Shown here one piece after another: positions 1 to 64,000 of a DNA stretch of 64,000 nucleotides. Under the pieces are notes generated by a model, which worked only from the letters and a program-made list of their open reading frames with translations, was not told where the DNA came from and ran no database searches. Positions within the stretch are counted from its first letter, which is position 1. Each line of letters starts with the position of its first letter. Both the position numbers and the translations under genes were made by a program. This DNA comes from Ulota crispa (taxonomy: Eukaryota > Streptophyta > Bryopsida > Orthotrichales > Orthotrichaceae): assembly GCA_963920765.1 (NCBI GenBank), contig OY987244.1, positions 14,138,501-14,202,500 on the forward strand, in the 5' to 3' direction.

Positions 1-34
1 GAGCTAACCTAGCTTTATTATCATGCATGTGCAG

Positions 35-3687
<3,653 letters not shown>

Positions 3688-4759
3688 GTAGTTTTCCAGC
3701 CCCCACCCCCTTTTTTCCTCTTTTTTGTCCGATTTAATTCGTTTGAAAGCATTTTGCAATTGCCAAGCACCCAGTAACATGTCTGCATGCCTGCCTACTC
3801 GTGTGTAAGGTTTGCAGTTCTGTATCTCGTCCCAAAGGGCTCACTACAGGACCGATATGAAGATATATTGTAAGACTTAGTCGATATTTCAAGTGGTTTG
3901 AGTGTAAATGATCTGCATTTAGGTACACACAGGTACTCACCGTCTTTTTCCTTCAAGTTTGATTTATTTAAAGCGGTTTCTGCCCCTGAAGTTGGCTTGG
4001 ACCCTCCCTCAAATAATAGTGCATCAAGATACTGTAGCTGTAGATGTTGCTATGTGACCATACTTCCGCATGAAGTACATTTTGTGCATAATGAGTGCTT
4101 TTAAATTGGTTTGTTATCACTTGTGTCTTACACATTTTGTTTTCTATAGTTTGCTGTGCTCTAAATTAGTTTTTGTTCTCTAGAACGCACATGGGTTTTG
4201 TTCATATGATGTGAACTTTACGTTAGGTGTGTCACAGTTCCATTAGAAGATACCCTTGCAGATTTGGTTTGTGAATCTCGCTGAGTGCTAATTACTTGAT
4301 CTCTTGTTTGTCAAGAAGTACGGGCAGCCCTCTCTAATGATGCTCTAGCCTTCTCTAACCGCACATTTTATTATGAGAATCTCCCCTCTTGTGTAGCCGT
4401 TTGGTTGGATACTGTTCATGCTTCAAGGTCTGAACAGCTATGCAAGGAGTTCATGACCCCCCGGAAGTAATATGTAACACAACACTATTACTCTATGTTA
4501 GCAATGTGCCAGGTAATGTCGGACTTTGAAGTTCGCAGTACCCTCCACCTTGCAAACTATCTGTATAGAGTAGGAAAGACCATAGCCTTTAAAAACGGAA
4601 GGTGGAATATTTTTGAACTTTTTTATCAAGAAACAATAAAAAAGAAACTAAGTTTCCGAATAAAGGGTTTTCAAGTATTGAGAATGGGGAGGTTGGATTT
4701 GGATTTTACCCGAATCCCAGATTTTCTTTGAAATTCTTTGGATTTTTTTTGTAAAGATC
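3688..4759. other. 3' flank of the NDR kinase gene
   Basis: No coding region is supported. The stretch is AT-rich and presumably holds the 3' UTR and terminator of the kinase gene. Short open frames here have no recognisable family. Confidence 0.5.
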
Positions 4760-5025
4760 GTAGTGATGAACATGAAAAAGATTGGGTACCTTGCTCAAGA
4801 AGCAAATCTCATTAGACAACTACAAGCATTGTAGACAATCCTTTTCAGAATTGGAAATTGTTATCAGAAGTAAATATAGTTATGTACATACGGTGACGAA
4901 CAAAATTGACTATTCTTCTCAAGAAACAAAGTCCAATAAACCATTGCAGACAATGTAGATAACAAATTTTTAAGTTAAAAATTGTATTTGAAGGCAAATA
5001 GAGTTGTGTACATATGCGTAGAATT
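4760..5025. repeat. Two degenerate tandem units of about 135 bp
   Basis: The blocks at about 4760-4895 and 4896-5025 repeat the same order of words (gatgaacat / gacgaacaa, caagaagcaaa / caagaaacaaa, gcattgtagacaat / gcagacaatgtag, gttatgtacata / gttgtgtacata). They lie directly beside the Tc1 relic and may be its subterminal repeats. Divergence is substantial. Confidence 0.5.
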
Positions 5026-5146
5026 ATACATGAAATTAAAAACCAAGTAATTCTTACAACCTATAATCAATAACTATATGTCAATACTTAGTGTTGTTCA
5101 ATCTACTTTTTTGAACTTCAATAATCAATCTAATAACCTCTAGGAG

Positions 5147-6020
5147 TTAGTAGCTAGCACTACAACAATTCTTTGGGCATGCTTTGATACAATGCCAAGC
5201 AATCATCTTGACTAAAATAAAACAAAAGTTGTACATATCACACCCACAATTTTTCAATTTCTCTCTAAGGTGTAGAAACTTAGTGAAACATTGTTTTAAA
5301 AGAACCCACAAATTCTTTGTAGGATTCAAGTCTAGTGATTGAGTGTGCGATTGAAAAAGTTCAAATGGTTGTGATTGAAGCTATCCTTGCACCAATTTGC
5401 TTGTGTGTTTCAAACCATTCATATTTAAACATTAAGTTGCTTGGATCCATATTGTAATGACAATTTGTAAATCACAAAAGAAGTTATGAAATAAATTTAT
5501 ACTTTTGTTGATCTCTAATATCTTCAATTCTATACCAAACTCTAGGTTCAAATGCTATCATACAATTCCAAATCATAACATGTCCACTACCATATTTAAC
5601 TATTTGACAAACATGTTGGGGTAGAACATGTTCTCCATTCCTAATCTAGCATCATGACCTACCATCAGAATTAAACCTTATTATCTTTGTTTCATCATTG
5701 AAAATAATATGTTACCAATTATGAATTGTTCAATTTGCATACTTTTGAGCAAACCTCACCAATGTCAAAACGTATTTCTGTTCTAAGAAAGATTTCTTTT
5801 GTTGCGCATGTGCATCTAAACATTTTTCTCTCAAAGCATGCCTCACGGTAATGTCAGACATAATTTTACCTGTCTCATTTTGAAATTGTCTTGTTGTATC
5901 TAATGCAATTCTAAGATAGCCTTCAGTAAGTAGAATCACGCAACGTTGCCTCTTACTCGCATTGAGATGCTTTGGATGTCTTCCTTTCTATTTTTCCACC
6001 TCTCCAAAAATCTCTTCGCG
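5147..6020 (-). mobile_element. Degenerate Tc1/mariner transposase relic
   Basis: Reading the minus strand, pieces of a Tc1-like transposase follow in the right order across stop codons and frame changes. About 6020-5730 gives the helix-turn-helix/linker part (SDITVRHALREKCLD, then TLVRFAQKYAN). About 5725-5500 gives the first catalytic block (IIFNDETKI, FNSDGR, RHV-like, GSGHVMIWNCM, YRIEDI). About 5370-5150 gives QSLDLNPTKNLWVLLKQ and the C-terminal KACPKNC segment. Family members normally read SPDLNPIENLW, where the Glu is the third acidic catalytic residue; here it is Lys. There are in-frame stops after FNSDGR and near position 5380. No terminal inverted repeats were located. It is an inactive copy. 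Confidence 0.85.
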
Positions 6021-6299
6021 CAACTGAGCCACCCATGATTGACTCATATCAATTAAAACAACTACTTTCCATATCAACTAAGTGCTCCTAAGTTGAATCA
6101 AAGCAACGTTTCTTTTCATCTCAATTATGGGAGCCATATTCAAACAATAGAAAATGCTCACAATCCTCATACAAAGCCTATGGATGTAGAGTTGCAACAC
6201 TCTAACAACTTCTTTAAAACAAACATGAACATTCACAAAAACAAAATTTGAAGTGTGATGGACAACTTCAAACAATACTAAGTACTAAAACCCTAGTTG

Positions 6300-6440
6300 G
6301 TTCAAATCCTCAATTCTAATTTTTTTTATCCAAATCTAAATTTCAAATTCTTGAATGCAGCTTTTTGATGGTAGAAATCTAAAACTTACCCCGGGGTGTG
6401 GTGGGATAGTCAAGAAGGTGTGATACACATATCAATTCCC
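6300..6440. mobile_element. Truncated end of a Mutator-like MITE
   Basis: The segment tgatggtagaaatctaaaac ... gtggtgggatagtcaagaag ... atatcaattccc matches the right terminus of the elements at 7098-7463 and 22269-23004. No matching left end is seen, so this is a solo end or a remnant. Confidence 0.5.
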
Positions 6441-6852
6441 CTACCAATAATATCATACATATATCAATAGTTGGTCACATATCAAACACACCAATGATTA
6501 ATCACATATTTGACACAAGCATGCCAATGGTTAGTCACAAACTTAATCTAATTTCTTGGTGCATGATGCAAGTAAAAACTATTTGAAGTGTGATTAGTGG
6601 ATGTTTAATCATTAGACATGTCCAATCATTGGCATGCATACGATAGAGCAAGGATACATGGGGTTTGGCATAAAAAAAAGGAGACAATTGTTATTGATAT
6701 CTTTATATAAACAAAGCAATTGACCAGTTTGTCCGCATTCCTCAATGCAAGTTCACAAGGATCCATATGAGGAGTCTACAAGCTCAAGCATAACGGTTGT
6801 ACAAATGCCGTTTAACTCCTAACGCTATTATCCTTTCTACAGTTCTTTTCTT
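6441..6852. other. Short gene-free interval downstream of GC1
   Basis: The interval holds a loosely repeated AT-rich motif (ttggtcacatatcaaacaca, attaatcacatatttgacac, tggttagtcaca) at about 6465-6545, then the probable 3' UTR of the minus-strand GC1 gene. Nothing else was recognised. Confidence 0.4.
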
Positions 6853-9800
6853 TCATGAGATCAAAATGGCTTTCAAAGCATCTGAGATGTAGCGGTATTT
6901 GAAAGGAAACCCAAGTTCTTGCGCCTTCTTTGGCAGCACTCTTTGCCCATCCAAAACCTGCAAATTACAAAATCTCATCAAACACTAATGCCAAATAGGT
7001 TGGTACTTTCCCAATAGCAATTTTTCTTTTCCACTAGTACCGACTAAGAAGACTCAGAGACGAACATATCCATCCAATCAGAATCACTATATATATAGGG
7101 AATTGATATATGCACATGGGGGGGTAAATTTTAGATATTTACCATCAACAAGTTCAATATGGAATTTGGATTTAGAGGCTGTGATCTAGTGTAGAACCAC
7201 AATGGAGGTTACAATTGAACAACTCCGAGTGGATAAGCTTAGCTTTTTTATAAACAAGGGTAAAAGTAATAAATTGGCCTCTAGCTAAGCTTTTCCACTA
7301 GGCGTTATTCAACTGTAACCTCCTTTGTGATTCTAGACTAAATCAAGGTCTCTAAATCCAAATCTGAATTCAAACTTACCAAATTCAACTTGTTGATGGT
7401 AAATATCTAAAATTTACCCCCCTCCCGGTGGGCATAAATCAAACCCCGGGTGTATCAATTCCCTATATATATATGCATGAAAATATTCATACTACGAAGA
7501 GTTGTATATTCGACTTTCAAAGAAGCTCTCTACTCATACCCTTACATAGTTAGTTTAGAAACAAATCAACTATATAAACCAACGCAACTCTACAAGCACA
7601 ACACAAACATTCCCTCTCATCACACGAACCCCTCTCCACTAATTATATTTTTACTGTTTCAGTAGATCAAAGGGTGAGTAATTAAAACGGCATCATTTTA
7701 GTACTATTTCAATGACTGTTTAGTGTTTATTTAGTACGTGTGGATTCATGTACATTTTAAAGACAGCTTACATCCGTAATCTGCAGATATCTTATAAAGA
7801 TTTTGTAAGGAAGGTCCGTAAATTCACCTGCCATATCTCTACGTCGGATAAGGCCGCCTTACCTTGTACTAAAAAAGCAAAAAAATTGCTTGGGTTTAGG
7901 GTTTAGGGTGGATTAAGGCTGGAGTTGATGAAAAATTAGTGAGACAGAGCAGGAGACTCACCACAGTTGCTCCTTCACCGAGAATGGCCTTGAGGGCAAA
8001 CTCAGGAACAGGCAGCCATGACGGACGTCCCAAGATGGCTCCCAGGCGGTCGCACATCTCTGCCATTCGTACAGGATTTGGGGCTGTTCCATTGATTACA
8101 CCTGCCATAAATCATGTGGGTAAGGCCAAAGAGCCAATACATTACAACAAATTCAAAACGCCAATGAAAGAGAATGTAACATAGGCTCACTTGGAAGATT
8201 TCAAATACCTTCGTAGGCGGGGTTTCCGAGGGATTCAACGATCATACCCACTAGGTCATCACGATGCACCCATGAAAACCTGCACACCCGAAGAATCAAT
8301 GCCAATACCAAGGTTTGCCAAATCAGAAAACATTCCAAACTGGGAATAAGTTACAAAAAAAACATAGGGCAGAGACTTGAAGAGGACATTATTACGTGAA
8401 TCCAGACCTTCTCCTCAAAAAGAAAAGAAAATCTAGACCAAACACATTCATCTGCATGGGTTAATAATGGTATGGACACGGGTTGGTATTGCTAGTGTAA
8501 AAAAACTTGTAAAAGTATTTCTCATCAATGAAATGATATACCCCCTGTATTCATTGGTACGATAATGAATTGAACATGCTAGTTTGAGCCTTGACCCATG
8601 GACAACCCTCTTAAATTAAGCAAATATCTAACATGTTAATTTCGATTAATTTGCGCATACGAAGCATTCTGTTCACAGGCACTATCACAATACCTTAGAG
8701 AATAATATTTCACTATATTTGTTCATTTCAGTCCTCCCTTACTCAGAATCTATATAGAATTAGTAAAAACAGGAATCTATTGTAAAAACGCATAAGTTTC
8801 AGAGTTTTCAACACAAAACTTTGCTACAGGCAACAAAGTGCTCCGTATCCTACAAAATTAGATTTGAAAAGTGGAGATACGCTTAGACTTCAAAGGCAAG
8901 GAAAACTTAACTTTCAAGGTGGAAAGTGGCAAGAATGTTTGTAGAAAATTGACTCACCACTGCTTTCCGGACCCTAAAGGTCCACCTGCGAAAATCGAGA
9001 AGATGGGCACCATCTTCGCTGCAAGGACAATGAAAGCAAACAATTGAGAAAAGGAGGATAAAAAGCATTATATCTCCACGTTTTTAAGGTTTACTACAGA
9101 CACACTACGTCAAGGATATACATCACGCCAGAAAGTGAGGCAGACATCTCTGAATCCCCATCAAACTAGAAAACCTCCCTACGAAATAATCATGCAAAAA
9201 TGAAAAAGAAGAAGAAGAAGAAACTTGTTGTTTCATCAGTACCTATCTCATATGCTACAGTTAGTTAGTTGGTTGGTTAGTTGGGTGGACGTACTTCACC
9301 ATGCTTATCCAACCATTTCGACCTTAATCCCTACTTACTTACTCTGGTTCTAACTTTGGATCACGTCAAAAACCTCACTCATAAAGATATTCCCTTTAAG
9401 GGAGACACACTTGGATTCTTCTAACATGAGTAGGACAAGGGAAAACATTTGAGCAAAATTCATGGTACATTTGCAAGTTCCGTGCCGTTTACTACTCACA
9501 AATGAAAACCATGTCCACAATGACTGAAGTGAGTCACTGTGAACAGAGCTTTTTTCTTCTGGCTAGTCCATGCTTCCAGGCCTCATTTGAGCAATGTATC
9601 TATTAATGTTTTATTGTGTCCAAAATTCAAGACTAAACTTGCAAGACGAAAAAAGAAGGTCTTTGCTTTCAATGATGAGGATCGAGTCAGGCCAGGAACA
9701 CTATTCGGTCGTAGTTAGCCAGTTAGTTAGTTGGTTGGTTAGTTGGTTGGTTGGCTGGGTGGTTGGTGGATTACTTTTAAAGTGGCATCAGGGCAAATTA

Positions 9801-12800
9801 AGGAGTGGTAAACATGCCTAGTGCTCCACCGTCTTTGTCAAGCACAATGCCCGTGCGGATGAGAACTAGGCGCGTGCCATTCTCCAGCTCCTTAGCCTTC
9901 TCTTCCCACACTCTGCACACCTGCCCCAGCCCCGTTTCGCCATTTGCATGTACTTTGAGCGTGACCCATTTTCTCTTGTTCAGAACTTAAAAAAGAAGAA
10001 GAAGAAGCTACTACTGAAAAAAAAAGTAAAAAAAAAGGAAAAAAGAAGGAAAGGAAGCAATGTCAAAAGTGGGACTAGGGGGGCGAAACGGGCTTAGACT
10101 AAGTGGCATTTTCATGACAGGAGAGAGTGTGTGTTACTGTCTGCCTTGAAAAAGCTATTCCACCAAACTAGAAATTAATTAAAAGTGAGGGGTTAATTAC
10201 AGGTGGGGAGCATACGGGAACAAGGAATACATTCGTTTTTTTGTGGAACATTTAATTTGAAGGAAGAGAAGAAAGAAGGAAAAGAAAAGGGGGTGGGGTT
10301 CCAGAAACATGCCTAGACTACCACCCTCTTGCCCATCCAGCACGATTCCAGTACGAAGGAGAACAAGTCGAGTTCCATGGCGCACTCGACGGGCACTTGC
10401 TTCCCATGCTTTACAGACCTGTAATCAAGTTCATTAAAAAAAAAACTAAACTACACAAAGTTATTTCAATTACTGCAAGAGTCACAATATTTGAAAATCC
10501 TGTAACCCAAAATATACTTAAATATTTATGAACTACCTTAGAAGTGCGCCTTGCAAATTCACTTCTTGCAGAAACTGAAATAACTTGTGTTCTTCACACC
10601 AAGTTATGTGTAGACTTCATTATCACCAAAGTTCAAAGTGAGGAGAGGTTAAACTTGAAAGTTTAAGCATTTGATTAAGGTAATTCCACAATTACGTGTA
10701 CAGATTAGTAATACCCGTTATGTACGTGCTCCTACGCCAGTTTCTAGTCCCACTTTTGACACTTGGCGGCACATCAGAGACCTCAACAATCCCATATATA
10801 CCCTCCACGTGGCGTTGGTTGTCAAGTTTGGGGTTAAGTAGACATACCTCAGCAAGATAGTCATTTCCAGAAGGACTAGTCTCATCAAACGCAGATGTCT
10901 CACTGGTGCCTGCAAACAACATACTATGACATTAAGCCCATTGAAAGCGGTTACCATGTCGAGGCCAAGCCCATGACCTTGATGCCTAAGTGCCCAAACT
11001 TCCCCCAAAAAAATGAAAAAAAAGTCCGCTTTGGGCTAAAGCAAATAGTCCATTTAAGTAACTTTCAAAACATCAAATCAATCTATTTATATGTATTTTT
11101 CACCTTCCTCAAAATTTTGTAAATGATTTTATTTGAGCTCTAATAAATAGTAGAAACGGCCATTGGAGGTCCTTAGAGGTTAGCTAGCTAGCTAAAAGTT
11201 TGGCTTACCGTAAAATCCTACTGCGGTCGAACTAACGAGAACAGAAGGTCGCTCCTCTTTCGGTGCTAAATTAATTGCTTGAACCACCTGCGCTTTTCAA
11301 GTTCAAATAGTTAATATCCAGTGCATTTTCTGAAGATCGTGAACTCCTATGTTTGTTTTAATCATTATTGAGGTTGTTTCAAAACCCTTTGAAGAGCTGA
11401 ATATAGACCGGACATCTGAGACTCTAGTGTCTTCAGTTAGTTCGACAGAACCAACAGAAAAACCCCATCTAAAAAATAGTTAAATAGCCTTCTCTGCACA
11501 AATTTCACCTACCTTGCCTGTTACTGCAACCCTGCAGTTCTTGATATCTGCCTTAACCTGGAGAAAAAGGGGAAAAGAAAACAGAGTTGCACTGAGAAAT
11601 TGACGCAAAAGGAAAACATGAGTTCAAAAACAAAGTGCAACTTTGAAGCAGCAAGTATGTCAAATAAAAGAGAAGAGGATGTAGATTAAGGATGTTATAA
11701 TTCCCTTTACCTCAGGAGTCCATCTTGTGCTAATAGGAGGGCCAGCCAAGTTGACAACCCCCGTGGAACCTTTGATTAATTCTGTCCACTTACTCTCTCC
11801 CCCTACTTTCACGCCCGGATATTTCCTCTCTGCAAACTCACCCTTCTAGCATTAATATTAACTCCTAAACAACAAAAAACCACACTCATACATTTACAGT
11901 CAAACTTCCATATAAGGTACTAATTATCTACACTAGCTACATCTTTGTACTCCCTTTAAAAAAAAAAAAAAAACCAGGAGATAGCCAATGTTCATAATTT
12001 TAATACTCTCATATCACGTGTGTATGAATAAAAGTTATAATTCTCAAAATTTTAGAGTATAATGGAACATAAACTAGAAACCATAGATGAAATAGCGGAG
12101 GAAAATTCAAAGTTGTGAATGCAAAAAACATTTACAATGGCACTTAAAAATGATTGATAGAACAGATATACTAGTTAACCATTTCTTGCTAACAACCGCT
12201 AAGTAATGCTGCTCTTGCATTAACACATATCACTTGAAGAAACAAGCAGAAAGAAGGCCTAAAATCACATTCCAGTAAGGGTATAAGAGGAGAGCACCCC
12301 ATAGAACAACACTCACCAGGGAACTTTTCCCGAGCCTTGGATTCAGAGCGAGCCAGAATGCGAACTTCGTGTCCATCTGCAACGAAGCAAAGCAAAAACT
12401 TCATCAGATATTCAACCCCTTTTAGAAAATGACACACAATACCACTTGGCATGTACATGGCAGTGATTCTAAAACCTTTGAAAAGCCAGGAAAAAAGAAA
12501 AGAACAGAAAAAGAAATACATAAAATAAGAGCATACCTGCAACAAGCTTGTCCACGAGTCTGGAGCCAACAAAGCCTGTAGCACCGGTGATGGCTACCAC
12601 CATCTTTCACCCGTTTTAAGAAAAACCACCATTAGCTCATCCAAATTAAAAGCAAGGATTCGTGTAAACTTGCATACATTTTTCTGCACTGGGAAAGTAG
12701 GAATGCCAAAATAATTGGCGAAGTGAGGTGCACCTTGGACGCCTTGTTGTTGCCATTAGGGCTTGTTGCAGCAGCATTGCAGACCAGTCTATGGCAGCTT

Positions 12801-14098
12801 CTCCTCTGCTGCCAGGCACCAGGAGCAACGCCCTGAACCAAAAGAATCAATTCAAAATTCAGAACTTTGTCCTAAAATTTGATTGGCCAACCACTTCATC
12901 AAAGATACCATCTTCTGAAAATCCAGAGGAAGAGGCTGCTAGACTGTAGGAATCTTTTTGAGTATGTGGAATCTATTTTTGTTGCTCCTCTCTCCCCCTT
13001 ACTACTAAAAGCAAGAAAGACAGACTTGCATGGAGATTCTCTCTCTAGAAGCACCACATGAATTGCCCAAAAACCCAATGATGTTCTCTTGCATATTCCA
13101 GTCTTAGACACTCACTATTACGTGCTTGTATGGTAAGAAGCTCACTTCCACCTGGCTCCTTAAACCCATACATTCATGATTTCACATAAGTAGCAACCTT
13201 AAAACAATGAAAACTATGCATGACAATTATAACCAACAACTCCCAATTCGAGTGGCTAGCCTATTGCTTTGTCAAAATAAAAAAGTTATCGAAAATTCAA
13301 GACCACCAAGATGAAGCTTACGATTTGTCCCACTTGGTGGTGGACTTAATTTTGAGCTAATGGATATATGTGCTGAGCTTTAGTATTTCTTGTTGAGGCA
13401 ATAGTTGTTGGTTACAATAAGTGACATGCACTACAAACTGAAGAAAAGAGCAACCCTCCTCATGCAAGGGTTTAAGGATTCCATGAGCTAAGATTGAGCA
13501 TATGCATTGCTATGGAACAGATAGCAATAGTGACTAATTCAATATAGTGCATGACACTTATAACCAACAACTATTGGCCAAACAAGAAATACTAAGGCAC
13601 AAAACATACACTCATTAGCTCAAAAGTAATTCCACCACCAAGCGGGACAAATCCTACGCTTCATCTTTGTGGATTCGAATTTTTGATAACTTTTTTTTTG
13701 ACAAAGCCTTAGGCTAACCACTTGAATTAGGAGTTGTTGGTTATAAGTGTCATGCACTGTACAACTCCAAAACTTAGAAAAACAGCTTTGAACTGGATTG
13801 CATTTTGCTCTAACCTGCAACCTGCAATATTTCATAGGCCTGCTGTTTATAAAACTGACCTAAGACTGACCTAAGTTGAAGCCATTGGAAATCCACAAAG
13901 GAAAAGAGAGAACCGTGCACTCACAGCAGTGGCGATGGAGAAGAGGTGCCTGGAATCAGCATCGCCGAGATGCGTGTTGGTGACTGCTGGTCGCACGAAT
14001 GGATTGTGGATTGAGCTGGAGCGTGGTGAAAAGTTGCTCGGCCATGTCGCAACGTTGCTGATCACCGCCCGGCTCTGCACCGCTCCTTGGAGCAGCAT
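6853..14098 (-). CDS. GC1: Chloroplast SulA / GIANT CHLOROPLAST 1-like NAD(P)-binding epimerase-family (SDR39U1 type) protein
   Basis: Transcript-order exons: 14098-13925, 12832-12734, 12603-12537, 12376-12317, 11829-11711, 11557-11513, 11287-11209, 10909-10848, then either 10418-10313 or 9920-9818, then 9018-8958, 8279-8209, 8101-7962, 6957-6853. Every phase closes, giving 395 or 394 residues. Residues 1-91 are Ser/Arg/Ala-rich like a transit peptide. The Rossmann core follows, with GATGFVG at about 98-104, [37 protein letters not shown], the duplicated segment ending [25 protein letters not shown], and a C-terminal DUF1731-type domain ([33 protein letters not shown]). In Arabidopsis the homologue is GC1/SulA, linked to plastid division; it resembles epimerases but its substrate is unknown. 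The start is the first ATG of the long first frame, before [10 protein letters not shown]. The gene is divergent from CDK5RAP3. Confidence 0.93.
7098..7463. mobile_element. Mutator-like MITE in the last GC1 intron
   Basis: The 366-bp element begins GGGAATTGATATATGCAC and ends as the inverse (tgtatcaattccc). The inverted similarity runs far inward: taaattttagatatttacca against tggtaaatatctaaaattta, and aacctcc/ggaggtt further in. It is flanked on both sides by TATATATA, compatible with an 8-9 bp target duplication, although the simple sequence makes this ambiguous. It lies within intron 6958-7961. Confidence 0.75.
9245..9290. repeat. GTTG/GTTA microsatellite
   Basis: A run of gttagttagttggttggtta type repeats in a GC1 intron. 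A second, longer run is at about 9716-9772, just downstream in the transcript of the alternative exon at 9818-9920. Confidence 0.7.
9716..9772. repeat. GTTG/GTTA microsatellite next to exon B
   Basis: Repeat of gttagttagttggttggtta type ending in ggctgggtggttggtgg. In the transcript it lies about 45-100 nt past the donor of exon B and is C/A-rich (CAAC repeats), so it could affect splicing. Any such function is inference. Confidence 0.6.
9818..9920 (-). other. GC1 alternative exon B (103 nt)
   Basis: It encodes [18 protein letters not shown] then [16 protein letters not shown] and is a diverged copy of exon A (10313-10418). It is open throughout, begins after a CAG acceptor in phase 0 and ends CTAG followed by gcatgttt, a GC donor. 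The upstream polypyrimidine tract is poor, with many purines in the last 40 nt before the acceptor. Used in place of exon A it restores frame with the exon at 9018-8958. Confidence 0.8.
10313..10418 (-). other. GC1 alternative exon A (106 nt)
   Basis: It encodes [18 protein letters not shown] then [17 protein letters not shown], one residue more than exon B. The acceptor is preceded by a long T tract (gtttagttttttttttt). The donor is CTAG followed by gcatgttt, again GC rather than GT, with no usable in-frame GT nearby. It is homologous to the single segment found at this place in GC1/SulA proteins. Confidence 0.85.
13217..13756. repeat. 540-bp foldback (near-palindrome) in GC1 intron 1
   Basis: Left arm at about 13217-13362 and right arm at about 13613-13756 are inverted copies: tgcatgacaattataaccaa against ttggttataagtgtcatgca, gtggtggacttaattttgag against ctcaaaagtaattccaccac. 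The centre at 13380-13600 is also inverted (agtatttcttgttgaggcaa against ttggccaaacaagaaatact). It lies within intron 12833-13924 and is probably a MITE or foldback element. Confidence 0.85.
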
Positions 14099-15698
14099 TG
14101 TGACACGTCCACGCCCACGAACTCGCACGCGCAATTCAAACAGGAGAAGCGAATTGCAACGAAGCGGGGAGGACGAGGTTCATCTGGTGAGCTCCGGCTG
14201 AGCTGCTGCTGCTACCAATTTGCAGCTCCGGAGAAGGAAAAATGGCTGAGAGTATGGTGAGGGGAAGTGCTTGCTTGGCGACCGGGAATGGGAGGTTGCT
14301 TTATCGTTAACCCCTGTAGGGTACCGGCGGTGCTGGAAACAGAGCGGGCTCAAATGACTGGGTGATCCGGTCGAACAATCTTACGTAGCCTCGTTGGTGT
14401 TGTTGTGATGGCCTTGTGGTGGCCTTATCCGAGTTGCAGCGTGCAGCCTGTGGATGCGGTCCAAATCCACAATCCAACGGTTGGGTGGCTGTGCTGCTTG
14501 GCTCAGTTTACTGCACATACGTCGATGTGGGGCCAGGGTGGAAAACACACTGTTTTTTCATCCAAAGTGAGATCTTAAATATTTATCATCGATAGATTGA
14601 ATTTGAGAAGTTTGAATTCATATTTGGATTCAGAGACCCTGCTTTGATCTGGGACCGCGGAGGAGGATACAATTGAACAACAAAAAGATGAGGTGCAAAT
14701 TATTACAATTACCCTTGTTTGCCTGGGCCCCACATCGACGTATGTGCAGGAAACTGAGCCGTGCTGCGATGCTGCTTTGCCTTCGGTGGGTCCCGATCTT
14801 CACTTCGGACATGCGCTATTCTTAACTTTTTGTGCACGATCACATGTTTGTTTGCGGATCGTTAAACCCTAAACCCTAAAACCCTGGATGCAGCGCTAAT
14901 AAGGGCGTCCTTTCAACGAATTCGGTATAAGTTAGTGCACAAGTAATCCCGCAGTTTATATGCGTTTCAGAAGATTCCAAAAATCTTGCACAGTCGGTGA
15001 CAATCATTTTCATGCCATAAACTTTAGTGGATTGTTTTGCTCTTGAAGTCAGCTAAACCCTAATCCTAATTGCGCACAGGTATGCAGCGTAGGACACTTT
15101 GGAGTGCGTAGTTTGTTCTACAATTTGACGGAGTTGCGGGCAATCTTTTGAGAGCTCCATCGGGGTTCAGTGCCAGGCTCGCACATCAAGTCTAGGGTTT
15201 CATGGTAGAAATTAACCTTCGCTTACACCTCAAAGTCCACCATTACTTCTTCATGTTGTGTACTTTTGCTCTCGATCTCGGAAGAGTTACATTTTCAGAG
15301 AGAGAGATCCGACAAATTGCACAAAAAGCTTAGTTCAAGAGCATATCTGGCAACTCGAAATTGATGCTAAAACCCTAAATTCCACAGACCGTCAGAGATG
15401 ATCGTGGATATTGTGCTGATGACAAACAGACCAAGATTACTGTTAGGGTTCGAGGTGCATTCGACACTACCTTAGCTTAACCCAACATTCAAGACATTCA
15501 CTCATGAATATTTCTTGTATCTTTTTCGCAGAGTGAAGAAGAGGCTGGACCTCAGCATGAAATTGCCAGTTCAGGGAAGTTTTAGTGTGTTTTACGACCC
15601 CGGTTTCCGAGTGTGCTAGATTTTGCGGTTCTGGCTGGCGTCTCTCCCTCGTTGCCATCGTCTGAGCGATCGATCAAGCGAGCGACTGAGTTCGAACC
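14099..15698. promoter_or_regulatory. Divergent intergenic region between GC1 (-) and CDK5RAP3 (+)
   Basis: The 1.6-kb region holds the 5' flanks of both genes. Telo-box motifs (AAACCCTAA type) are clustered: a double copy at about 14863-14884, and single ones near 15053, 15193 (reverse), 15366 and 15443 (reverse). Such boxes are frequent in plant promoters and 5' leaders of growth-related genes. A large inverted repeat (14500-14760) lies on the GC1 side. No clear TATA box was chosen. Confidence 0.5.
14500..14760. repeat. Inverted repeat with 35-bp GC-rich arms and MITE-like core
   Basis: Arms 14500-14534 and 14726-14760 are inverted copies with one mismatch (outer end GGCTCAGTTT, inner end CGATGTGGGGCC). 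The core at about 14573-14720 resembles the interior of the Mutator-like MITE at 7098-7463 (catatttggattcagagacc and gaggatacaattgaacaac). It is a repeat-derived hairpin about 400 bp upstream of the GC1 start codon. Confidence 0.8.
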
Positions 15699-18600
15699 AT
15701 GGATGCGGGGGGTTTAAGCGATCCTCTTGCGGTGCTGCCGATCGACATAACCTACTCCAAGCTTGCAGGTTGAATCTGCTTCGCCGTGCATGACGTGATT
15801 TTGCTGCGTGGTTTTGGAAAATGCTTTGATTGAAACGGTGCAAAGGTGTGAAACATGTAAAAAACATTGCATTGCATATATTGTGTGTAAGAAGAATTTG
15901 TACATTTCTATCAACACATTTTTGTACATCTTTGGCATGTATAGTATTTGAAAATCATACATTTACAACATCTTTTTAATTCAAAATTGCCTATTTTCCT
16001 TGTAGATATGACACATAAAACAACTATTCCCTTCCATCTCTTGCCAAATGCAAGATAAAATATTTGTTGTTTTTAGAAATGCCGTTCTTTCTTCTACTAG
16101 AAGGCCTTTAGAACATCTCTAATCCAATCCTTTTTACTCCGATCCCTTGAAACTCTAAGCAAAATCTCTTTGCTAGAATCGAAGTTTCATATTATCTTCA
16201 ATGAAAACTGTGGGTGGCAGATTGGCTGGTGGACCGGAAGAAGATCCCGGCGGAGTGGAGGAAGAAGGTCGCGTCGTTGCGAGCGCGAATTGCCGCGGCG
16301 TTTGCATCGCTGCCGCTCTCACTTGATCCATGGCTGCAGACCTGCACTGCCGAGAGTGAGCGCCTTCGCTTTCCCATTCCTTTGTTTTTTCTCTCTCTTG
16401 CATTGGCCAGTGCCGGAGAATCTAGGGTTTGTGTTTGCAGTGCAGATTCTGAAACGAACGAGGCTCCCTCATAGACTGATGAAAAACTAGGGTTTTGAAG
16501 AGGGTGATGAAAAACTGAGGTTTGGGAGAGAGTGATGGAAAACTAGGGTTTGGAAGAGACTGATGAAGAACTAGGGTTTGGAAGAGACTGATGAAAAACT
16601 AGGATTTTGAAGAGACTGACGAAAAACTAGGGTTTTGGAGAGACTGTTCAAGGATTTTTCACCTCTTTCTTCTCGTGTTTTACACCATCTCGTTCTGGAA
16701 TTCATGGATCTTGTCAAAAGTTAAGTGGACAAAAACATCCAAAGTGTTTATTAGTGAATATTTTCATTGCTTCACTAGAGGGCATCAGTCATTGAAGTTT
16801 CAAACCTTTTTTTTGTGTATTCCCTCTGTCCCTCTAAAACGCTCCAAATCAGACACATTTCTTGTACCACTAGAAAGCTCCTTTTTGCTGATTTCAAACG
16901 TTGAGAAAGTGTGCTCCCTTCTGCTAATTTCAAACATTGAGAAAGCGTTTGCCATGTTCAATGATCTCATGGAGTCAAGTTAAGCAATTAGAGAGCATTC
17001 CTCTCCTAGCAAGCTTGGCCTTGCCCATATGAGGTACCATTGTTGTTACTAATCTTTAAATCATCAATAATGAGAAGCTGGCAACATGCACAAGTATGGT
17101 ACTTTTTGCATGGAATTTGGGTGCCCAAACGGCGACTTCAGAGCTGGAGATTTTGCATACATTTGGTAGATGGTATATTGATTCTAGAATGCATGCGTCA
17201 GTAGCACAAAGACTAAAAACACAGTTAATCCTTTGCAAGGAAGCTTTTTGGACATTTTTAGAGGGACAGAAGGAGTAGTTTTTCTTGGTTTTGAATGAAT
17301 CTAAGATTAGCTACATACATTTTGACTCAGAAAGAAAAACTATTCACCCTATTGAACAAACCCTATGGATATGTGAGTAGAAAATAAGAGAAAGAGTTCA
17401 CGGTGGGTTAATATGGAAGGAATGTGATGCTTTGTGTTAAACTTTGGAAGTTTTTGTTGATGAGCTCAGACACTGGTTACTTAGAAGCGAGGCGCATCAG
17501 GGATTTGTTGGTGGAATCCAATCCTGATTCTCGAACCTTTTTTGGTCGTCTTTCTGGAGCAGCGGTAAGCCTGCTTTTACTTGTTGTATCCTTAATAATT
17601 TACCTCTCCGAAGTTTTACTTGTTTTTGCTGGAGTTTATGTAACTTTGGTTAAGTTGTTTTTTTAAATGGTCTTTCATAAATTTTTATGATTTCATGTAT
17701 GTGGCCAACAACTGTGTACAGGGTGCGTGGGATAATATTGTACGAGCTTACGAGAAGGAGCTCCTGCATCTCGGAGAAGCTGCACAGATTATGGTGCAAT
17801 ACACAGATTATGAAATGTATGTTTCCTTCGATTATATCATGAAGATCTCTATTATACCTCTGCCTTTCATTTCCTGTTGTAAGACGTGGCCAAAAGTGGC
17901 CCGCTTTCATATCTATAGGCGTTGAAATAAATCATTCAGTTGAAATAAATCCTTTAGAAAGCATCAATAATTATTGCAAATTGTATCAACACGATAGGAA
18001 GACGAAATCATATCTTATATTTTGGAACATTTTGGAACATTTTGGAACGAAAGAAATCAACGGTTTGAAAGTTACTATAAGCACTTCTTCCAAAGTGGAA
18101 TTTCTATATCTAGTTTGGGCACTTGCTTTGCTACGATTGATTGTCTGATTTGTTTTGTAGTTCTCCTTTTCAATGTAAATAACGTTGTAATCTATTGACA
18201 AGTAGTGTACAGTAAGGTACCAACGTCGATTCAATCCCCCTCGCTCCTATACAAACACCTCGTTTCTAAGTACGCATAACCAAGCCAAATTATACACTCC
18301 AAAAATCATTTTAACGGGCTTTATGAGCTCTTTAAAGCATAAACTGAGTTTAGGGTGAGTTGACTATATGGTTTCTACTTATTTTGTTGATTTGAATTTA
18401 CAACAGTTACCCATTAGTTACTGTATAATCATGTACTGTATAATCAACTCACTTGTAGATTCATCTTATGACAACACATGTACACCGACTTTGAAAAGAG
18501 TTCACCAAGCTTGTCAAAATGGCCATATCAAACTTCGTCTTTTTGTTTTTTTTAGGTTTTTTTAGTTTTTTTTGCATAGTTGTGCTTGTTGGAAGATGAA

Positions 18601-21228
18601 ATGTTGTATGGGAATGGGGGATCAAATCTTTTGGGTACCCTACTGTACATACCTGACTACGTTGTTACGAATGTGCAATTTTCTGCTATAAAGTCCGAGT
18701 CAGAAGAAAGAGATAGCTAAAGTGCAGCAGCAGCTGACGGACATGGAGAAAAAGGAGTCAGAGTATAAAAGAAACGCAGCAGCCGCAGCAACTAGATATG
18801 AGCAAGCTTGTCAAGAGCTGGGTATCAAGGTCAGGAGCCCTAAACCCAGTTTACAGGGTCTTTTTACAACGGGTGCTCGCTTCTCTTAGTTCAAAGCTGT
18901 CTTGGTGTGTCCTCCCTCTCATGCTCTTTTGTTTTTACAGGGCAACGACGTCAAAGCAGAGTTGAAAACTCTCGGCAAGTCTCTTCCGGCTGTTTTTATG
19001 GAGGTTGTGGAGGCTATCTGTACTGACAAAGTTGGAGAATCCATGGAGTTGTATCAAGCTTTGATAACCTATGCACATCCTGCACCCCAGGTAAAACCTT
19101 ATGAACATTAGTACCTTTTTTCTTAGTACCTTTGAGATTTTAAAACTCTTGAACTCTGCTGTATGCTGTATAATACCCAATGCCTAATGCCTTGTTTGTT
19201 GAGCCTGTTTTCAGGATGAGCAGAGCCTTACCTTACCGACACTGCAAGACCTTCGTGACCACCCACCCAGCCTTGCGAAATCCGGCATGTTTGAAGAAGG
19301 GGAAAATGTTGTAGATGACAAGGACAAGGTTTTGGAAACTGAGGTTCAAAGTGAGGGTGCCTCAATTGACTGGGGTCAGGAGGGTGGTGAGACAATAGGT
19401 TGGGGTGACGGTGGAGGAGAAAGTGCCAGTACTGGGGGTATTGATTGGGGTATAGATACAGTGGTAGATGATTCTTCTACAGTAGATGCAAATACGTTGG
19501 AATCGGAGATTGTTTGGGACGTGGAGCAAGACTCGGGGGGTCTGGAAAATGGTGGAGAAATCAATTGGGACATAGACTTGGATGAAAGCGGTGCAGATGG
19601 AGCAGGTCACTCTACCCACACCTCGTTGCCTGAAGTGCACAGCAATGAACAAGAAACGGGCGTGGGGCGCTTTTTAGAAACCGACTATAGAAATCTGTTG
19701 CTCAATGACTTGTTTGAGGTACGATCCCAGCCTGCTTGCGCCACTCCCAACCCTAAATTCCTGAAGGTTTTGGACAAATCTCAGATGTGTAACAGAAGTT
19801 TGATGTTTGAACAAAAAATGAATTGTAGATCTTTGTTATATCTATTTAGAAGCATTGAACTTTGAAAATCCTCTCAGAATATATAAAATGTCTATTTTTG
19901 GTATTCGACTTTTGGTACGATAGGAGTGGAGGTTTTACGTAATATAGATGCAAAGCTAACTTGATTTTGGTTCTATGATATCATGTGCAATGAAAGTTAT
20001 GTCCATATAAACTTCTAAACGGATGGAAACAAAAAGTATAACCCTTTGAGGTGCAAGCTTCCTCGTACCAGATGCTGCTTGTTACTCAAACCTCTACGAG
20101 GATGTCAAATCTTAAAAGTTTCCAATGTTCAGCATTTTTGTAGCATCCACAAGTTTAAAAGGTCGATGATCAATCTACTACGCTATTCACCATGGCCACC
20201 TCTCAACTCTCAAAATCTGTATGAAAATTATACTGTAATCAAGGTTAGATTCTTTCTGCTTGATTCGTGGATCATCTAAAACTCTTGAATGTGCGCATTG
20301 TAGCTAAAAGCGTTTGTGAAGCAAAGGGTGGAGGAGCTGGAGAGGCAAGACTCGGCAGCACTGCAGAACCAAGTGCAAGCCATGGCTCCTGCAGCGTGCT
20401 TCCAGCATGGGTCAGATGCACTGCTGGACATGGCTTCTGACATCACTGCTGCAATCGATCTGCTCACTGCCCAGAGAACAAGGGATCTGTGCTTGCTTGT
20501 TACTTCTTCCAGGTATGCACAACATCACCAAAACCCCGACCCCTCAGCTTTTCTTTATTGATCTCTCGTATGTTTTTTCAGGAGTATGTTTCTCATGAAA
20601 GCCCGGCTCTTGCAGGTTTTTAGATAGATTATCCTTGTCATTGGTATCAAAGAAGGAGAGTGAGACGAAACTCCTTGCCAGTTTGAGAGACTTGAGCCAG
20701 AAACGTACGGAGCTCAGGAATTCCTTGACGCTTTTGTGGCCAAAGCAGGTACGTTCATTAACCCTTAAAGGATGTTACCTATCAAAGTGTTGTCTGTATT
20801 TGTATGTGGACCATTTAGTACTTGAAGTGATTTTATGACAAATGTCAAAAATTCCCCCAAAATCCTAGTTAACCACCAGTATGTCTATGACTTGGCTTGA
20901 AATTTACAACTCCAATGGGATTCATGTGCTACTCGAATGCCCCATCCGTATACAACATGGGAGCCTGTATACAAAATAACAACATCCTTTGGGGGTTAAA
21001 CGCAAACTGTAGCATCATTCCTTTTCCATGTTTTTTTAGGTCTAATCGAAGTTGTTGGAAAACCCTAATTTTTAATGAAAACTCTTGTTTGGGGAATGTG
21101 AGCAGGAGGCTGCTATAAAGAGAACATGGGAACTGAAGGAGCATGTTCAAGGTTGCATCTCCACTCTCTACGAAGGGCGTCCTGTGAATATCATTGGGAC
21201 AATTAACACCGTTCTAGGATTGGCTTAG
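15699..21228 (+). CDS. CDK5RAP3: CDK5RAP3 / C53, UFMylation-linked ER-phagy receptor
   Basis: Ten exons (15699-15768, 16221-16355, 17470-17564, 17722-17816, 18694-18829, 18941-19090, 19215-19718, 20304-20512, 20616-20748, 21106-21228) close to 549 residues, the usual plant length. The N-terminus reads LPIDITYSKLADWLVDRKKI, then TGYLEARRI, FFGRLSGAA, GEAAQIMVQ and a coiled-coil-like KVQQQLTDMEKKE. A disordered acidic middle (about 250-380) follows with five tryptophan motifs, and the helical C-terminus has LDTEYRN-like LETDYRNLLLNDLFE, LLTAQRTRDL, LWPKQ and YEGRPVNIIGTIN. In the family the protein works with UFL1 and DDRGK1 at the ER, binds UFM1 and ATG8, and mediates autophagy of stalled-ribosome ER. 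The start ATG precedes DAGGLSDPLAVLPID. The exon 3 acceptor (17470) was chosen by frame and homology. Confidence 0.95.
16470..16650. repeat. Minisatellite of about 31 bp in CDK5RAP3 intron 2
   Basis: Five to six tandem units of the type gactgatgaaaaactagggt followed by tttggaagag. Units differ by point changes (gactgacgaa, gactgatgaagaa). Each unit carries a telomere-like tagggttt. Confidence 0.85.
16820..17275. mobile_element. Stowaway-like MITE, copy 1 (CDK5RAP3 intron 2)
   Basis: The 456-bp element is flanked by TA (16818-16819 and 17276-17277). Termini are inverted: TTCCCTCTGTCCCTCTAAAA at left and the complement of CTCCTTCTGTCCCTCTAAAA at right. TA duplication with a CTCCCTCYGTCCC-type terminus matches the Stowaway (Tc1/mariner-derived) pattern. 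The related copy is at 27896-28322. Confidence 0.9.
18021..18049. repeat. 11-bp triplicate
   Basis: Three head-to-tail copies of ttttggaacat (the last ending in acg) in a CDK5RAP3 intron. Confidence 0.8.
19365..19571 (+). other. Cluster of five W-centred ATG8/UFM1-interacting-like motifs in C53
   Basis: In the disordered acidic region, IDWG (about residues 278-281), IGWG (288-291), IDWG (303-306), IVWDV (326-330) and INWDI (343-347) occur within 70 residues. IDWG-type shuffled AIMs are known in C53 from plants and animals and mediate binding to ATG8/UFM1; IVWDV and INWDI resemble the W-x-x-hydrophobic canonical form only loosely. Confidence 0.8.
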
Positions 21229-22259
21229 AAGTGTGCCTTGCAGAGTGCGTACTTGATGGCTCTCTGCAAATTCACTCGGTGTGAAGCTTTCTGCTCAAGA
21301 GCTCATATTTTTGCAAGGTACTCTAACAAGCTCGACACGTTCCTATACAAACTGACTTACTTAGGATTTAGGATTAGGTTTAGGGTTTAAGGTGTTAAGT
21401 CTCCAGCTAAGTTAGTGCGTGCTCGATGTTGCTACTCATAGCAGAATTCGTGAAGCTGAGAACTGTTGCAGAGTTTTTACTCTACATCCGAAATTTAAGG
21501 AGATGGTGAGAACTTTGTTGCTGTTGTTGCCATTTTGCACAAGAATGAATTCAGTACAGTAGTGCCTGGTTAACATGAAGGCATCCGGACAGAACTTCTT
21601 TTCATCTTACGGAAGCATTCACCGTAGCAGAACTCACCAGAAAGCCATGCTTCTAGATTTCCTCCCTGCATGTGGGGCGGTAAAGACAAATTTCTCTTAT
21701 GTAGACACGTTTTGTACATAAAGCAGCCCCTGGACATTAATGCAAGAGGTGTTTTTATCTTATGGAAACATTTTTTCATACCCAAGCAAAGAACACATGT
21801 TCCTGGCCTGACTGGGACAGGGACAGTCATGTTAGGCAAGCATTTTTGTTACGTAGGTTAATCTTATGGAGGCACCACTGTAAGGGGGACATAACGTGTA
21901 CTTATAGAAAAGAGGAGGGTTAATTGACTCCCTTTCTAAAGATAATGTCGTTTATATTTGCACTTCAGCGTTTTTTTCGTGTTCATTAGGTGATGCTTCT
22001 TGCTCTGCCAACCTTTGGGATTTGTGACGTTTTAAGCTCAGAAAATGCCGTCTTCTTCTGTGCACTGCATAACATTAGATTGGACGACAACCATTTTCCC
22101 AGTTGAACGTTTGTTGTTAACATAGCTTTTTCTGGTGAAAGCGGTGTTTATTTGATAGCATTGGAGGGGTTTCTCTCTCTCTTTTTAATTCTGTGTAGGA
22201 GCTCTTTCTCAAGTTACAAAGTGGCTGTTTGTATGTGTGTACTTTCTATTCTTTCATCT
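21229..22259. other. 3' flank of CDK5RAP3, no gene recognised
   Basis: Probable 3' UTR and spacer. A telomere-like gattaggtttagggtttaag is at about 21373. Short open frames have no family resemblance. Confidence 0.45.
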
Positions 22260-22268
22260 TTTATAATA

Positions 22269-23004
22269 GGGAATTGATATATGTACCACCCTTTCGACTA
22301 TTCTTCCACACCCACTATATATGGCCAAAATTCACAATATTAAAGTAGGTGTGGACCATGGGAAATATCACTAATTTGAAAATACAACTTGACATAAAAG
22401 TTGCAATTAAATTTTTTTTAAACTTTGGACTTTGCTCATAATAGGGGGCTTGAAACATGACTTGACCTGAAACACGTGAGTCACCTAGCCAATCACATTC
22501 GTGAGTTCACTAGTGAAAGTTGACGTGACTCACGCCTGGAGTTTACTCTTAAAGTGATTCACATGAGGAGTGAACTCCAGAAACTCACCTTTGTGGTTTT
22601 CCGCAGCTCCTCCACTTGCGTCCTCAAACCTCAAAACTTCTTTTGTAGAAATTTCCGCAAACTCACGAGTGTCTCAAACATTGCCCGTGCGAGGGAAAGA
22701 AAGCAACTCACCAATGAGCGGAGAGTTGAGAAGCTCAAAGGCCAAATTTTATGTTTGAAGCCCCCTAATATCAATTAAATTTTTTAAATTATGTTTTCTT
22801 TAATTTAGATTTTTTTAAATTGATACTATGAGCAAAATCAAGGACTAAACAACAAAATTAAAGTAGCAACTTCTATGTCAAGCTTTATTTCAAATTAGTG
22901 ATGTTTTGCGTGTGGTTCACACCTACTTTACTATTGTAAATATTGGTCATATATAGTAGGTGTGGTAAAATAGTCAAAAAGGGGTGGTACATATATCAAT
23001 TCCA
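22269..23004. mobile_element. Mutator-like element with long TIRs and 9-bp target duplication
   Basis: The 736-bp element has a perfect 9-bp direct repeat TTTATAATA at 22260-22268 and 23005-23013. Left terminus GGGAATTGATATATGTACCA pairs with the inverse at right (ggtacatatatcaattcc). Inverted similarity continues for well over 100 bp (tcactaatttgaaaatacaa against the inverse of tttcaaattagtgatgt). No transposase frame is present, so it is non-autonomous. Confidence 0.9.
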
Positions 23005-23128
23005 TTTATAATATAAGTGTAAAATTGAGTACAATAATCTTACAATTGGCCTTTTGAGCCATTTAGCTTATTTTGTAAAATGTGGAGTATAATTGGTATA
23101 TTTTGGTAAGCAAAATTATCATTGCATC

Positions 23129-24139
23129 CTTATGCAATCCCAATCAAGCATACCAAAAATCAATTTTGAAAAAGCAAAATTTCACTTGTTTATTTTTTGA
23201 TTAGCTTCTAGCAAAATAAGCATATCATCATGCTTTAACCTTTAACCCTTAAAGGACCATAGGGCATAGTATATACATTGCTGCATAATTAGTATTTGCT
23301 ACTAGTAAGAAGGGATTAATTTGAGATTTCAAGTAGCTCTCTGCTTTTATTTATTCTCCTACTTCTTTGTTGATCTCAAATGCAAAAATGGTGGGAATCT
23401 ATTCCAAATACAAGAAAAATACCTCATATTCTACTAGTTGCAGTGGCACACTGTGTCCTTTAGCGGTTAAATGTTGGGTTGGTCAATGTGACTAGCCCGG
23501 CTACAATGATTTACAGTATTATCTAATGTTGTCATTGGTGTAGCAAGTGCTTAGGAAGCTGCAAAAGTCAATAATAAATGTTGATCCCATGAAATTTGCA
23601 ACAAGGGCAATTTGGGACCTAACACTGTGTCTCTGAATTTTCTAACAATTTGGGTTACCTAAAAATATGAGTGCTTCTAATGTGGTAATTTTTTGCCTTC
23701 CATGATAAATCATGTGTTTATGATCACTTTGAAAAAAATCAAATGAAAAACAACATTTTTTTGTCATATAGAATGTTTTTTTGGAGCTTGTAGACAAAAA
23801 ATGTCCTCCTCATCATTTAGGAGTTAAAGGTGTAAACTTAATCATAGTGAACAAATCAAATAGCAAAATCTAATTACCTTACTATAATATCTATTTTACA
23901 AAATTTGGTTATAATCATCCCAATATTAAAATCTTGCATTTTGGAGATGCTTATTAGAAGGAAAGATGTGCATACGGATATTTCTTACACATTCATACTA
24001 TCAAACCTCAAAATCATCACCAATCCTTTTTAATTAACTATCACACAAAATTGCAAATATTATGTAAAATTATTCACCAAAAATGGAATTTTGATATTTA
24101 CGAATTAAAATTTGGTACGCTTGATTGGGATTGCATAAG
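23129..24139. mobile_element. 1-kb element with 29-bp TIRs
   Basis: Arms 23129-23157 (cttatgcaatcccaatcaag...) and 24111-24139 (...cttgattgggattgcataag) are inverted copies with one mismatch. The interior is AT-rich without a transposase and contains the TTAA element at 23246-23466. Target duplication is not resolved, and the superfamily is unassigned. Confidence 0.65.
23246..23466. mobile_element. TTAA-flanked MITE (221 bp)
   Basis: TTAA at 23242-23245 and 23467-23470. Left terminus CCCTTAAAGGACCA; right terminus tgtcctttagcgg, roughly its inverse. It belongs to the CCCCTAAAGG group and is nested in the element at 23129-24139. Confidence 0.65.
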
Positions 24140-24145
24140 AATTAA

Positions 24146-24225
24146 CCCTTGAATGTCATAAAAGCCCTTTGCGGCCGTATGTATGACCGTATGTATAGAT
24201 GTATTTGAGCTACTCTGAGGGTTTA
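24146..24225. mobile_element. Truncated TTAA-type MITE
   Basis: TTAA (24142-24145) is followed by CCCTTGAATGTCATAAAAGC and ggccgtatgtatg, matching the left part of the 224-bp element at 54443-54666 (cccttgaacaccgggaagg, ggccgtatgtatt). The right end is not recognisable. Confidence 0.5.
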
Positions 24226-24987
24226 AAAAAAAATTATGCATCCACCATCATACAACCCTTCAATATGTATGGTTTTAACACTTAATTTCTAATTAATTCA
24301 AACTTTTGAATATTGGTTGCAACCGTATTTGGTACCATAGTTGCAGAGCCCAAGGGCCCTTCAAGATTAAACACCAACAATACAAAACAATACAGTGTCA
24401 ATTACATTCTATACTATGCAAAAAAAATTGAATGATATAATAGGATGTTCCAATCTTTTTGTCCCCCTAGTGTATAATTGTTTGTATGTTCATTTTCTCA
24501 TCATCTTATTATTTCCACTAAACAAGAGGTAAATATGTTTGACATATAGAAACATATATACGGCAACACACTTAATAAACTTGAAATGAATACATTCACA
24601 AAAGTGTCCCACTGGAATTAAGTTCTCACAAGGGAATTTAATAATCATTAGTAAACAACTCATACGGTTTAAAGTTACCATAATAGCTTGACCAATATAT
24701 TGTGCTTCACTATAATTTTCAAACCTATTTAACATAATCAATGCATAATAGACATCTCATAAATTATACGTGTATCTTATTGTTTGTTTTTTCAAGAATC
24801 AGGCAATTTCATAAATGCTATATATCATATAATTAAAAATTCTTGAAAATCATATTTGAATAGTAAAGTCTGTAATGTAATTGGCAAAAAGAACTTCCAA
24901 CCTAGATCAAAGAATTGATCAGCAATTCTTAATCTAGGTAATGTCCTTTGTGCATTAATAAAAGTAAACAAAATGAAGAAGATTTAA

Positions 24988-25534
24988 CCCCTACAAGGCA
25001 ACGGGAAAAGTTTGTTAGTTATCAGAAAAAACTCTCTGCAAGATGGAGAAATTTTTATTTTCATCTAATTATTTTTTTGAATGATCATGAAGACATGGTT
25101 TATCACGGAAGGCAATAAACATCCTCAGCATATGTACACTTTTTTTTAGGTAATCCATATTGTGAGAACATTTAAAGATACTGTGTTAGGTATCACGTTA
25201 GGTATCATGTTGTTTTGCAATTTTTTGAGGTTAGCATCAAGGTCCGGGAAGAACTGACTTGCTAGTTCAAAGCTAGCTGGTTGAAATGAGGAAAAACCAT
25301 TTGCAATTTATAAACACACTAAAATTGGTTTAAAATCTGAATTTTTTTTACAAAAATAACTTAAGGAGTTCCTTGATTAACCAATTCAATACAACAAATG
25401 AAAGAAATCAACTAAAAAATCACAAATATTTTCTGGACCCTGGTCAACATGCACTATTGACTTTTGCAACTTTTGGAAATAGAGATATAATGGCTAATGG
25501 GGGTAGTCATGGTGACTAGCTCAACTTTCAAGGG
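24988..25534. mobile_element. TTAA-type MITE, sub-family with GGTGACCACC end (547 bp)
   Basis: Left TTAA at 24984-24987, then CCCCTACAAGGCAACGGG. The right end gtcatggtgactagctcaac...aaggg is followed by TTAC, a one-base change from TTAA. The interior matches the 25677-26037 copy (gaagacatggtttatcacgg / gaaaggcatggttcattaat; ttgacttttgcaacttt). Confidence 0.65.
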
Positions 25535-25676
25535 TTACCTACACCAAATAGTGCATTTAGATTGCCCTAGACTATATGTTGACCATGCTTGGATTTCACA
25601 TGGTTTACAACTTGAACATTGTTTATTTATTTTTTGATAGCTTTGTAGTGGTTGCAAGGGCCTCAACCCTTAAACG

Positions 25677-26037
25677 CCAAAGCGGACAATTATCATCCAC
25701 TGGGCATTAAAAAAACACTATGTGGGCCAGAAAAGAGGAGTTTTTTGTTTAATTTTTTTTGGAAGTGATTAGAAAGGCATGGTTCATTAATGAAGGCAAA
25801 TAACTACCACGTTAAACACACTCATATTTTTAAGTAGCTCAAATTGTGAGAAAATTCAAAGTCATGTTTTTAGGTCCCAAGCTGCCTTTATTGTAATTTT
25901 CATGAGGGCACCATGCAGTATTGACTTTTGCAACTTTTAAAAATAATATTTTAACAAGAGGGCACCACTGTAGATGTTATTGTTCATTGTGCAACACTGT
26001 AAATGGGTAGGCATGGTGACCACCCAACGTTTAGGGG
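25677..26037. mobile_element. TTAA-type MITE, sub-family with GGTGACCACC end (361 bp)
   Basis: Left flank TCAA (changed TTAA) at 25673-25676, then CCCTTAAACGCCAAAGC. The right end gcatggtgaccacccaacgt then ttagggg is followed by TTAA at 26038-26041. It is close to the nested copy at 32134-32502. Confidence 0.75.
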
Positions 26038-26099
26038 TTAAAAAAAATTGCAGTAATTAGTGATGGAAATCATTTTTATAGTAGTAGAAGAGCAAGATT

Positions 26100-26739
26100 T
26101 GAGAATTAGTGTGGGGCAACCTAAATGCACTCTTTGGTGTAACTCATTTACAGCTCCTATTACCGTGGGGAACGTGGTGTCGCCCTCCCTTTTGTCTCTC
26201 AGGATGATCTGCGTTGTACTACGGGGGTTTCTGTTTTGTGTTGTGTAGGGTTTAGGATAGTGCTTTCGTGTTTGAGGTGATTGGTATTTTCATTGTTGAT
26301 TGCGGGAGCGTCACTGCCGTGAAGTTCGAAGGCCTTCTTATTTGCCTTCTTTTGTGCAGTTTGCGAGTTCTCAACGCTCTGGATCGGAATTGTGGAAGCG
26401 AACGGGTAGTATTTGTGTTTGTTTGGAGCAAGTACCGGAGGTGTTCTACAACCGTGACGACGAAAGAGTTTTAGTGTGACCAATCGTTATTTGGTAAGAA
26501 AACACAGTACTCTTTTTGATTGGTTTTTTTTTTGTGATTTGCTGCACAAAAGTTAAGCTCAGATGTTGTACATAATTTAGGGTTTGTGCATCGAAATTAG
26601 GGTTCTCGTACCAAAGTGGGGACTGTTCCACTGAAATTAGGGTTGCAAGAGTGAGGAACAAATCCTGTGCATGTTATAGATTAGACGGCGACAGGTATTT
26701 GTGGTTTTAGGGTTTTGTGATTGTGTGCAGTTAGATGCT
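26100..26739 (+). promoter_or_regulatory. EFG1 5' flank/leader with telo-box cluster
   Basis: It starts with a relic end of the TA-flanked family of 27410-27694 (ggggcaacctaaatgcact, about 26112-26130). Downstream are five tagggttt/tagggttc-type motifs (about 26227, 26577, 26598, 26636, 26706). An acceptor-like tgtgtgcag precedes the start codon at 26740, so a leader intron is possible. Confidence 0.5.
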
Positions 26740-29700
26740 ATGGCGCACGGAAGCTATGGCCGGAAGAGTACAGGGAGGGCGCCTCTGGGAAGAGGAGGCG
26801 GACGAGGCGCATGGCGTGGTGGTCGTGGTGTTGGAAAAGGGACGGGTGGCGTTGAGAAGAAGAAGTCGAAGCTTGTGTCAACTAAGAACCAGATTCGGTC
26901 AATTGAGCGGCTTTTGAGAAAGGTAGGCCATGTTTTTCAAGTTGAGTTGAGCTGCTTTTGAGAAAGGTAGGCCATGTTGTTCAAGTTGAGTTGCAGTAAC
27001 AGTAGTAAGGTAGAAGCACCCAAATGCGACACTTACCTCAGATGTGGTAATTCGGAGGGTTCGGAGGGTCTTTTGAGAATGTAATGGCATGTGCTTGTTA
27101 GGAAATGGGTACATATTCAAGCAAAATTGTTTTCAGAATTTTCTGAGATTGTATGAATAAATTATGAATTGTTGAAGGTGACTCCCTAGATTGACCCATT
27201 GTGGACACTAGACCCTTGAAAAAGTGACAACAAAAAGACCATGTCACACCCAATCATAAACCGCCACCTACATAATTTTTGTTTCCTTATGTCAACTTGC
27301 GTGTCTGATTTGGGTGTTTGGGTGCAGGAGTGTCTAGGTTTAATTTTAGATGTCGATAAAAGGCTAGTGTTGCAATTGGGTGCTCCTACCTTAGAGTGTG
27401 GTTGTTGTACACTAAATATTGTGTTTAGGTTGCCCCACACTAATTTCTCAACATTTCACATTATATAAATATTTATTGCTGCTACAGTAGTCCAATCGAA
27501 AATTACTGCAATAACTCTGTTTTTAAAGGGCCTGTCAACAATAATGAGGCTGCAAAATAAACAAACCAGCGGCTTCCAAGTCATAAACCATGTGAAATCC
27601 AAGTATTTAGAGAGTTGCATGCACCTGAAGTGGCCAAGTGATGAGTCATGAGGTAACTTATCAGGGTAAGGCAACCTAAATGCAATATTTAGTGTAGTTT
27701 GTTTGAGTTCAATTTTGTATTGGGGATGAAGATAGTTCGTTGTGCAGGATTTGCCTGCTGAGGTGAAAGAGGCGCAGCAGAAGCGACTCGAAGAGCTGAA
27801 GCTTCAGTCTGACTCTCATGCCAGGATTGAACTTGAGCGCAAGATGGCCCTTCGCTACCGGAGGGTTAAGTTTTTTGGTGAGTCCATTATGTGTACTCCC
27901 TCTGTCCCTCTAAAAAGCTCCAAATCAGACACATTTCTTGTACCACTAAAAAGCTCTCTTTTGCTGATTTTCAAACGCTGAGAAAGCGTTTGCCATGTTC
28001 AATGATCTCATGGGGGCAAGGGCAAGGTAAGCATGTAGAGGGCATTCCTCTCCTAGCAAGCTTGGCCTTGCCCATATGAGGTACCATTGTTGCTAGTAAT
28101 CTTTAAATCATCAATAATGAGGATCTGGCAACATGCACAAATGTGGTACTTTTTGCATGAAATTCGGGTGCCCAAACAGTGACACCAAAGCTGAAGTTTA
28201 TGCATACATTTGGTAGATGGTATATTGATTCTAGAATGCATGTGTCACTAGCACAAAGACTAACAACACAGTTAATCCTTTGCAAGGAAGCATTTTGGAC
28301 GTTTTTAGAGGGACAGAGGGAATACTTGCTAGATTCAAGTCATTGGACGCATGCCACGGTTTAAGTTTGTTGCACGCAAGTAATCTCGTTGTGGTATAAT
28401 AAGTACGGCTTTGCGGAGCCTTTGAATTTATTGGGAGTTTGGCTGGTTAGATTTTGAGGACGTTATGTGTGTGACTTTATGCATTTTAGCATAGGTAGGA
28501 GTGATTTCTAGGAGATGTACAGTACATAGCTATAGCGAGACTACCTTAGTTACAGGAGCCAAGTTTGTTTCATGAATTTTTTTATTCACTAGTCGCGAAC
28601 CTAGTTTACATCCAAGGATCAGCGTTCATTGACATTTATCCAAGGAATGCTTACACTACTTGCTGAGAAGTCCAACTAAGTGTATGAGTAGATAGTGGTT
28701 TCTGGATAACAGGGTATGGTTTAACAGATGGGATCAGGTCCCAAACGGTTTTGGTATCCTCTACCTTGCTTTTTAACTAAAGTTAAGACTACCTTGTACT
28801 GACGGAAATATGTTTTTCCATCAGAGAGAAGAAAAATAGAGCGCGGAATCAGACGGTTAGAGAAGCAACAAAGAGCATTGCTGGAAAACCTCTCTGATGA
28901 TCACACAACACAGCTGACTACTCTTGCGGACCAGCTCCATGACTTGAAGGAAGATCTTGAGTACATTCGAGTATGTTTTGCGCCTCCCTTGAATACACTC
29001 TTATACCTGTATTGCTATGCCTCTTTTGCAATTTCGTCTTAAATGTGTATCCATTCACTTCTATGACAACTCTAGAACAGAAACTGCTGGCGTTTGGTGA
29101 TCATCTGGAGCTTTTTATGTTAAGTTTTCGGTGATTGTTTAATCAGTTTTTTCCGAAGACCGAGAAGTATATATCTCTGTACATGGGCAAAGATGACCCG
29201 GAGATCAAGCTGAAACGCGATCAGCTGCGTGAGAGGATAAAACATACTTTACTGGCTGCCGCAGCTGCCGGACATGATATAGAAGGTATGCTGAATTCGG
29301 CTTGACGCTTAAAATTTTATCCTTTTGAGTCCATAAGTTGTTCTGTTGAAGTCATTCAGTTACTACGAATCTGTGGTTGTGGTTCAATCATAAAAGTTCG
29401 CTAGTTGACCTTGTGCAAATGTTCAGTAGAATAGGCTATTCCGGTGCCTCTGCAATCCCTGCCCTACCCGTTCCTCCACCTGAAAGTTAAAATGCAATGC
29501 CTCTTATTGAGATATTAACGTGCTCGCCTTTGATGAATGGCTTTAATTCATGTCCATGGACACTAAGAGGAAGCTATTTCCTTATGCTTCAACAATTAAT
29601 ATAATAAACCCAAAATCTCAGTACAAATTAAGTTTTTTGTTCTATTGAATACTTCTCGGAAACGCGAGTAAGCACCACTTAATTAGTCATGACACCTGGT

Positions 29701-31349
29701 AATATAGGAACATGAACTTCATAGAGGAACGGGAATAACTGTGTTACTTTGAATAATGACAATTCGGCAACTGACTAGGATTTGACTTCGCACGTGCAGA
29801 GACTGGCAGTGACGAAGAAGCTCTGGACATGAGTGAAGACGACTTCTTCATGGCAGGCTCATCTGGTGATGATGCCGACGCTGATGATGAATGGACTGAT
29901 AAGAGTCCAAGGTAATTATCTCTGTTGAGCTTGTGTACTGTCGTAATCATCTTGGTTAGTATTAAGTTTTCAATTCCTCCAGGCGCAGCACAAGAAGTCT
30001 TTTGAGTTTGTTGTTTAAGCATGGTCAATCGTCACGCCATCTATTTGTCATTGGCCTTATTTGAACATCAAGCAGCCTCTTTCTGAGCGCGGCTGTGAGA
30101 TTTTTGGTCGAGCAACTTGTAAGGATTCCAACGACTTGGATTGGATCACATGTAGCCAGGCACTAAGATCAGATGTTGCATGCGCAGGGCGGGTGACGAA
30201 AAAGAGGAGACGCCGCAGGAGTTGGTCCTACGTACTACTGATTTGCTAGTGGCACATCCTCCAGTAGTTTTGGGCACAGGTTCTCAAAGAAGACCTGGCA
30301 AGGTTGTGAAACCAAGTAAAACGCCTGTGAAGGACCAGGTATTTTATTCTATTTTTAGTTATTCTTTTCTACTTGGAGGTTTTTAAATTGGTGGAGAGAG
30401 GTGTTCTCTTTCGATATTACTGACGTGTGCCATATAAGCTCTTGAATTCTGTACGAAAGCGTGGCTGCTGAATGTTAATGTTCTAATCTGAACAGTGTTC
30501 TTCATGTTACCAGTCAGTACTTGAAGCAGATAACGTATACAGTGGTGCTTGGATAAGGTCAACACTTCGGGCTAGGAAAAAGTGCTGACTTTATCCAAGC
30601 ATTGATGATAAACAAACACTCCCTTTGCATTACTTTCCCTAGTTCTAGTGGTTGCAACTTTGGGTGCTTTCCCACCCATGTTTTTGGTACACTAACCAAA
30701 CGCCTTTATAACTAACAAGTCAAAATGGGCATTGATGAAAAGAAAAACGTTGACCATATACAAGCACTTGACCTTAACCAAGCTCATAATACATGCTTTG
30801 GGCAAAAGGGGAGTGGGGACGTGATCTCATCCAAACATTGCTCTTACAAAGGTTGACGTTAACCAAGCACCACTGTATGTAATCATCTGAGTGTTTGTAT
30901 TTCTGCAGAGTCAAAAGTTTGCAAGGGCGCTGATGCCACCTCCACCCTTGAGTTCAAAGTCTCCAGTTCCATCTTCGAAGAGCACCTATAACGCTTATAA
31001 CAAGAACAGGAACATCCGGTCATCTTTGTCAGATACGTCCAACAACACTTACAATGCCGGCAATAGAAACAAAAACAGCATGTCATCTACTACTTGGTCC
31101 GACCCGGCTCATAACACCTACAACGCTGGCAACAAGAACAAATACACCAGGCCTGCAGCTGCTTTGCCAGACACGTCCAAAAGACCACGCTACCAGGGTG
31201 CTTCAAGTGCTGCTGGTGATCTTAATAGACCTCGAAGTGGCCCGTCAAGCAGCTCCACAAGCTATGAGAACGCTAAGAGCTCCGTATCTGACGGGCCTGT
31301 ACTGCCAACGAAACCGAAGAGGAAGAGAAGGCCAAAGAAAAAGACGTAG
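26740..31349 (+). CDS. EFG1: rRNA-processing protein EFG1
   Basis: Seven exons (26740-26922, 27748-27877, 28825-28970, 29147-29285, 29800-29911, 30188-30338, 30909-31349) give 433 residues. The Gly/Arg-rich start (GRGGGRGAWRGGRG) leads into the conserved EFG1 core: KNQIRSIERLLRK, DLPAEVKEAQQKRLEEL, ERKMALRYRRVKFFERRKIE, coiled-coil segments, and FFPKTEKYISLYM. An acidic stretch (SDEEALDMSEDDFF) follows, then a disordered tail with three Asn-rich repeats and a final KRKRRPKKKT nuclear/nucleolar signal. In yeast Efg1 acts in early 18S rRNA maturation in the small-subunit processome; the same nucleolar role is inferred. The start is the ATG before AHGSYGRKS; an upstream in-frame GTG-led extension was rejected. 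Introns are rich in MITEs. The exon 30188-30338 is supported by frame and splice sites, not by homology. Confidence 0.92.
26905..26992 (+). repeat. 44-bp tandem duplication spanning the exon 1 donor of EFG1
   Basis: Units 26905-26948 and 26949-26992 are nearly identical (cttttgagaaaggtaggcca shared). The second copy reproduces the last codons of exon 1 and its donor (AAAG/gtaggc). Use of the second donor (26967) would add 44 nt and reach a stop after VGHVFQVELSCF. Confidence 0.9.
27008..27391. mobile_element. TA-flanked MITE (AGGTAGNAGCACCC family), copy 1
   Basis: TA at 27006-27007 and 27392-27393. Left AGGTAGAAGCACCCAAATGC and right inverse gcaattgggtgctcctacct. The 384-bp copy lies in EFG1 intron 1. 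The inverted copy at 54391-55022 shares the interior (cacctacataatttttgttt region) and carries an extra TTAA element. Confidence 0.88.
27410..27694. mobile_element. TA-flanked MITE (CACTAAATATTG family), copy 1
   Basis: TA at 27408-27409 and 27695-27696. Left CACTAAATATTGTGTTTAGG; right cctaaatgcaatatttagtg is its near-perfect inverse. The 285-bp copy is in EFG1 intron 1, 18 bp from the previous element. A second copy is at 49071-49391 and a relic at about 26107-26145. Confidence 0.88.
27896..28322. mobile_element. Stowaway-like MITE, copy 2 (EFG1 intron 2)
   Basis: TA at 27894-27895 and 28323-28324. Left CTCCCTCTGTCCCTCTAAAA; right tttttagagggacagaggga. The 427-bp copy shares its interior with copy 1 at 16820-17275 (gagaaagcgtttgccatgtt, ctcctagcaagcttggcctt). 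It begins 18 bp after the exon 2 donor. Confidence 0.92.
30540..30875. mobile_element. TA-flanked MITE (CAGTGGTGCTTGG) in the last EFG1 intron
   Basis: TA at 30538-30539 and 30876-30877. Left CAGTGGTGCTTGGATAAGGT, right aaccaagcaccactg. A second inner inverted copy (aagtgctgactttatccaag) follows the left end, making a short hairpin at about 30546-30599. Confidence 0.8.
30981..31178 (+). repeat. Three Asn-rich protein repeats in the EFG1 tail
   Basis: The repeats start TYNAYNKNRN, TYNAGNRNKN and TYNAGNKNKY at about residues 312, 333 and 356, spaced 21-23 residues, each followed by Ser/Thr-rich sequence ending DTS or DPA. The repetition is visible in the DNA and points to internal duplication. 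Confidence 0.85.
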
Positions 31350-31975
31350 CTTGGATCAGTAGTCTCACCAGGTGATTATTCTGGATAATCATGCTCTAGG
31401 GCTTGTAATTTTGGAGTTTTTTTCTCTTCGGTTAAGCTTTGCAACTGGTTCGTTTCCTGAACGTGTCAGATTGGGATTTTCTTATCCCGGAGCAATAATG
31501 TAACACTAACCATCATTTATATTGTACCAAATTGTCAAAATGTTACTGGTTTTTATGGTAATCAATGTGAGAACAAAGTGACTGCAGTATATAAAGTTTC
31601 TTTATGATGAGGGAGCCAATCTCACTGTTTTGTTAACCCCTAAAATTCCCTCCGTGGTTTGAGGCCGAAAACTGCTACTAAATACTTTCTTGCTTAGGTT
31701 AGAATCTTCGTCCTTTTTTTCTTTCTCTTTTGGTGAATGCAGTAGTAGGTCATTTTGTATAACCTGTTCAAGTAGTCCTAATTCTCAATACAAAAATTTC
31801 CAATTCTTGTAAGATTATAATGCCCAATTTCGTAAACAAGGTTTTCATTTGTAATTCTCAAACGTTTAGATTAGTTCCTAATGGCTATATGGATATATTG
31901 AGGGGGTGATGTTTTGGTATCTCCATTTTTCTCAAATTTTTGTTACTGAACCGCCCGGCGGGTCCGGAAACGTAA
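31350..31975. other. 3' flank of EFG1
   Basis: Probable 3' UTR, then AT-rich spacer. No coding or RNA gene recognised. Confidence 0.45.
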
Positions 31976-33236
31976 CCCTTACATGCTTACTAAGCCCCTT
32001 TTTAGCAACATAGCGATTTGGGCAGGAGATTTTCGGAGATTTTCATATTTTAGGCTTGTGGGAATGAGGTTTATCTTTCATGTGCACTAAATTTCATGAC
32101 ATTTGAAAGTGTGAATAAGAAGATATGGTTTAACCTTTAAAGGTCGCAGCAGACGGTTTCCGTCCTTCCAATGGCGAAAAACTAGTTTGGGTTGAAAAAA
32201 AGTTTCTTGCATCCATTTTTTTTCCAAAAGTGGTCATGGAGTAGTGCTCCATTTTGAAATGTCAAAAAAAGACTTATAAATTACCCTCACATTTTTTAAG
32301 TTCTAGTTTGTGAGAAGATTGACAATCGTGGTTGAAGGTTCCATGTTGCCCTAGTTACAATTTTTGTGAGGGCAACTTGCACTATTGACTTTTGCAACTT
32401 TCAAAAATAATAAATAATATGTGGGCAGCACTGTAGAGATCACTGATCACTGTAAAGCACAATTTTGGGGCGGGCACGGTGACCACCCTCGGTGTGTAGG
32501 GGTTAATATGTTTTTTTTTTCAGTTAGTAGATAGCCTAGGCAAATTTTTTTTTTTTCAAGAACAAAAATTTGAAATTGGTTAATAAGATTTATGTGAATG
32601 TGGAAAGTTTTGGATCATTCCATTTCAATCAACGAGATGAAAGTTCTAAGGAGTTTTTGTTTGCAGGAAATTATGGATTCTCTACTCTAAAAAAAACTTC
32701 TTAATCCTTTATTTTACTCAATTTTCATTATTTTAGAAAAAAAACAAAGTCAAAGGATATAAATTGTATATCACAACATTACAATTGTTGGGATTGGCAT
32801 TTTTCATTTGCATAATTAAATTCTTAACAATTTAATGTTTTGAATCATTCTCTACTTCTCTTTACTTACTATTTTTTTTCCCATATGTTGTATAACTCCA
32901 AATGATTTGAAACTTTTTTGACATGTACCCTACTTAGGCGGAATAAGGAATCTAGAGAAGCACCACCCACACAGCCTTTTTTTCTTAGGAACTTCTACTA
33001 CAAAAGGTAGTTGCCCGGTTTTTCACAAGATGTTCTTGAATATTCAAATTGTTGTATTTTCCAAACCATACAATGGTAAATTCTGAATTTTTTTCCAAAT
33101 CTTCTAAAACTATCCTACCACAAAATCCTAGGGTTACATAAGCATTGAATTTTTTTTGTTTGTAAATTTGGTTGATGCTCTAAAAATGGTAGTTTTGGAG
33201 AGTTTTTGGTGAATACCTTGTTTGATCCTTTAGGGG
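31976..33236. mobile_element. TTAA-type element (reverse orientation) interrupted by a nested copy
   Basis: The right end tcctttagggg is followed by TTAA (33237-33240). Read in reverse, the interior follows the 45541-46452 element closely (ccatttttagagcatcaacc; tgtgggtggtgcttctctag; aaagtttcaaatcatttgga; aatttcatgacattt). The left end (31976, after GTAA) is degraded. The element at 32134-32502 splits it. Confidence 0.75.
32134..32502. mobile_element. TTAA-type MITE (369 bp) nested in 31976-33236
   Basis: TTAA at 32130-32133 and 32503-32506. Left CCTTTAAAGGTCGCAGC; right gggcacggtgaccaccctcg then taggggTTAA. The interior resembles 25677-26037 (gagggcaact/gagggcacca, ttgacttttgcaactttc). Confidence 0.8.
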
Positions 33237-33240
33237 TTAA

Positions 33241-34689
33241 ATGGATCTTGCACATGGTTTTTGCAAATTTTTGAATTTTTTACTGTCATAGAAGTTGGTA
33301 AGAATCATTTATAGAATCATCCAACTCAACTCTTAAGAGGTATTTGTAAATTTTCTTGTTAAATCAATGTGAATTTATTTATTGCACAAGCTTTTGCCAA
33401 GTTTGGTGTACTAAGATTTTACATCTTTTTTTGAAGAGCTCTCAAAACTTTGTCCTCCACCCTTGGTGGACCAATGTGTCTATAAACAATCAACTAATCA
33501 ATTGCTAGGTAGAATATAGAATAAAACTCACTTAAAATAAATAGCACTTTAAAGGGCTATATTGCTTGACAAGTTAGAATCGGGTGCTATTTGATTTTTT
33601 TTGAAAACTTGGAACACTTGTCATCCAAGTTTGACGCATGTCAAAACTTTGATAAGTAATGGTGCAATGCTTTCAGCTCTGAAATCCTTCAAAACTGTGA
33701 TCTTTGTTTTTGACATATTATTATTCTATAACTTCCTAAAATATTATCCTAAATTTATTTGTTTAAAAAGATAAAAGATTAGATTACAAAAATGTTGCCA
33801 CTTTCTCCCAATAATGGTTTTTCCAACATCAAAAAAATATTGAACACTTTGTGCTTGGTTTCTTTTACAAATTAGCTTGAAAATAGCCATTTAAACTTCT
33901 GTTATAACCATACGAGGAAAATGTGTTACAATATGCATAAAGTTATTTTTATTTTGAAAACATCATTATTCAAAAATGTTACCTACAATCATGCCACAAC
34001 TAAAAGTCGGTTGATTGGGTCTTCAATGGTTGATACAAATGCAAGTCTCTCTCGTTTATGAGAATACGTACAACCTCATTAAAAATTTGGCATAAAAAGT
34101 CATGACCAATATGTACTCCAAAGCATTTTGAATGCTTTTCTTTGATCTTTGCATTTAAATGTTTACTTTTTTCTAATCTTTGGTAAAGATTAGGTTACAA
34201 GCTAAGTGCTCACCATTTTGACCTTTCTAAAAATCCTTAGATTTTTTTTTACACCCTTCAAAATCTACCTTTGTACAATGAGATTTCTAAATCACCTTTG
34301 CAAATAATTTGTTTTCATCATGATAGATATATCTAATTGGTTTGATTTTTGTCACGCATACTTCCAACACACTTACACAACATATTGTAGTCCCAAGAGT
34401 TACTAGATACAAGAGCACAAGATTTGGAGTTGCAAACCCTTCAAATCAGATTTCCGTCATTTTGAAGCACTCAAAATTTTAAAAAATCCACTTTTAGTTA
34501 CTATGATCTTGTCAATGCTAACAAACTAGATATTGGAAAAAAATTATGGATACAAGATTAAGTTAGCTTTTAGATTGTACAATCAAATGTGGAAAAAAAC
34601 ATCCCAAATACATATTATTGAGTGTTTTCCTAAAGGGCCACAATATTGGTCTCAAAACTAACAACTAGTGTAGGGGAAAATCTCAAAAA
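33241..34689. other. AT-rich spacer
   Basis: No gene, RNA or clear terminal repeat pair recognised. Base composition resembles the interior of the TTAA-type elements, so decayed copies may be present. Confidence 0.35.
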
Positions 34690-35200
34690 ATGCACCTCCA
34701 TTACTTCAAAATATCAAGTATATCCTTCAATTATTTGAAATATTTGAAATACCCATGGCTTAGTGTAAGAATATCAGATATACCCTTGGTTATTTTTGAG
34801 AATATGATTAATACCCCTAATTTTTTGGAAAAATATAAAAAGTGTCCCTCAATTATTTTGATGTATCAACAAGAATATCAAATATATCCTAGTATTATTT
34901 GAATATCATAAACACCTCTAGTTTTGTGTAAGAGTATCAATTAGGCTATACCCTTGAATTATTTTTGAGGATATCATATTTACCCCTAGTTTTTTTGTGC
35001 CTTTGGCCATAATAGACTTACATGCAAAAACCCTACATACGGCTTGAAGAGCTTTCAAGATTTGTCTTACATTCAACTCACAAGTAGTTTTGTAACTACA
35101 TTATCATCCTAGTATTTACAAAAATTTGCAATAATAGGCTCTAGAAAACTAGAGGTATTTATGATATTTCAAATAACACAAGGGTATATTTGATATCACA
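34690..35200. repeat. Degenerate tandem repeat with an inverted terminal unit
   Basis: Between about 34700 and 35000, phrases such as aatatcagatatacccttgg, aatatcaaatatatccta and gatatcatatttacccctag recur every 60-80 bp. At 35145-35200 the inverse appears (gaggtatttatgatatttca, gggtatatttgatatcac), as in a foldback or MITE. Confidence 0.6.
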
Positions 35201-35377
35201 CATCAACAAAAAAAAGATTGTAAATATAAAAGAAAATGCCTTTACGTAAATAATAAAAGTTTCTTGAAATATAATATATTTAACTTGTAGCTTTTAAAAT
35301 TTATTAAAAAAGGGCTAGATTTGGTTTTTGCTTTTAAATGAAAGTTAAAAATCTATTTTCCGCTTTCAACAAATCTA

Positions 35378-35700
35378 GGGAAAATTTCATGGATACCCTT
35401 GAAGTTTGCAATATTTGCATAGGTACCCCTGCTTTTTCTGAAATTGCACAAATATCCTTGGATCAAATCATTTAGGCATTTGTTTTGTTGTGCATGTCAC
35501 TTCCCTTCTTTCCTTGTGCGCACATTGCTTCTTTTTTGTTTCACTACATTCCCTTCTTCAACATTGGTCATGAAGGAAATATAAGCACAAAAAATAAATG
35601 CCTTAAAATTATGATCCAAGGGTGTTTGTGCAATTTCTGAAAAAGGCAAGGGTATCTATGCAAATATCACAAACTTTAGGGATATCCATGAAATTTTCCC
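35378..35700. mobile_element. Mutator-like MITE, GGGAAAATTTCATGG family, copy 1
   Basis: The 323-bp element has TIRs of about 60 bp: gggaaaatttcatggatacc at left and the inverse atatccatgaaattttccc at right. Flanks are acaaatcta (35369-35377) and aaaaatcta (35701-35709), an 8/9 match, fitting a 9-bp target duplication. The interior matches copy 2 (cttcaacattggtcatgaag). Confidence 0.88.
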
Positions 35701-35709
35701 AAAAATCTA

Positions 35710-36897
35710 TACTCTTCTATAATGCATTGGATTTTTGGTTTTTCTTAGGCTTTAAAAAGCTAGAAAGCTAAATAAAAACTTCCAACTTCAAGCCTATACA
35801 AAAAAATGAAGAAAAAGTAGTGTCTTGATGCCAGATGTTAGTCAATGTTCCAAATCTAAATGCCTACCACACATTAGAAAAATGAATATGTTGTTGCTTG
35901 TGGCCAATCAATTAGGAACTTAGGCAAAAAACAATGAGATCTTCACTCCATGTGAAGCCATATCATTTGAGAATCAAGCTGCTCTTAAGTTTCTTTGAGA
36001 TACCGTATCTTTTGTGATAAATTTTTGGATTTTATAACCACTTTTTCAAAAAATTCATTCTTGCAACACCAATTTTTGATTTTAGAAAAATTTGGGCACA
36101 ATCAACAAGCTCAAAGTGTAAATACTTGCAATCTAATTTTGCACTAAAAAAAATCTGGTGTGGCCATATCTGCACCATTGAAAATGATCATATGGCTCCT
36201 GCCGGTCCAAAACCAAAAAAAAAAACCTTGATTGGAGTACGGTCCGTTCAGATGTTTTACATCCATTTAGTGGATGTGCTAAAGCTTCATCCAAGACTAT
36301 TCATCTTCACGCTCTTCGTTGCAAGCCTCTGCCTCACATCACCGTTGTGAGCTCCTCCCGATCGTCCGCCGCTGCGTTGTCAAGCAAAGATCCACCAAGT
36401 AAGTGAAAAATCCCGTCTCTCTCTCCATTCCTTGCTGATTTCGAAAGCTTAACGAGTATATTATTACCCGCGGCACTTCAATTTTCAGTAGTTTCTGTTG
36501 TTCGAGCTGCTGTGGACGAGAACAGAGCTTTTTTTTCAAGTTTTAGGGTTTAGTGATGTCGATAATAGCTAGGAGCATGTCTGTACGTAACATTTTTGAG
36601 TTTCTGTATTGGAGTTTTCTGTTCTCGTTGTCGACGTTAATGTCCAACTGATTTCTTGTGCGTTCTTTGGTCGCATGAATTTTTAGGGTTTTATCTGGCG
36701 TTAATAATCTGTCGGGTTTGAGTAAGGTTTTTTGTGGCCGACTTCACTATCTCGTTTGTAAGATTTTCTGGTCATCCTTGAGAGTGAAATCTTTCAATTC
36801 TTGTTTGGTAATTTGTGACTTGCGCGTGTTGGAACTCTTTGGTGTAAATTTAATCCGGAATTTTAGAACATGGATGTTTAGTTATTTGAAACTTGTG
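35710..36897 (+). promoter_or_regulatory. Spacer and SNRNP27 upstream/leader region
   Basis: The distal part is AT-rich without features. From about 36200 base composition rises. A possible leader exon ends at atccaccaa/gtaagtga (about 36398), and telomere-like tagggttt motifs occur at about 36542 and 36684. Leader splicing to the acceptor gctgtgacag (36940) is plausible. Confidence 0.4.
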
Positions 36898-39073
36898 ATG
36901 ATCATCGTGACTCATGGCTTCGAACGTTTTGCTGTGACAGTGGATCGAAGACGCGAACGAGGAAGGGGCGGTGACCGTGAGAGAGAAAGAGACAGAGAAA
37001 GAGAAACGGAGAGGGATCGCGACCGAGGAAGAGACAGGGATCGGGAATGGGAGAGGGAGAGGGAAAGGGAGAAAGGACTGGATAGAGAGAGAGAGAGGGA
37101 TAGGGACAGGGACAGAGAAAAGGGACGAATCAGATCGCATACGAGATCCAGGTCTCCTGTCGACAGGCATCGTCGCTCACCATCGCACGATCGGCCACAC
37201 AGAGCGGACGACAGACGGGATAGCAGGAGAGAGAGAGAGAGGAGCAAAGGCAGAGAGAGGAGTCGGGACCGAGAAAGAAGCAGAGATCGCGGTTATGGAG
37301 GAGATGAGAAAGCTTTAGACAAAAGGAGCTCCGAAAGGAGAGACAAACGAGACGGTAGCCATGGACTGGATGGCCAACGGGCAGCGATTGTGGCGGAGTA
37401 TGTAGATGGAATTGCCAGCGAGACTAAGTCTGAGTATGCTGCTGCGCCTGCGGTGGACGAAGATGAGAAGCTTATGAAGAGGCTTGGGATACCGACTGGT
37501 TTTACCACGACAAAGGTGAGCCTATTTCATTATCATTACACTTTATTTTGTGAAAGAAGTAGGCATAGCCTGTGTGTGCTGATATGCATGTAATGATATT
37601 CATAACGCTGATCAGGTCACTCATGTCCTCCACTTCCTGCTCTTAAAGCACATAAGCCTATTACGTTTACTTGTATAGTACACTTTAAAAGTCCTTGTAA
37701 GGTATGTACACCCATAAGCACCACTGTCCCCATAACCGTCACCTCTGAATTCTTGGAAAATCTGTGGAAGTGAATAGATGTAATGACAAGGATGTACAAT
37801 ATGTGAACATGAAATCTTAAAAGTGGTTATGGGTGCAATGGCAATTTGCTCTTTAAAAATTCACAACTTATTCTCACAGTATCCAAATAATACATTCAAA
37901 AGTGGAAACTCATTATTTTTCTGTTCCTAATAGGATCCTATAATTTGCTAGCTGTTTATTGCTACTCATCATGTTCAAAATCCTATGTTCAAAATCCTTA
38001 GTTTGACGCTTATGGGTGTACATACCTTACCAGAAACCAAACAACATCACTGGCAGTGACGTCGTCTATTGATTCAGGGATTTCAGGGTCCGTTAGAAGT
38101 GGATGCCATGCATGTTGTGCCGAAGTAGGAGTGTTTTTTATCAGTAGGAAAAATTTCATGGATACCCCTGAAGTTTGCAATATTTGCATAGATACCCCTG
38201 CTTTTTCAGAAATATGACAAATACCCTTGGACCAAAATTTTCAGGTGTTTGTTTTGTTAGGCATGCCACTTCCCTTCTTCCTTTGTGCGCATGTGGCTTC
38301 TTTATTGTTTCATTGCATTCCCTTCTTCAACATTGGTCATGAAGGAAGTACGAACACAACAAATAAATGCCTAAAAACTTTGATCCAAGGGTTTTTGTGT
38401 AATTTTTGAAAAAGCAGGGGTATCTATGTAAATATTGCAAACTTCAGGGGTATCCATGAAATTTTCCCTTATTAGTATAATGTGGTGTTTTAGTAGCGTC
38501 TTCTGTCATTTCTATCTCAATACTTGAGAGCGGGCCCTTGCAATTTGGGCTGTTGGAATCGTGAACTTGCAGTGATTGCCTTTTCTCACGTTTGTTTGTT
38601 CACCTTGACGAGGTTGCTTAGAGGACTTTCTTAAAGAATCAACTAGTGGTTTAGACCTTTAGATGGACAATCTCAATTTTTAGGCTGTGGTTATCTGCTC
38701 CTCAGTTTTGTTGTGTTCATATTTTGGTCTTTGAGACAGGGCAAATATGTCGTGGATGCTAATCACAGTGCGGTGAAGCTCACTACGAAGCGTACGCCAC
38801 GCCAGTACATGAACAGAAGAGGTAACCGCCGCTTACTTCTCCTATCCTCATGTACATATCTGATGCTATATTGAGGCGTTTCCATATTTGTTCCTTGGAG
38901 TAATATACATTTTCAACTTTGTATTGTTACTGGAGCTGTTGTCCAATGCGCAACGTATTGCTTGTTCTTCTTTCGTGTCTGAGGGCTGTCAGATATTTAG
39001 TAAATTTTTCGTGGGTGTGATGATCATTGCAGGTGGATTTAATAGACCACTTCCTGCCGAGTCTAATAGATGA
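36898..39073 (+). CDS. SNRNP27: U4/U6.U5 tri-snRNP-associated protein SNRNP27 (RY1/SNUT3 family)
   Basis: Exons 36898-37515, 38740-38821 and 39033-39073 give about 246 residues. The first exon is a long RE/RD/RS domain (RERERDRERETERDRD..., SRSPVDRHRRSPSHDRP). It is followed by the signature C-terminal domain: DEDEKLMKRLGIPTGFTTTK, GKYVV, KRTPRQYMNRRGGFNRPL and a last PAESNR. That domain binds in the spliceosomal tri-snRNP near the U6 ACAGAGA/5' splice-site helix in the family. The start is uncertain: ATG 36898 is the last in-frame Met before the RS domain, but an acceptor (gctgtgacag, 36940) suggests that the true start may lie in a leader exon. Intron 1 carries two MITEs. The RS domain is longer than usual. 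Confidence 0.9.
37700..38027. mobile_element. TA-flanked MITE in SNRNP27 intron 1
   Basis: Perfect TIRs AGGTATGTACACCCATAAGC (37700-37719) and its inverse (38008-38027), flanked by TA on both sides (37698-37699, 38028-38029). 328 bp. Confidence 0.88.
38147..38468. mobile_element. Mutator-like MITE, GGGAAAATTTCATGG family, copy 2
   Basis: The 322-bp copy lies in SNRNP27 intron 1, with flanks ttatcagta (38138-38146) and ttattagta (38469-38477), an 8/9 match. TIRs ggaaaaatttcatggatacc and the inverse. Same orientation as copy 1, 2.8 kb away. Confidence 0.9.
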
Positions 39074-40249
39074 GAATCGATTTTCGTTCCCAATGCGGTA
39101 CTTTGCTACTGCCAAGTATTCTTGCTGCGACCACTCTCAGAGGAGCTTTGACAAATCCTGGTTCTGATTTAGTTGGGTGGAGGCACCGCCAACAACCCTT
39201 CGAGCGTCTGGTTGCTTTTTGAAGTTTTGGAGTTTGACTATTTGGAGCTCTTTCATAGACCAGTTTAGCACAGATGTGAACAGTTTTACCTCTTGTCCTT
39301 CATCATCATGAGCACTAGGCAGTGTTACATATAGGAATGATCATTTCACTACTGTAATATATTCCCAGGTGTTAATTTTTTTTTGTGCATACACCGCTTC
39401 AACCAGATGTTTGTACACTGACCTGAACATATTTTCTGAAAAAGAAGATGTAGAGTTACTCAAAGAAGTCTATATTTGGACTTAGGTTTCAATTTGGATG
39501 CTGCAGTTCCAGCTGATTACTCAACTACTCAACTAAAATCATACATTAGGTAATTTTCTGCTACTACAACTGCTGATCTTCCCTACCCTCGAACCAAACA
39601 CTAGATACTGTGAAGCAGGTTCTTTACGCTGAAGGCAATCTTGTTAGAATGTATAATGGTACTATCGATACGCCTGTCGCTGATGATGCTCCTTGTCGTT
39701 TTCAGTTGCAATCAGGCACTTCGTCGACAGTTCGTAGTTCCTTTCCCGTCAAAGTACTACTAAATTAACATAAACATGTTGCAGTTCTTCGTGAGTTTTG
39801 TGCGAGAAAACCTTCGGGGAGCACTATGGAGGATTAAACCATCCCTAATTTACGGTGGATTGTGAGCTCTCCAAGATCGTAAGTGGTATGTGACTGGTGA
39901 TTTTGTTGTGTCTTCTCGATGTTGCCCAGAGTAAGGTTTTGATGTTTATCAGCAGATGGTACAGATGAAGATACGAGAGATGTAAGGAAATTTAGCACGC
40001 TGAAAAATGATTGCACTTTCCAGAAACCAGTGAATTGGAAAGTTAAGTCAGTAGAATAGGCAATCTCATTCCACTCACGACAAAGTGCTGAATATGTGAC
40101 ACTTTGCACAGCATGCAGGACTGAATTCATATCTCCATCTCCTATCCAGATACGGTACATTCACAAAGTAGCAAAAGTCCGTGCAATCAAAACTTGGCTT
40201 CATATGGATTCAACCGTCTTCAGATCGTGCACCCTAAGCTCCTTCATGT
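39074..40249. other. Convergent 3' flanks of SNRNP27 and the AP2 gene
   Basis: Should contain both 3' UTRs. No extra gene is supported. Open frames here have no recognisable domain. Confidence 0.45.
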
Positions 40250-41623
40250 TCAAAGCTCTGTCACATACTGCTGCTCCAACAAATCACGTACAACCTCATC
40301 TTGGAAACATCTTGGACTAGGGGGCACGAGAATTGTGGGAACCGGTGGAGACATGACAGAGCTCATCCACGTGCTCTGGAAACAAGGCTGTGAGGGATTC
40401 GGAGAGTTGGATCGGACAGGTCTAGAAAATTCATCTCCACCAGTCCATTCCTCTGTGATCTGCACGGAGCTGCTGCTGCCCAACCTCCGAGCAAGCGAGA
40501 ACTGATCCGCAGTGGCAGTCTCCAAGTCAGAAGAGGGCAGAGAGGAGGACAGAATGGAAGCTATGGATGCGAGCCACTTCGCTTCCCCCTTCACGAACTT
40601 CAGCTTATCATCCTCGTTGAGTGCTGCTGGCGGTGCAGGCCTCTTTGATAAAATCCGAGGCGAGTCTGCAAAGTTGAGGCAGTCCGGCTTGTTGTAGTGG
40701 TGGTAAGCAGCGTCCACGACGCGGGCAGCTTGTGCTGCAGTCTTGAAGTCTCCGAACGATACTTTGTTCTTACTCCCGGGTGGCTTCATCTCCGCTATCC
40801 ACTTCCTGCGGTTGGAGCGGTACCGGACCCCGTTAAACGGATTTCCCTCTGTAGTGTGTGCTCCCACGTTTGCCGAAGCGAGTTCCATGAAGCAATTCAC
40901 TGAGGTTCGTCCATTTGCCGAAGCTAGTTCCTTGAAGCAGTTCACTGAGGTTCGTCGTTTTTTCCTCTGCAATTGAGCTTTCGGGTTCCGAAGATCCACG
41001 ATGTCACATTGCAGGTGCCACACAACACAAGTGCCTTCCCCTGCCCCGTCAATTCTAAGGAAGCTTGACGCCGAATCCACCCAGTCCGCATACTTTACAG
41101 AGTAGTCGGGGAGGATATTCGGATCTCCACAACCAACTCCGTAGGAACCAAACCTGTTGTAGGAAGTGAGAAAAGATGATCGAAGAGAATAGCGATGGAA
41201 AGAAGAACTTAGGGATGCCACGCTTTGCGTGAGTGGTGCTGGGGCGCAGCTAGCAACCACAGTTGTGATGACGAATTCATTCTGCGAATTCACTGCTTCA
41301 AAGAAAGGCGACGACATGGCCTGTTGTCGGAGATGGTGGAACACGCTCGGCTCGTCCAGGTCCTCGTCTTGGTCACTTTGCCAATCCAGGGCCTCCTGCT
41401 TCGCCACTGAGAGCTCACCTCCGAGTTCACCTCCGAGCTCACCTCCGAGCTGAGTGAGTAGTCGCCTGGCTATGGATGTTGCGCGGTGAATTATCGTCGC
41501 ATGTGCGCTCAGCCTTATAACCTGAAATCGTCTTTCCGTGCTGCCCACAAGCTTGTCTAGATCTCTCTGCACTAGTGGCATGCAATGCTGGCCCAGAGGT
41601 TCGGTGTCGATGGCGAGAGCCAT
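40250..41623 (-). CDS. Intronless protein with one divergent AP2/ERF DNA-binding domain
   Basis: A 457-residue single-exon frame. Start chosen at the first ATG (MALAIDTEPLG); five further upstream codons lack a Met start. The AP2 domain is at about residues 263-320: FNGVRYRSNRRKWIAEMKPP, then VSFGDFKTAAQAARVVDAAY and LNFADSP. These match the YRGVR, W-AE, F-TAEEAA-AYD and LNF positions of the AP2 fold, but with YRS instead of the usual QR-WGKW pattern, and the domain is followed by no second copy. Immediately before it is a 15-residue tandem duplication (RTSVNCFKELASANG / RTSVNCFMELASANV). There are three GGEL units at about 60-71 and an acidic patch (SDQDEDLDEP). It is probably a sequence-specific transcription factor, as in the family; the target is unknown. 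Intronless structure is common in ERF-type genes. Confidence 0.85.
   Translation of the reverse strand: MALAIDTEPLGQHCMPLVQRDLDKLVGSTERRFQVIRLSAHATIIHRATSIARRLLTQLGGELGGELGGELSVAKQEALDWQSDQDEDLDEPSVFHHLRQQAMSSPFFEAVNSQNEFVITTVVASCAPAPLTQSVASLSSSFHRYSLRSSFLTSYNRFGSYGVGCGDPNILPDYSVKYADWVDSASSFLRIDGAGEGTCVVWHLQCDIVDLRNPKAQLQRKKRRTSVNCFKELASANGRTSVNCFMELASANVGAHTTEGNPFNGVRYRSNRRKWIAEMKPPGSKNKVSFGDFKTAAQAARVVDAAYHHYNKPDCLNFADSPRILSKRPAPPAALNEDDKLKFVKGEAKWLASIASILSSSLPSSDLETATADQFSLARRLGSSSSVQITEEWTGGDEFSRPVRSNSPNPSQPCFQSTWMSSVMSPPVPTILVPPSPRCFQDEVVRDLLEQQYVTEL
40865..40954 (-). repeat. 45-bp tandem duplication inside the AP2 gene
   Basis: Two 45-nt units (40910-40954 and 40865-40909) encode the RTSVNCF(K/M)ELASAN repeats. 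On the plus strand, cagttcactgaggttcgtcg and caattcactgaggttcgtcc mark the units. Frame is preserved. Confidence 0.9.
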
Positions 41624-43937
41624 GGCTGGGGGATCCAAAACTCACCACAGCTGCTCCTGCTCCTGCTGCTCCTGCTAATGCTCCTGCTGCTGGTGGACAC
41701 TCAATTGCAATCCAGCGTGCAAGCATGTGATCCGAGAGCTAGGACTTTTATGTGATTTCGTATCAGACTGCAGGAGTCACGCCGGAGGAGTAACGCAGTT
41801 TACATCCTCTCGTATTGAACATCCATGAAGTACATATGTCCTTGAACGTCACCAGTTTGGGGGATTTGCAGTCCGTCGACAATACAAGTGGTACAGACTT
41901 TGCAGGTCTTTCAGTGTTGATTGGGGGATGTCGCTGTAAAATATTTTATATCTGTAGGAGCGTGATTTGTGGAAGATGTACTGAGCCTTGACGAGATCAC
42001 TTTGGTGGTGGGTATAAGGGCCATTTCTGTTGAAATCGAGTGTTTTTATATGATTTTCTTGGTATAATTTGAAAGTCATTAGCAAAATTATGAACCCAAT
42101 AGATGCCCCCTCCAAACCTTATTCAAAGACCTCAATAAAGGATTCAACCCCTAAGCGCACATGCCATTTTCACCAAAATCAGGGTTTTGGGAGACTTACA
42201 ACTTTGATGCATCCTATCTCAGTCACAACTTTGATGTATCCTATCTCATCAGATGATCCACAAAAAGGACCATGAAAATAGTGGAGCACCTCCTTAGAAT
42301 ATGGTTTGCAAAATTTTGGGAACAATTGACCATGGGAGATGGGAAATTATAACATTTGATCAAACAACATGTGACAACAAAATCTCATTTTTTGGTAGGT
42401 AGTTGCTTTTTGATGATTTTTATAAAATTCTACAAGCCCCTAATTCATCTCAAAGTTTGTGAGCAGCAAGATTAGATGTGATTGCACACTTGTAAATTAT
42501 TGAAGGTTATACTTCTTTTTATGTCAAGTTTTAGGGCTTCAAATTGCTATTGCACAATAAACAATGACTAGCACAATTGGTGACAGTTGCCATAAGAAGC
42601 CATTAGAGGAAAAATGAGCTCAAAAGAAGGCCCCTATGGGAAGTGGTTGGAGGGGTCTAAAGCATTTAAATGTAATGTCCATTTTCAAATAAAGAGACTA
42701 ACACCCTATACCTGCTTACAAGTACTTCATGAGAGTAAGATTTTTTTACAATATCATATGCTTTTTGTTTGATGGGTGTCCTAGTTTGATTGAGAATTCT
42801 AGTCCTAGTTTATTCTTGTGTCCCACTAAAGGTCCTTGCATTTGTCATTATCATGCTATAATATTGTTTTCCATCATCAATCCTTTTGTTATAAACCATG
42901 GTACATTTAAGTACTTCACACAAGGTAGAGACACTTGTGTAGGTACCTTACCTATGCTTCTCCTACCTCAATAAATAGAGTGGTTTGTCAAGGTGTAGGG
43001 GCCTTCTCTTGAGCTCATTTTTCCTCTAATGTGTCTAGAACATGCTTGAATCCTTGCCAACAAATTTCCCACTACCACAAAGCACACACAAGGAAGCTCA
43101 ATTGCAAGGAATATTGACCACTTGCAGCTTGTAAAATGTTGCTTGCCACCCCGCCCTATATGGTGTTTCACACAATCAAATCTCTTATAGCACTTGTACA
43201 ACATTCGGCTTTCCTTGCCATCACTCCATAGGCAAGGACAACTTGAATGCCTTCATAATTGTAGTTTATAGCAAGATCAGAAAATTAGATCCACTACCTC
43301 AAACAAGGCTTTGAAATCATGGGAGGCTAGATTTGAGGTGTTGGGGTGCTCAAGAGTTAATTTGTATTTTGAGAGACAAAACATATCTTACAACCTACTT
43401 TTCCCAATCCAAAGCTTTGTGTGCAATACTAGAATAATGGCTAAGAGTCTTGGGTTTCAATGGAAACAAGGCAATCATTCAATCATGATGGTGCACAGCA
43501 CCAAAAATTTATAAAAAAAATAGTGGCACAGTACTTGATTATATCAACTCAAGTTTGGATACCATATTAAATCCATGCTTTTGTAGCACTTAGTACTTCT
43601 ACAATAGATAACATCATACAAGGTACGTAGCAAAACAATCGACACTTCACACACACTTCTAATGTACCTGGCCTAGGCTCAATACATTTTAAGAAAATCA
43701 CAAATTGAGGGACACTTGGAGGGTTCATAATTTTGCTAAAGTGGCAAGTTCTAAGCCACTGTGAATAAGTAGATGCCTCATCTTCATTCAAAGATTGGTG
43801 GCTATATGTAGCTAGCAAAGTCGTTGGTACGCTATTTACAAATAAACTTGGTAAAATTGTATTACTTGATAAATTGTTTTTGGTAACAACCTTTTGTAGA
43901 GGGGTTGTGGACTAAGGTAGGAGGCTCAAACTTCATT
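41624..43937. other. AP2 5' flank and AT-rich spacer
   Basis: The first 150 bp should hold the AP2 promoter/leader and include a run of GCTCCTG-type repeats at about 41650-41695. No gene was recognised beyond it; some motifs (aacccctaagcg at about 42146) hint at TTAA-element fragments. Confidence 0.4.
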
Positions 43938-44055
43938 AGGGCATTAAAACCGCTCACCTCCCCAAATGAACTTTGTTGGTACATGTTTTTATTCATAGCC
44001 TTTCAGTAATGTACAATGCAAATACATTTGAGGAGGTGGGCGGTTTTAGAGCCCT
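43938..44055. repeat. 118-bp hairpin element
   Basis: Left agggcattaaaaccgctcac then ctccccaaatg; right catttgaggaggtgggcggt then tttagagccct. Arms of about 31 bp with a few mismatches. Confidence 0.75.
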
Positions 44056-44265
44056 ATGGCCTTTCCACTTCAAAATTTCATAACTAATTCCATAAAGCTC
44101 CAAAACATATGAAACAACTTTGGTTTGATGCCAATTCCTCTTGTCTTTCAAGTTAAATTTATTGAAAACTATTTCAAGAAGTTCCACCTCCCCAAAATTT
44201 AGTTTCAACCCTTAGATGGTTGGTTTATGAGCTTCTTACCTTATTGCTAATGGTTATGAGGAATG

Positions 44266-45537
44266 TTAGAGCATCTCTAGTGTTGCACTTCAAACTTGAC
44301 ACTTCAAGAGATTACATCTTTAAAAGGCCCTCAATTTTTTTGTTCTCCAACCTTGCACTTCAAATGAGCCTCATAAATAGTCATTTAACCATTCATCTAG
44401 AACACATATTCATTGATTTGGGAAGAAAACTAATTTTGGGACTTTTGGGTTTTGTGTTCTTGAAAAACTATTTAGTAAATTTTTTATTGAGAACGTAAAA
44501 ACTCAAAAGTCCCAAAATTGACTTTTTCCCAAATTAATAAATTTTGTGTTCAAAGGGAATACAGGATAGAGTTCACTAAACTTAAGATAAATTGTTTTGA
44601 AGAACCATTGCTTTCACACACTAGAATGGAGTGTCATGAGAAAGTTTTAAAAGGAGCATGTATTACAAACTTTTTTAATTCACGTTTTTTCATAAATTAA
44701 CAAATTAGCCTAATTTAAGCTCATCATGAAAGTTAATTTGTGATTTTTTCATAAATTAACAAACTTATTTTTTATATGCGCATATTTGATATCATATTAA
44801 CTATGACAAAGCATTAAATTGCTTGCGCTACAACTAGCGTTGTTCTTTTGGGCAAGTTGAGGCTGTCAAACAGCACAAATGGGCAGAAAACTCAAATTAG
44901 ACAGGTGGACACGTTCATTTGCTCATGTTTTTTAGGGAATTTTTGGGGTTTTTGACCTAAATATGGAAGAATCAAATAATAATTTTTCATTTTTATTACG
45001 TGATATGGCTTTGAATCCACATTTTGACTTCATGTTGGCAACAATGAGTGTCACTAGCATATACAAAGTAAGTTTTTTTTTTTATCATTTTGCATCATTT
45101 TTTAAAGTCAACTATGAGTTGATTTCACCAAACCGTTGATGGACCATGACCTCAATCAAGCACTTTGGGCGTAAGGGTGGGCAAGCAGACGGGCATCCTA
45201 ATATGACAACCATGAGTGCAACACCCCCTCAAGTGAGAGATTAGTCAACAATTTACAATGCTCATCTTTTGAAAATTTAAAAATAGAGAAGTTGGATTCA
45301 AGTGTGGCCATGTTAAGGAACATAATAATCATGCTGCTACAAAAGTTGCATAGTGATTACCATGTGGCATATGCTAAGTGCAAACTTTTTTGTAGGGAAC
45401 TAGTGGGCTTAATTTGTGCACATTGTTGAGGGTTAATTTGTTAATTTTTATTTAGAAAACATATATTAAAGAGATCTCACCTATTATCCATGCTTGAAAT
45501 GTGCCAAGCCTTGAGAAGGCAACACTGGAGATGCTAA
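44266..45537. mobile_element. Possible MITE/foldback with TTAGAGCATCTCTAG ends
   Basis: Left ttagagcatctctagtgttg and right caacactggagatgctaa are inverted. Inside, 44402-44548 forms a second hairpin (ttttgggacttttgggtttt against aaaactcaaaagtcccaaaa). No coding region. The target duplication is not clear because a TTAA element adjoins on the right. Confidence 0.55.
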
Positions 45538-45540
45538 TAA

Positions 45541-46452
45541 CCCCTAAAGGACCAAGCAAAGTTTTTACCAAAAACTCTTCAAATCTGCCATTTTTAGAGC
45601 ATCAACCAAAATTGAAAACAAAAACATTTTTATGCATATGTGACAGCAGGATCTTGTAGAAGAATGGTTTTAGAAGATGTGGGAAAAATTTCAGAGTTTT
45701 CCACCGCGTGGATTGGAAGTTAGAATTGTTTGAATATTCAAAAACATCTTGTGAAAAATTGGATAGCTACCCTTCAAAAGGTGAAATTCTTAAGGAAAAA
45801 AGGCCATGTGGGTGGTGCTTCTCTAAATTCCTTATTCCACCTAAGTAAAGCACATGTCAAAAAAGTTTCAAATCATTTGGAGTTGTATAACATATGGAAA
45901 AAAATAGTAAGTAAAAAGAAGTAGAGATTGATTCAAAACACAAAATTGTTAAGAATTTAATTAGGGAAATGAAAAATGCCAATCACAATGGTCATAATGT
46001 TGTCATAAACAATCTTCATCCTTTGATTTCGTTTTTTTTCCAAAATGTTGAGAATTGAGTAAAATAAAGGACTTTAGAGTTTATTTTGGAGTAGTGAATC
46101 CATAATTGCCCGCAAACAAAAACCCCTCATAACTTTCATCTTGTTGATCCAAATGGAATGGTTTGAAGCTTCCTACATTCACATATATCTCCTAAACCCA
46201 TTTAAAAAAATTATTTTTGGAAAAAGTGATTTTTAAAAATCTGCCCAAGCTGCTTGATGAACTTAAAACCAACATATTTGGCCTTAACTTTTCACTCATA
46301 ATTCCAAATGTCATGAAATTTAGTGCATATGAAAGATAAACCTTGTCCCCACATTTTGTTAAAATTTCAGCCTAAAATATGAAAAGCCCCAATCACGTGT
46401 ACCTGCCCAAAATTGTTATGCTTCTAAAAAAGGTAGTCTGGTCCTTTAGGGG
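45541..46452. mobile_element. TTAA-type element, 912 bp, reference copy
   Basis: Left CCCCTAAAGGACCAAGC after ATAA (changed TTAA); right tggtcctttagggg followed by TTAA (46453-46456). It is homologous in reverse to 31976-33236. No frame longer than 64 residues, so non-autonomous. Confidence 0.85.
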
Positions 46453-46456
46453 TTAA

Positions 46457-46836
46457 CACTTGGTGTTAGTCTGTTAGGACTTAGGAGAAGTATTAACAAA
46501 GTGAACCTTGTCCTAAAGTTCACCCAAATTTATTCATAACAATCTTTTCAACAACATTCCTTTGAGCAAGCAAGAACATGGGAATGCTATTTCATGAGTG
46601 TGGATCCATGAGTAGTGAGCTATGAGTAGGGATTTTTTTGTCAAAATAATAAATTTCAATTGTAATTGTGTACATAGGGTCCTATAGTTGTGCATTTTAA
46701 ACTATCATTTCTTGGAAAACATGTTTTTTAATTTATTTCATTGATTTTGAGTTGAGAATATGTTCCTACTCACAAAATCATGAATCCCTGCTCATGGATG
46801 ATGGCTCACCATTTTATGCTCACCAAATAGCATTGT
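46457..46836. repeat. Repeat-derived spacer shared with 55.1-55.3 kb
   Basis: The phrases gtgcattttaaactatcatt, ttgattttgagttgagaata and ggctcaccattttatgctca recur as gtgtattttaaacttttatc, taattttgagcttaaaatca and gctcaccatttttcgctcac near 55195-55320. A dispersed repeat, class unknown. Confidence 0.5.
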
Positions 46837-47258
46837 TTAGGGCATCATCAACCTGTACACCAAGATTGGGAATTGGCTGCTTTTGCACTGCTCTTTGTCT
46901 CGTAAGTTTGCAATCCCTTTCACCAAACAAATCCTCCCAACCTTAATGCAATTTCCATTGCAAATCTAGACACAAGAGAAGACATTTGCAAGCACTTACA
47001 AATTGTTGCCAAGAAGTAGCAAACTGGAGCAAGCAATGTCATTGTAGCAACAAACGCAATGCTTCTCCCATGGCACTAGAAAACAATCCAATTACTGTCA
47101 GAGGAGGTCATTTTGATACAACCATCTCCTAGTTGTGCGTTGCGTTGGAGTGCTATAAAAATACCTCATTCTCCACACAACTGGCCCGTACAACTGGCCC
47201 GCACCAAGAGACATGAAGTTACAGTCCCATTCCCTGTCTTCTGTTGATGATGCTCTAA
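46837..47258. mobile_element. Possible MITE with TTAGGGCATCATCAA ends
   Basis: Left ttagggcatcatcaacctgt; right ttgatgatgctctaa. Part of the interior (ggagtgctataaaaatacct) recurs as ggagccctaaaaatacctaa at about 61975. Target duplication not seen. Confidence 0.6.
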
Positions 47259-47950
47259 CAAATCGATCTAGAAGCGAGGAGCCAAGCAACGGGGCCTAGC
47301 ATGGAGTCAAAAGAACCCCCTTCTCCGGTTCTCTCTCATTGCACTTTTCAACACTAAATCATTTTAGAGATCATACTCCCACAGTCCCACGAAGTAAAAC
47401 ACAATCTTGAAGCAGTCGAAGGAATCTCACCTAAAGTGACGCATGCCGAACAGAGCGATACTCCGAAAGGTGGACCCACAAATGCAAACACCTATCTTAG
47501 TGGAAATAAGTCAAAAAACTAATATTTCCCGTCGCTGCTCTTTTGTATGGTACAAGTTCTCATCTATCTAACTATTACAAAAAGCAGCTAAACAGCTGAT
47601 GCAGCACCAATACCTCAAACAAGTTTCTAGACAACCTCGTAAGTAGAACTATCCTCTACACACTCTTCATCTGCAATGACCTTAATTACAACCTTATTAC
47701 TCGAACTATCTTCAGCAAATCCTTCGCTTAAAATGACCGGTTGTTCTTCTTGCGTCCAATTCTACTAACAAGGAAACAAGGAAACCTTTGTCACCACTAG
47801 GAAGAGTGAGAGGGCCCTAAGTGGAAAAGCCTGCCAGCAAGCCATATCTACAAGCCCACAACTTCACTAAACCAGTCTCCGAACTTATAGATCCATCGGA
47901 CATAGATTGCTGGGAGCATGACTTCAGAAAAGGGTTCAGAAAATAGCCGA
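47259..47950. other. 3' flank of the Ser-rich gene
   Basis: Probable 3' UTR for the minus-strand gene at 47951-48388. No other gene recognised. Confidence 0.4.
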
Positions 47951-48388
47951 TCAAGCACAGGTGCTGGGTGGGTTCGCAAATGGCTGTTCCTTCTCCGGCT
48001 CCTTGTTGACAGGACTCCTGGCGTTGGGCGTCACAGTAGCGTAATCCCCTGCACCGGAGCCGTTAAAGCTACCGCCGTAGAACGACGACGTGCCCGCCAA
48101 GTCGGCTCCCGTGGCAACGTCGTTCATCAGCTTCACGTAGCTGTCGCGCAGCCTCGACAGAATGCGCAGAGTCGACTTCCCTTTCGACGAGGACGACGAG
48201 GGCTGGAGTCTGGAGTTGCAAGTTTGCGCCACGTGGATGGCGAGCTCGCAGTGCTCTAACACGGGCTCCAGCGCACTGCATCGTTTCGCTCTTTGACAGG
48301 AGTACTTCGACGACGACGACGACGACTTCCCATTCGAGTTCCTCCGACTCTGCTCCGTGCACGACTCCCTATCTGCCTGTCCTTGCAT
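47951..48388 (-). CDS. Small Ser-rich intronless protein, function unknown
   Basis: A 145-residue frame starting MQGQADRESC. The N-terminal third is basic and Ser-rich with poly-Ser encoded by a TCG/TCC repeat. The middle is helical (ALEPVLEHCELAIHVAQTCN), followed by a second Ser run and the segment STLRILSRLRDSYVKLMNDV, then GSFYGGSF and a Pro-rich tail. The LRDxYVxxMND pattern recalls small Ser-rich land-plant proteins of unknown function; I cannot name the family. GC content and codon use stand out from the AT-rich surroundings, and a TATA-like box lies upstream, supporting a real gene. It has no signal peptide or membrane segment. Confidence 0.7.
   Translation of the reverse strand: MQGQADRESCTEQSRRNSNGKSSSSSSKYSCQRAKRCSALEPVLEHCELAIHVAQTCNSRLQPSSSSSKGKSTLRILSRLRDSYVKLMNDVATGADLAGTSSFYGGSFNGSGAGDYATVTPNARSPVNKEPEKEQPFANPPSTCA
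48284..48328. repeat. GAC/GTC trinucleotide run coding for poly-Ser
   Basis: cgacgacgacgacgac on the plus strand encodes consecutive Ser on the minus strand. A second, shorter run is near 48185-48200. Confidence 0.8.
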
Positions 48389-48840
48389 ACTACGACCACA
48401 GCACTTTGCGTACTACGTACTAACTAACGTCGACGCACTCTTAGGAACGTTGGTCACTACTGCAGCGTTGATCGTTTTACCGACAGAATTAACACCCTCG
48501 CTTCTAAGCTTGCTTGGGATAGCAAGACAAGCTAGCTCCCGGCGGTATTCTGCACACAGTTATGCAAACTAAGATTGTTATCTTGAGGAGATCAAGCTCC
48601 GGACAAGTCTCGCAAACAACGTCCTCCTGAGCCAGAACTAGAGAGATTGTAACATGGCTCGTGAAGAAGCACAGCAGCTCGGATCTTTGCGTACTACGTT
48701 TAATTCCTCGTAACTCAAAAGCTGTTGTGAAGTAAGAACATTCTCGCTAGGTAGCTCATCGATCTGATCGACTGGAGCAATCGGTAGCCTGGAGTGGAGC
48801 TTTGGATTACAGGAAGAACCCTTGGGGGTGGGGTGGGACT

Positions 48841-48853
48841 TTATATTTATGGT
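48841..48853 (-). promoter_or_regulatory. TATA-like box for the Ser-rich gene
   Basis: Minus strand reads ATAAATATAAAG about 455 bp before the start codon, next to a C-rich stretch (cccaccccaccccc). This implies a long leader. Spacing only; no transcript evidence. Confidence 0.4.
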
Positions 48854-49070
48854 GCACGAGGACAGAGATTTGACGGAGGTAGGACACGCGTGCCCAGATG
48901 GTGGGAGCCGAGATTAGTCACATTACTAAACCACTGACCCGTTCCTGTAAGATTCTGTAGCTCACTGATCGATGCAGTGTCTGGGCAGATAGGCTGGAGT
49001 TAAACGGCATGTCGTTCTGTGGGGCCGAACTGGAAAATTTCAGCTTTTTTTCTACACTATTTCATTTATA

Positions 49071-49391
49071 CACTAACTAAATAGTGTATTTAGGTTGCCC
49101 CACATTAATTTCTTGGCATTCTACAGTCTATAATATATAAATACTTATTAGTGCTACAGTAATTTTTATCATGTTCTTGTAGTAAACAATTTTTAAAGGA
49201 CTTGGGAACAACAATAACAATAAAGTTGCAGAAAAGTAAACTGTCTAGCAATGTTTCGGTTTTAAATCATGTGAAATCCTAACATTTAGAGAGTTGCATG
49301 GGCTTCCAAGTGGCTAAGCAATGACTTAAGATGTAACTTTCCAAGGTAAGGCAACCTAATTGTCTAAGCAACCTAAATGCACTATATACTA
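49071..49391. mobile_element. TA-flanked MITE (CACTAAATATTG family), copy 2
   Basis: Left atagtgtatttaggttgccc and right ggcaacctaa...cctaaatgcactat are inverted and match copy 1 at 27410-27694 (ggttgccccaca; tttagagagttgcatg; gtaaggcaacctaa). Ends are less well conserved, so limits are approximate. Confidence 0.75.
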
Positions 49392-49614
49392 TACAAACAA
49401 GGGTAAAAGTAACAATTTGCTTTTATATGATGGAGTTGGTCAGCTATGTCCTCCTCTGTATTTCTATGGTGCAAGATAGCAAAAAAAGCAACAAAGACCT
49501 AACATTATTATGCTACAAGATAGCAAAAAAAAAAAACAACAACAACAAAGACCTAATTGTCATATGAGTTGTTAATAGTATCTTTGAATAAATTGAAACA
49601 CTTTGTAATTTTAA

Positions 49615-50586
49615 CCCCTAAACCACAAATAATTGTTTGTTCAACAGCAAGTTGAAAGTTTAGGTAGGTTCCTAATCCTATGAAGTCAAATTTTGGCCGA
49701 TGTTTCTGAAATTTGGAGACAAGGTGCACACAATGAACATCTTTGTGTGAAAAAAAAAACTCCAATTGGATGCTGGAGAGATAAATTATGCTACCCAAAG
49801 GAATTTGGGCAGCTTGGATAGTTAGACATCTTTGGAGAATTTTATGCTAAAACTCTCATCAAACCTTTGAAATTTGGCATGTATGTAACTCATAAAATAT
49901 GGTATACAATTGACAAAATAAAATAAAAAATTGAGCTCTCAAATTGCATTCTAAGAGGAGTCAAACTTTGTTAACTATGTCCAAGCAGTCTCAAGAAAAA
50001 AAAAAAAAAAAAAAAAAAAAAATCCTCTAAATTCTAGCCTTATTATCTTGCAATCTCTAAACTCAAACTTGTTGAAACTTTTTTTGCATATTTTGGATGT
50101 TTGTCTCCAACTTTTTACCTTTCAAATTTCAAATAGAAGATTTCCTCATTGCACAAGAAATCATGAAAGAATGACTAGTGTATTGCCAATTCACTTAACC
50201 TCCTTGCATTGCAAGGTGATTTGGAATAAGCTAGATTCTATATTTGCTGCTAACATTTTTTGTGAGTGAACCCAACATCATATTCTTGTGAAAGGCCAAA
50301 AACCTTATTTTTGTGTGGACCAAAATTTTTACTTTAGGAGGGCTTGAAGTTGCTGACCTTGTTTTGCAAGAATGAAAAAATTGCTTTTCTCACTTCAAAC
50401 ATTATAGTCTTATAATCTGCACGGTCAAATAGGCTGAAATATCTACCACACATTGCCTTACTTGTATATTACACTTTTGTAGAGTTGAATCTCAAAAAAA
50501 AAAATCAAATTAAAATTTAAATAAATCACCAAAAAATGGCAATTTTGGTCTTATTTTTCTCAGTAACACCCTTTGGGCTTTAGGGG
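49615..50586. mobile_element. TTAA-type element, 972 bp
   Basis: TTAA 49611-49614, then CCCCTAAACCACAAATAATT. The right end tttgggctttagggg is followed by TTGA (changed TTAA). It is homologous over its length to the outer element 55666-57572 (ttatgctacccaaaggaatt; gtcaaactttgttaactatg). It holds a 27-A run at 49996-50022. Confidence 0.85.
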
Positions 50587-50590
50587 TTGA

Positions 50591-51106
50591 GCAAAAAGGT
50601 CCTAGGATAAAAGTTTTGAAGACAAAAAATTTGTCAATAAAAAAAGTTATTGGCCTTCAAAAAAATTTGGCCAAAATTTTATTGGTTTACGGTGTCTTGC
50701 AGTATAGTCAGAATTAGGATCTCTGAATCCACCCGTGAATTCAAAATTTGAAACCCCCTATCTGGAGGACCGCTACCTATCCGCCTCAAATTGACATGGG
50801 AAACGGCTGTTCATGCCCTGCAGCTCTATTCCACCTTCATGCACCACCGTCCACACTAAAAAACGAAGAAAGAAGACTATACTGCTCAACATTCTCTTTA
50901 AAAAAATTACATTGCTACTTGGCAAAATACAGCCCAGGGAAAAACCACTGAGTGGGGGTTGTTCGAGGACCAGGCACACCTAGAACCGGGCTGGCCCTCA
51001 AGGCCGGGCCACATCAAAGTAAACTGACGTTTTGTAAAACATATGGCGGTTTTTACTTTTGTATAGAAAAATATATTTTTTGATTTTTTATGCCCGTTTT
51101 TTTAGG
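50591..51106. other. Spacer, no gene
   Basis: AT-rich at both ends with a somewhat GC-richer middle (50690-51000). Short frames only; nothing recognised. Confidence 0.4.
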
Positions 51107-51110
51107 TTAA

Positions 51111-51983
51111 CCCTGAAGGATTTGATCCATTTTGAAATGCTCAAATTTCATTTCTAGGCTTAATTTTGGCTTTTAAATTGTGTTCAAACAACAATTTTAT
51201 ATTTTCATTGCTTGCATTTACATTTTTATTGCTTGAAACTATGAATGATATATCAGTGCAAGAAATTTCAATTTGTTTCATGAAAATTTGTAATTGTTAT
51301 CATTTTTTTTTCATGAAATAAACTTAAATAAGTTAGAATAGCAAAAAAAGTCTAAATTACTTGAATTTTTTTCAAGAAGTACAAGTAGTATTAAAGATTA
51401 GTGTGAAAAAATTTCAATTGGTTATTTTATTTTTTACACCCAAAACAACCACTACAAAGAATTTAAAGTCAATTTTGACTATCAACCCATGTTTATCCTT
51501 ATATTTAGTTAATCTAAAAAATTTTGATATTTTTTACTAGAAGACACATCCATTTTCTATTTATATTGTTTTTTCAAAAAATTTGATAGAACATTCAAAT
51601 TATGGTGACTTTTTAAAGTTAAATATGGAAATAAAATCATATTAGAGTATGTATTAAAAAAAAAGCTATAATTTCTACCATAAATGAATGGTAGAATGAG
51701 AAACATAGTTTTGGAGTTTAAACTTAAAATACATTTAAAGAGTAGAAAATACAAATGAAAAACAGACCATATTGTGTTATTTGGATTTTAACACTTGAAG
51801 CTTTCAATGGCAATAACTCTTTTTATTTTTGACATTTTTCAAAAAAGTTAAATGGAATAGAAAGAAAACTTGTCAAGCTTCATTTTCTTAATTTGAACTA
51901 CATATCAAAAATTAATATTTTGAAAATTACAATTAGGGTTGACCAAGGCGCATCCACATTTTGGATGCACAAACCTTTAAGGG
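51111..51983. mobile_element. TTAA-type element, 873 bp
   Basis: TTAA 51107-51110, then CCCTGAAGGATTTGATCC; right caaacctttaaggg then TTAA 51984-51987. AT-rich interior, no coding capacity. Confidence 0.75.
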
Positions 51984-52384
51984 TTAAAATTGATGTTTTG
52001 AGAGTTCACAAACCAACGTCTCCAACCTCATGCTCTGGAATAGTGGAGATATTATCTTTAAAAGAACCATAGATGAAACCTTGGAAAAATGATTATCTAC
52101 AAAAATTTCCAAAAATACAAGTTATTTCTTCATTTGTTTCAAACTGGTTGTAGTGGCCTGTGTGGCCCTGACATGTGTGCTTGCTTTTGGATACACAAAT
52201 GACCAGGCTTCTAGAACTTCTAAATTTTGCTGTTGATGAGCGGAGATAATCCAAATTCCCAACACCAAAGTGTTGAAAATGTTTTTAGCCACATTTGAGA
52301 CCATGGAGACCATGAGCGTAGTGGTCTCCAGGTAAAAATTGGTAAATTTTGCCATTATCTTAACTCATTTTGCCACTATTTTAA

Positions 52385-53312
52385 CCCCTAAAGGACTGTT
52401 GTCCCTTTAGGGGACAGGTTGGACTTTGGACATGTATCTACGATTAAACTATTTTGTGGGATTTTTGAAACTTTTATTAATGGTGGGGAATTCAAAGATC
52501 TACGTGAGCATCTAATTTCTTCTTCATTTTGATGTTTAACAAAGAAGATGTGCATGAATTTCAGAAAATTTGGGGAGGACTGCCCATCTGGGCAGCCCAA
52601 AAACTTCTTTAAAAATTACTTTTTTTTAAAACAAAAATTTGAAATTGGTTCTTTAGATTTTTTTATTCATGAGAAGCTTTGACTCATTCAATCTCAATCA
52701 ATGACACAAAAGTTATGAATTTTTTTTGTTTGCAGGCAGTTTTGGAATCTCTACTCTAAAATAAACTTTGAGGTTCTTTATTTTACTCAATTTTCAATAT
52801 TTTAGAAAATTAAATAAAGAAAAGGAAGTAGATTGTTTATCACAATATTAACACCATTGGAATTTGAATTTTTCATTTCCATAATTAAATATTTAACAAT
52901 TTAGTGTTTTGACTCGTTCTCTACTTTTTTTTACTTACTATTTTTTCCCATGTGTTGTACAGTTCCAATTGATTTGAAAATTCTCCCACGCATACCTAAC
53001 TTGATCTCCTACATGGAAAAAATTAAGCGCAACTTTGGATAGAGCAATTTTTTTGTTACTAGAGTGGTCAAAGGCTTCTGAAAATCTTGAGCAGCATGGA
53101 AAAAAACCTTTTTTTTCACTTTAGATGTAAATATCTCACTCCTCTCCATTTGGAATGAGCTGATTTTTTTCCCACAAGTACCTCTTCTAGTATGGACAAG
53201 ATCCTTAGTTGGATTTTCAAAAAACAAAACATAAAAGCCCTTTTTTCTAAACCTCCTAGAAATGACAGTTTTTAGTGATTTTGGCATAGTAAAGGGCATG
53301 GTCCTTTAGTGG
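52385..53312. mobile_element. TTAA-type element, 928 bp
   Basis: TTAA 52381-52384, then CCCCTAAAGGACTGTTGTCC; right atggtcctttagtgg then TTAA 53313-53316. A subterminal palindrome tgtccctttaggggaca follows the left end. The left end matches the inverted right end of 56023-56972 (tttttgaaacttttatt, tggggaatt). Confidence 0.85.
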
Positions 53313-53319
53313 TTAACTC

Positions 53320-54390
53320 ATTTTGCCACTATCTTAACTCATTTTGCCACTCACCACCTTAACCCCAAACAACCCTAGAGATTCTTGAGCTTCTAGGAAT
53401 TTGCTCTAATTTGAACAAAAAGTCAGCATTTTGATAAGTTCTATCAATTTTTTTGAATTGTAACCATATAAAATTTAATTAGACATGTTAGAGATTACAT
53501 TAGAAAAGAATACACAACAATATCTCTTATGGATTGAAAGATTATAATGTTTGATCATGAGCGTGTTAAAACTCTGAAAGTGATTTGAAATCTTTCAATC
53601 TTCTTTTTATATGTCAAATTTAAAAAGTTGGTCACCAAAAAAATATGAGGTTAAAGGGCCTAACATGCATAACCCCAATCATTTTATGACTTCTCAAAAT
53701 CTACTCTACAATTTTTTTAAATGAATTTCTAATGTGATTTTTTATCAAAGATCTAGTATATTTGAGGCTCATTCCCAAAAGCCCTCAACACTACATAAAA
53801 TCAAGATTGCAATGAACACCTATGCACAAAATTTTGAATAGAAAAATCATGATTAGTCATTTTCAAGATCAGATTGTTGAAATTAAAACTAAACTTCAAA
53901 AAAAAAATTTCAAAAAAAATAAGCTACTAAAAACAATAATTTGGTAAGGTTTTATTTAACTTCAAAAATTGGTTGAGGACACATTTTGCCCTCAATGATA
54001 TTTTGAGGTTAACATTAGAGAAATTAGGTGAAAATACGAATAAAACAGCCAAATCCTTCTCAAACAAAGAAATATCAAATTCGCCAAATTTTGGATGAAA
54101 GTTTATAATACCATCTGATTTCACGGATGAACAGATGCCCACGGATGGTTCCATCCCTTTTTCCCTTACCTGCGAGGACTGTAGGGAGCGTGTCGCTCGA
54201 CCAATGAAAAACCAAGAAATACTGGGACCACTGGTCCCTGCTAAATAATGACAAAGGTGGCGGCTTGCTAGTAAACAAGTCAGAGAATCTGATGAATCCC
54301 CCCGGCTGGAGCATGCGATCTGAGCCGTAGATTTGGGTAGAGCAGAGTGCAAGAAAACAAGTGGGATATGCTGTTGGCGGCCGCGCACTA
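53320..54390. repeat. Spacer with a duplicated segment
   Basis: The stretch 53990-54160 (gccaaattttggatgaaagt, tttcacggatgaacagatgc) recurs at about 55440-55600 (gccaaattttggatgatggt, ttttatggatgaacatgcac), flanking the TA element at 54391-55022. A 162-codon minus-strand frame overlaps but has no family. Confidence 0.5.
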
Positions 54391-55022
54391 AGGTAGGAGC
54401 ACCCAATTGCAACACCAGTCATTCTCCGACATCTAAAATTAACCCTTGAACACCGGGAAGGCCCTCTTTGGCCGTATGTATTTCTGTGTATACAACGGAT
54501 TTGAGGGGGTCTGAGATGGAATTAGGGGTCACTATGTAAATGGAAGTGGTCTCTCTTGCAAAAGTACTTTCAACGCAACCTTTGACAGCACAAATACGCA
54601 AAGAAATGCTTGAAAATTTGTAGAATACGGTGCCGTACCTCAGGAGCCCCGACAAGCGTTCAAGGGTTAAACTTTAAGTAGACAGATTTGCACCCAATCA
54701 AGACACAAATGCACCTAAATCAAACACGCAAGTTGACATAAGGGAATAAAAATTGTGTAGGTGGCAATTTTTGATTGAGTGTGACATGCGCGTTACATGG
54801 TCTTGTTGTTGTTGCTTTTTCAAGGGTCTAGTGTCTACAATAGGTAAGTCTAGGGAGTTGTCTTCAACAATCCATAATTTATTCATATGATCTCAAAAAA
54901 TTTCAAAAACAATTTTCCTTGCACCTGCATCCATTTCCTAACAAGCCCATGCCATCAAATTCTCAGAAGACCCTCCCAATTACCACATCTGAGGTAAGTG
55001 TCGCATTTGGGTGCTTCTACCT
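54391..55022. mobile_element. TA-flanked MITE (AGGTAGNAGCACCC family), copy 2, interrupted
   Basis: TA 54389-54390 and 55023-55024. Left aggtaggagcacccaattgc, right gcatttgggtgcttctacct. It is copy 1 (27008-27391) in inverse orientation, with a 224-bp TTAA element inserted at 54443-54666. Confidence 0.88.
54443..54666. mobile_element. TTAA-type MITE (224 bp) nested in 54391-55022
   Basis: TTAA 54439-54442 and 54667-54670. Left CCCTTGAACACCGGGAAGG; right ccccgacaagcgttcaaggg. Copy 1 of the host element has a single TTAA at the matching place (gtttaattttagatgtcg, about 27340). A truncated relative is at 24146. Confidence 0.9.
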
Positions 55023-55024
55023 TA

Positions 55025-55661
55025 CAGGAGTAGCAATTTGGAGGTGAGTTTTTTAACAAACGCAAGGCCCAGCTCCATCTTTTCCAGGGAATTCTATATC
55101 TTGAGCCAGAATCTACGACAAGTGAGCAATAAGTCTAAATTGTTTGTCAAATTATTCAATTTCATCTATAATTGTAAGCGTAAGGCCATACAATTGTGTA
55201 TTTTAAACTTTTATCTTTTGAAAAACTTGTCGTTTTTTCAGATTTTCCATTAATTTTGAGCTTAAAATCAATTTTTGCTCACCAAATCTTGGCTCATTGC
55301 TCACATGCTCACCATTTTTCGCTCACAAAGTAGCATCGTCCCATCTTTTTCTAAACCCTCTTTTTCTTGGTGTGTACCTCAGACTAGCCTAAATTTTTTT
55401 GACCATCTTTTGTCAAAATCTCACCTCAATTTGTCAATGGCTACAATAACTCTAGAAAATTTGGGTGAAAATTTGGATGAAATTGCCATATGATATCCCT
55501 TCCCAAGCAAACATCAAGTTTGCCAAATTTTGGATGATGGTTACTACTTTTAGTAGATTTTATGGATGAACATGCACACATTGTTGATTCTATCCAATTC
55601 TATCTAGTTTTTTCTTACTTGTTTGCATTGTTGGGTGAAAAGCTACCTCTAGAAAATTGAA
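55025..55661. repeat. Repeat-derived spacer
   Basis: It contains the segment shared with 46.6-46.8 kb and the segment shared with 53.99-54.16 kb. No gene recognised. Confidence 0.5.
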
Positions 55662-55665
55662 TTAA

Positions 55666-57572
55666 ATCCCTAAAGGTCAAAGTGATTGTTCAACGGCCAC
55701 TTGAGAACTCAAATAGGGTCATATGGAGTCAATTTTTGTTGGATGTTCTCAAAGTTGTTACTCAAGATGTAAATATGTATGTATCCCCAAGTGGAAATAT
55801 AATTGTTTCCCCAATTGGATGCTCCATTCAAAAGTTATGCTACCCAAAAGAATTTGGGCAGCTTAAGCATTTTGAGCATCTTTGGAGAATCTTATGCTAA
55901 AACTCTCATCAACTTTTGAAATTTGGCACGTATGTAACTAAAAAGACATGGTGTACAATTGTCAAAAAAATAAATAAATTGAAGTCTCACATCACATTCT
56001 AGAAGGAGTCAAACTTTGTTAACCCCTAAAGGCCCAAGCCTTTTTTTTTGTGAAAATCACTCAAAATTGCAACTTTTGGGGGAGTGAGGAGAAATGTAAT
56101 TTATTTATTTTTTTTGGACATCCAACCAGAAGATCTTGCCCTAGACTACGGGAGATACTTGTGGGAAAAAATCAGCTCATTCTAGTAGTAGAAGAGTGAG
56201 ATATTAACATCTGAATGTGCATTTGAAGTGAAAACAAAAGTTTTTCCCGTGCTGCCCAAAAATTTCAAAAGCCTTTGACGGCTCCTATATCAAAAAAATT
56301 GCTCTACGCAAAGTTGAGGTTTATTTTTCCCATGTAGAAGACCAAGTTAGGTAAATGAAGGAGAATTTTCAAATGAAACGGAGGTGTGGATCATACTTTG
56401 TAAAATCTTGCAATGTCGTAAGGTCATGAAACTTGCATATACACTAGGCAAAATTGGAGGATTTATGTAAAATTCAAAAGACCCAAATTACTTTGATCTA
56501 GAGGGTGAAAACCAAGGAATCTTAGTCTACTACAACTTGCAAAAAAAAAATCAAAAAACAAATACACATAGAGCTCAAAAAAGTAAAAGCAACAAGTTTT
56601 ACAAGGGAGAAAAGGAATGGAGGTTTGGGAGTCCCATACCTACCCGCAAACTAAAACTTCTCATAACTTTCATCTCATCTATCAGAATTGAATGATTCAA
56701 AGCTTCCCAAATACATAAAATTTTAAAGAATCAATTTCTAAATTTTATTTTAAAAAGTTTCTTTTTTTTAGCTGCCCTATTCTCCCTTGTTTTTCAATTC
56801 ATGCATAACTTCTTCAATAATTGTCAAAATGAAGGAAAAATTAGATTCTCACGCAAATCTTATAATTCCCCATCTTCAATAAAAGTTTCAAAAACTCACG
56901 CAAAGTAGTTTAGCCATAGGTACCTGCCCAAAATCCCATTTGTCCCTTGAGGGGACAATGGGCCTTTAGGGATTAACTACGTGTGGGCAGTTTCAAGAAA
57001 AATTCTTTTCTTCTAACTTCAAGATCTATTATCTTTCAACCTATAAACCAAAAGCTCTTGATGTTTTTTAAAACATTCCAAAAGTTTATCTCTTACTTTT
57101 CACCATTTAGATTTCAAATAAATGACTCCCTCAATGCACAAAAAATCATGAAAGAATGACTAATGTATTGCCAATTCACTTAACCACCTTATGTTGCACG
57201 GCAATTTAGAGTATGCTAGATTCATAATTTTCTCTTAAAACTTTTCATGAGTGTAACTAGCAAGATTTTGATATTAGTGAAAAAAAAGCTTTAATTCATG
57301 TAGACCAAAATTTTGACTCTAAATAGGCTCAAATTTTGCTGACCCATTTAAGTAGGGACAAAAAACTTTTTATAAATTTTGAATGCTATAGTCTTTTAAT
57401 CTGTGTGGTCAAATGGGCTAAGATTTTCTGCACTCAATACTAAAATAATTTACTACAATTTTGTACAGTTGAGGTATCAAAATTAGTTTTCAAATTAGAA
57501 TTCACATCAACATATTAGAAAAACATAAATTTGGGCAGTTTTTGGTAGAAACACCCCTTGGGCCTTTAGAGG
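55666..57572. mobile_element. TTAA-type element interrupted by a nested relative
   Basis: TTAA 55662-55665, then atccctaaaggtcaaagtg; right ttgggcctttagagg then TTAA 57573-57576. Without the insert it is about 950 bp and aligns with 49615-50586 (tatgctacccaaaagaattt, gagtcaaactttgttaa, gaatgactaatgtattgcca). Confidence 0.85.
56023..56972. mobile_element. TTAA-type element, 950 bp, nested in 55666-57572
   Basis: TTAA 56019-56022 and 56973-56976. Left CCCCTAAAGGCCCAAGCC; right atgggcctttaggga. The homologous uninterrupted site reads ctttgttaactatgtccaag at about 49966-49985, with one TTAA. Confidence 0.93.
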
Positions 57573-57587
57573 TTAAAGGTTGCCTTA

Positions 57588-57710
57588 GGGTATGTTCACA
57601 CTTGTTCTTAAGAGGAATAGTAGCAAAGGAAAATTAGATGCATTTGGACACACCTTTAGACTACATTCATATTGCTAATATCTCTCCTAACACCAAGTGT
57701 GAACATACCC
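57588..57710. mobile_element. Tourist-like 123-bp MITE
   Basis: TIRs gggtatgttcacacttg and caagtgtgaacataccc, flanked by TTA on both sides (57585-57587, 57711-57713). A 3-bp TTA/TWA duplication and a GGGTATGTTC-type terminus fit PIF/Harbinger-derived Tourist elements. Confidence 0.85.
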
Positions 57711-57714
57711 TTAA

Positions 57715-58623
57715 CCCTTTAAAGATCACACACATTTCCCCAAAATCCACTAGAAACTAAGGCAGTAAGATTGGATGTGCATTTGAATCAAATATGGACC
57801 CAATTTGAATAATCCAACCATACAAATGTGAAGGACACCTTGTTTGCTGCAGTGCATCAAAATTTCAGCTAGATTTATCTTTGGAGGTGAAATGTTATAA
57901 TGATTGAGTGAGCCGTATATGGAAAATCTCTAGTTTTTCATGCTTGTGTGGTTTTGAATGGTAGCGCTTCATGCAAGCTTTGATTGAGAAGAGTCTTACA
58001 TTTCTAGAAAGTAGGGTTTCCCACCTTTCCAACAAGACTAGTTTCACTCAAAATAGACAAAAATAGCAATCACAAGGTGTAGCTAAGTGGACAAAAAGGG
58101 TCAAAAGTCCCGTTTTCTTTGCTACTCTAAAACAATTCTACAATAAATGTGAAATTTTTTATTGATTATCTAATCGGTGAAAGCAATCAAGAATTGGCCT
58201 TAAATGTAGGATGAACTTTCTAAAATAAATAAATTGATAGTATCATTTCAATGGATTCTCAAATAGTACAATTGTATTACTACCGTATAAAGAAACAATA
58301 CAAGCGCATTTCTTGAGTAACTTGAAGTTTTTTAAGATTGCACAATTGAAATGTGGCATTCTTCTTGGATGTTTGATGTATTGTGGTGTTGCTTTGATCC
58401 ATTTTTGACCAAATATAGATACGTATTTTGAGGCCATGATGTATAAACACCATTATTTATCAACTCCCATATCCAATTCTATTGTCGTTTTTTGGGTTGG
58501 ATGCAAAATTCTTGTGATCACAAGCATTCTTCAAGATCAATTTCCAAATTGTTGAGCAATTTTCCTCTATAGGCCAAAAACTACTCTCCTGAACCAAAAT
58601 ATGGTTCGGTGGTCTCTAAAGGG
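57715..58623. mobile_element. TTAA-type element, 909 bp
   Basis: TTAA 57711-57714, then CCCTTTAAAGATCACAC; right ggtggtctctaaaggg then TTAA 58624-58627. It adjoins the Tourist-like element, sharing TTA bases. Confidence 0.75.
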
Positions 58624-58885
58624 TTAACTTGGAAGATAAACACATTTTTACTTTAAAAAAAATAGTATAAATTTGCCCCTGTTGTGAATTTATTCATTTT
58701 TACCCAAAACAACCGCGCTCAACAAATTTCGAACCCGTAAATGAATTCAGTTTTTTAAAATTCAACTTACGTTGATAGAATTTCTAAATTCCGGCGTTTT
58801 CCCGGGTAAAAAAATCCTGAGTTCAGTTGAAGACTTGACGGGAAAGGAAGAGTCTCCAAAAGATGGAGGCGGGCCCTTTGATTAA

Positions 58886-59850
58886 CCCCTCAAAGGGGAC
58901 CAAAAGTGTTCTGTCATAGTTTAACACTCCAATTTGAATTGCTGTAACTTTTACATATATTGTCCAAATCCAATAAAATTTGTTGGAACAGTTGCGAATT
59001 CTAGTCTAATTTCTATGGTTAAAATTTCAGATCAATCTGTATCACATTAAGCTTGTGAAAGCCAATCGAAGTTCACAGGGTCAATTGGAGTTCACCACAC
59101 TGTACTGTGATGGTTGCAACTTTGGAGACTTGTATCTTTTTCATCAAATATTTTTTCAACAAAATTTGTTGGATTTTGTTTCCCTTAAAGAGTAGTAAAT
59201 GTGGTAGATTTTTCATGTCAATTCAAGTTCCTTTGAATGCTTGGGGAGCAACTCAAGGTTCAAATTCCACACATTTTTGCATTACAATGAACTTTGATGG
59301 CTTATAACTTCTTCATACAAAGTCTTTTTTCATCATTTTTTGTTGGTAAAGTTGTGTATACTAGTCTAGTTACTATTGGTAAAATTCCATATCAATCCAA
59401 AAAGTTATGAATGAATGAGAAGCATTTTAGTAGAGGGAGGTATAGCCATAGATGTGATTTTTTGCTACTTTTTTCATTGTTTTTGGACATTTCAAAACAA
59501 TTTTGCAGACATAAGGGGTCTACTAAATGATTTTTCTTTTCACCAATGTGTTAGGTTATTGGTTTTGAATCATTTTACATTTTCAGTATTTTCATTTGAG
59601 TAGGTTTAGATATCAAAATTCACCCCCAAAAGTGTTTTGAGGAAAATTTCAGCATCTTTTTTTAACACTAAAATATTATAATCTTCCAATCTATGTGGTC
59701 AAATGACCCCAAACTTGATTCACATCATCTAAAACATACACACTACAAAATTATATAGTTGAGATTTTCATACTTTATTTACATTTAGACTTATAGCACT
59801 TTAGAAGCAGGGATGCGTTTGGGGCTCTTTGGACCTTAGGCGATGAGGGG
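58886..59850. mobile_element. TTAA-type element, 965 bp
   Basis: TTAA 58882-58885, then CCCCTCAAAGGGGACC; right ggaccttaggcgatgagggg then TTAA 59851-59854. The interior is AT-rich without a coding region. Confidence 0.7.
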
Positions 59851-59854
59851 TTAA

Positions 59855-60156
59855 GTTACTAAACAAAACTCACCTCCAGATTGTTTCTGGTGCGCGGCAC
59901 TTTCGCGTGGCAGGTTGACGGCTGTGCTGCCCAACGAGCAACTTATATTAATTTCACCACATCCACCGCACTGCCCATCCCCGAATCTTTTCCTTTCCTT
60001 CGATTGTAAGGAATGATTCCTTCCAAGTCCTGCAATACTGTTGAACTTTACGTCTTCAACCCCCTCGTGATTTCAGGTCCACAACCAAGAAAAAACAAAA
60101 CAAAAAACATCATCGAAACGGCGCTTGCGCACTCCTGTGGACCAGTGTGGCTATTG
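59855..60156. other. GC-richer unassigned stretch
   Basis: Contains ggtgcgcggcactttcgcgt and a C-rich tract (59960-60000), unlike the AT-rich repeats on either side. It could be a promoter or a gene fragment; no reading frame was recognised. Confidence 0.35.
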
Positions 60157-62071
60157 TAAGAGCATCATCAATAGGGGTTTCATATATCTCAAAAAAATGA
60201 TGAATGAATGGTCGCGAACGAGTATGCTATGACGATCTCCGGGAGGTCTTCATGGTTTGTGCACGAGGTGACTTGTTCATGTTTTTCACGGATCTTATTC
60301 ACATGAACGATTTTGGTGTTAAACAACATATTTGAAACTCCCTAATTTGTTTACCGGGAAATGAACAGGGAACATGCCATTCTTGGGTGGTTTCTCATTC
60401 ATGTAAATCAATGGTGCTTTTGCCGCCCAGGGGGTCACTTTCCAATTTTTAGTAAACTATGTGAGATAAAAAATAGGGTCAATTTTATTTCTTTGGAAAC
60501 AAATTTTATAACTTTTTTAGATTTACCATAGCATTGGAAAAATATGTCTTGCTTCATTATATGTAAAATAGGGTGGTGTATAATCCTGCATTTTAGAAAA
60601 TTGTAAAAACAAAAGGGTAGGAATTATAGGATTATCCTAAAAGAGTTTAGTAGGATGAATGTAGGGTTTAGAGTTCATGAGCAATATGGAGGGTTTTTTC
60701 TATCCAGGTTTTGGGTTGTAACGGTTTAGGGTTTAGCAACATGATGTAGGGTAATTGAAGAAGGGTTAGGCGTGCTGGCAAAGGCTAGCATTGTTGTGGA
60801 TTCTGGAGAGTATGATTTGTGCTGGCGAGCACATTGGATTCTTTACATGCTAGCTTCTTTACACAATGTCATGCTAAGCTTAGTGTTGCTTTTGCTGGCA
60901 CTTAGGATTCTCAAATTTGAGATTGCTTTCTTGATGTTTGCGATTTTTCTCTCCTTAGATTATTTAAGAGCCCAAAAAGTGGTAGCGAGGGTGTTGTGCA
61001 ATTGAAGTTTTTCATCTTCCTTAGAGAATTTTCCTTACTGTGCTCTTTTGCAAGCATGGGAGTGTGAGCTTAGTGGGGTTTGCGGTTGGGGTTGGATTTG
61101 TTTTCTTTGTTAGCATGTTTAGGGTTGGATTTCTTATCTTCTTCCGCCAACAATAGTGGTGGACTTTGGCATTACTGCTCAGTTCTTTTTGCAATTCTTG
61201 ATAGTAAGAGCTCGGGTTCATGCTCAAACTTACCTACTGTTCTCTGCCCGGTTTTCTTCCTTTCTTCTCTTCTTCTCCATTTTAGGGTTCAATGCTTCAA
61301 AGCTCGTCGTTTGCCATTTTGTGAGTATGCATATGGTTAAGGGTAAATGGAATTTTTAGGAATGGGTTAGGGTTTAGGAAGGCTGCTTTGTAAGTATGGT
61401 TTGAAGAACTTGCTATGTGTTAAATTCTTACTCTATTTTCTTGTGGGCCAAAGTCTTCTATAAACCCATTGTACACACTTTTTTTTTCTTCTTATGATAC
61501 TTTTGTGTTTGTAAAAAAAATAGGGTCTGAAAAATTAGGTCATATAATCATTTAGAAATAAACATTGGATACCCTAAAATACACTAAAGTAGCTTTTTAT
61601 CTAAAGAAAGGGAGGAAAAATTTACCTTAAAGAATCTAAATACCCCCCATTTAATTACCCCATTATTGCAGGTGCTATCTAATTGTAAAGGAGTGTGACC
61701 CCCCCAAGTTTTGCCGGCCTTGTCCTCCCAATGCAGTCGTAAGAGGAACTATGAAAATGCCACCTCACATGGTGTGCCACCGTGGCTTTGGCTTGTGCCA
61801 CCCTGAACCAAGAAAAGTTCTTCCCTCTTGTGTCGTGGCACCTTAGCAATGCTTCAATGCAATTCCAAGTGCTCCAACAGAACCTCGGGGACTTGGAAAA
61901 CTAGCAAATTTGCTGCCCATGGAGGTTGTTATGACAAGGCCATTTCCTGATTCTTTATTGCAGTGGGTCCATTGGAGCCCTAAAAATACCTAAAATTCCA
62001 GTTAAAGTGGCCCCTACCTAAAGAAATGCAAATCGAGCCCATTCTCAATGTACACATTGATGATGCTTTAA
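60157..62071. mobile_element. Possible 1.9-kb element with TAAGAGCATCATCAAT ends and telomere-like motifs
   Basis: Left taagagcatcatcaat and right attgatgatgctttaa are inverted and resemble the ends of 46837-47258. The interior at 60660-61375 has four tagggttt-type motifs (gtagggtttagag, ggtttagggtttagc, tttagggttgg, ttagggtttagg). Open frames (such as the 77-codon one at 60772) have no family. Whether this is one element or two unrelated ends is not settled. Confidence 0.4.
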
Positions 62072-62314
62072 GGTAAGGTGATGTGTTCTAATTTGGTGAG
62101 GTACTCTAAAATGGTGCACTCCAAGGAATGGTTGACATTGTTCCTTCAAATGTCTATTACTATCATTGATGAGGTAAGTGGGTTTAGCAAATAACATAAA
62201 TTGTTAAACCACCTACCTCATTAATGACAGTAATAGATATTTGAAGGAACAATGTTAACCATTCCTAGAAGGGCACCATTTTAGAGCATTGCACCAAATT
62301 AGATCACATTACCT
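62071..62314. mobile_element. 244-bp near-perfect hairpin MITE
   Basis: TA at 62069-62070 and 62315-62316. Arms of about 113 bp (ttccttcaaatgtctattac against gtaatagatatttgaaggaa; ggtttag/ttaaacc at the loop) with a loop of about 17 bp. Confidence 0.85.
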
Positions 62315-62319
62315 TAGGA

Positions 62320-62851
62320 GGCTCATGAATTGATCATCTAAGGGAAAGAGGACATATGTAGAAGATTCAAATCAGCTCAGCAATTTGGAAATATTTTTGA
62401 TAGAAAGTCAAAGAAGAAATAATTCTATAGCCATATTCCTAATTAATGTTGATATATTGTATATGCTTTCCTATGTTGTATTCAAATGGGGTGTTTGGGT
62501 AGTGCATGAATCCCACTTGAGTTGTAAATTTCAAGCCAAGTCACAAACATTTTACCGGTCAACTAAAAAGTTTGGGGAAATCTTTGACATTTCTCATAAA
62601 GTTATTTCTTCAAGTATTAAATGGTCCTTGTATGAACAAAGACAACCCTTTTGGTAGCAACATCCTCTAGAGGTTTATTTGAATTTTTTTTGAGTTGGTA
62701 TGAAGTAGCTCCAATTTATCAAAGCAAAAGGCACATGGGTTCTATTCTAGATTGTAAGTAGTAGCACTTATGCTTTCAAAGCAGCTTGTGAATAGGGCGC
62801 ATGAGTCCAAAAAGTAACCACTATATAATCAAGGGTGCTCAAATAAGTCCT
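62320..62851. other. AT-rich spacer
   Basis: A 90-codon open frame (62385-62657) shows no recognisable domain. Nothing else seen. Confidence 0.4.
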
Positions 62852-62855
62852 TTAA

Positions 62856-63782
62856 CCCCTAAACTACCAAGGCCATTTTTTGCCAAAAACCACTCAAAAT
62901 TGCACCTTTTGTTGCGTTTATCAAAAATTTCAACAAAATGTTGTTCTCAAAAATCTAACCATGGGATCTTGTAATGGGCTTATAGAAGAAGAAGTAGGAA
63001 AAAATTTGTGACATTTGACCATACGGATTGAAAGTTATGAGCATTTGAAGGATTTTTTTATTTTATTTTTTATTTTTTTATTTTTATTTTTTTCCCATTG
63101 TGCCTGAAAATTTCAGATGGCTTTGGCTAACATTTGCTGATTTTTTTTGCACTATTGACCTTGAAGTTGTAATTTTTTCTTATAGGTAATCAAGTTAGAC
63201 CTTTGTATACCAATTTTCAAGGCAATCAAAGACACAAAGCACATCCTAAAATATATTACAATGCCACTATATGACAAGTTTTGCAAATAATCTATGACAT
63301 TTTTGAGTGAATTTTCCACCATATAGTTTTAGATATGGAAAATCCAAACAATGTGCTTGAAGATAAACATGTACTTCAAATGTCAAAAAAAAAGTTAAAA
63401 AACTCTAAAACTCTAAAATTTAGAAGCTCCCAAAGCTTAATCTGACCTTCTAGTTGGAAATGAAAGGAGCCAATGACAAACTAATGGGGACCACTGAAGC
63501 AAACATGTGGCAATCCCTCTGTGCTCACCCCTCTGTGCTCACCCCCCTTCAAAGTCAATAATTTCTCCCTTGCCCAAGCTGCCCTTCAAATTGCTTTTGG
63601 CCAAAAAAAAGCCCATAACTTGTGAACTATGTGACATAATCACATGATTTTTTGCATCCCACAAACCTTATACATTCCTACACACTTATAAAAAGTTTCA
63701 AAAATTTATGTAAAAAATTGGGGTCACAAGAGCCTACCCAAAATTGTGAAAGTCCCCAGAGGGGACTTTGGGGCTTTAGGGG
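62856..63782. mobile_element. TTAA-type element, 927 bp
   Basis: TTAA 62852-62855, then CCCCTAAACTACCAAGGCC; right tttggggctttagggg then TTAA 63783-63786. Subterminal palindrome agtccccagaggggact near the right end, as in 52385-53312 and 56023-56972. Confidence 0.85.
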
Positions 63783-64000
63783 TTAAAATCTGCAAGCACC
63801 CATTCCATATTCTAATACTCAGATTAGGATTGAAAACACGTATTTATTCATTTTAGTATGACATGTATCTATATTTTACTCAAAGATAATTCTCAACACA
63901 ATTGTGACCGATGAGTACACTAAGGAGTGACCCTTCTCACATTGTTAAATCTCTAAAACCATGCATGTACAAGGACAACTTCTCAATATAGAAAATATGA

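Follow-up and report, generated by a model that had tools for sequence, protein, structure and literature searches.

Non-autonomous TTAA-flanked elements of probable piggyBac type, and transposase-bearing elements sharing their end type, in the genome of a seed-free plant

The 64,000-nucleotide stretch of DNA analysed here (the window) contains a family of short elements with inverted ends flanked by TTAA. They are very probably non-autonomous DNA transposons of the piggyBac superfamily, i.e. MITEs roughly 0.23-1 kb long, and a comparison of their ends suggests that their transposase would be provided in trans by elements of about 5 kb. They belong to a known kind of element, in numbers and variety that are unusual among plants. 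A reading of the window by sequence only (the sequence-only reading) had counted about fourteen elements of 0.2-1 kb, a fair description: 13 two-ended elements, some of them decayed, were read, 12 of them in 23242-63786 and one at 20758-20999. They are listed below together with one unpaired end, the only entry to which a strand is assigned.

20758..20999, 242-bp element, ends TTAACCCTTAAAGGAT and TTAACCCCCAAAGGAT with TTAA on both sides, scoring 15 and 14 of 16; outside the span of the earlier reading.
23242..23470, 229-bp element, ends TTAACCCTTAAAGGAC and TTAACCGCTAAAGGAC; matched end to end by region A (C1) 81096-81330 (80.5%).
24142..24371, 230-bp element, left end TTAACCCTTGAATGTC, right end decayed (13/16); end-to-end copies in B 7938-7706 (84%) and A 32288-32521 (84%).
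32130..32506, 377-bp element, ends TTAACCTTTAAAGGTC and TTAACCCCTACACACC; end-to-end copy in A 77981-78357, 78%.
33227..33240, minus strand, unpaired right end of a longer element, TTAACCCCTAAAGGAT; 32500-33241 matches L002 1678-2401, stopping at the end of that element.
45537..46456, 920-bp element, CCCCTAAAGGACC at both ends, inverted, left TTAA decayed to ATAA; end-to-end copy in A 21785-20861, 65%.
49611..50590, 980-bp element, ends TTAACCCCTAAACCAC and TCAACCCCTAAAGCCC; copies in A 52748-51786 (75%) and L004 (74%).
52381..53316, 936-bp element, ends TTAACCCCTAAAGGAC and TTAACCACTAAAGGAC; copies in L007 1501-2443 and B 15264-16202, each 88%.
54439..54670, 232-bp element, ends TTAACCCTTGAACACC and TTAACCCTTGAACGCT; partial empty-site paralogue at 27394-27278.
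55663..57576, roughly 0.96-kb element interrupted by the nested element 56019..56976, ends TAAATCCCTAAAGGTC and TTAACCTCTAAAGGCC; its two halves correspond to L006 1503-1856 and 1852-2461 and likewise to A 65884-66241 and 66238-66837.
56019..56976, 958-bp element lying inside 55663..57576, ends TTAACCCCTAAAGGCC and TTAATCCCTAAAGGCC, TTAA on both sides.
57711..58627, 917-bp element, ends TTAACCCTTTAAAGAT and TTAACCCTTTAGAGAC; 92% end-to-end copy on C2 (T2 2829-1917).
58882..59854, 973-bp element, ends TTAACCCCTCAAAGGG and TTAACCCCTCATCGCC; 16 bases at its right end are the same as those at the left end of the C3 transposase element.
62852..63786, 935-bp element, ends TTAACCCCTAAACTAC and TTAACCCCTAAAGCCC; weak end-to-end copy in A 28984-28091, 58%.

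Exact TTAACCCCTAAAGG occurs in the window with starts at 52381 and 56019 on the plus strand and ends at 33240 and 46456 on the minus strand, and many further ends differ from it by 1-3 mismatches. Scoring with TTAACCCYTNANNGNC yielded 20 ends on the left and 21 on the right that match at 14 or more of the 16 positions; the reversed pattern has 8 such matches over both strands, so a few of the weak single ends may be due to chance. Among the 26 ends of the 13 elements, 25 attain 14/16, and the remaining one, the right end of 24142-24371, was accepted solely because copies end there. Nine elements have an exact TTAA on either side; in the other four, one of the two is decayed (at 45537, 50590, 55663 and 24371). 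Unpaired are 16 of the 41 scored ends (7 left, 9 right). The pairing 53359-54014 was left out, as there is no true end on its right, and so were five more pairings in the window that overlap with others.

For ten of the 13 elements, the sampled part of the genome contains a further copy that matches from end to end, with 55663-57576 counted via its two halves; for 20758-20999, 54439-54670 and 58882-59854 no such copy was found in that sample. The claim that the elements fall into groups sharing only their ends was confirmed: of 70 candidate pairs in the sample, 39 fall into nine groups matched end to end (one group reads a tandem array a second time), and grouped copies are 57-92% identical. 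The elements are short, non-coding, present in many copies and bounded by terminal inverted repeats, as expected of MITEs, and the sampled groups span 0.22-0.97 kb. A search of the window with a model built from 15 transposase loci yielded no transposase trace at E values up to 1.

In the entire genome (274.8 Mb), TTAACCCCTAAAGG has 15,411 matches (7719 and 7692 on the two strands) and its reversed control 1 (1 and 0), and the broader TTAACCCYTNANNGNCC yields 31,318 exact termini as opposed to 9 for the reversed pattern, which rules out a chance origin of the end motifs. The sequence-only reading had made its assignment dependent on TTAA flanks throughout the genome, and these are what was found: exact TTAA directly precedes CCCCTAAAGGACC in 8,154 of 9,597 cases (85%), the remaining 15% lacking it through decay or otherwise, and empty sites contain a single TTAA. 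Sequence outside the window that had not been picked by the motif shows exact TTAA before CCCCTAAAGG in 31 of 33 cases, although 21 of these come from region A (C1), which had been chosen where the TTAACCCCTAAAGG search had listed matches; the proportions are 4/6 in the window and 3/3 and 2/2 in two stretches picked blind. No strong base preference is seen further out than TTAA. The CCC/CCY terminal inverted repeats and the TTAA on both sides after insertion are both features expected of the piggyBac superfamily.

The uninterrupted counterparts of several insertions could be identified. Of 55 pairs, 14 gave rows in the empty-site search, 32 rows in all, and four of these (from three pairs) were used, as alignments; several of those left out derive from the tandem array or from overlapping pairs. 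The element 62852-63786 has an empty-site paralogue on C1 (A 37943-37786), 158 bases aligned ungapped at 81% identity with a single TTAA, and for 32821-33755 in region A of C1 an empty site with one TTAA is seen against two copies. At the position of the nested element 56019-56976, three uninterrupted relatives (L006, L004, A) have a single TTAA, with 60, 63 and 49 of 83 bases identical in ungapped alignment. The paralogue of 54439-54670 likewise contains one TTAA, its right flank aligning only with gaps.

The genome contains many piggyBac transposase genes, most of them broken. A profile search with PF13843 (DDE_Tnp_1_7) gave 120 matched stretches from the 116 scored of 528 candidates, with a best E of 1.3e-73 (8.1e-63 in a further search), and only 10 of the 120 are free of stop codons. 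One frame matches piggyBat 9c0f (2.5e-20) and piggyBac 6x67 (7.2e-19). Of 15 loci, 9 have the catalytic DDD and 12 a loosely defined Cys-rich C-terminal motif; the transposase lineages are 29-81% identical to one another. The 14 control genomes used in this search carry little weight because GRAS and dynein likewise match none of them.

Three transposase-bearing elements were traced to both ends, which are inverted repeats of about 16 bp of the MITE end type: the C3 element of 5027 bp, the C2 element of 5102 bp and a C10 copy of 5026 bp. The C10 copy is 90% identical to the C3 element; the similarity begins at the C3 left end, stops at most one base from the C3 right end, and the two copies share nothing beyond their ends. 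TTAACCCYTNANNGNC fits all six intact ends of transposase elements, namely the two of C3, the two of C2 and the right ends of C10 and C4, and the left end of the C10 copy has TTCA in place of TTAA. A full 16/16 end was found at four of the 16 transposase loci, these three, which were followed on both sides, and C4, followed on the right only, for which no left end was seen within 3.2 kb upstream. At the other 12 no 16/16 end occurs within the 1.5-kb flanks read, and one of them, L040, has a 14/16 match without TTAA. TTAACCCYTCAYYGCC, a pattern that fits the two ends of C3 and the right end of C2, has 1,264 matches in the genome and 0 for its reverse; among the first 100 matches listed, 14 facing pairs span 637-663 bases and 4 span 952-982 bases.

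The transposase search proposed in the sequence-only reading did not refute its interpretation. PF13843 transposases lie within 5.0-5.1 kb elements having such ends, which supports the assignment to the piggyBac superfamily, but none of the 16 loci was found to have exactly CCCCTAAAGG ends, a weak test for the 12 loci with 1.5-kb flanks because left ends, where known, are some 2.5 kb upstream. For the CCCCTAAAGG subgroup, the link to the transposases is therefore the shared end type and not identity. No interior similarity was found between the MITEs and two of the 5-kb elements (C3, C2). In the proposed mechanism, a piggyBac transposase supplied in trans by the 5-kb elements of the same genome would recognise ends of about 16 bp, consisting of TTAA followed by CCCYTNANNGNC. 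The element would be cut out and inserted at another TTAA, such that TTAA appears on both sides, if cut-and-paste chemistry applies. The particular elements of the window may have been moved by these transposases or by sister lineages, outside the sample, that have CCCCTAAAGG ends.

Sola3 also uses TTAA. The MITEs might stem from Kolobok or Sola3, with piggyBac merely coexisting in the genome, a reading to which the lack of a CCCCTAAAGG-ended piggyBac transposase element among the 16 mostly partly covered loci lends some support. Kolobok likewise sits at TTAA and has abundant MITEs, but its transposase is a different one and its Xenopus ends begin with AGCGATTC or AGTGATAC (AG), whereas those described here begin with CCC, a comparison confined to the ends given in the excerpt of PMC6004289. 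Moreover, CCCTT, CCCTC and CCCAT (and CACTA) are given as piggyBac end motifs (PMC10813416, in excerpt), and the fit of TTAACCCYTNANNGNC to every intact end of the piggyBac transposase elements also argues against this origin, which we regard as improbable.

If TTAA were a fixed target of which only TA is duplicated, a Tc1/mariner-like element having ACCCC as its end would leave the same letters at a T-TA-A site; a 4-base duplication and a fixed TTAA with a shorter duplication are thus inseparable by sequence alone. This is a very improbable explanation, however, given that the whole TTAA is kept before most ends, that bases further out show no strong preference and that the transposase within elements of this end type is that of piggyBac. 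One family does form a tandem array (C1, about 634,531-635,235), as would be expected if the repeats had spread through segmental or tandem duplication without transposition. The probability of such an origin is negligible: the precise TTAA joints at empty sites and the nested insertion rule out duplication as the sole process, and the C3 and C10 copies have no similarity outside their ends. Transposition by a piggyBac transposase remains by far the most probable explanation.

Taken together, the MITEs and the transposase elements resemble the piggyBac superfamily (piggyBac, piggyBat; PF13843) in having TTAA at both ends, CCC-type ends, a DDE_Tnp_1_7 domain with DDD and a Cys-rich C-terminus. 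They differ in the 5.0-5.1 kb length of the three transposase-bearing elements followed, in their seed-free plant host and in the very large number of MITE ends; a well-defined piggyBac is about 2472 bp long (PMC10813416, in excerpt). Like the piggyBac-type MITEs of animals, e.g. those of corals (excerpt of PMC2872659), the MITEs are short, non-coding and require a transposase in trans, but here many sequence families with common ends occur, and in a plant. The sequence-only reading called piggyBac rarely described in green plants, and the family is better known from insects and other animals; the superfamily has nevertheless been named in plants, in a Ceratopteris table (PMC6890710) and in reviews (PMC10004981, PMC10794571), all seen as excerpts. 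The Ceratopteris table lists 1,230 copies, 122,417 bases and 0.00%, unlike the exact termini counted here in 275 Mb, accompanied by transposase elements and empty sites. Searches of open-access literature listed no expansion of piggyBac or of MITEs in a plant of the seed-free kind, which is weak evidence of novelty. A paper on a grass genome reportedly mentions piggyBac once (PMC8319324), and in a paper on the moss Niphotrichum one of the two matches to the word is 'piggybacking'.

As a vehicle for gene delivery piggyBac is in wide use, and the family is regarded mainly as one of animals, fungi and protists. It is conceivable, and we propose it tentatively, that in this seed-free land plant piggyBac is a leading DNA-transposon lineage, with many transposase lineages that each have a distinct variant of the common end, with MITE termini in the tens of thousands and perhaps still some activity, which would give plants a native piggyBac system. 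If so, a plant expansion with diverse transposases and matching MITEs would permit study of the entry and spread of piggyBac in plants and of how a single end formula and its transposase diversify together, and a plant-native piggyBac might serve as a footprint-free tool. The plant lineage of the DNA, which had been read from the window, is supported by the many GRAS genes in the genome, which together with dynein genes suggest that the host is a land plant lacking seeds; its dynein heavy chains point away from flowering plants.

The exact TTAACCCCTAAAGG end occurs four times in the window, together with numerous close variants. When matched to TTAACCCYTNANNGNC, 20 left ends and 21 right ends score at least 14 of 16, compared with 8 for the reversed pattern on both strands; 16 of the 41 ends lack a partner. 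Thirteen end pairs were read as elements, one at 20758-20999 and 12 within 23246..63782, where the sequence-only reading had placed a family of short elements with shared ends. Such a family is indeed present: 25 of the 26 ends reach the 14/16 score, and 10 of the 13 elements have an end-to-end copy elsewhere in the sample, which comprises the sequence fetched from the genome, including the window. In the genome searched (274.8 Mb, 157 contigs), the exact TTAACCCCTAAAGG end was counted 7719+7692 times and its backwards pattern 1+0 times; for TTAACCCYTNANNGNCC the counts were 15,685+15,633 and, reversed, 4+5. Because the forward counts far exceed those of the reversed patterns, a chance origin of the ends is ruled out.

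In the sample, 39 of 70 candidate pairs form nine end-to-end groups (57-92% identity) with sizes of about 0.23, 0.65, 0.73 and 0.9-0.97 kb; one of the groups, of 0.46-0.48 kb, reads a tandem array a second time. Some of the 31 singletons overlap members of the groups and were probably paired wrongly. The share of sequence occupied by grouped elements together with their BLAST relatives is 15.7% in region A, a stretch of contig C1, and 11.4% in the window; the unbiased figures are those from two blindly picked 50-kb stretches, both small samples, with 10.7% and 7.0%. On C1, at about 634531-635235 (region A 94531-95235), about three TTAACCCTTAAAGG-type units of about 234 bp lie in tandem, a MITE family becoming a tandem repeat.

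Genome-wide, exact TTAA precedes 8,154 (85%) of 9,597 CCCCTAAAGGACC ends (3 reversed), an outcome of the flank check set beforehand that upholds the TTAA target site. In sequence not fetched by motif, TTAA precedes 31 of 33 CCCCTAAAGG ends, 21 of the 31 being from region A, which was chosen where the genome-wide end search had given matches; the other two, both within the window, are preceded by ATAA and CTGT. Empty sites were sought in the fetched sequence with the joined flanks of 55 candidate pairs, pairs close to stretch ends being excluded. An uninterrupted C1 paralogue of 62852-63786 (158 bases ungapped, 81%) has a single TTAA at the position of the element. Uninterrupted paralogues also exist for region A element 32821-33755, of which two were aligned, and one for 54439-54670, with a good alignment on the left side only. 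The best case is a nested insertion, in which 56019-56976 sits inside and splits element 55663-57576; at the insertion point a single TTAA is found in three uninterrupted relatives (loci L006 and L004 and one in region A), whose ungapped alignments over 83 bases have 60, 63 and 49 identities.

The search for a piggyBac transposase, suggested by the sequence-only reading, was positive. PF13843 (DDE_Tnp_1_7) yielded at least 120 matched stretches in the genome, from 116 of 528 candidates scored; 10 of the 120 stretches contain no stop, and the best match (E 1.3e-73) spans 2-349 of 349. A 365-residue frame at locus L039 matches PF13843 (8.1e-63) and, in the PDB, piggyBat (9c0f, 2.5e-20) and piggyBac (6x67, 7.2e-19). 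Pairwise identity among the 15 best loci is 29-81%; in nine of them the three catalytic aspartates are present, and in 12 a loose Cys-rich motif at the C-terminus. Searched with a model based on these loci, the window showed no trace of a transposase at E up to 1, as had been noticed from the sequence. PF13843 was unmatched in 14 control genomes, a control that says little because GRAS and dynein give no match there either. Two transposase copies, L030 and L040, which are 69% identical and both contain stops, have Asn in place of the first and second catalytic Asp (TYNEIM, CNN.FT). On opposite strands and 10-110 kb apart lie transposase or GRAS matches whose scores are equal or nearly so (genome G000, C7:18203169/18223004, C2:36765124/36779670, C10:676128/785346 and C2:15289761/15300149), a pattern that suggests large inverted duplications or assembly artefacts.

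Upstream extension was carried out for two transposase loci, on contigs C3 and C2, and a copy of the former lies on C10:
C3, 5027 bp, transposase element with ends TTAACCCCTCATCGCC and TTAACCCTTCATTGCC, both written inward, PF13843 inside
C2, 5102 bp, transposase element with ends TTAACCCTTGACCGCC and TTAACCCTTCACCGCC, PF13843 inside
C10, 5026 bp, copy of the C3 element, 90% identical to it

The intact ends of transposase elements all fit TTAACCCYTNANNGNC (6/6). The left end of the C10 copy has TTCA instead of TTAA; the C4 transposase locus has the right end TTAACCCTTTAGCGAC, and no left end was found there within 3.2 kb upstream. With MITE ends this common (an exact one roughly every 9 kb by the TTAACCCYTNANNGNCC count), a lone end close to a transposase could be a coincidence. 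Arguing against coincidental ends are the C3-C10 similarity, which starts at the C3 left end and ceases at most one base from the C3 right end, and the distance from left end to domain, which is equal, about 2.5 kb, in the C3 and C2 elements. At 12 of 16 transposase loci no full end was found in the 1.5 kb read per side, the known left ends lying 2.5 kb upstream, and CCCCTAAAGG ends were absent from all 16, 12 of which were read over 1.5-kb flanks only. Element 58882-59854 of the window has a right end whose 16 bases are all identical to those of the C3 left end. TTAACCCYTCAYYGCC, a pattern that takes in the two ends of the C3 element and the right end of the C2 element, was counted 1,264 times genome-wide and never reversed; among the first 100 places listed, 14 facing pairs of 637-663 bases and four of 952-982 bases are MITEs bearing transposase-element ends.

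The ends, the target site, the nesting and the transposase elements are direct observations, and the explanation that accounts for them best, and is very probably correct, is mobilisation in trans: piggyBac transposases would act on the short elements with shared ends and move them by cut and paste into TTAA. Assignments of individual MITEs to individual transposases are putative, as is any present activity. In the part of the literature consulted, piggyBac is described with TTAA and the ends CCCTT, CCCTC, CCCAT and CACTA (PMC10813416), a Ceratopteris table gives 1,230 PiggyBac copies with 122,417 bases (PMC6890710), and PiggyBac is listed in one review among seven angiosperm MITE superfamilies (PMC10004981) and in another among plant class II superfamilies (PMC10794571). 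PiggyBac is already named in plants; unusual here, for a plant without seeds, are the abundance, the diversity of the transposases and how clear the anatomy is.

The genome contains 62 stretches with GRAS-domain matches (best E 6.5e-143); many GRAS genes are a mark of land plants, and the numerous matches therefore indicate a land plant. Dynein heavy chains, which flowering plants and conifers are not known to have, match 41 stretches at about nine loci, which suggests a lineage with swimming sperm. With a genome of 275 Mb, the host is likely to be a bryophyte, a lycophyte or a water fern. Host exons in the window are:
19203-19865, plus strand, CDK5RAP3 exon (2.8e-11)
36679-37593, plus strand, Arg/Asp-rich frame without a Pfam match
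40250-41641, minus strand, frame weakly resembling AP2 (E 6.3e-4, short of Pfam's cut-off)

The window also contains, at 27893-28325, a Stowaway-like element with 32-nt inverted ends (91%) starting GTACTCCCTCTGTCCC. Two related long-hairpin elements, 35378-35700 and 38146-38469, with arms of 60 and 109 nt that are 87-88% complementary, have AATTTCATGGATACCC and GAAGTTTGCAATATT in common and are not of the TTAA type. At 42601-43031 lies a 36-nt inverted repeat (97%) that starts CATTAGAGGAAAAATGAGCTC and has 359 nt between its arms; a similar motif adjoins an element in the C3 locus.
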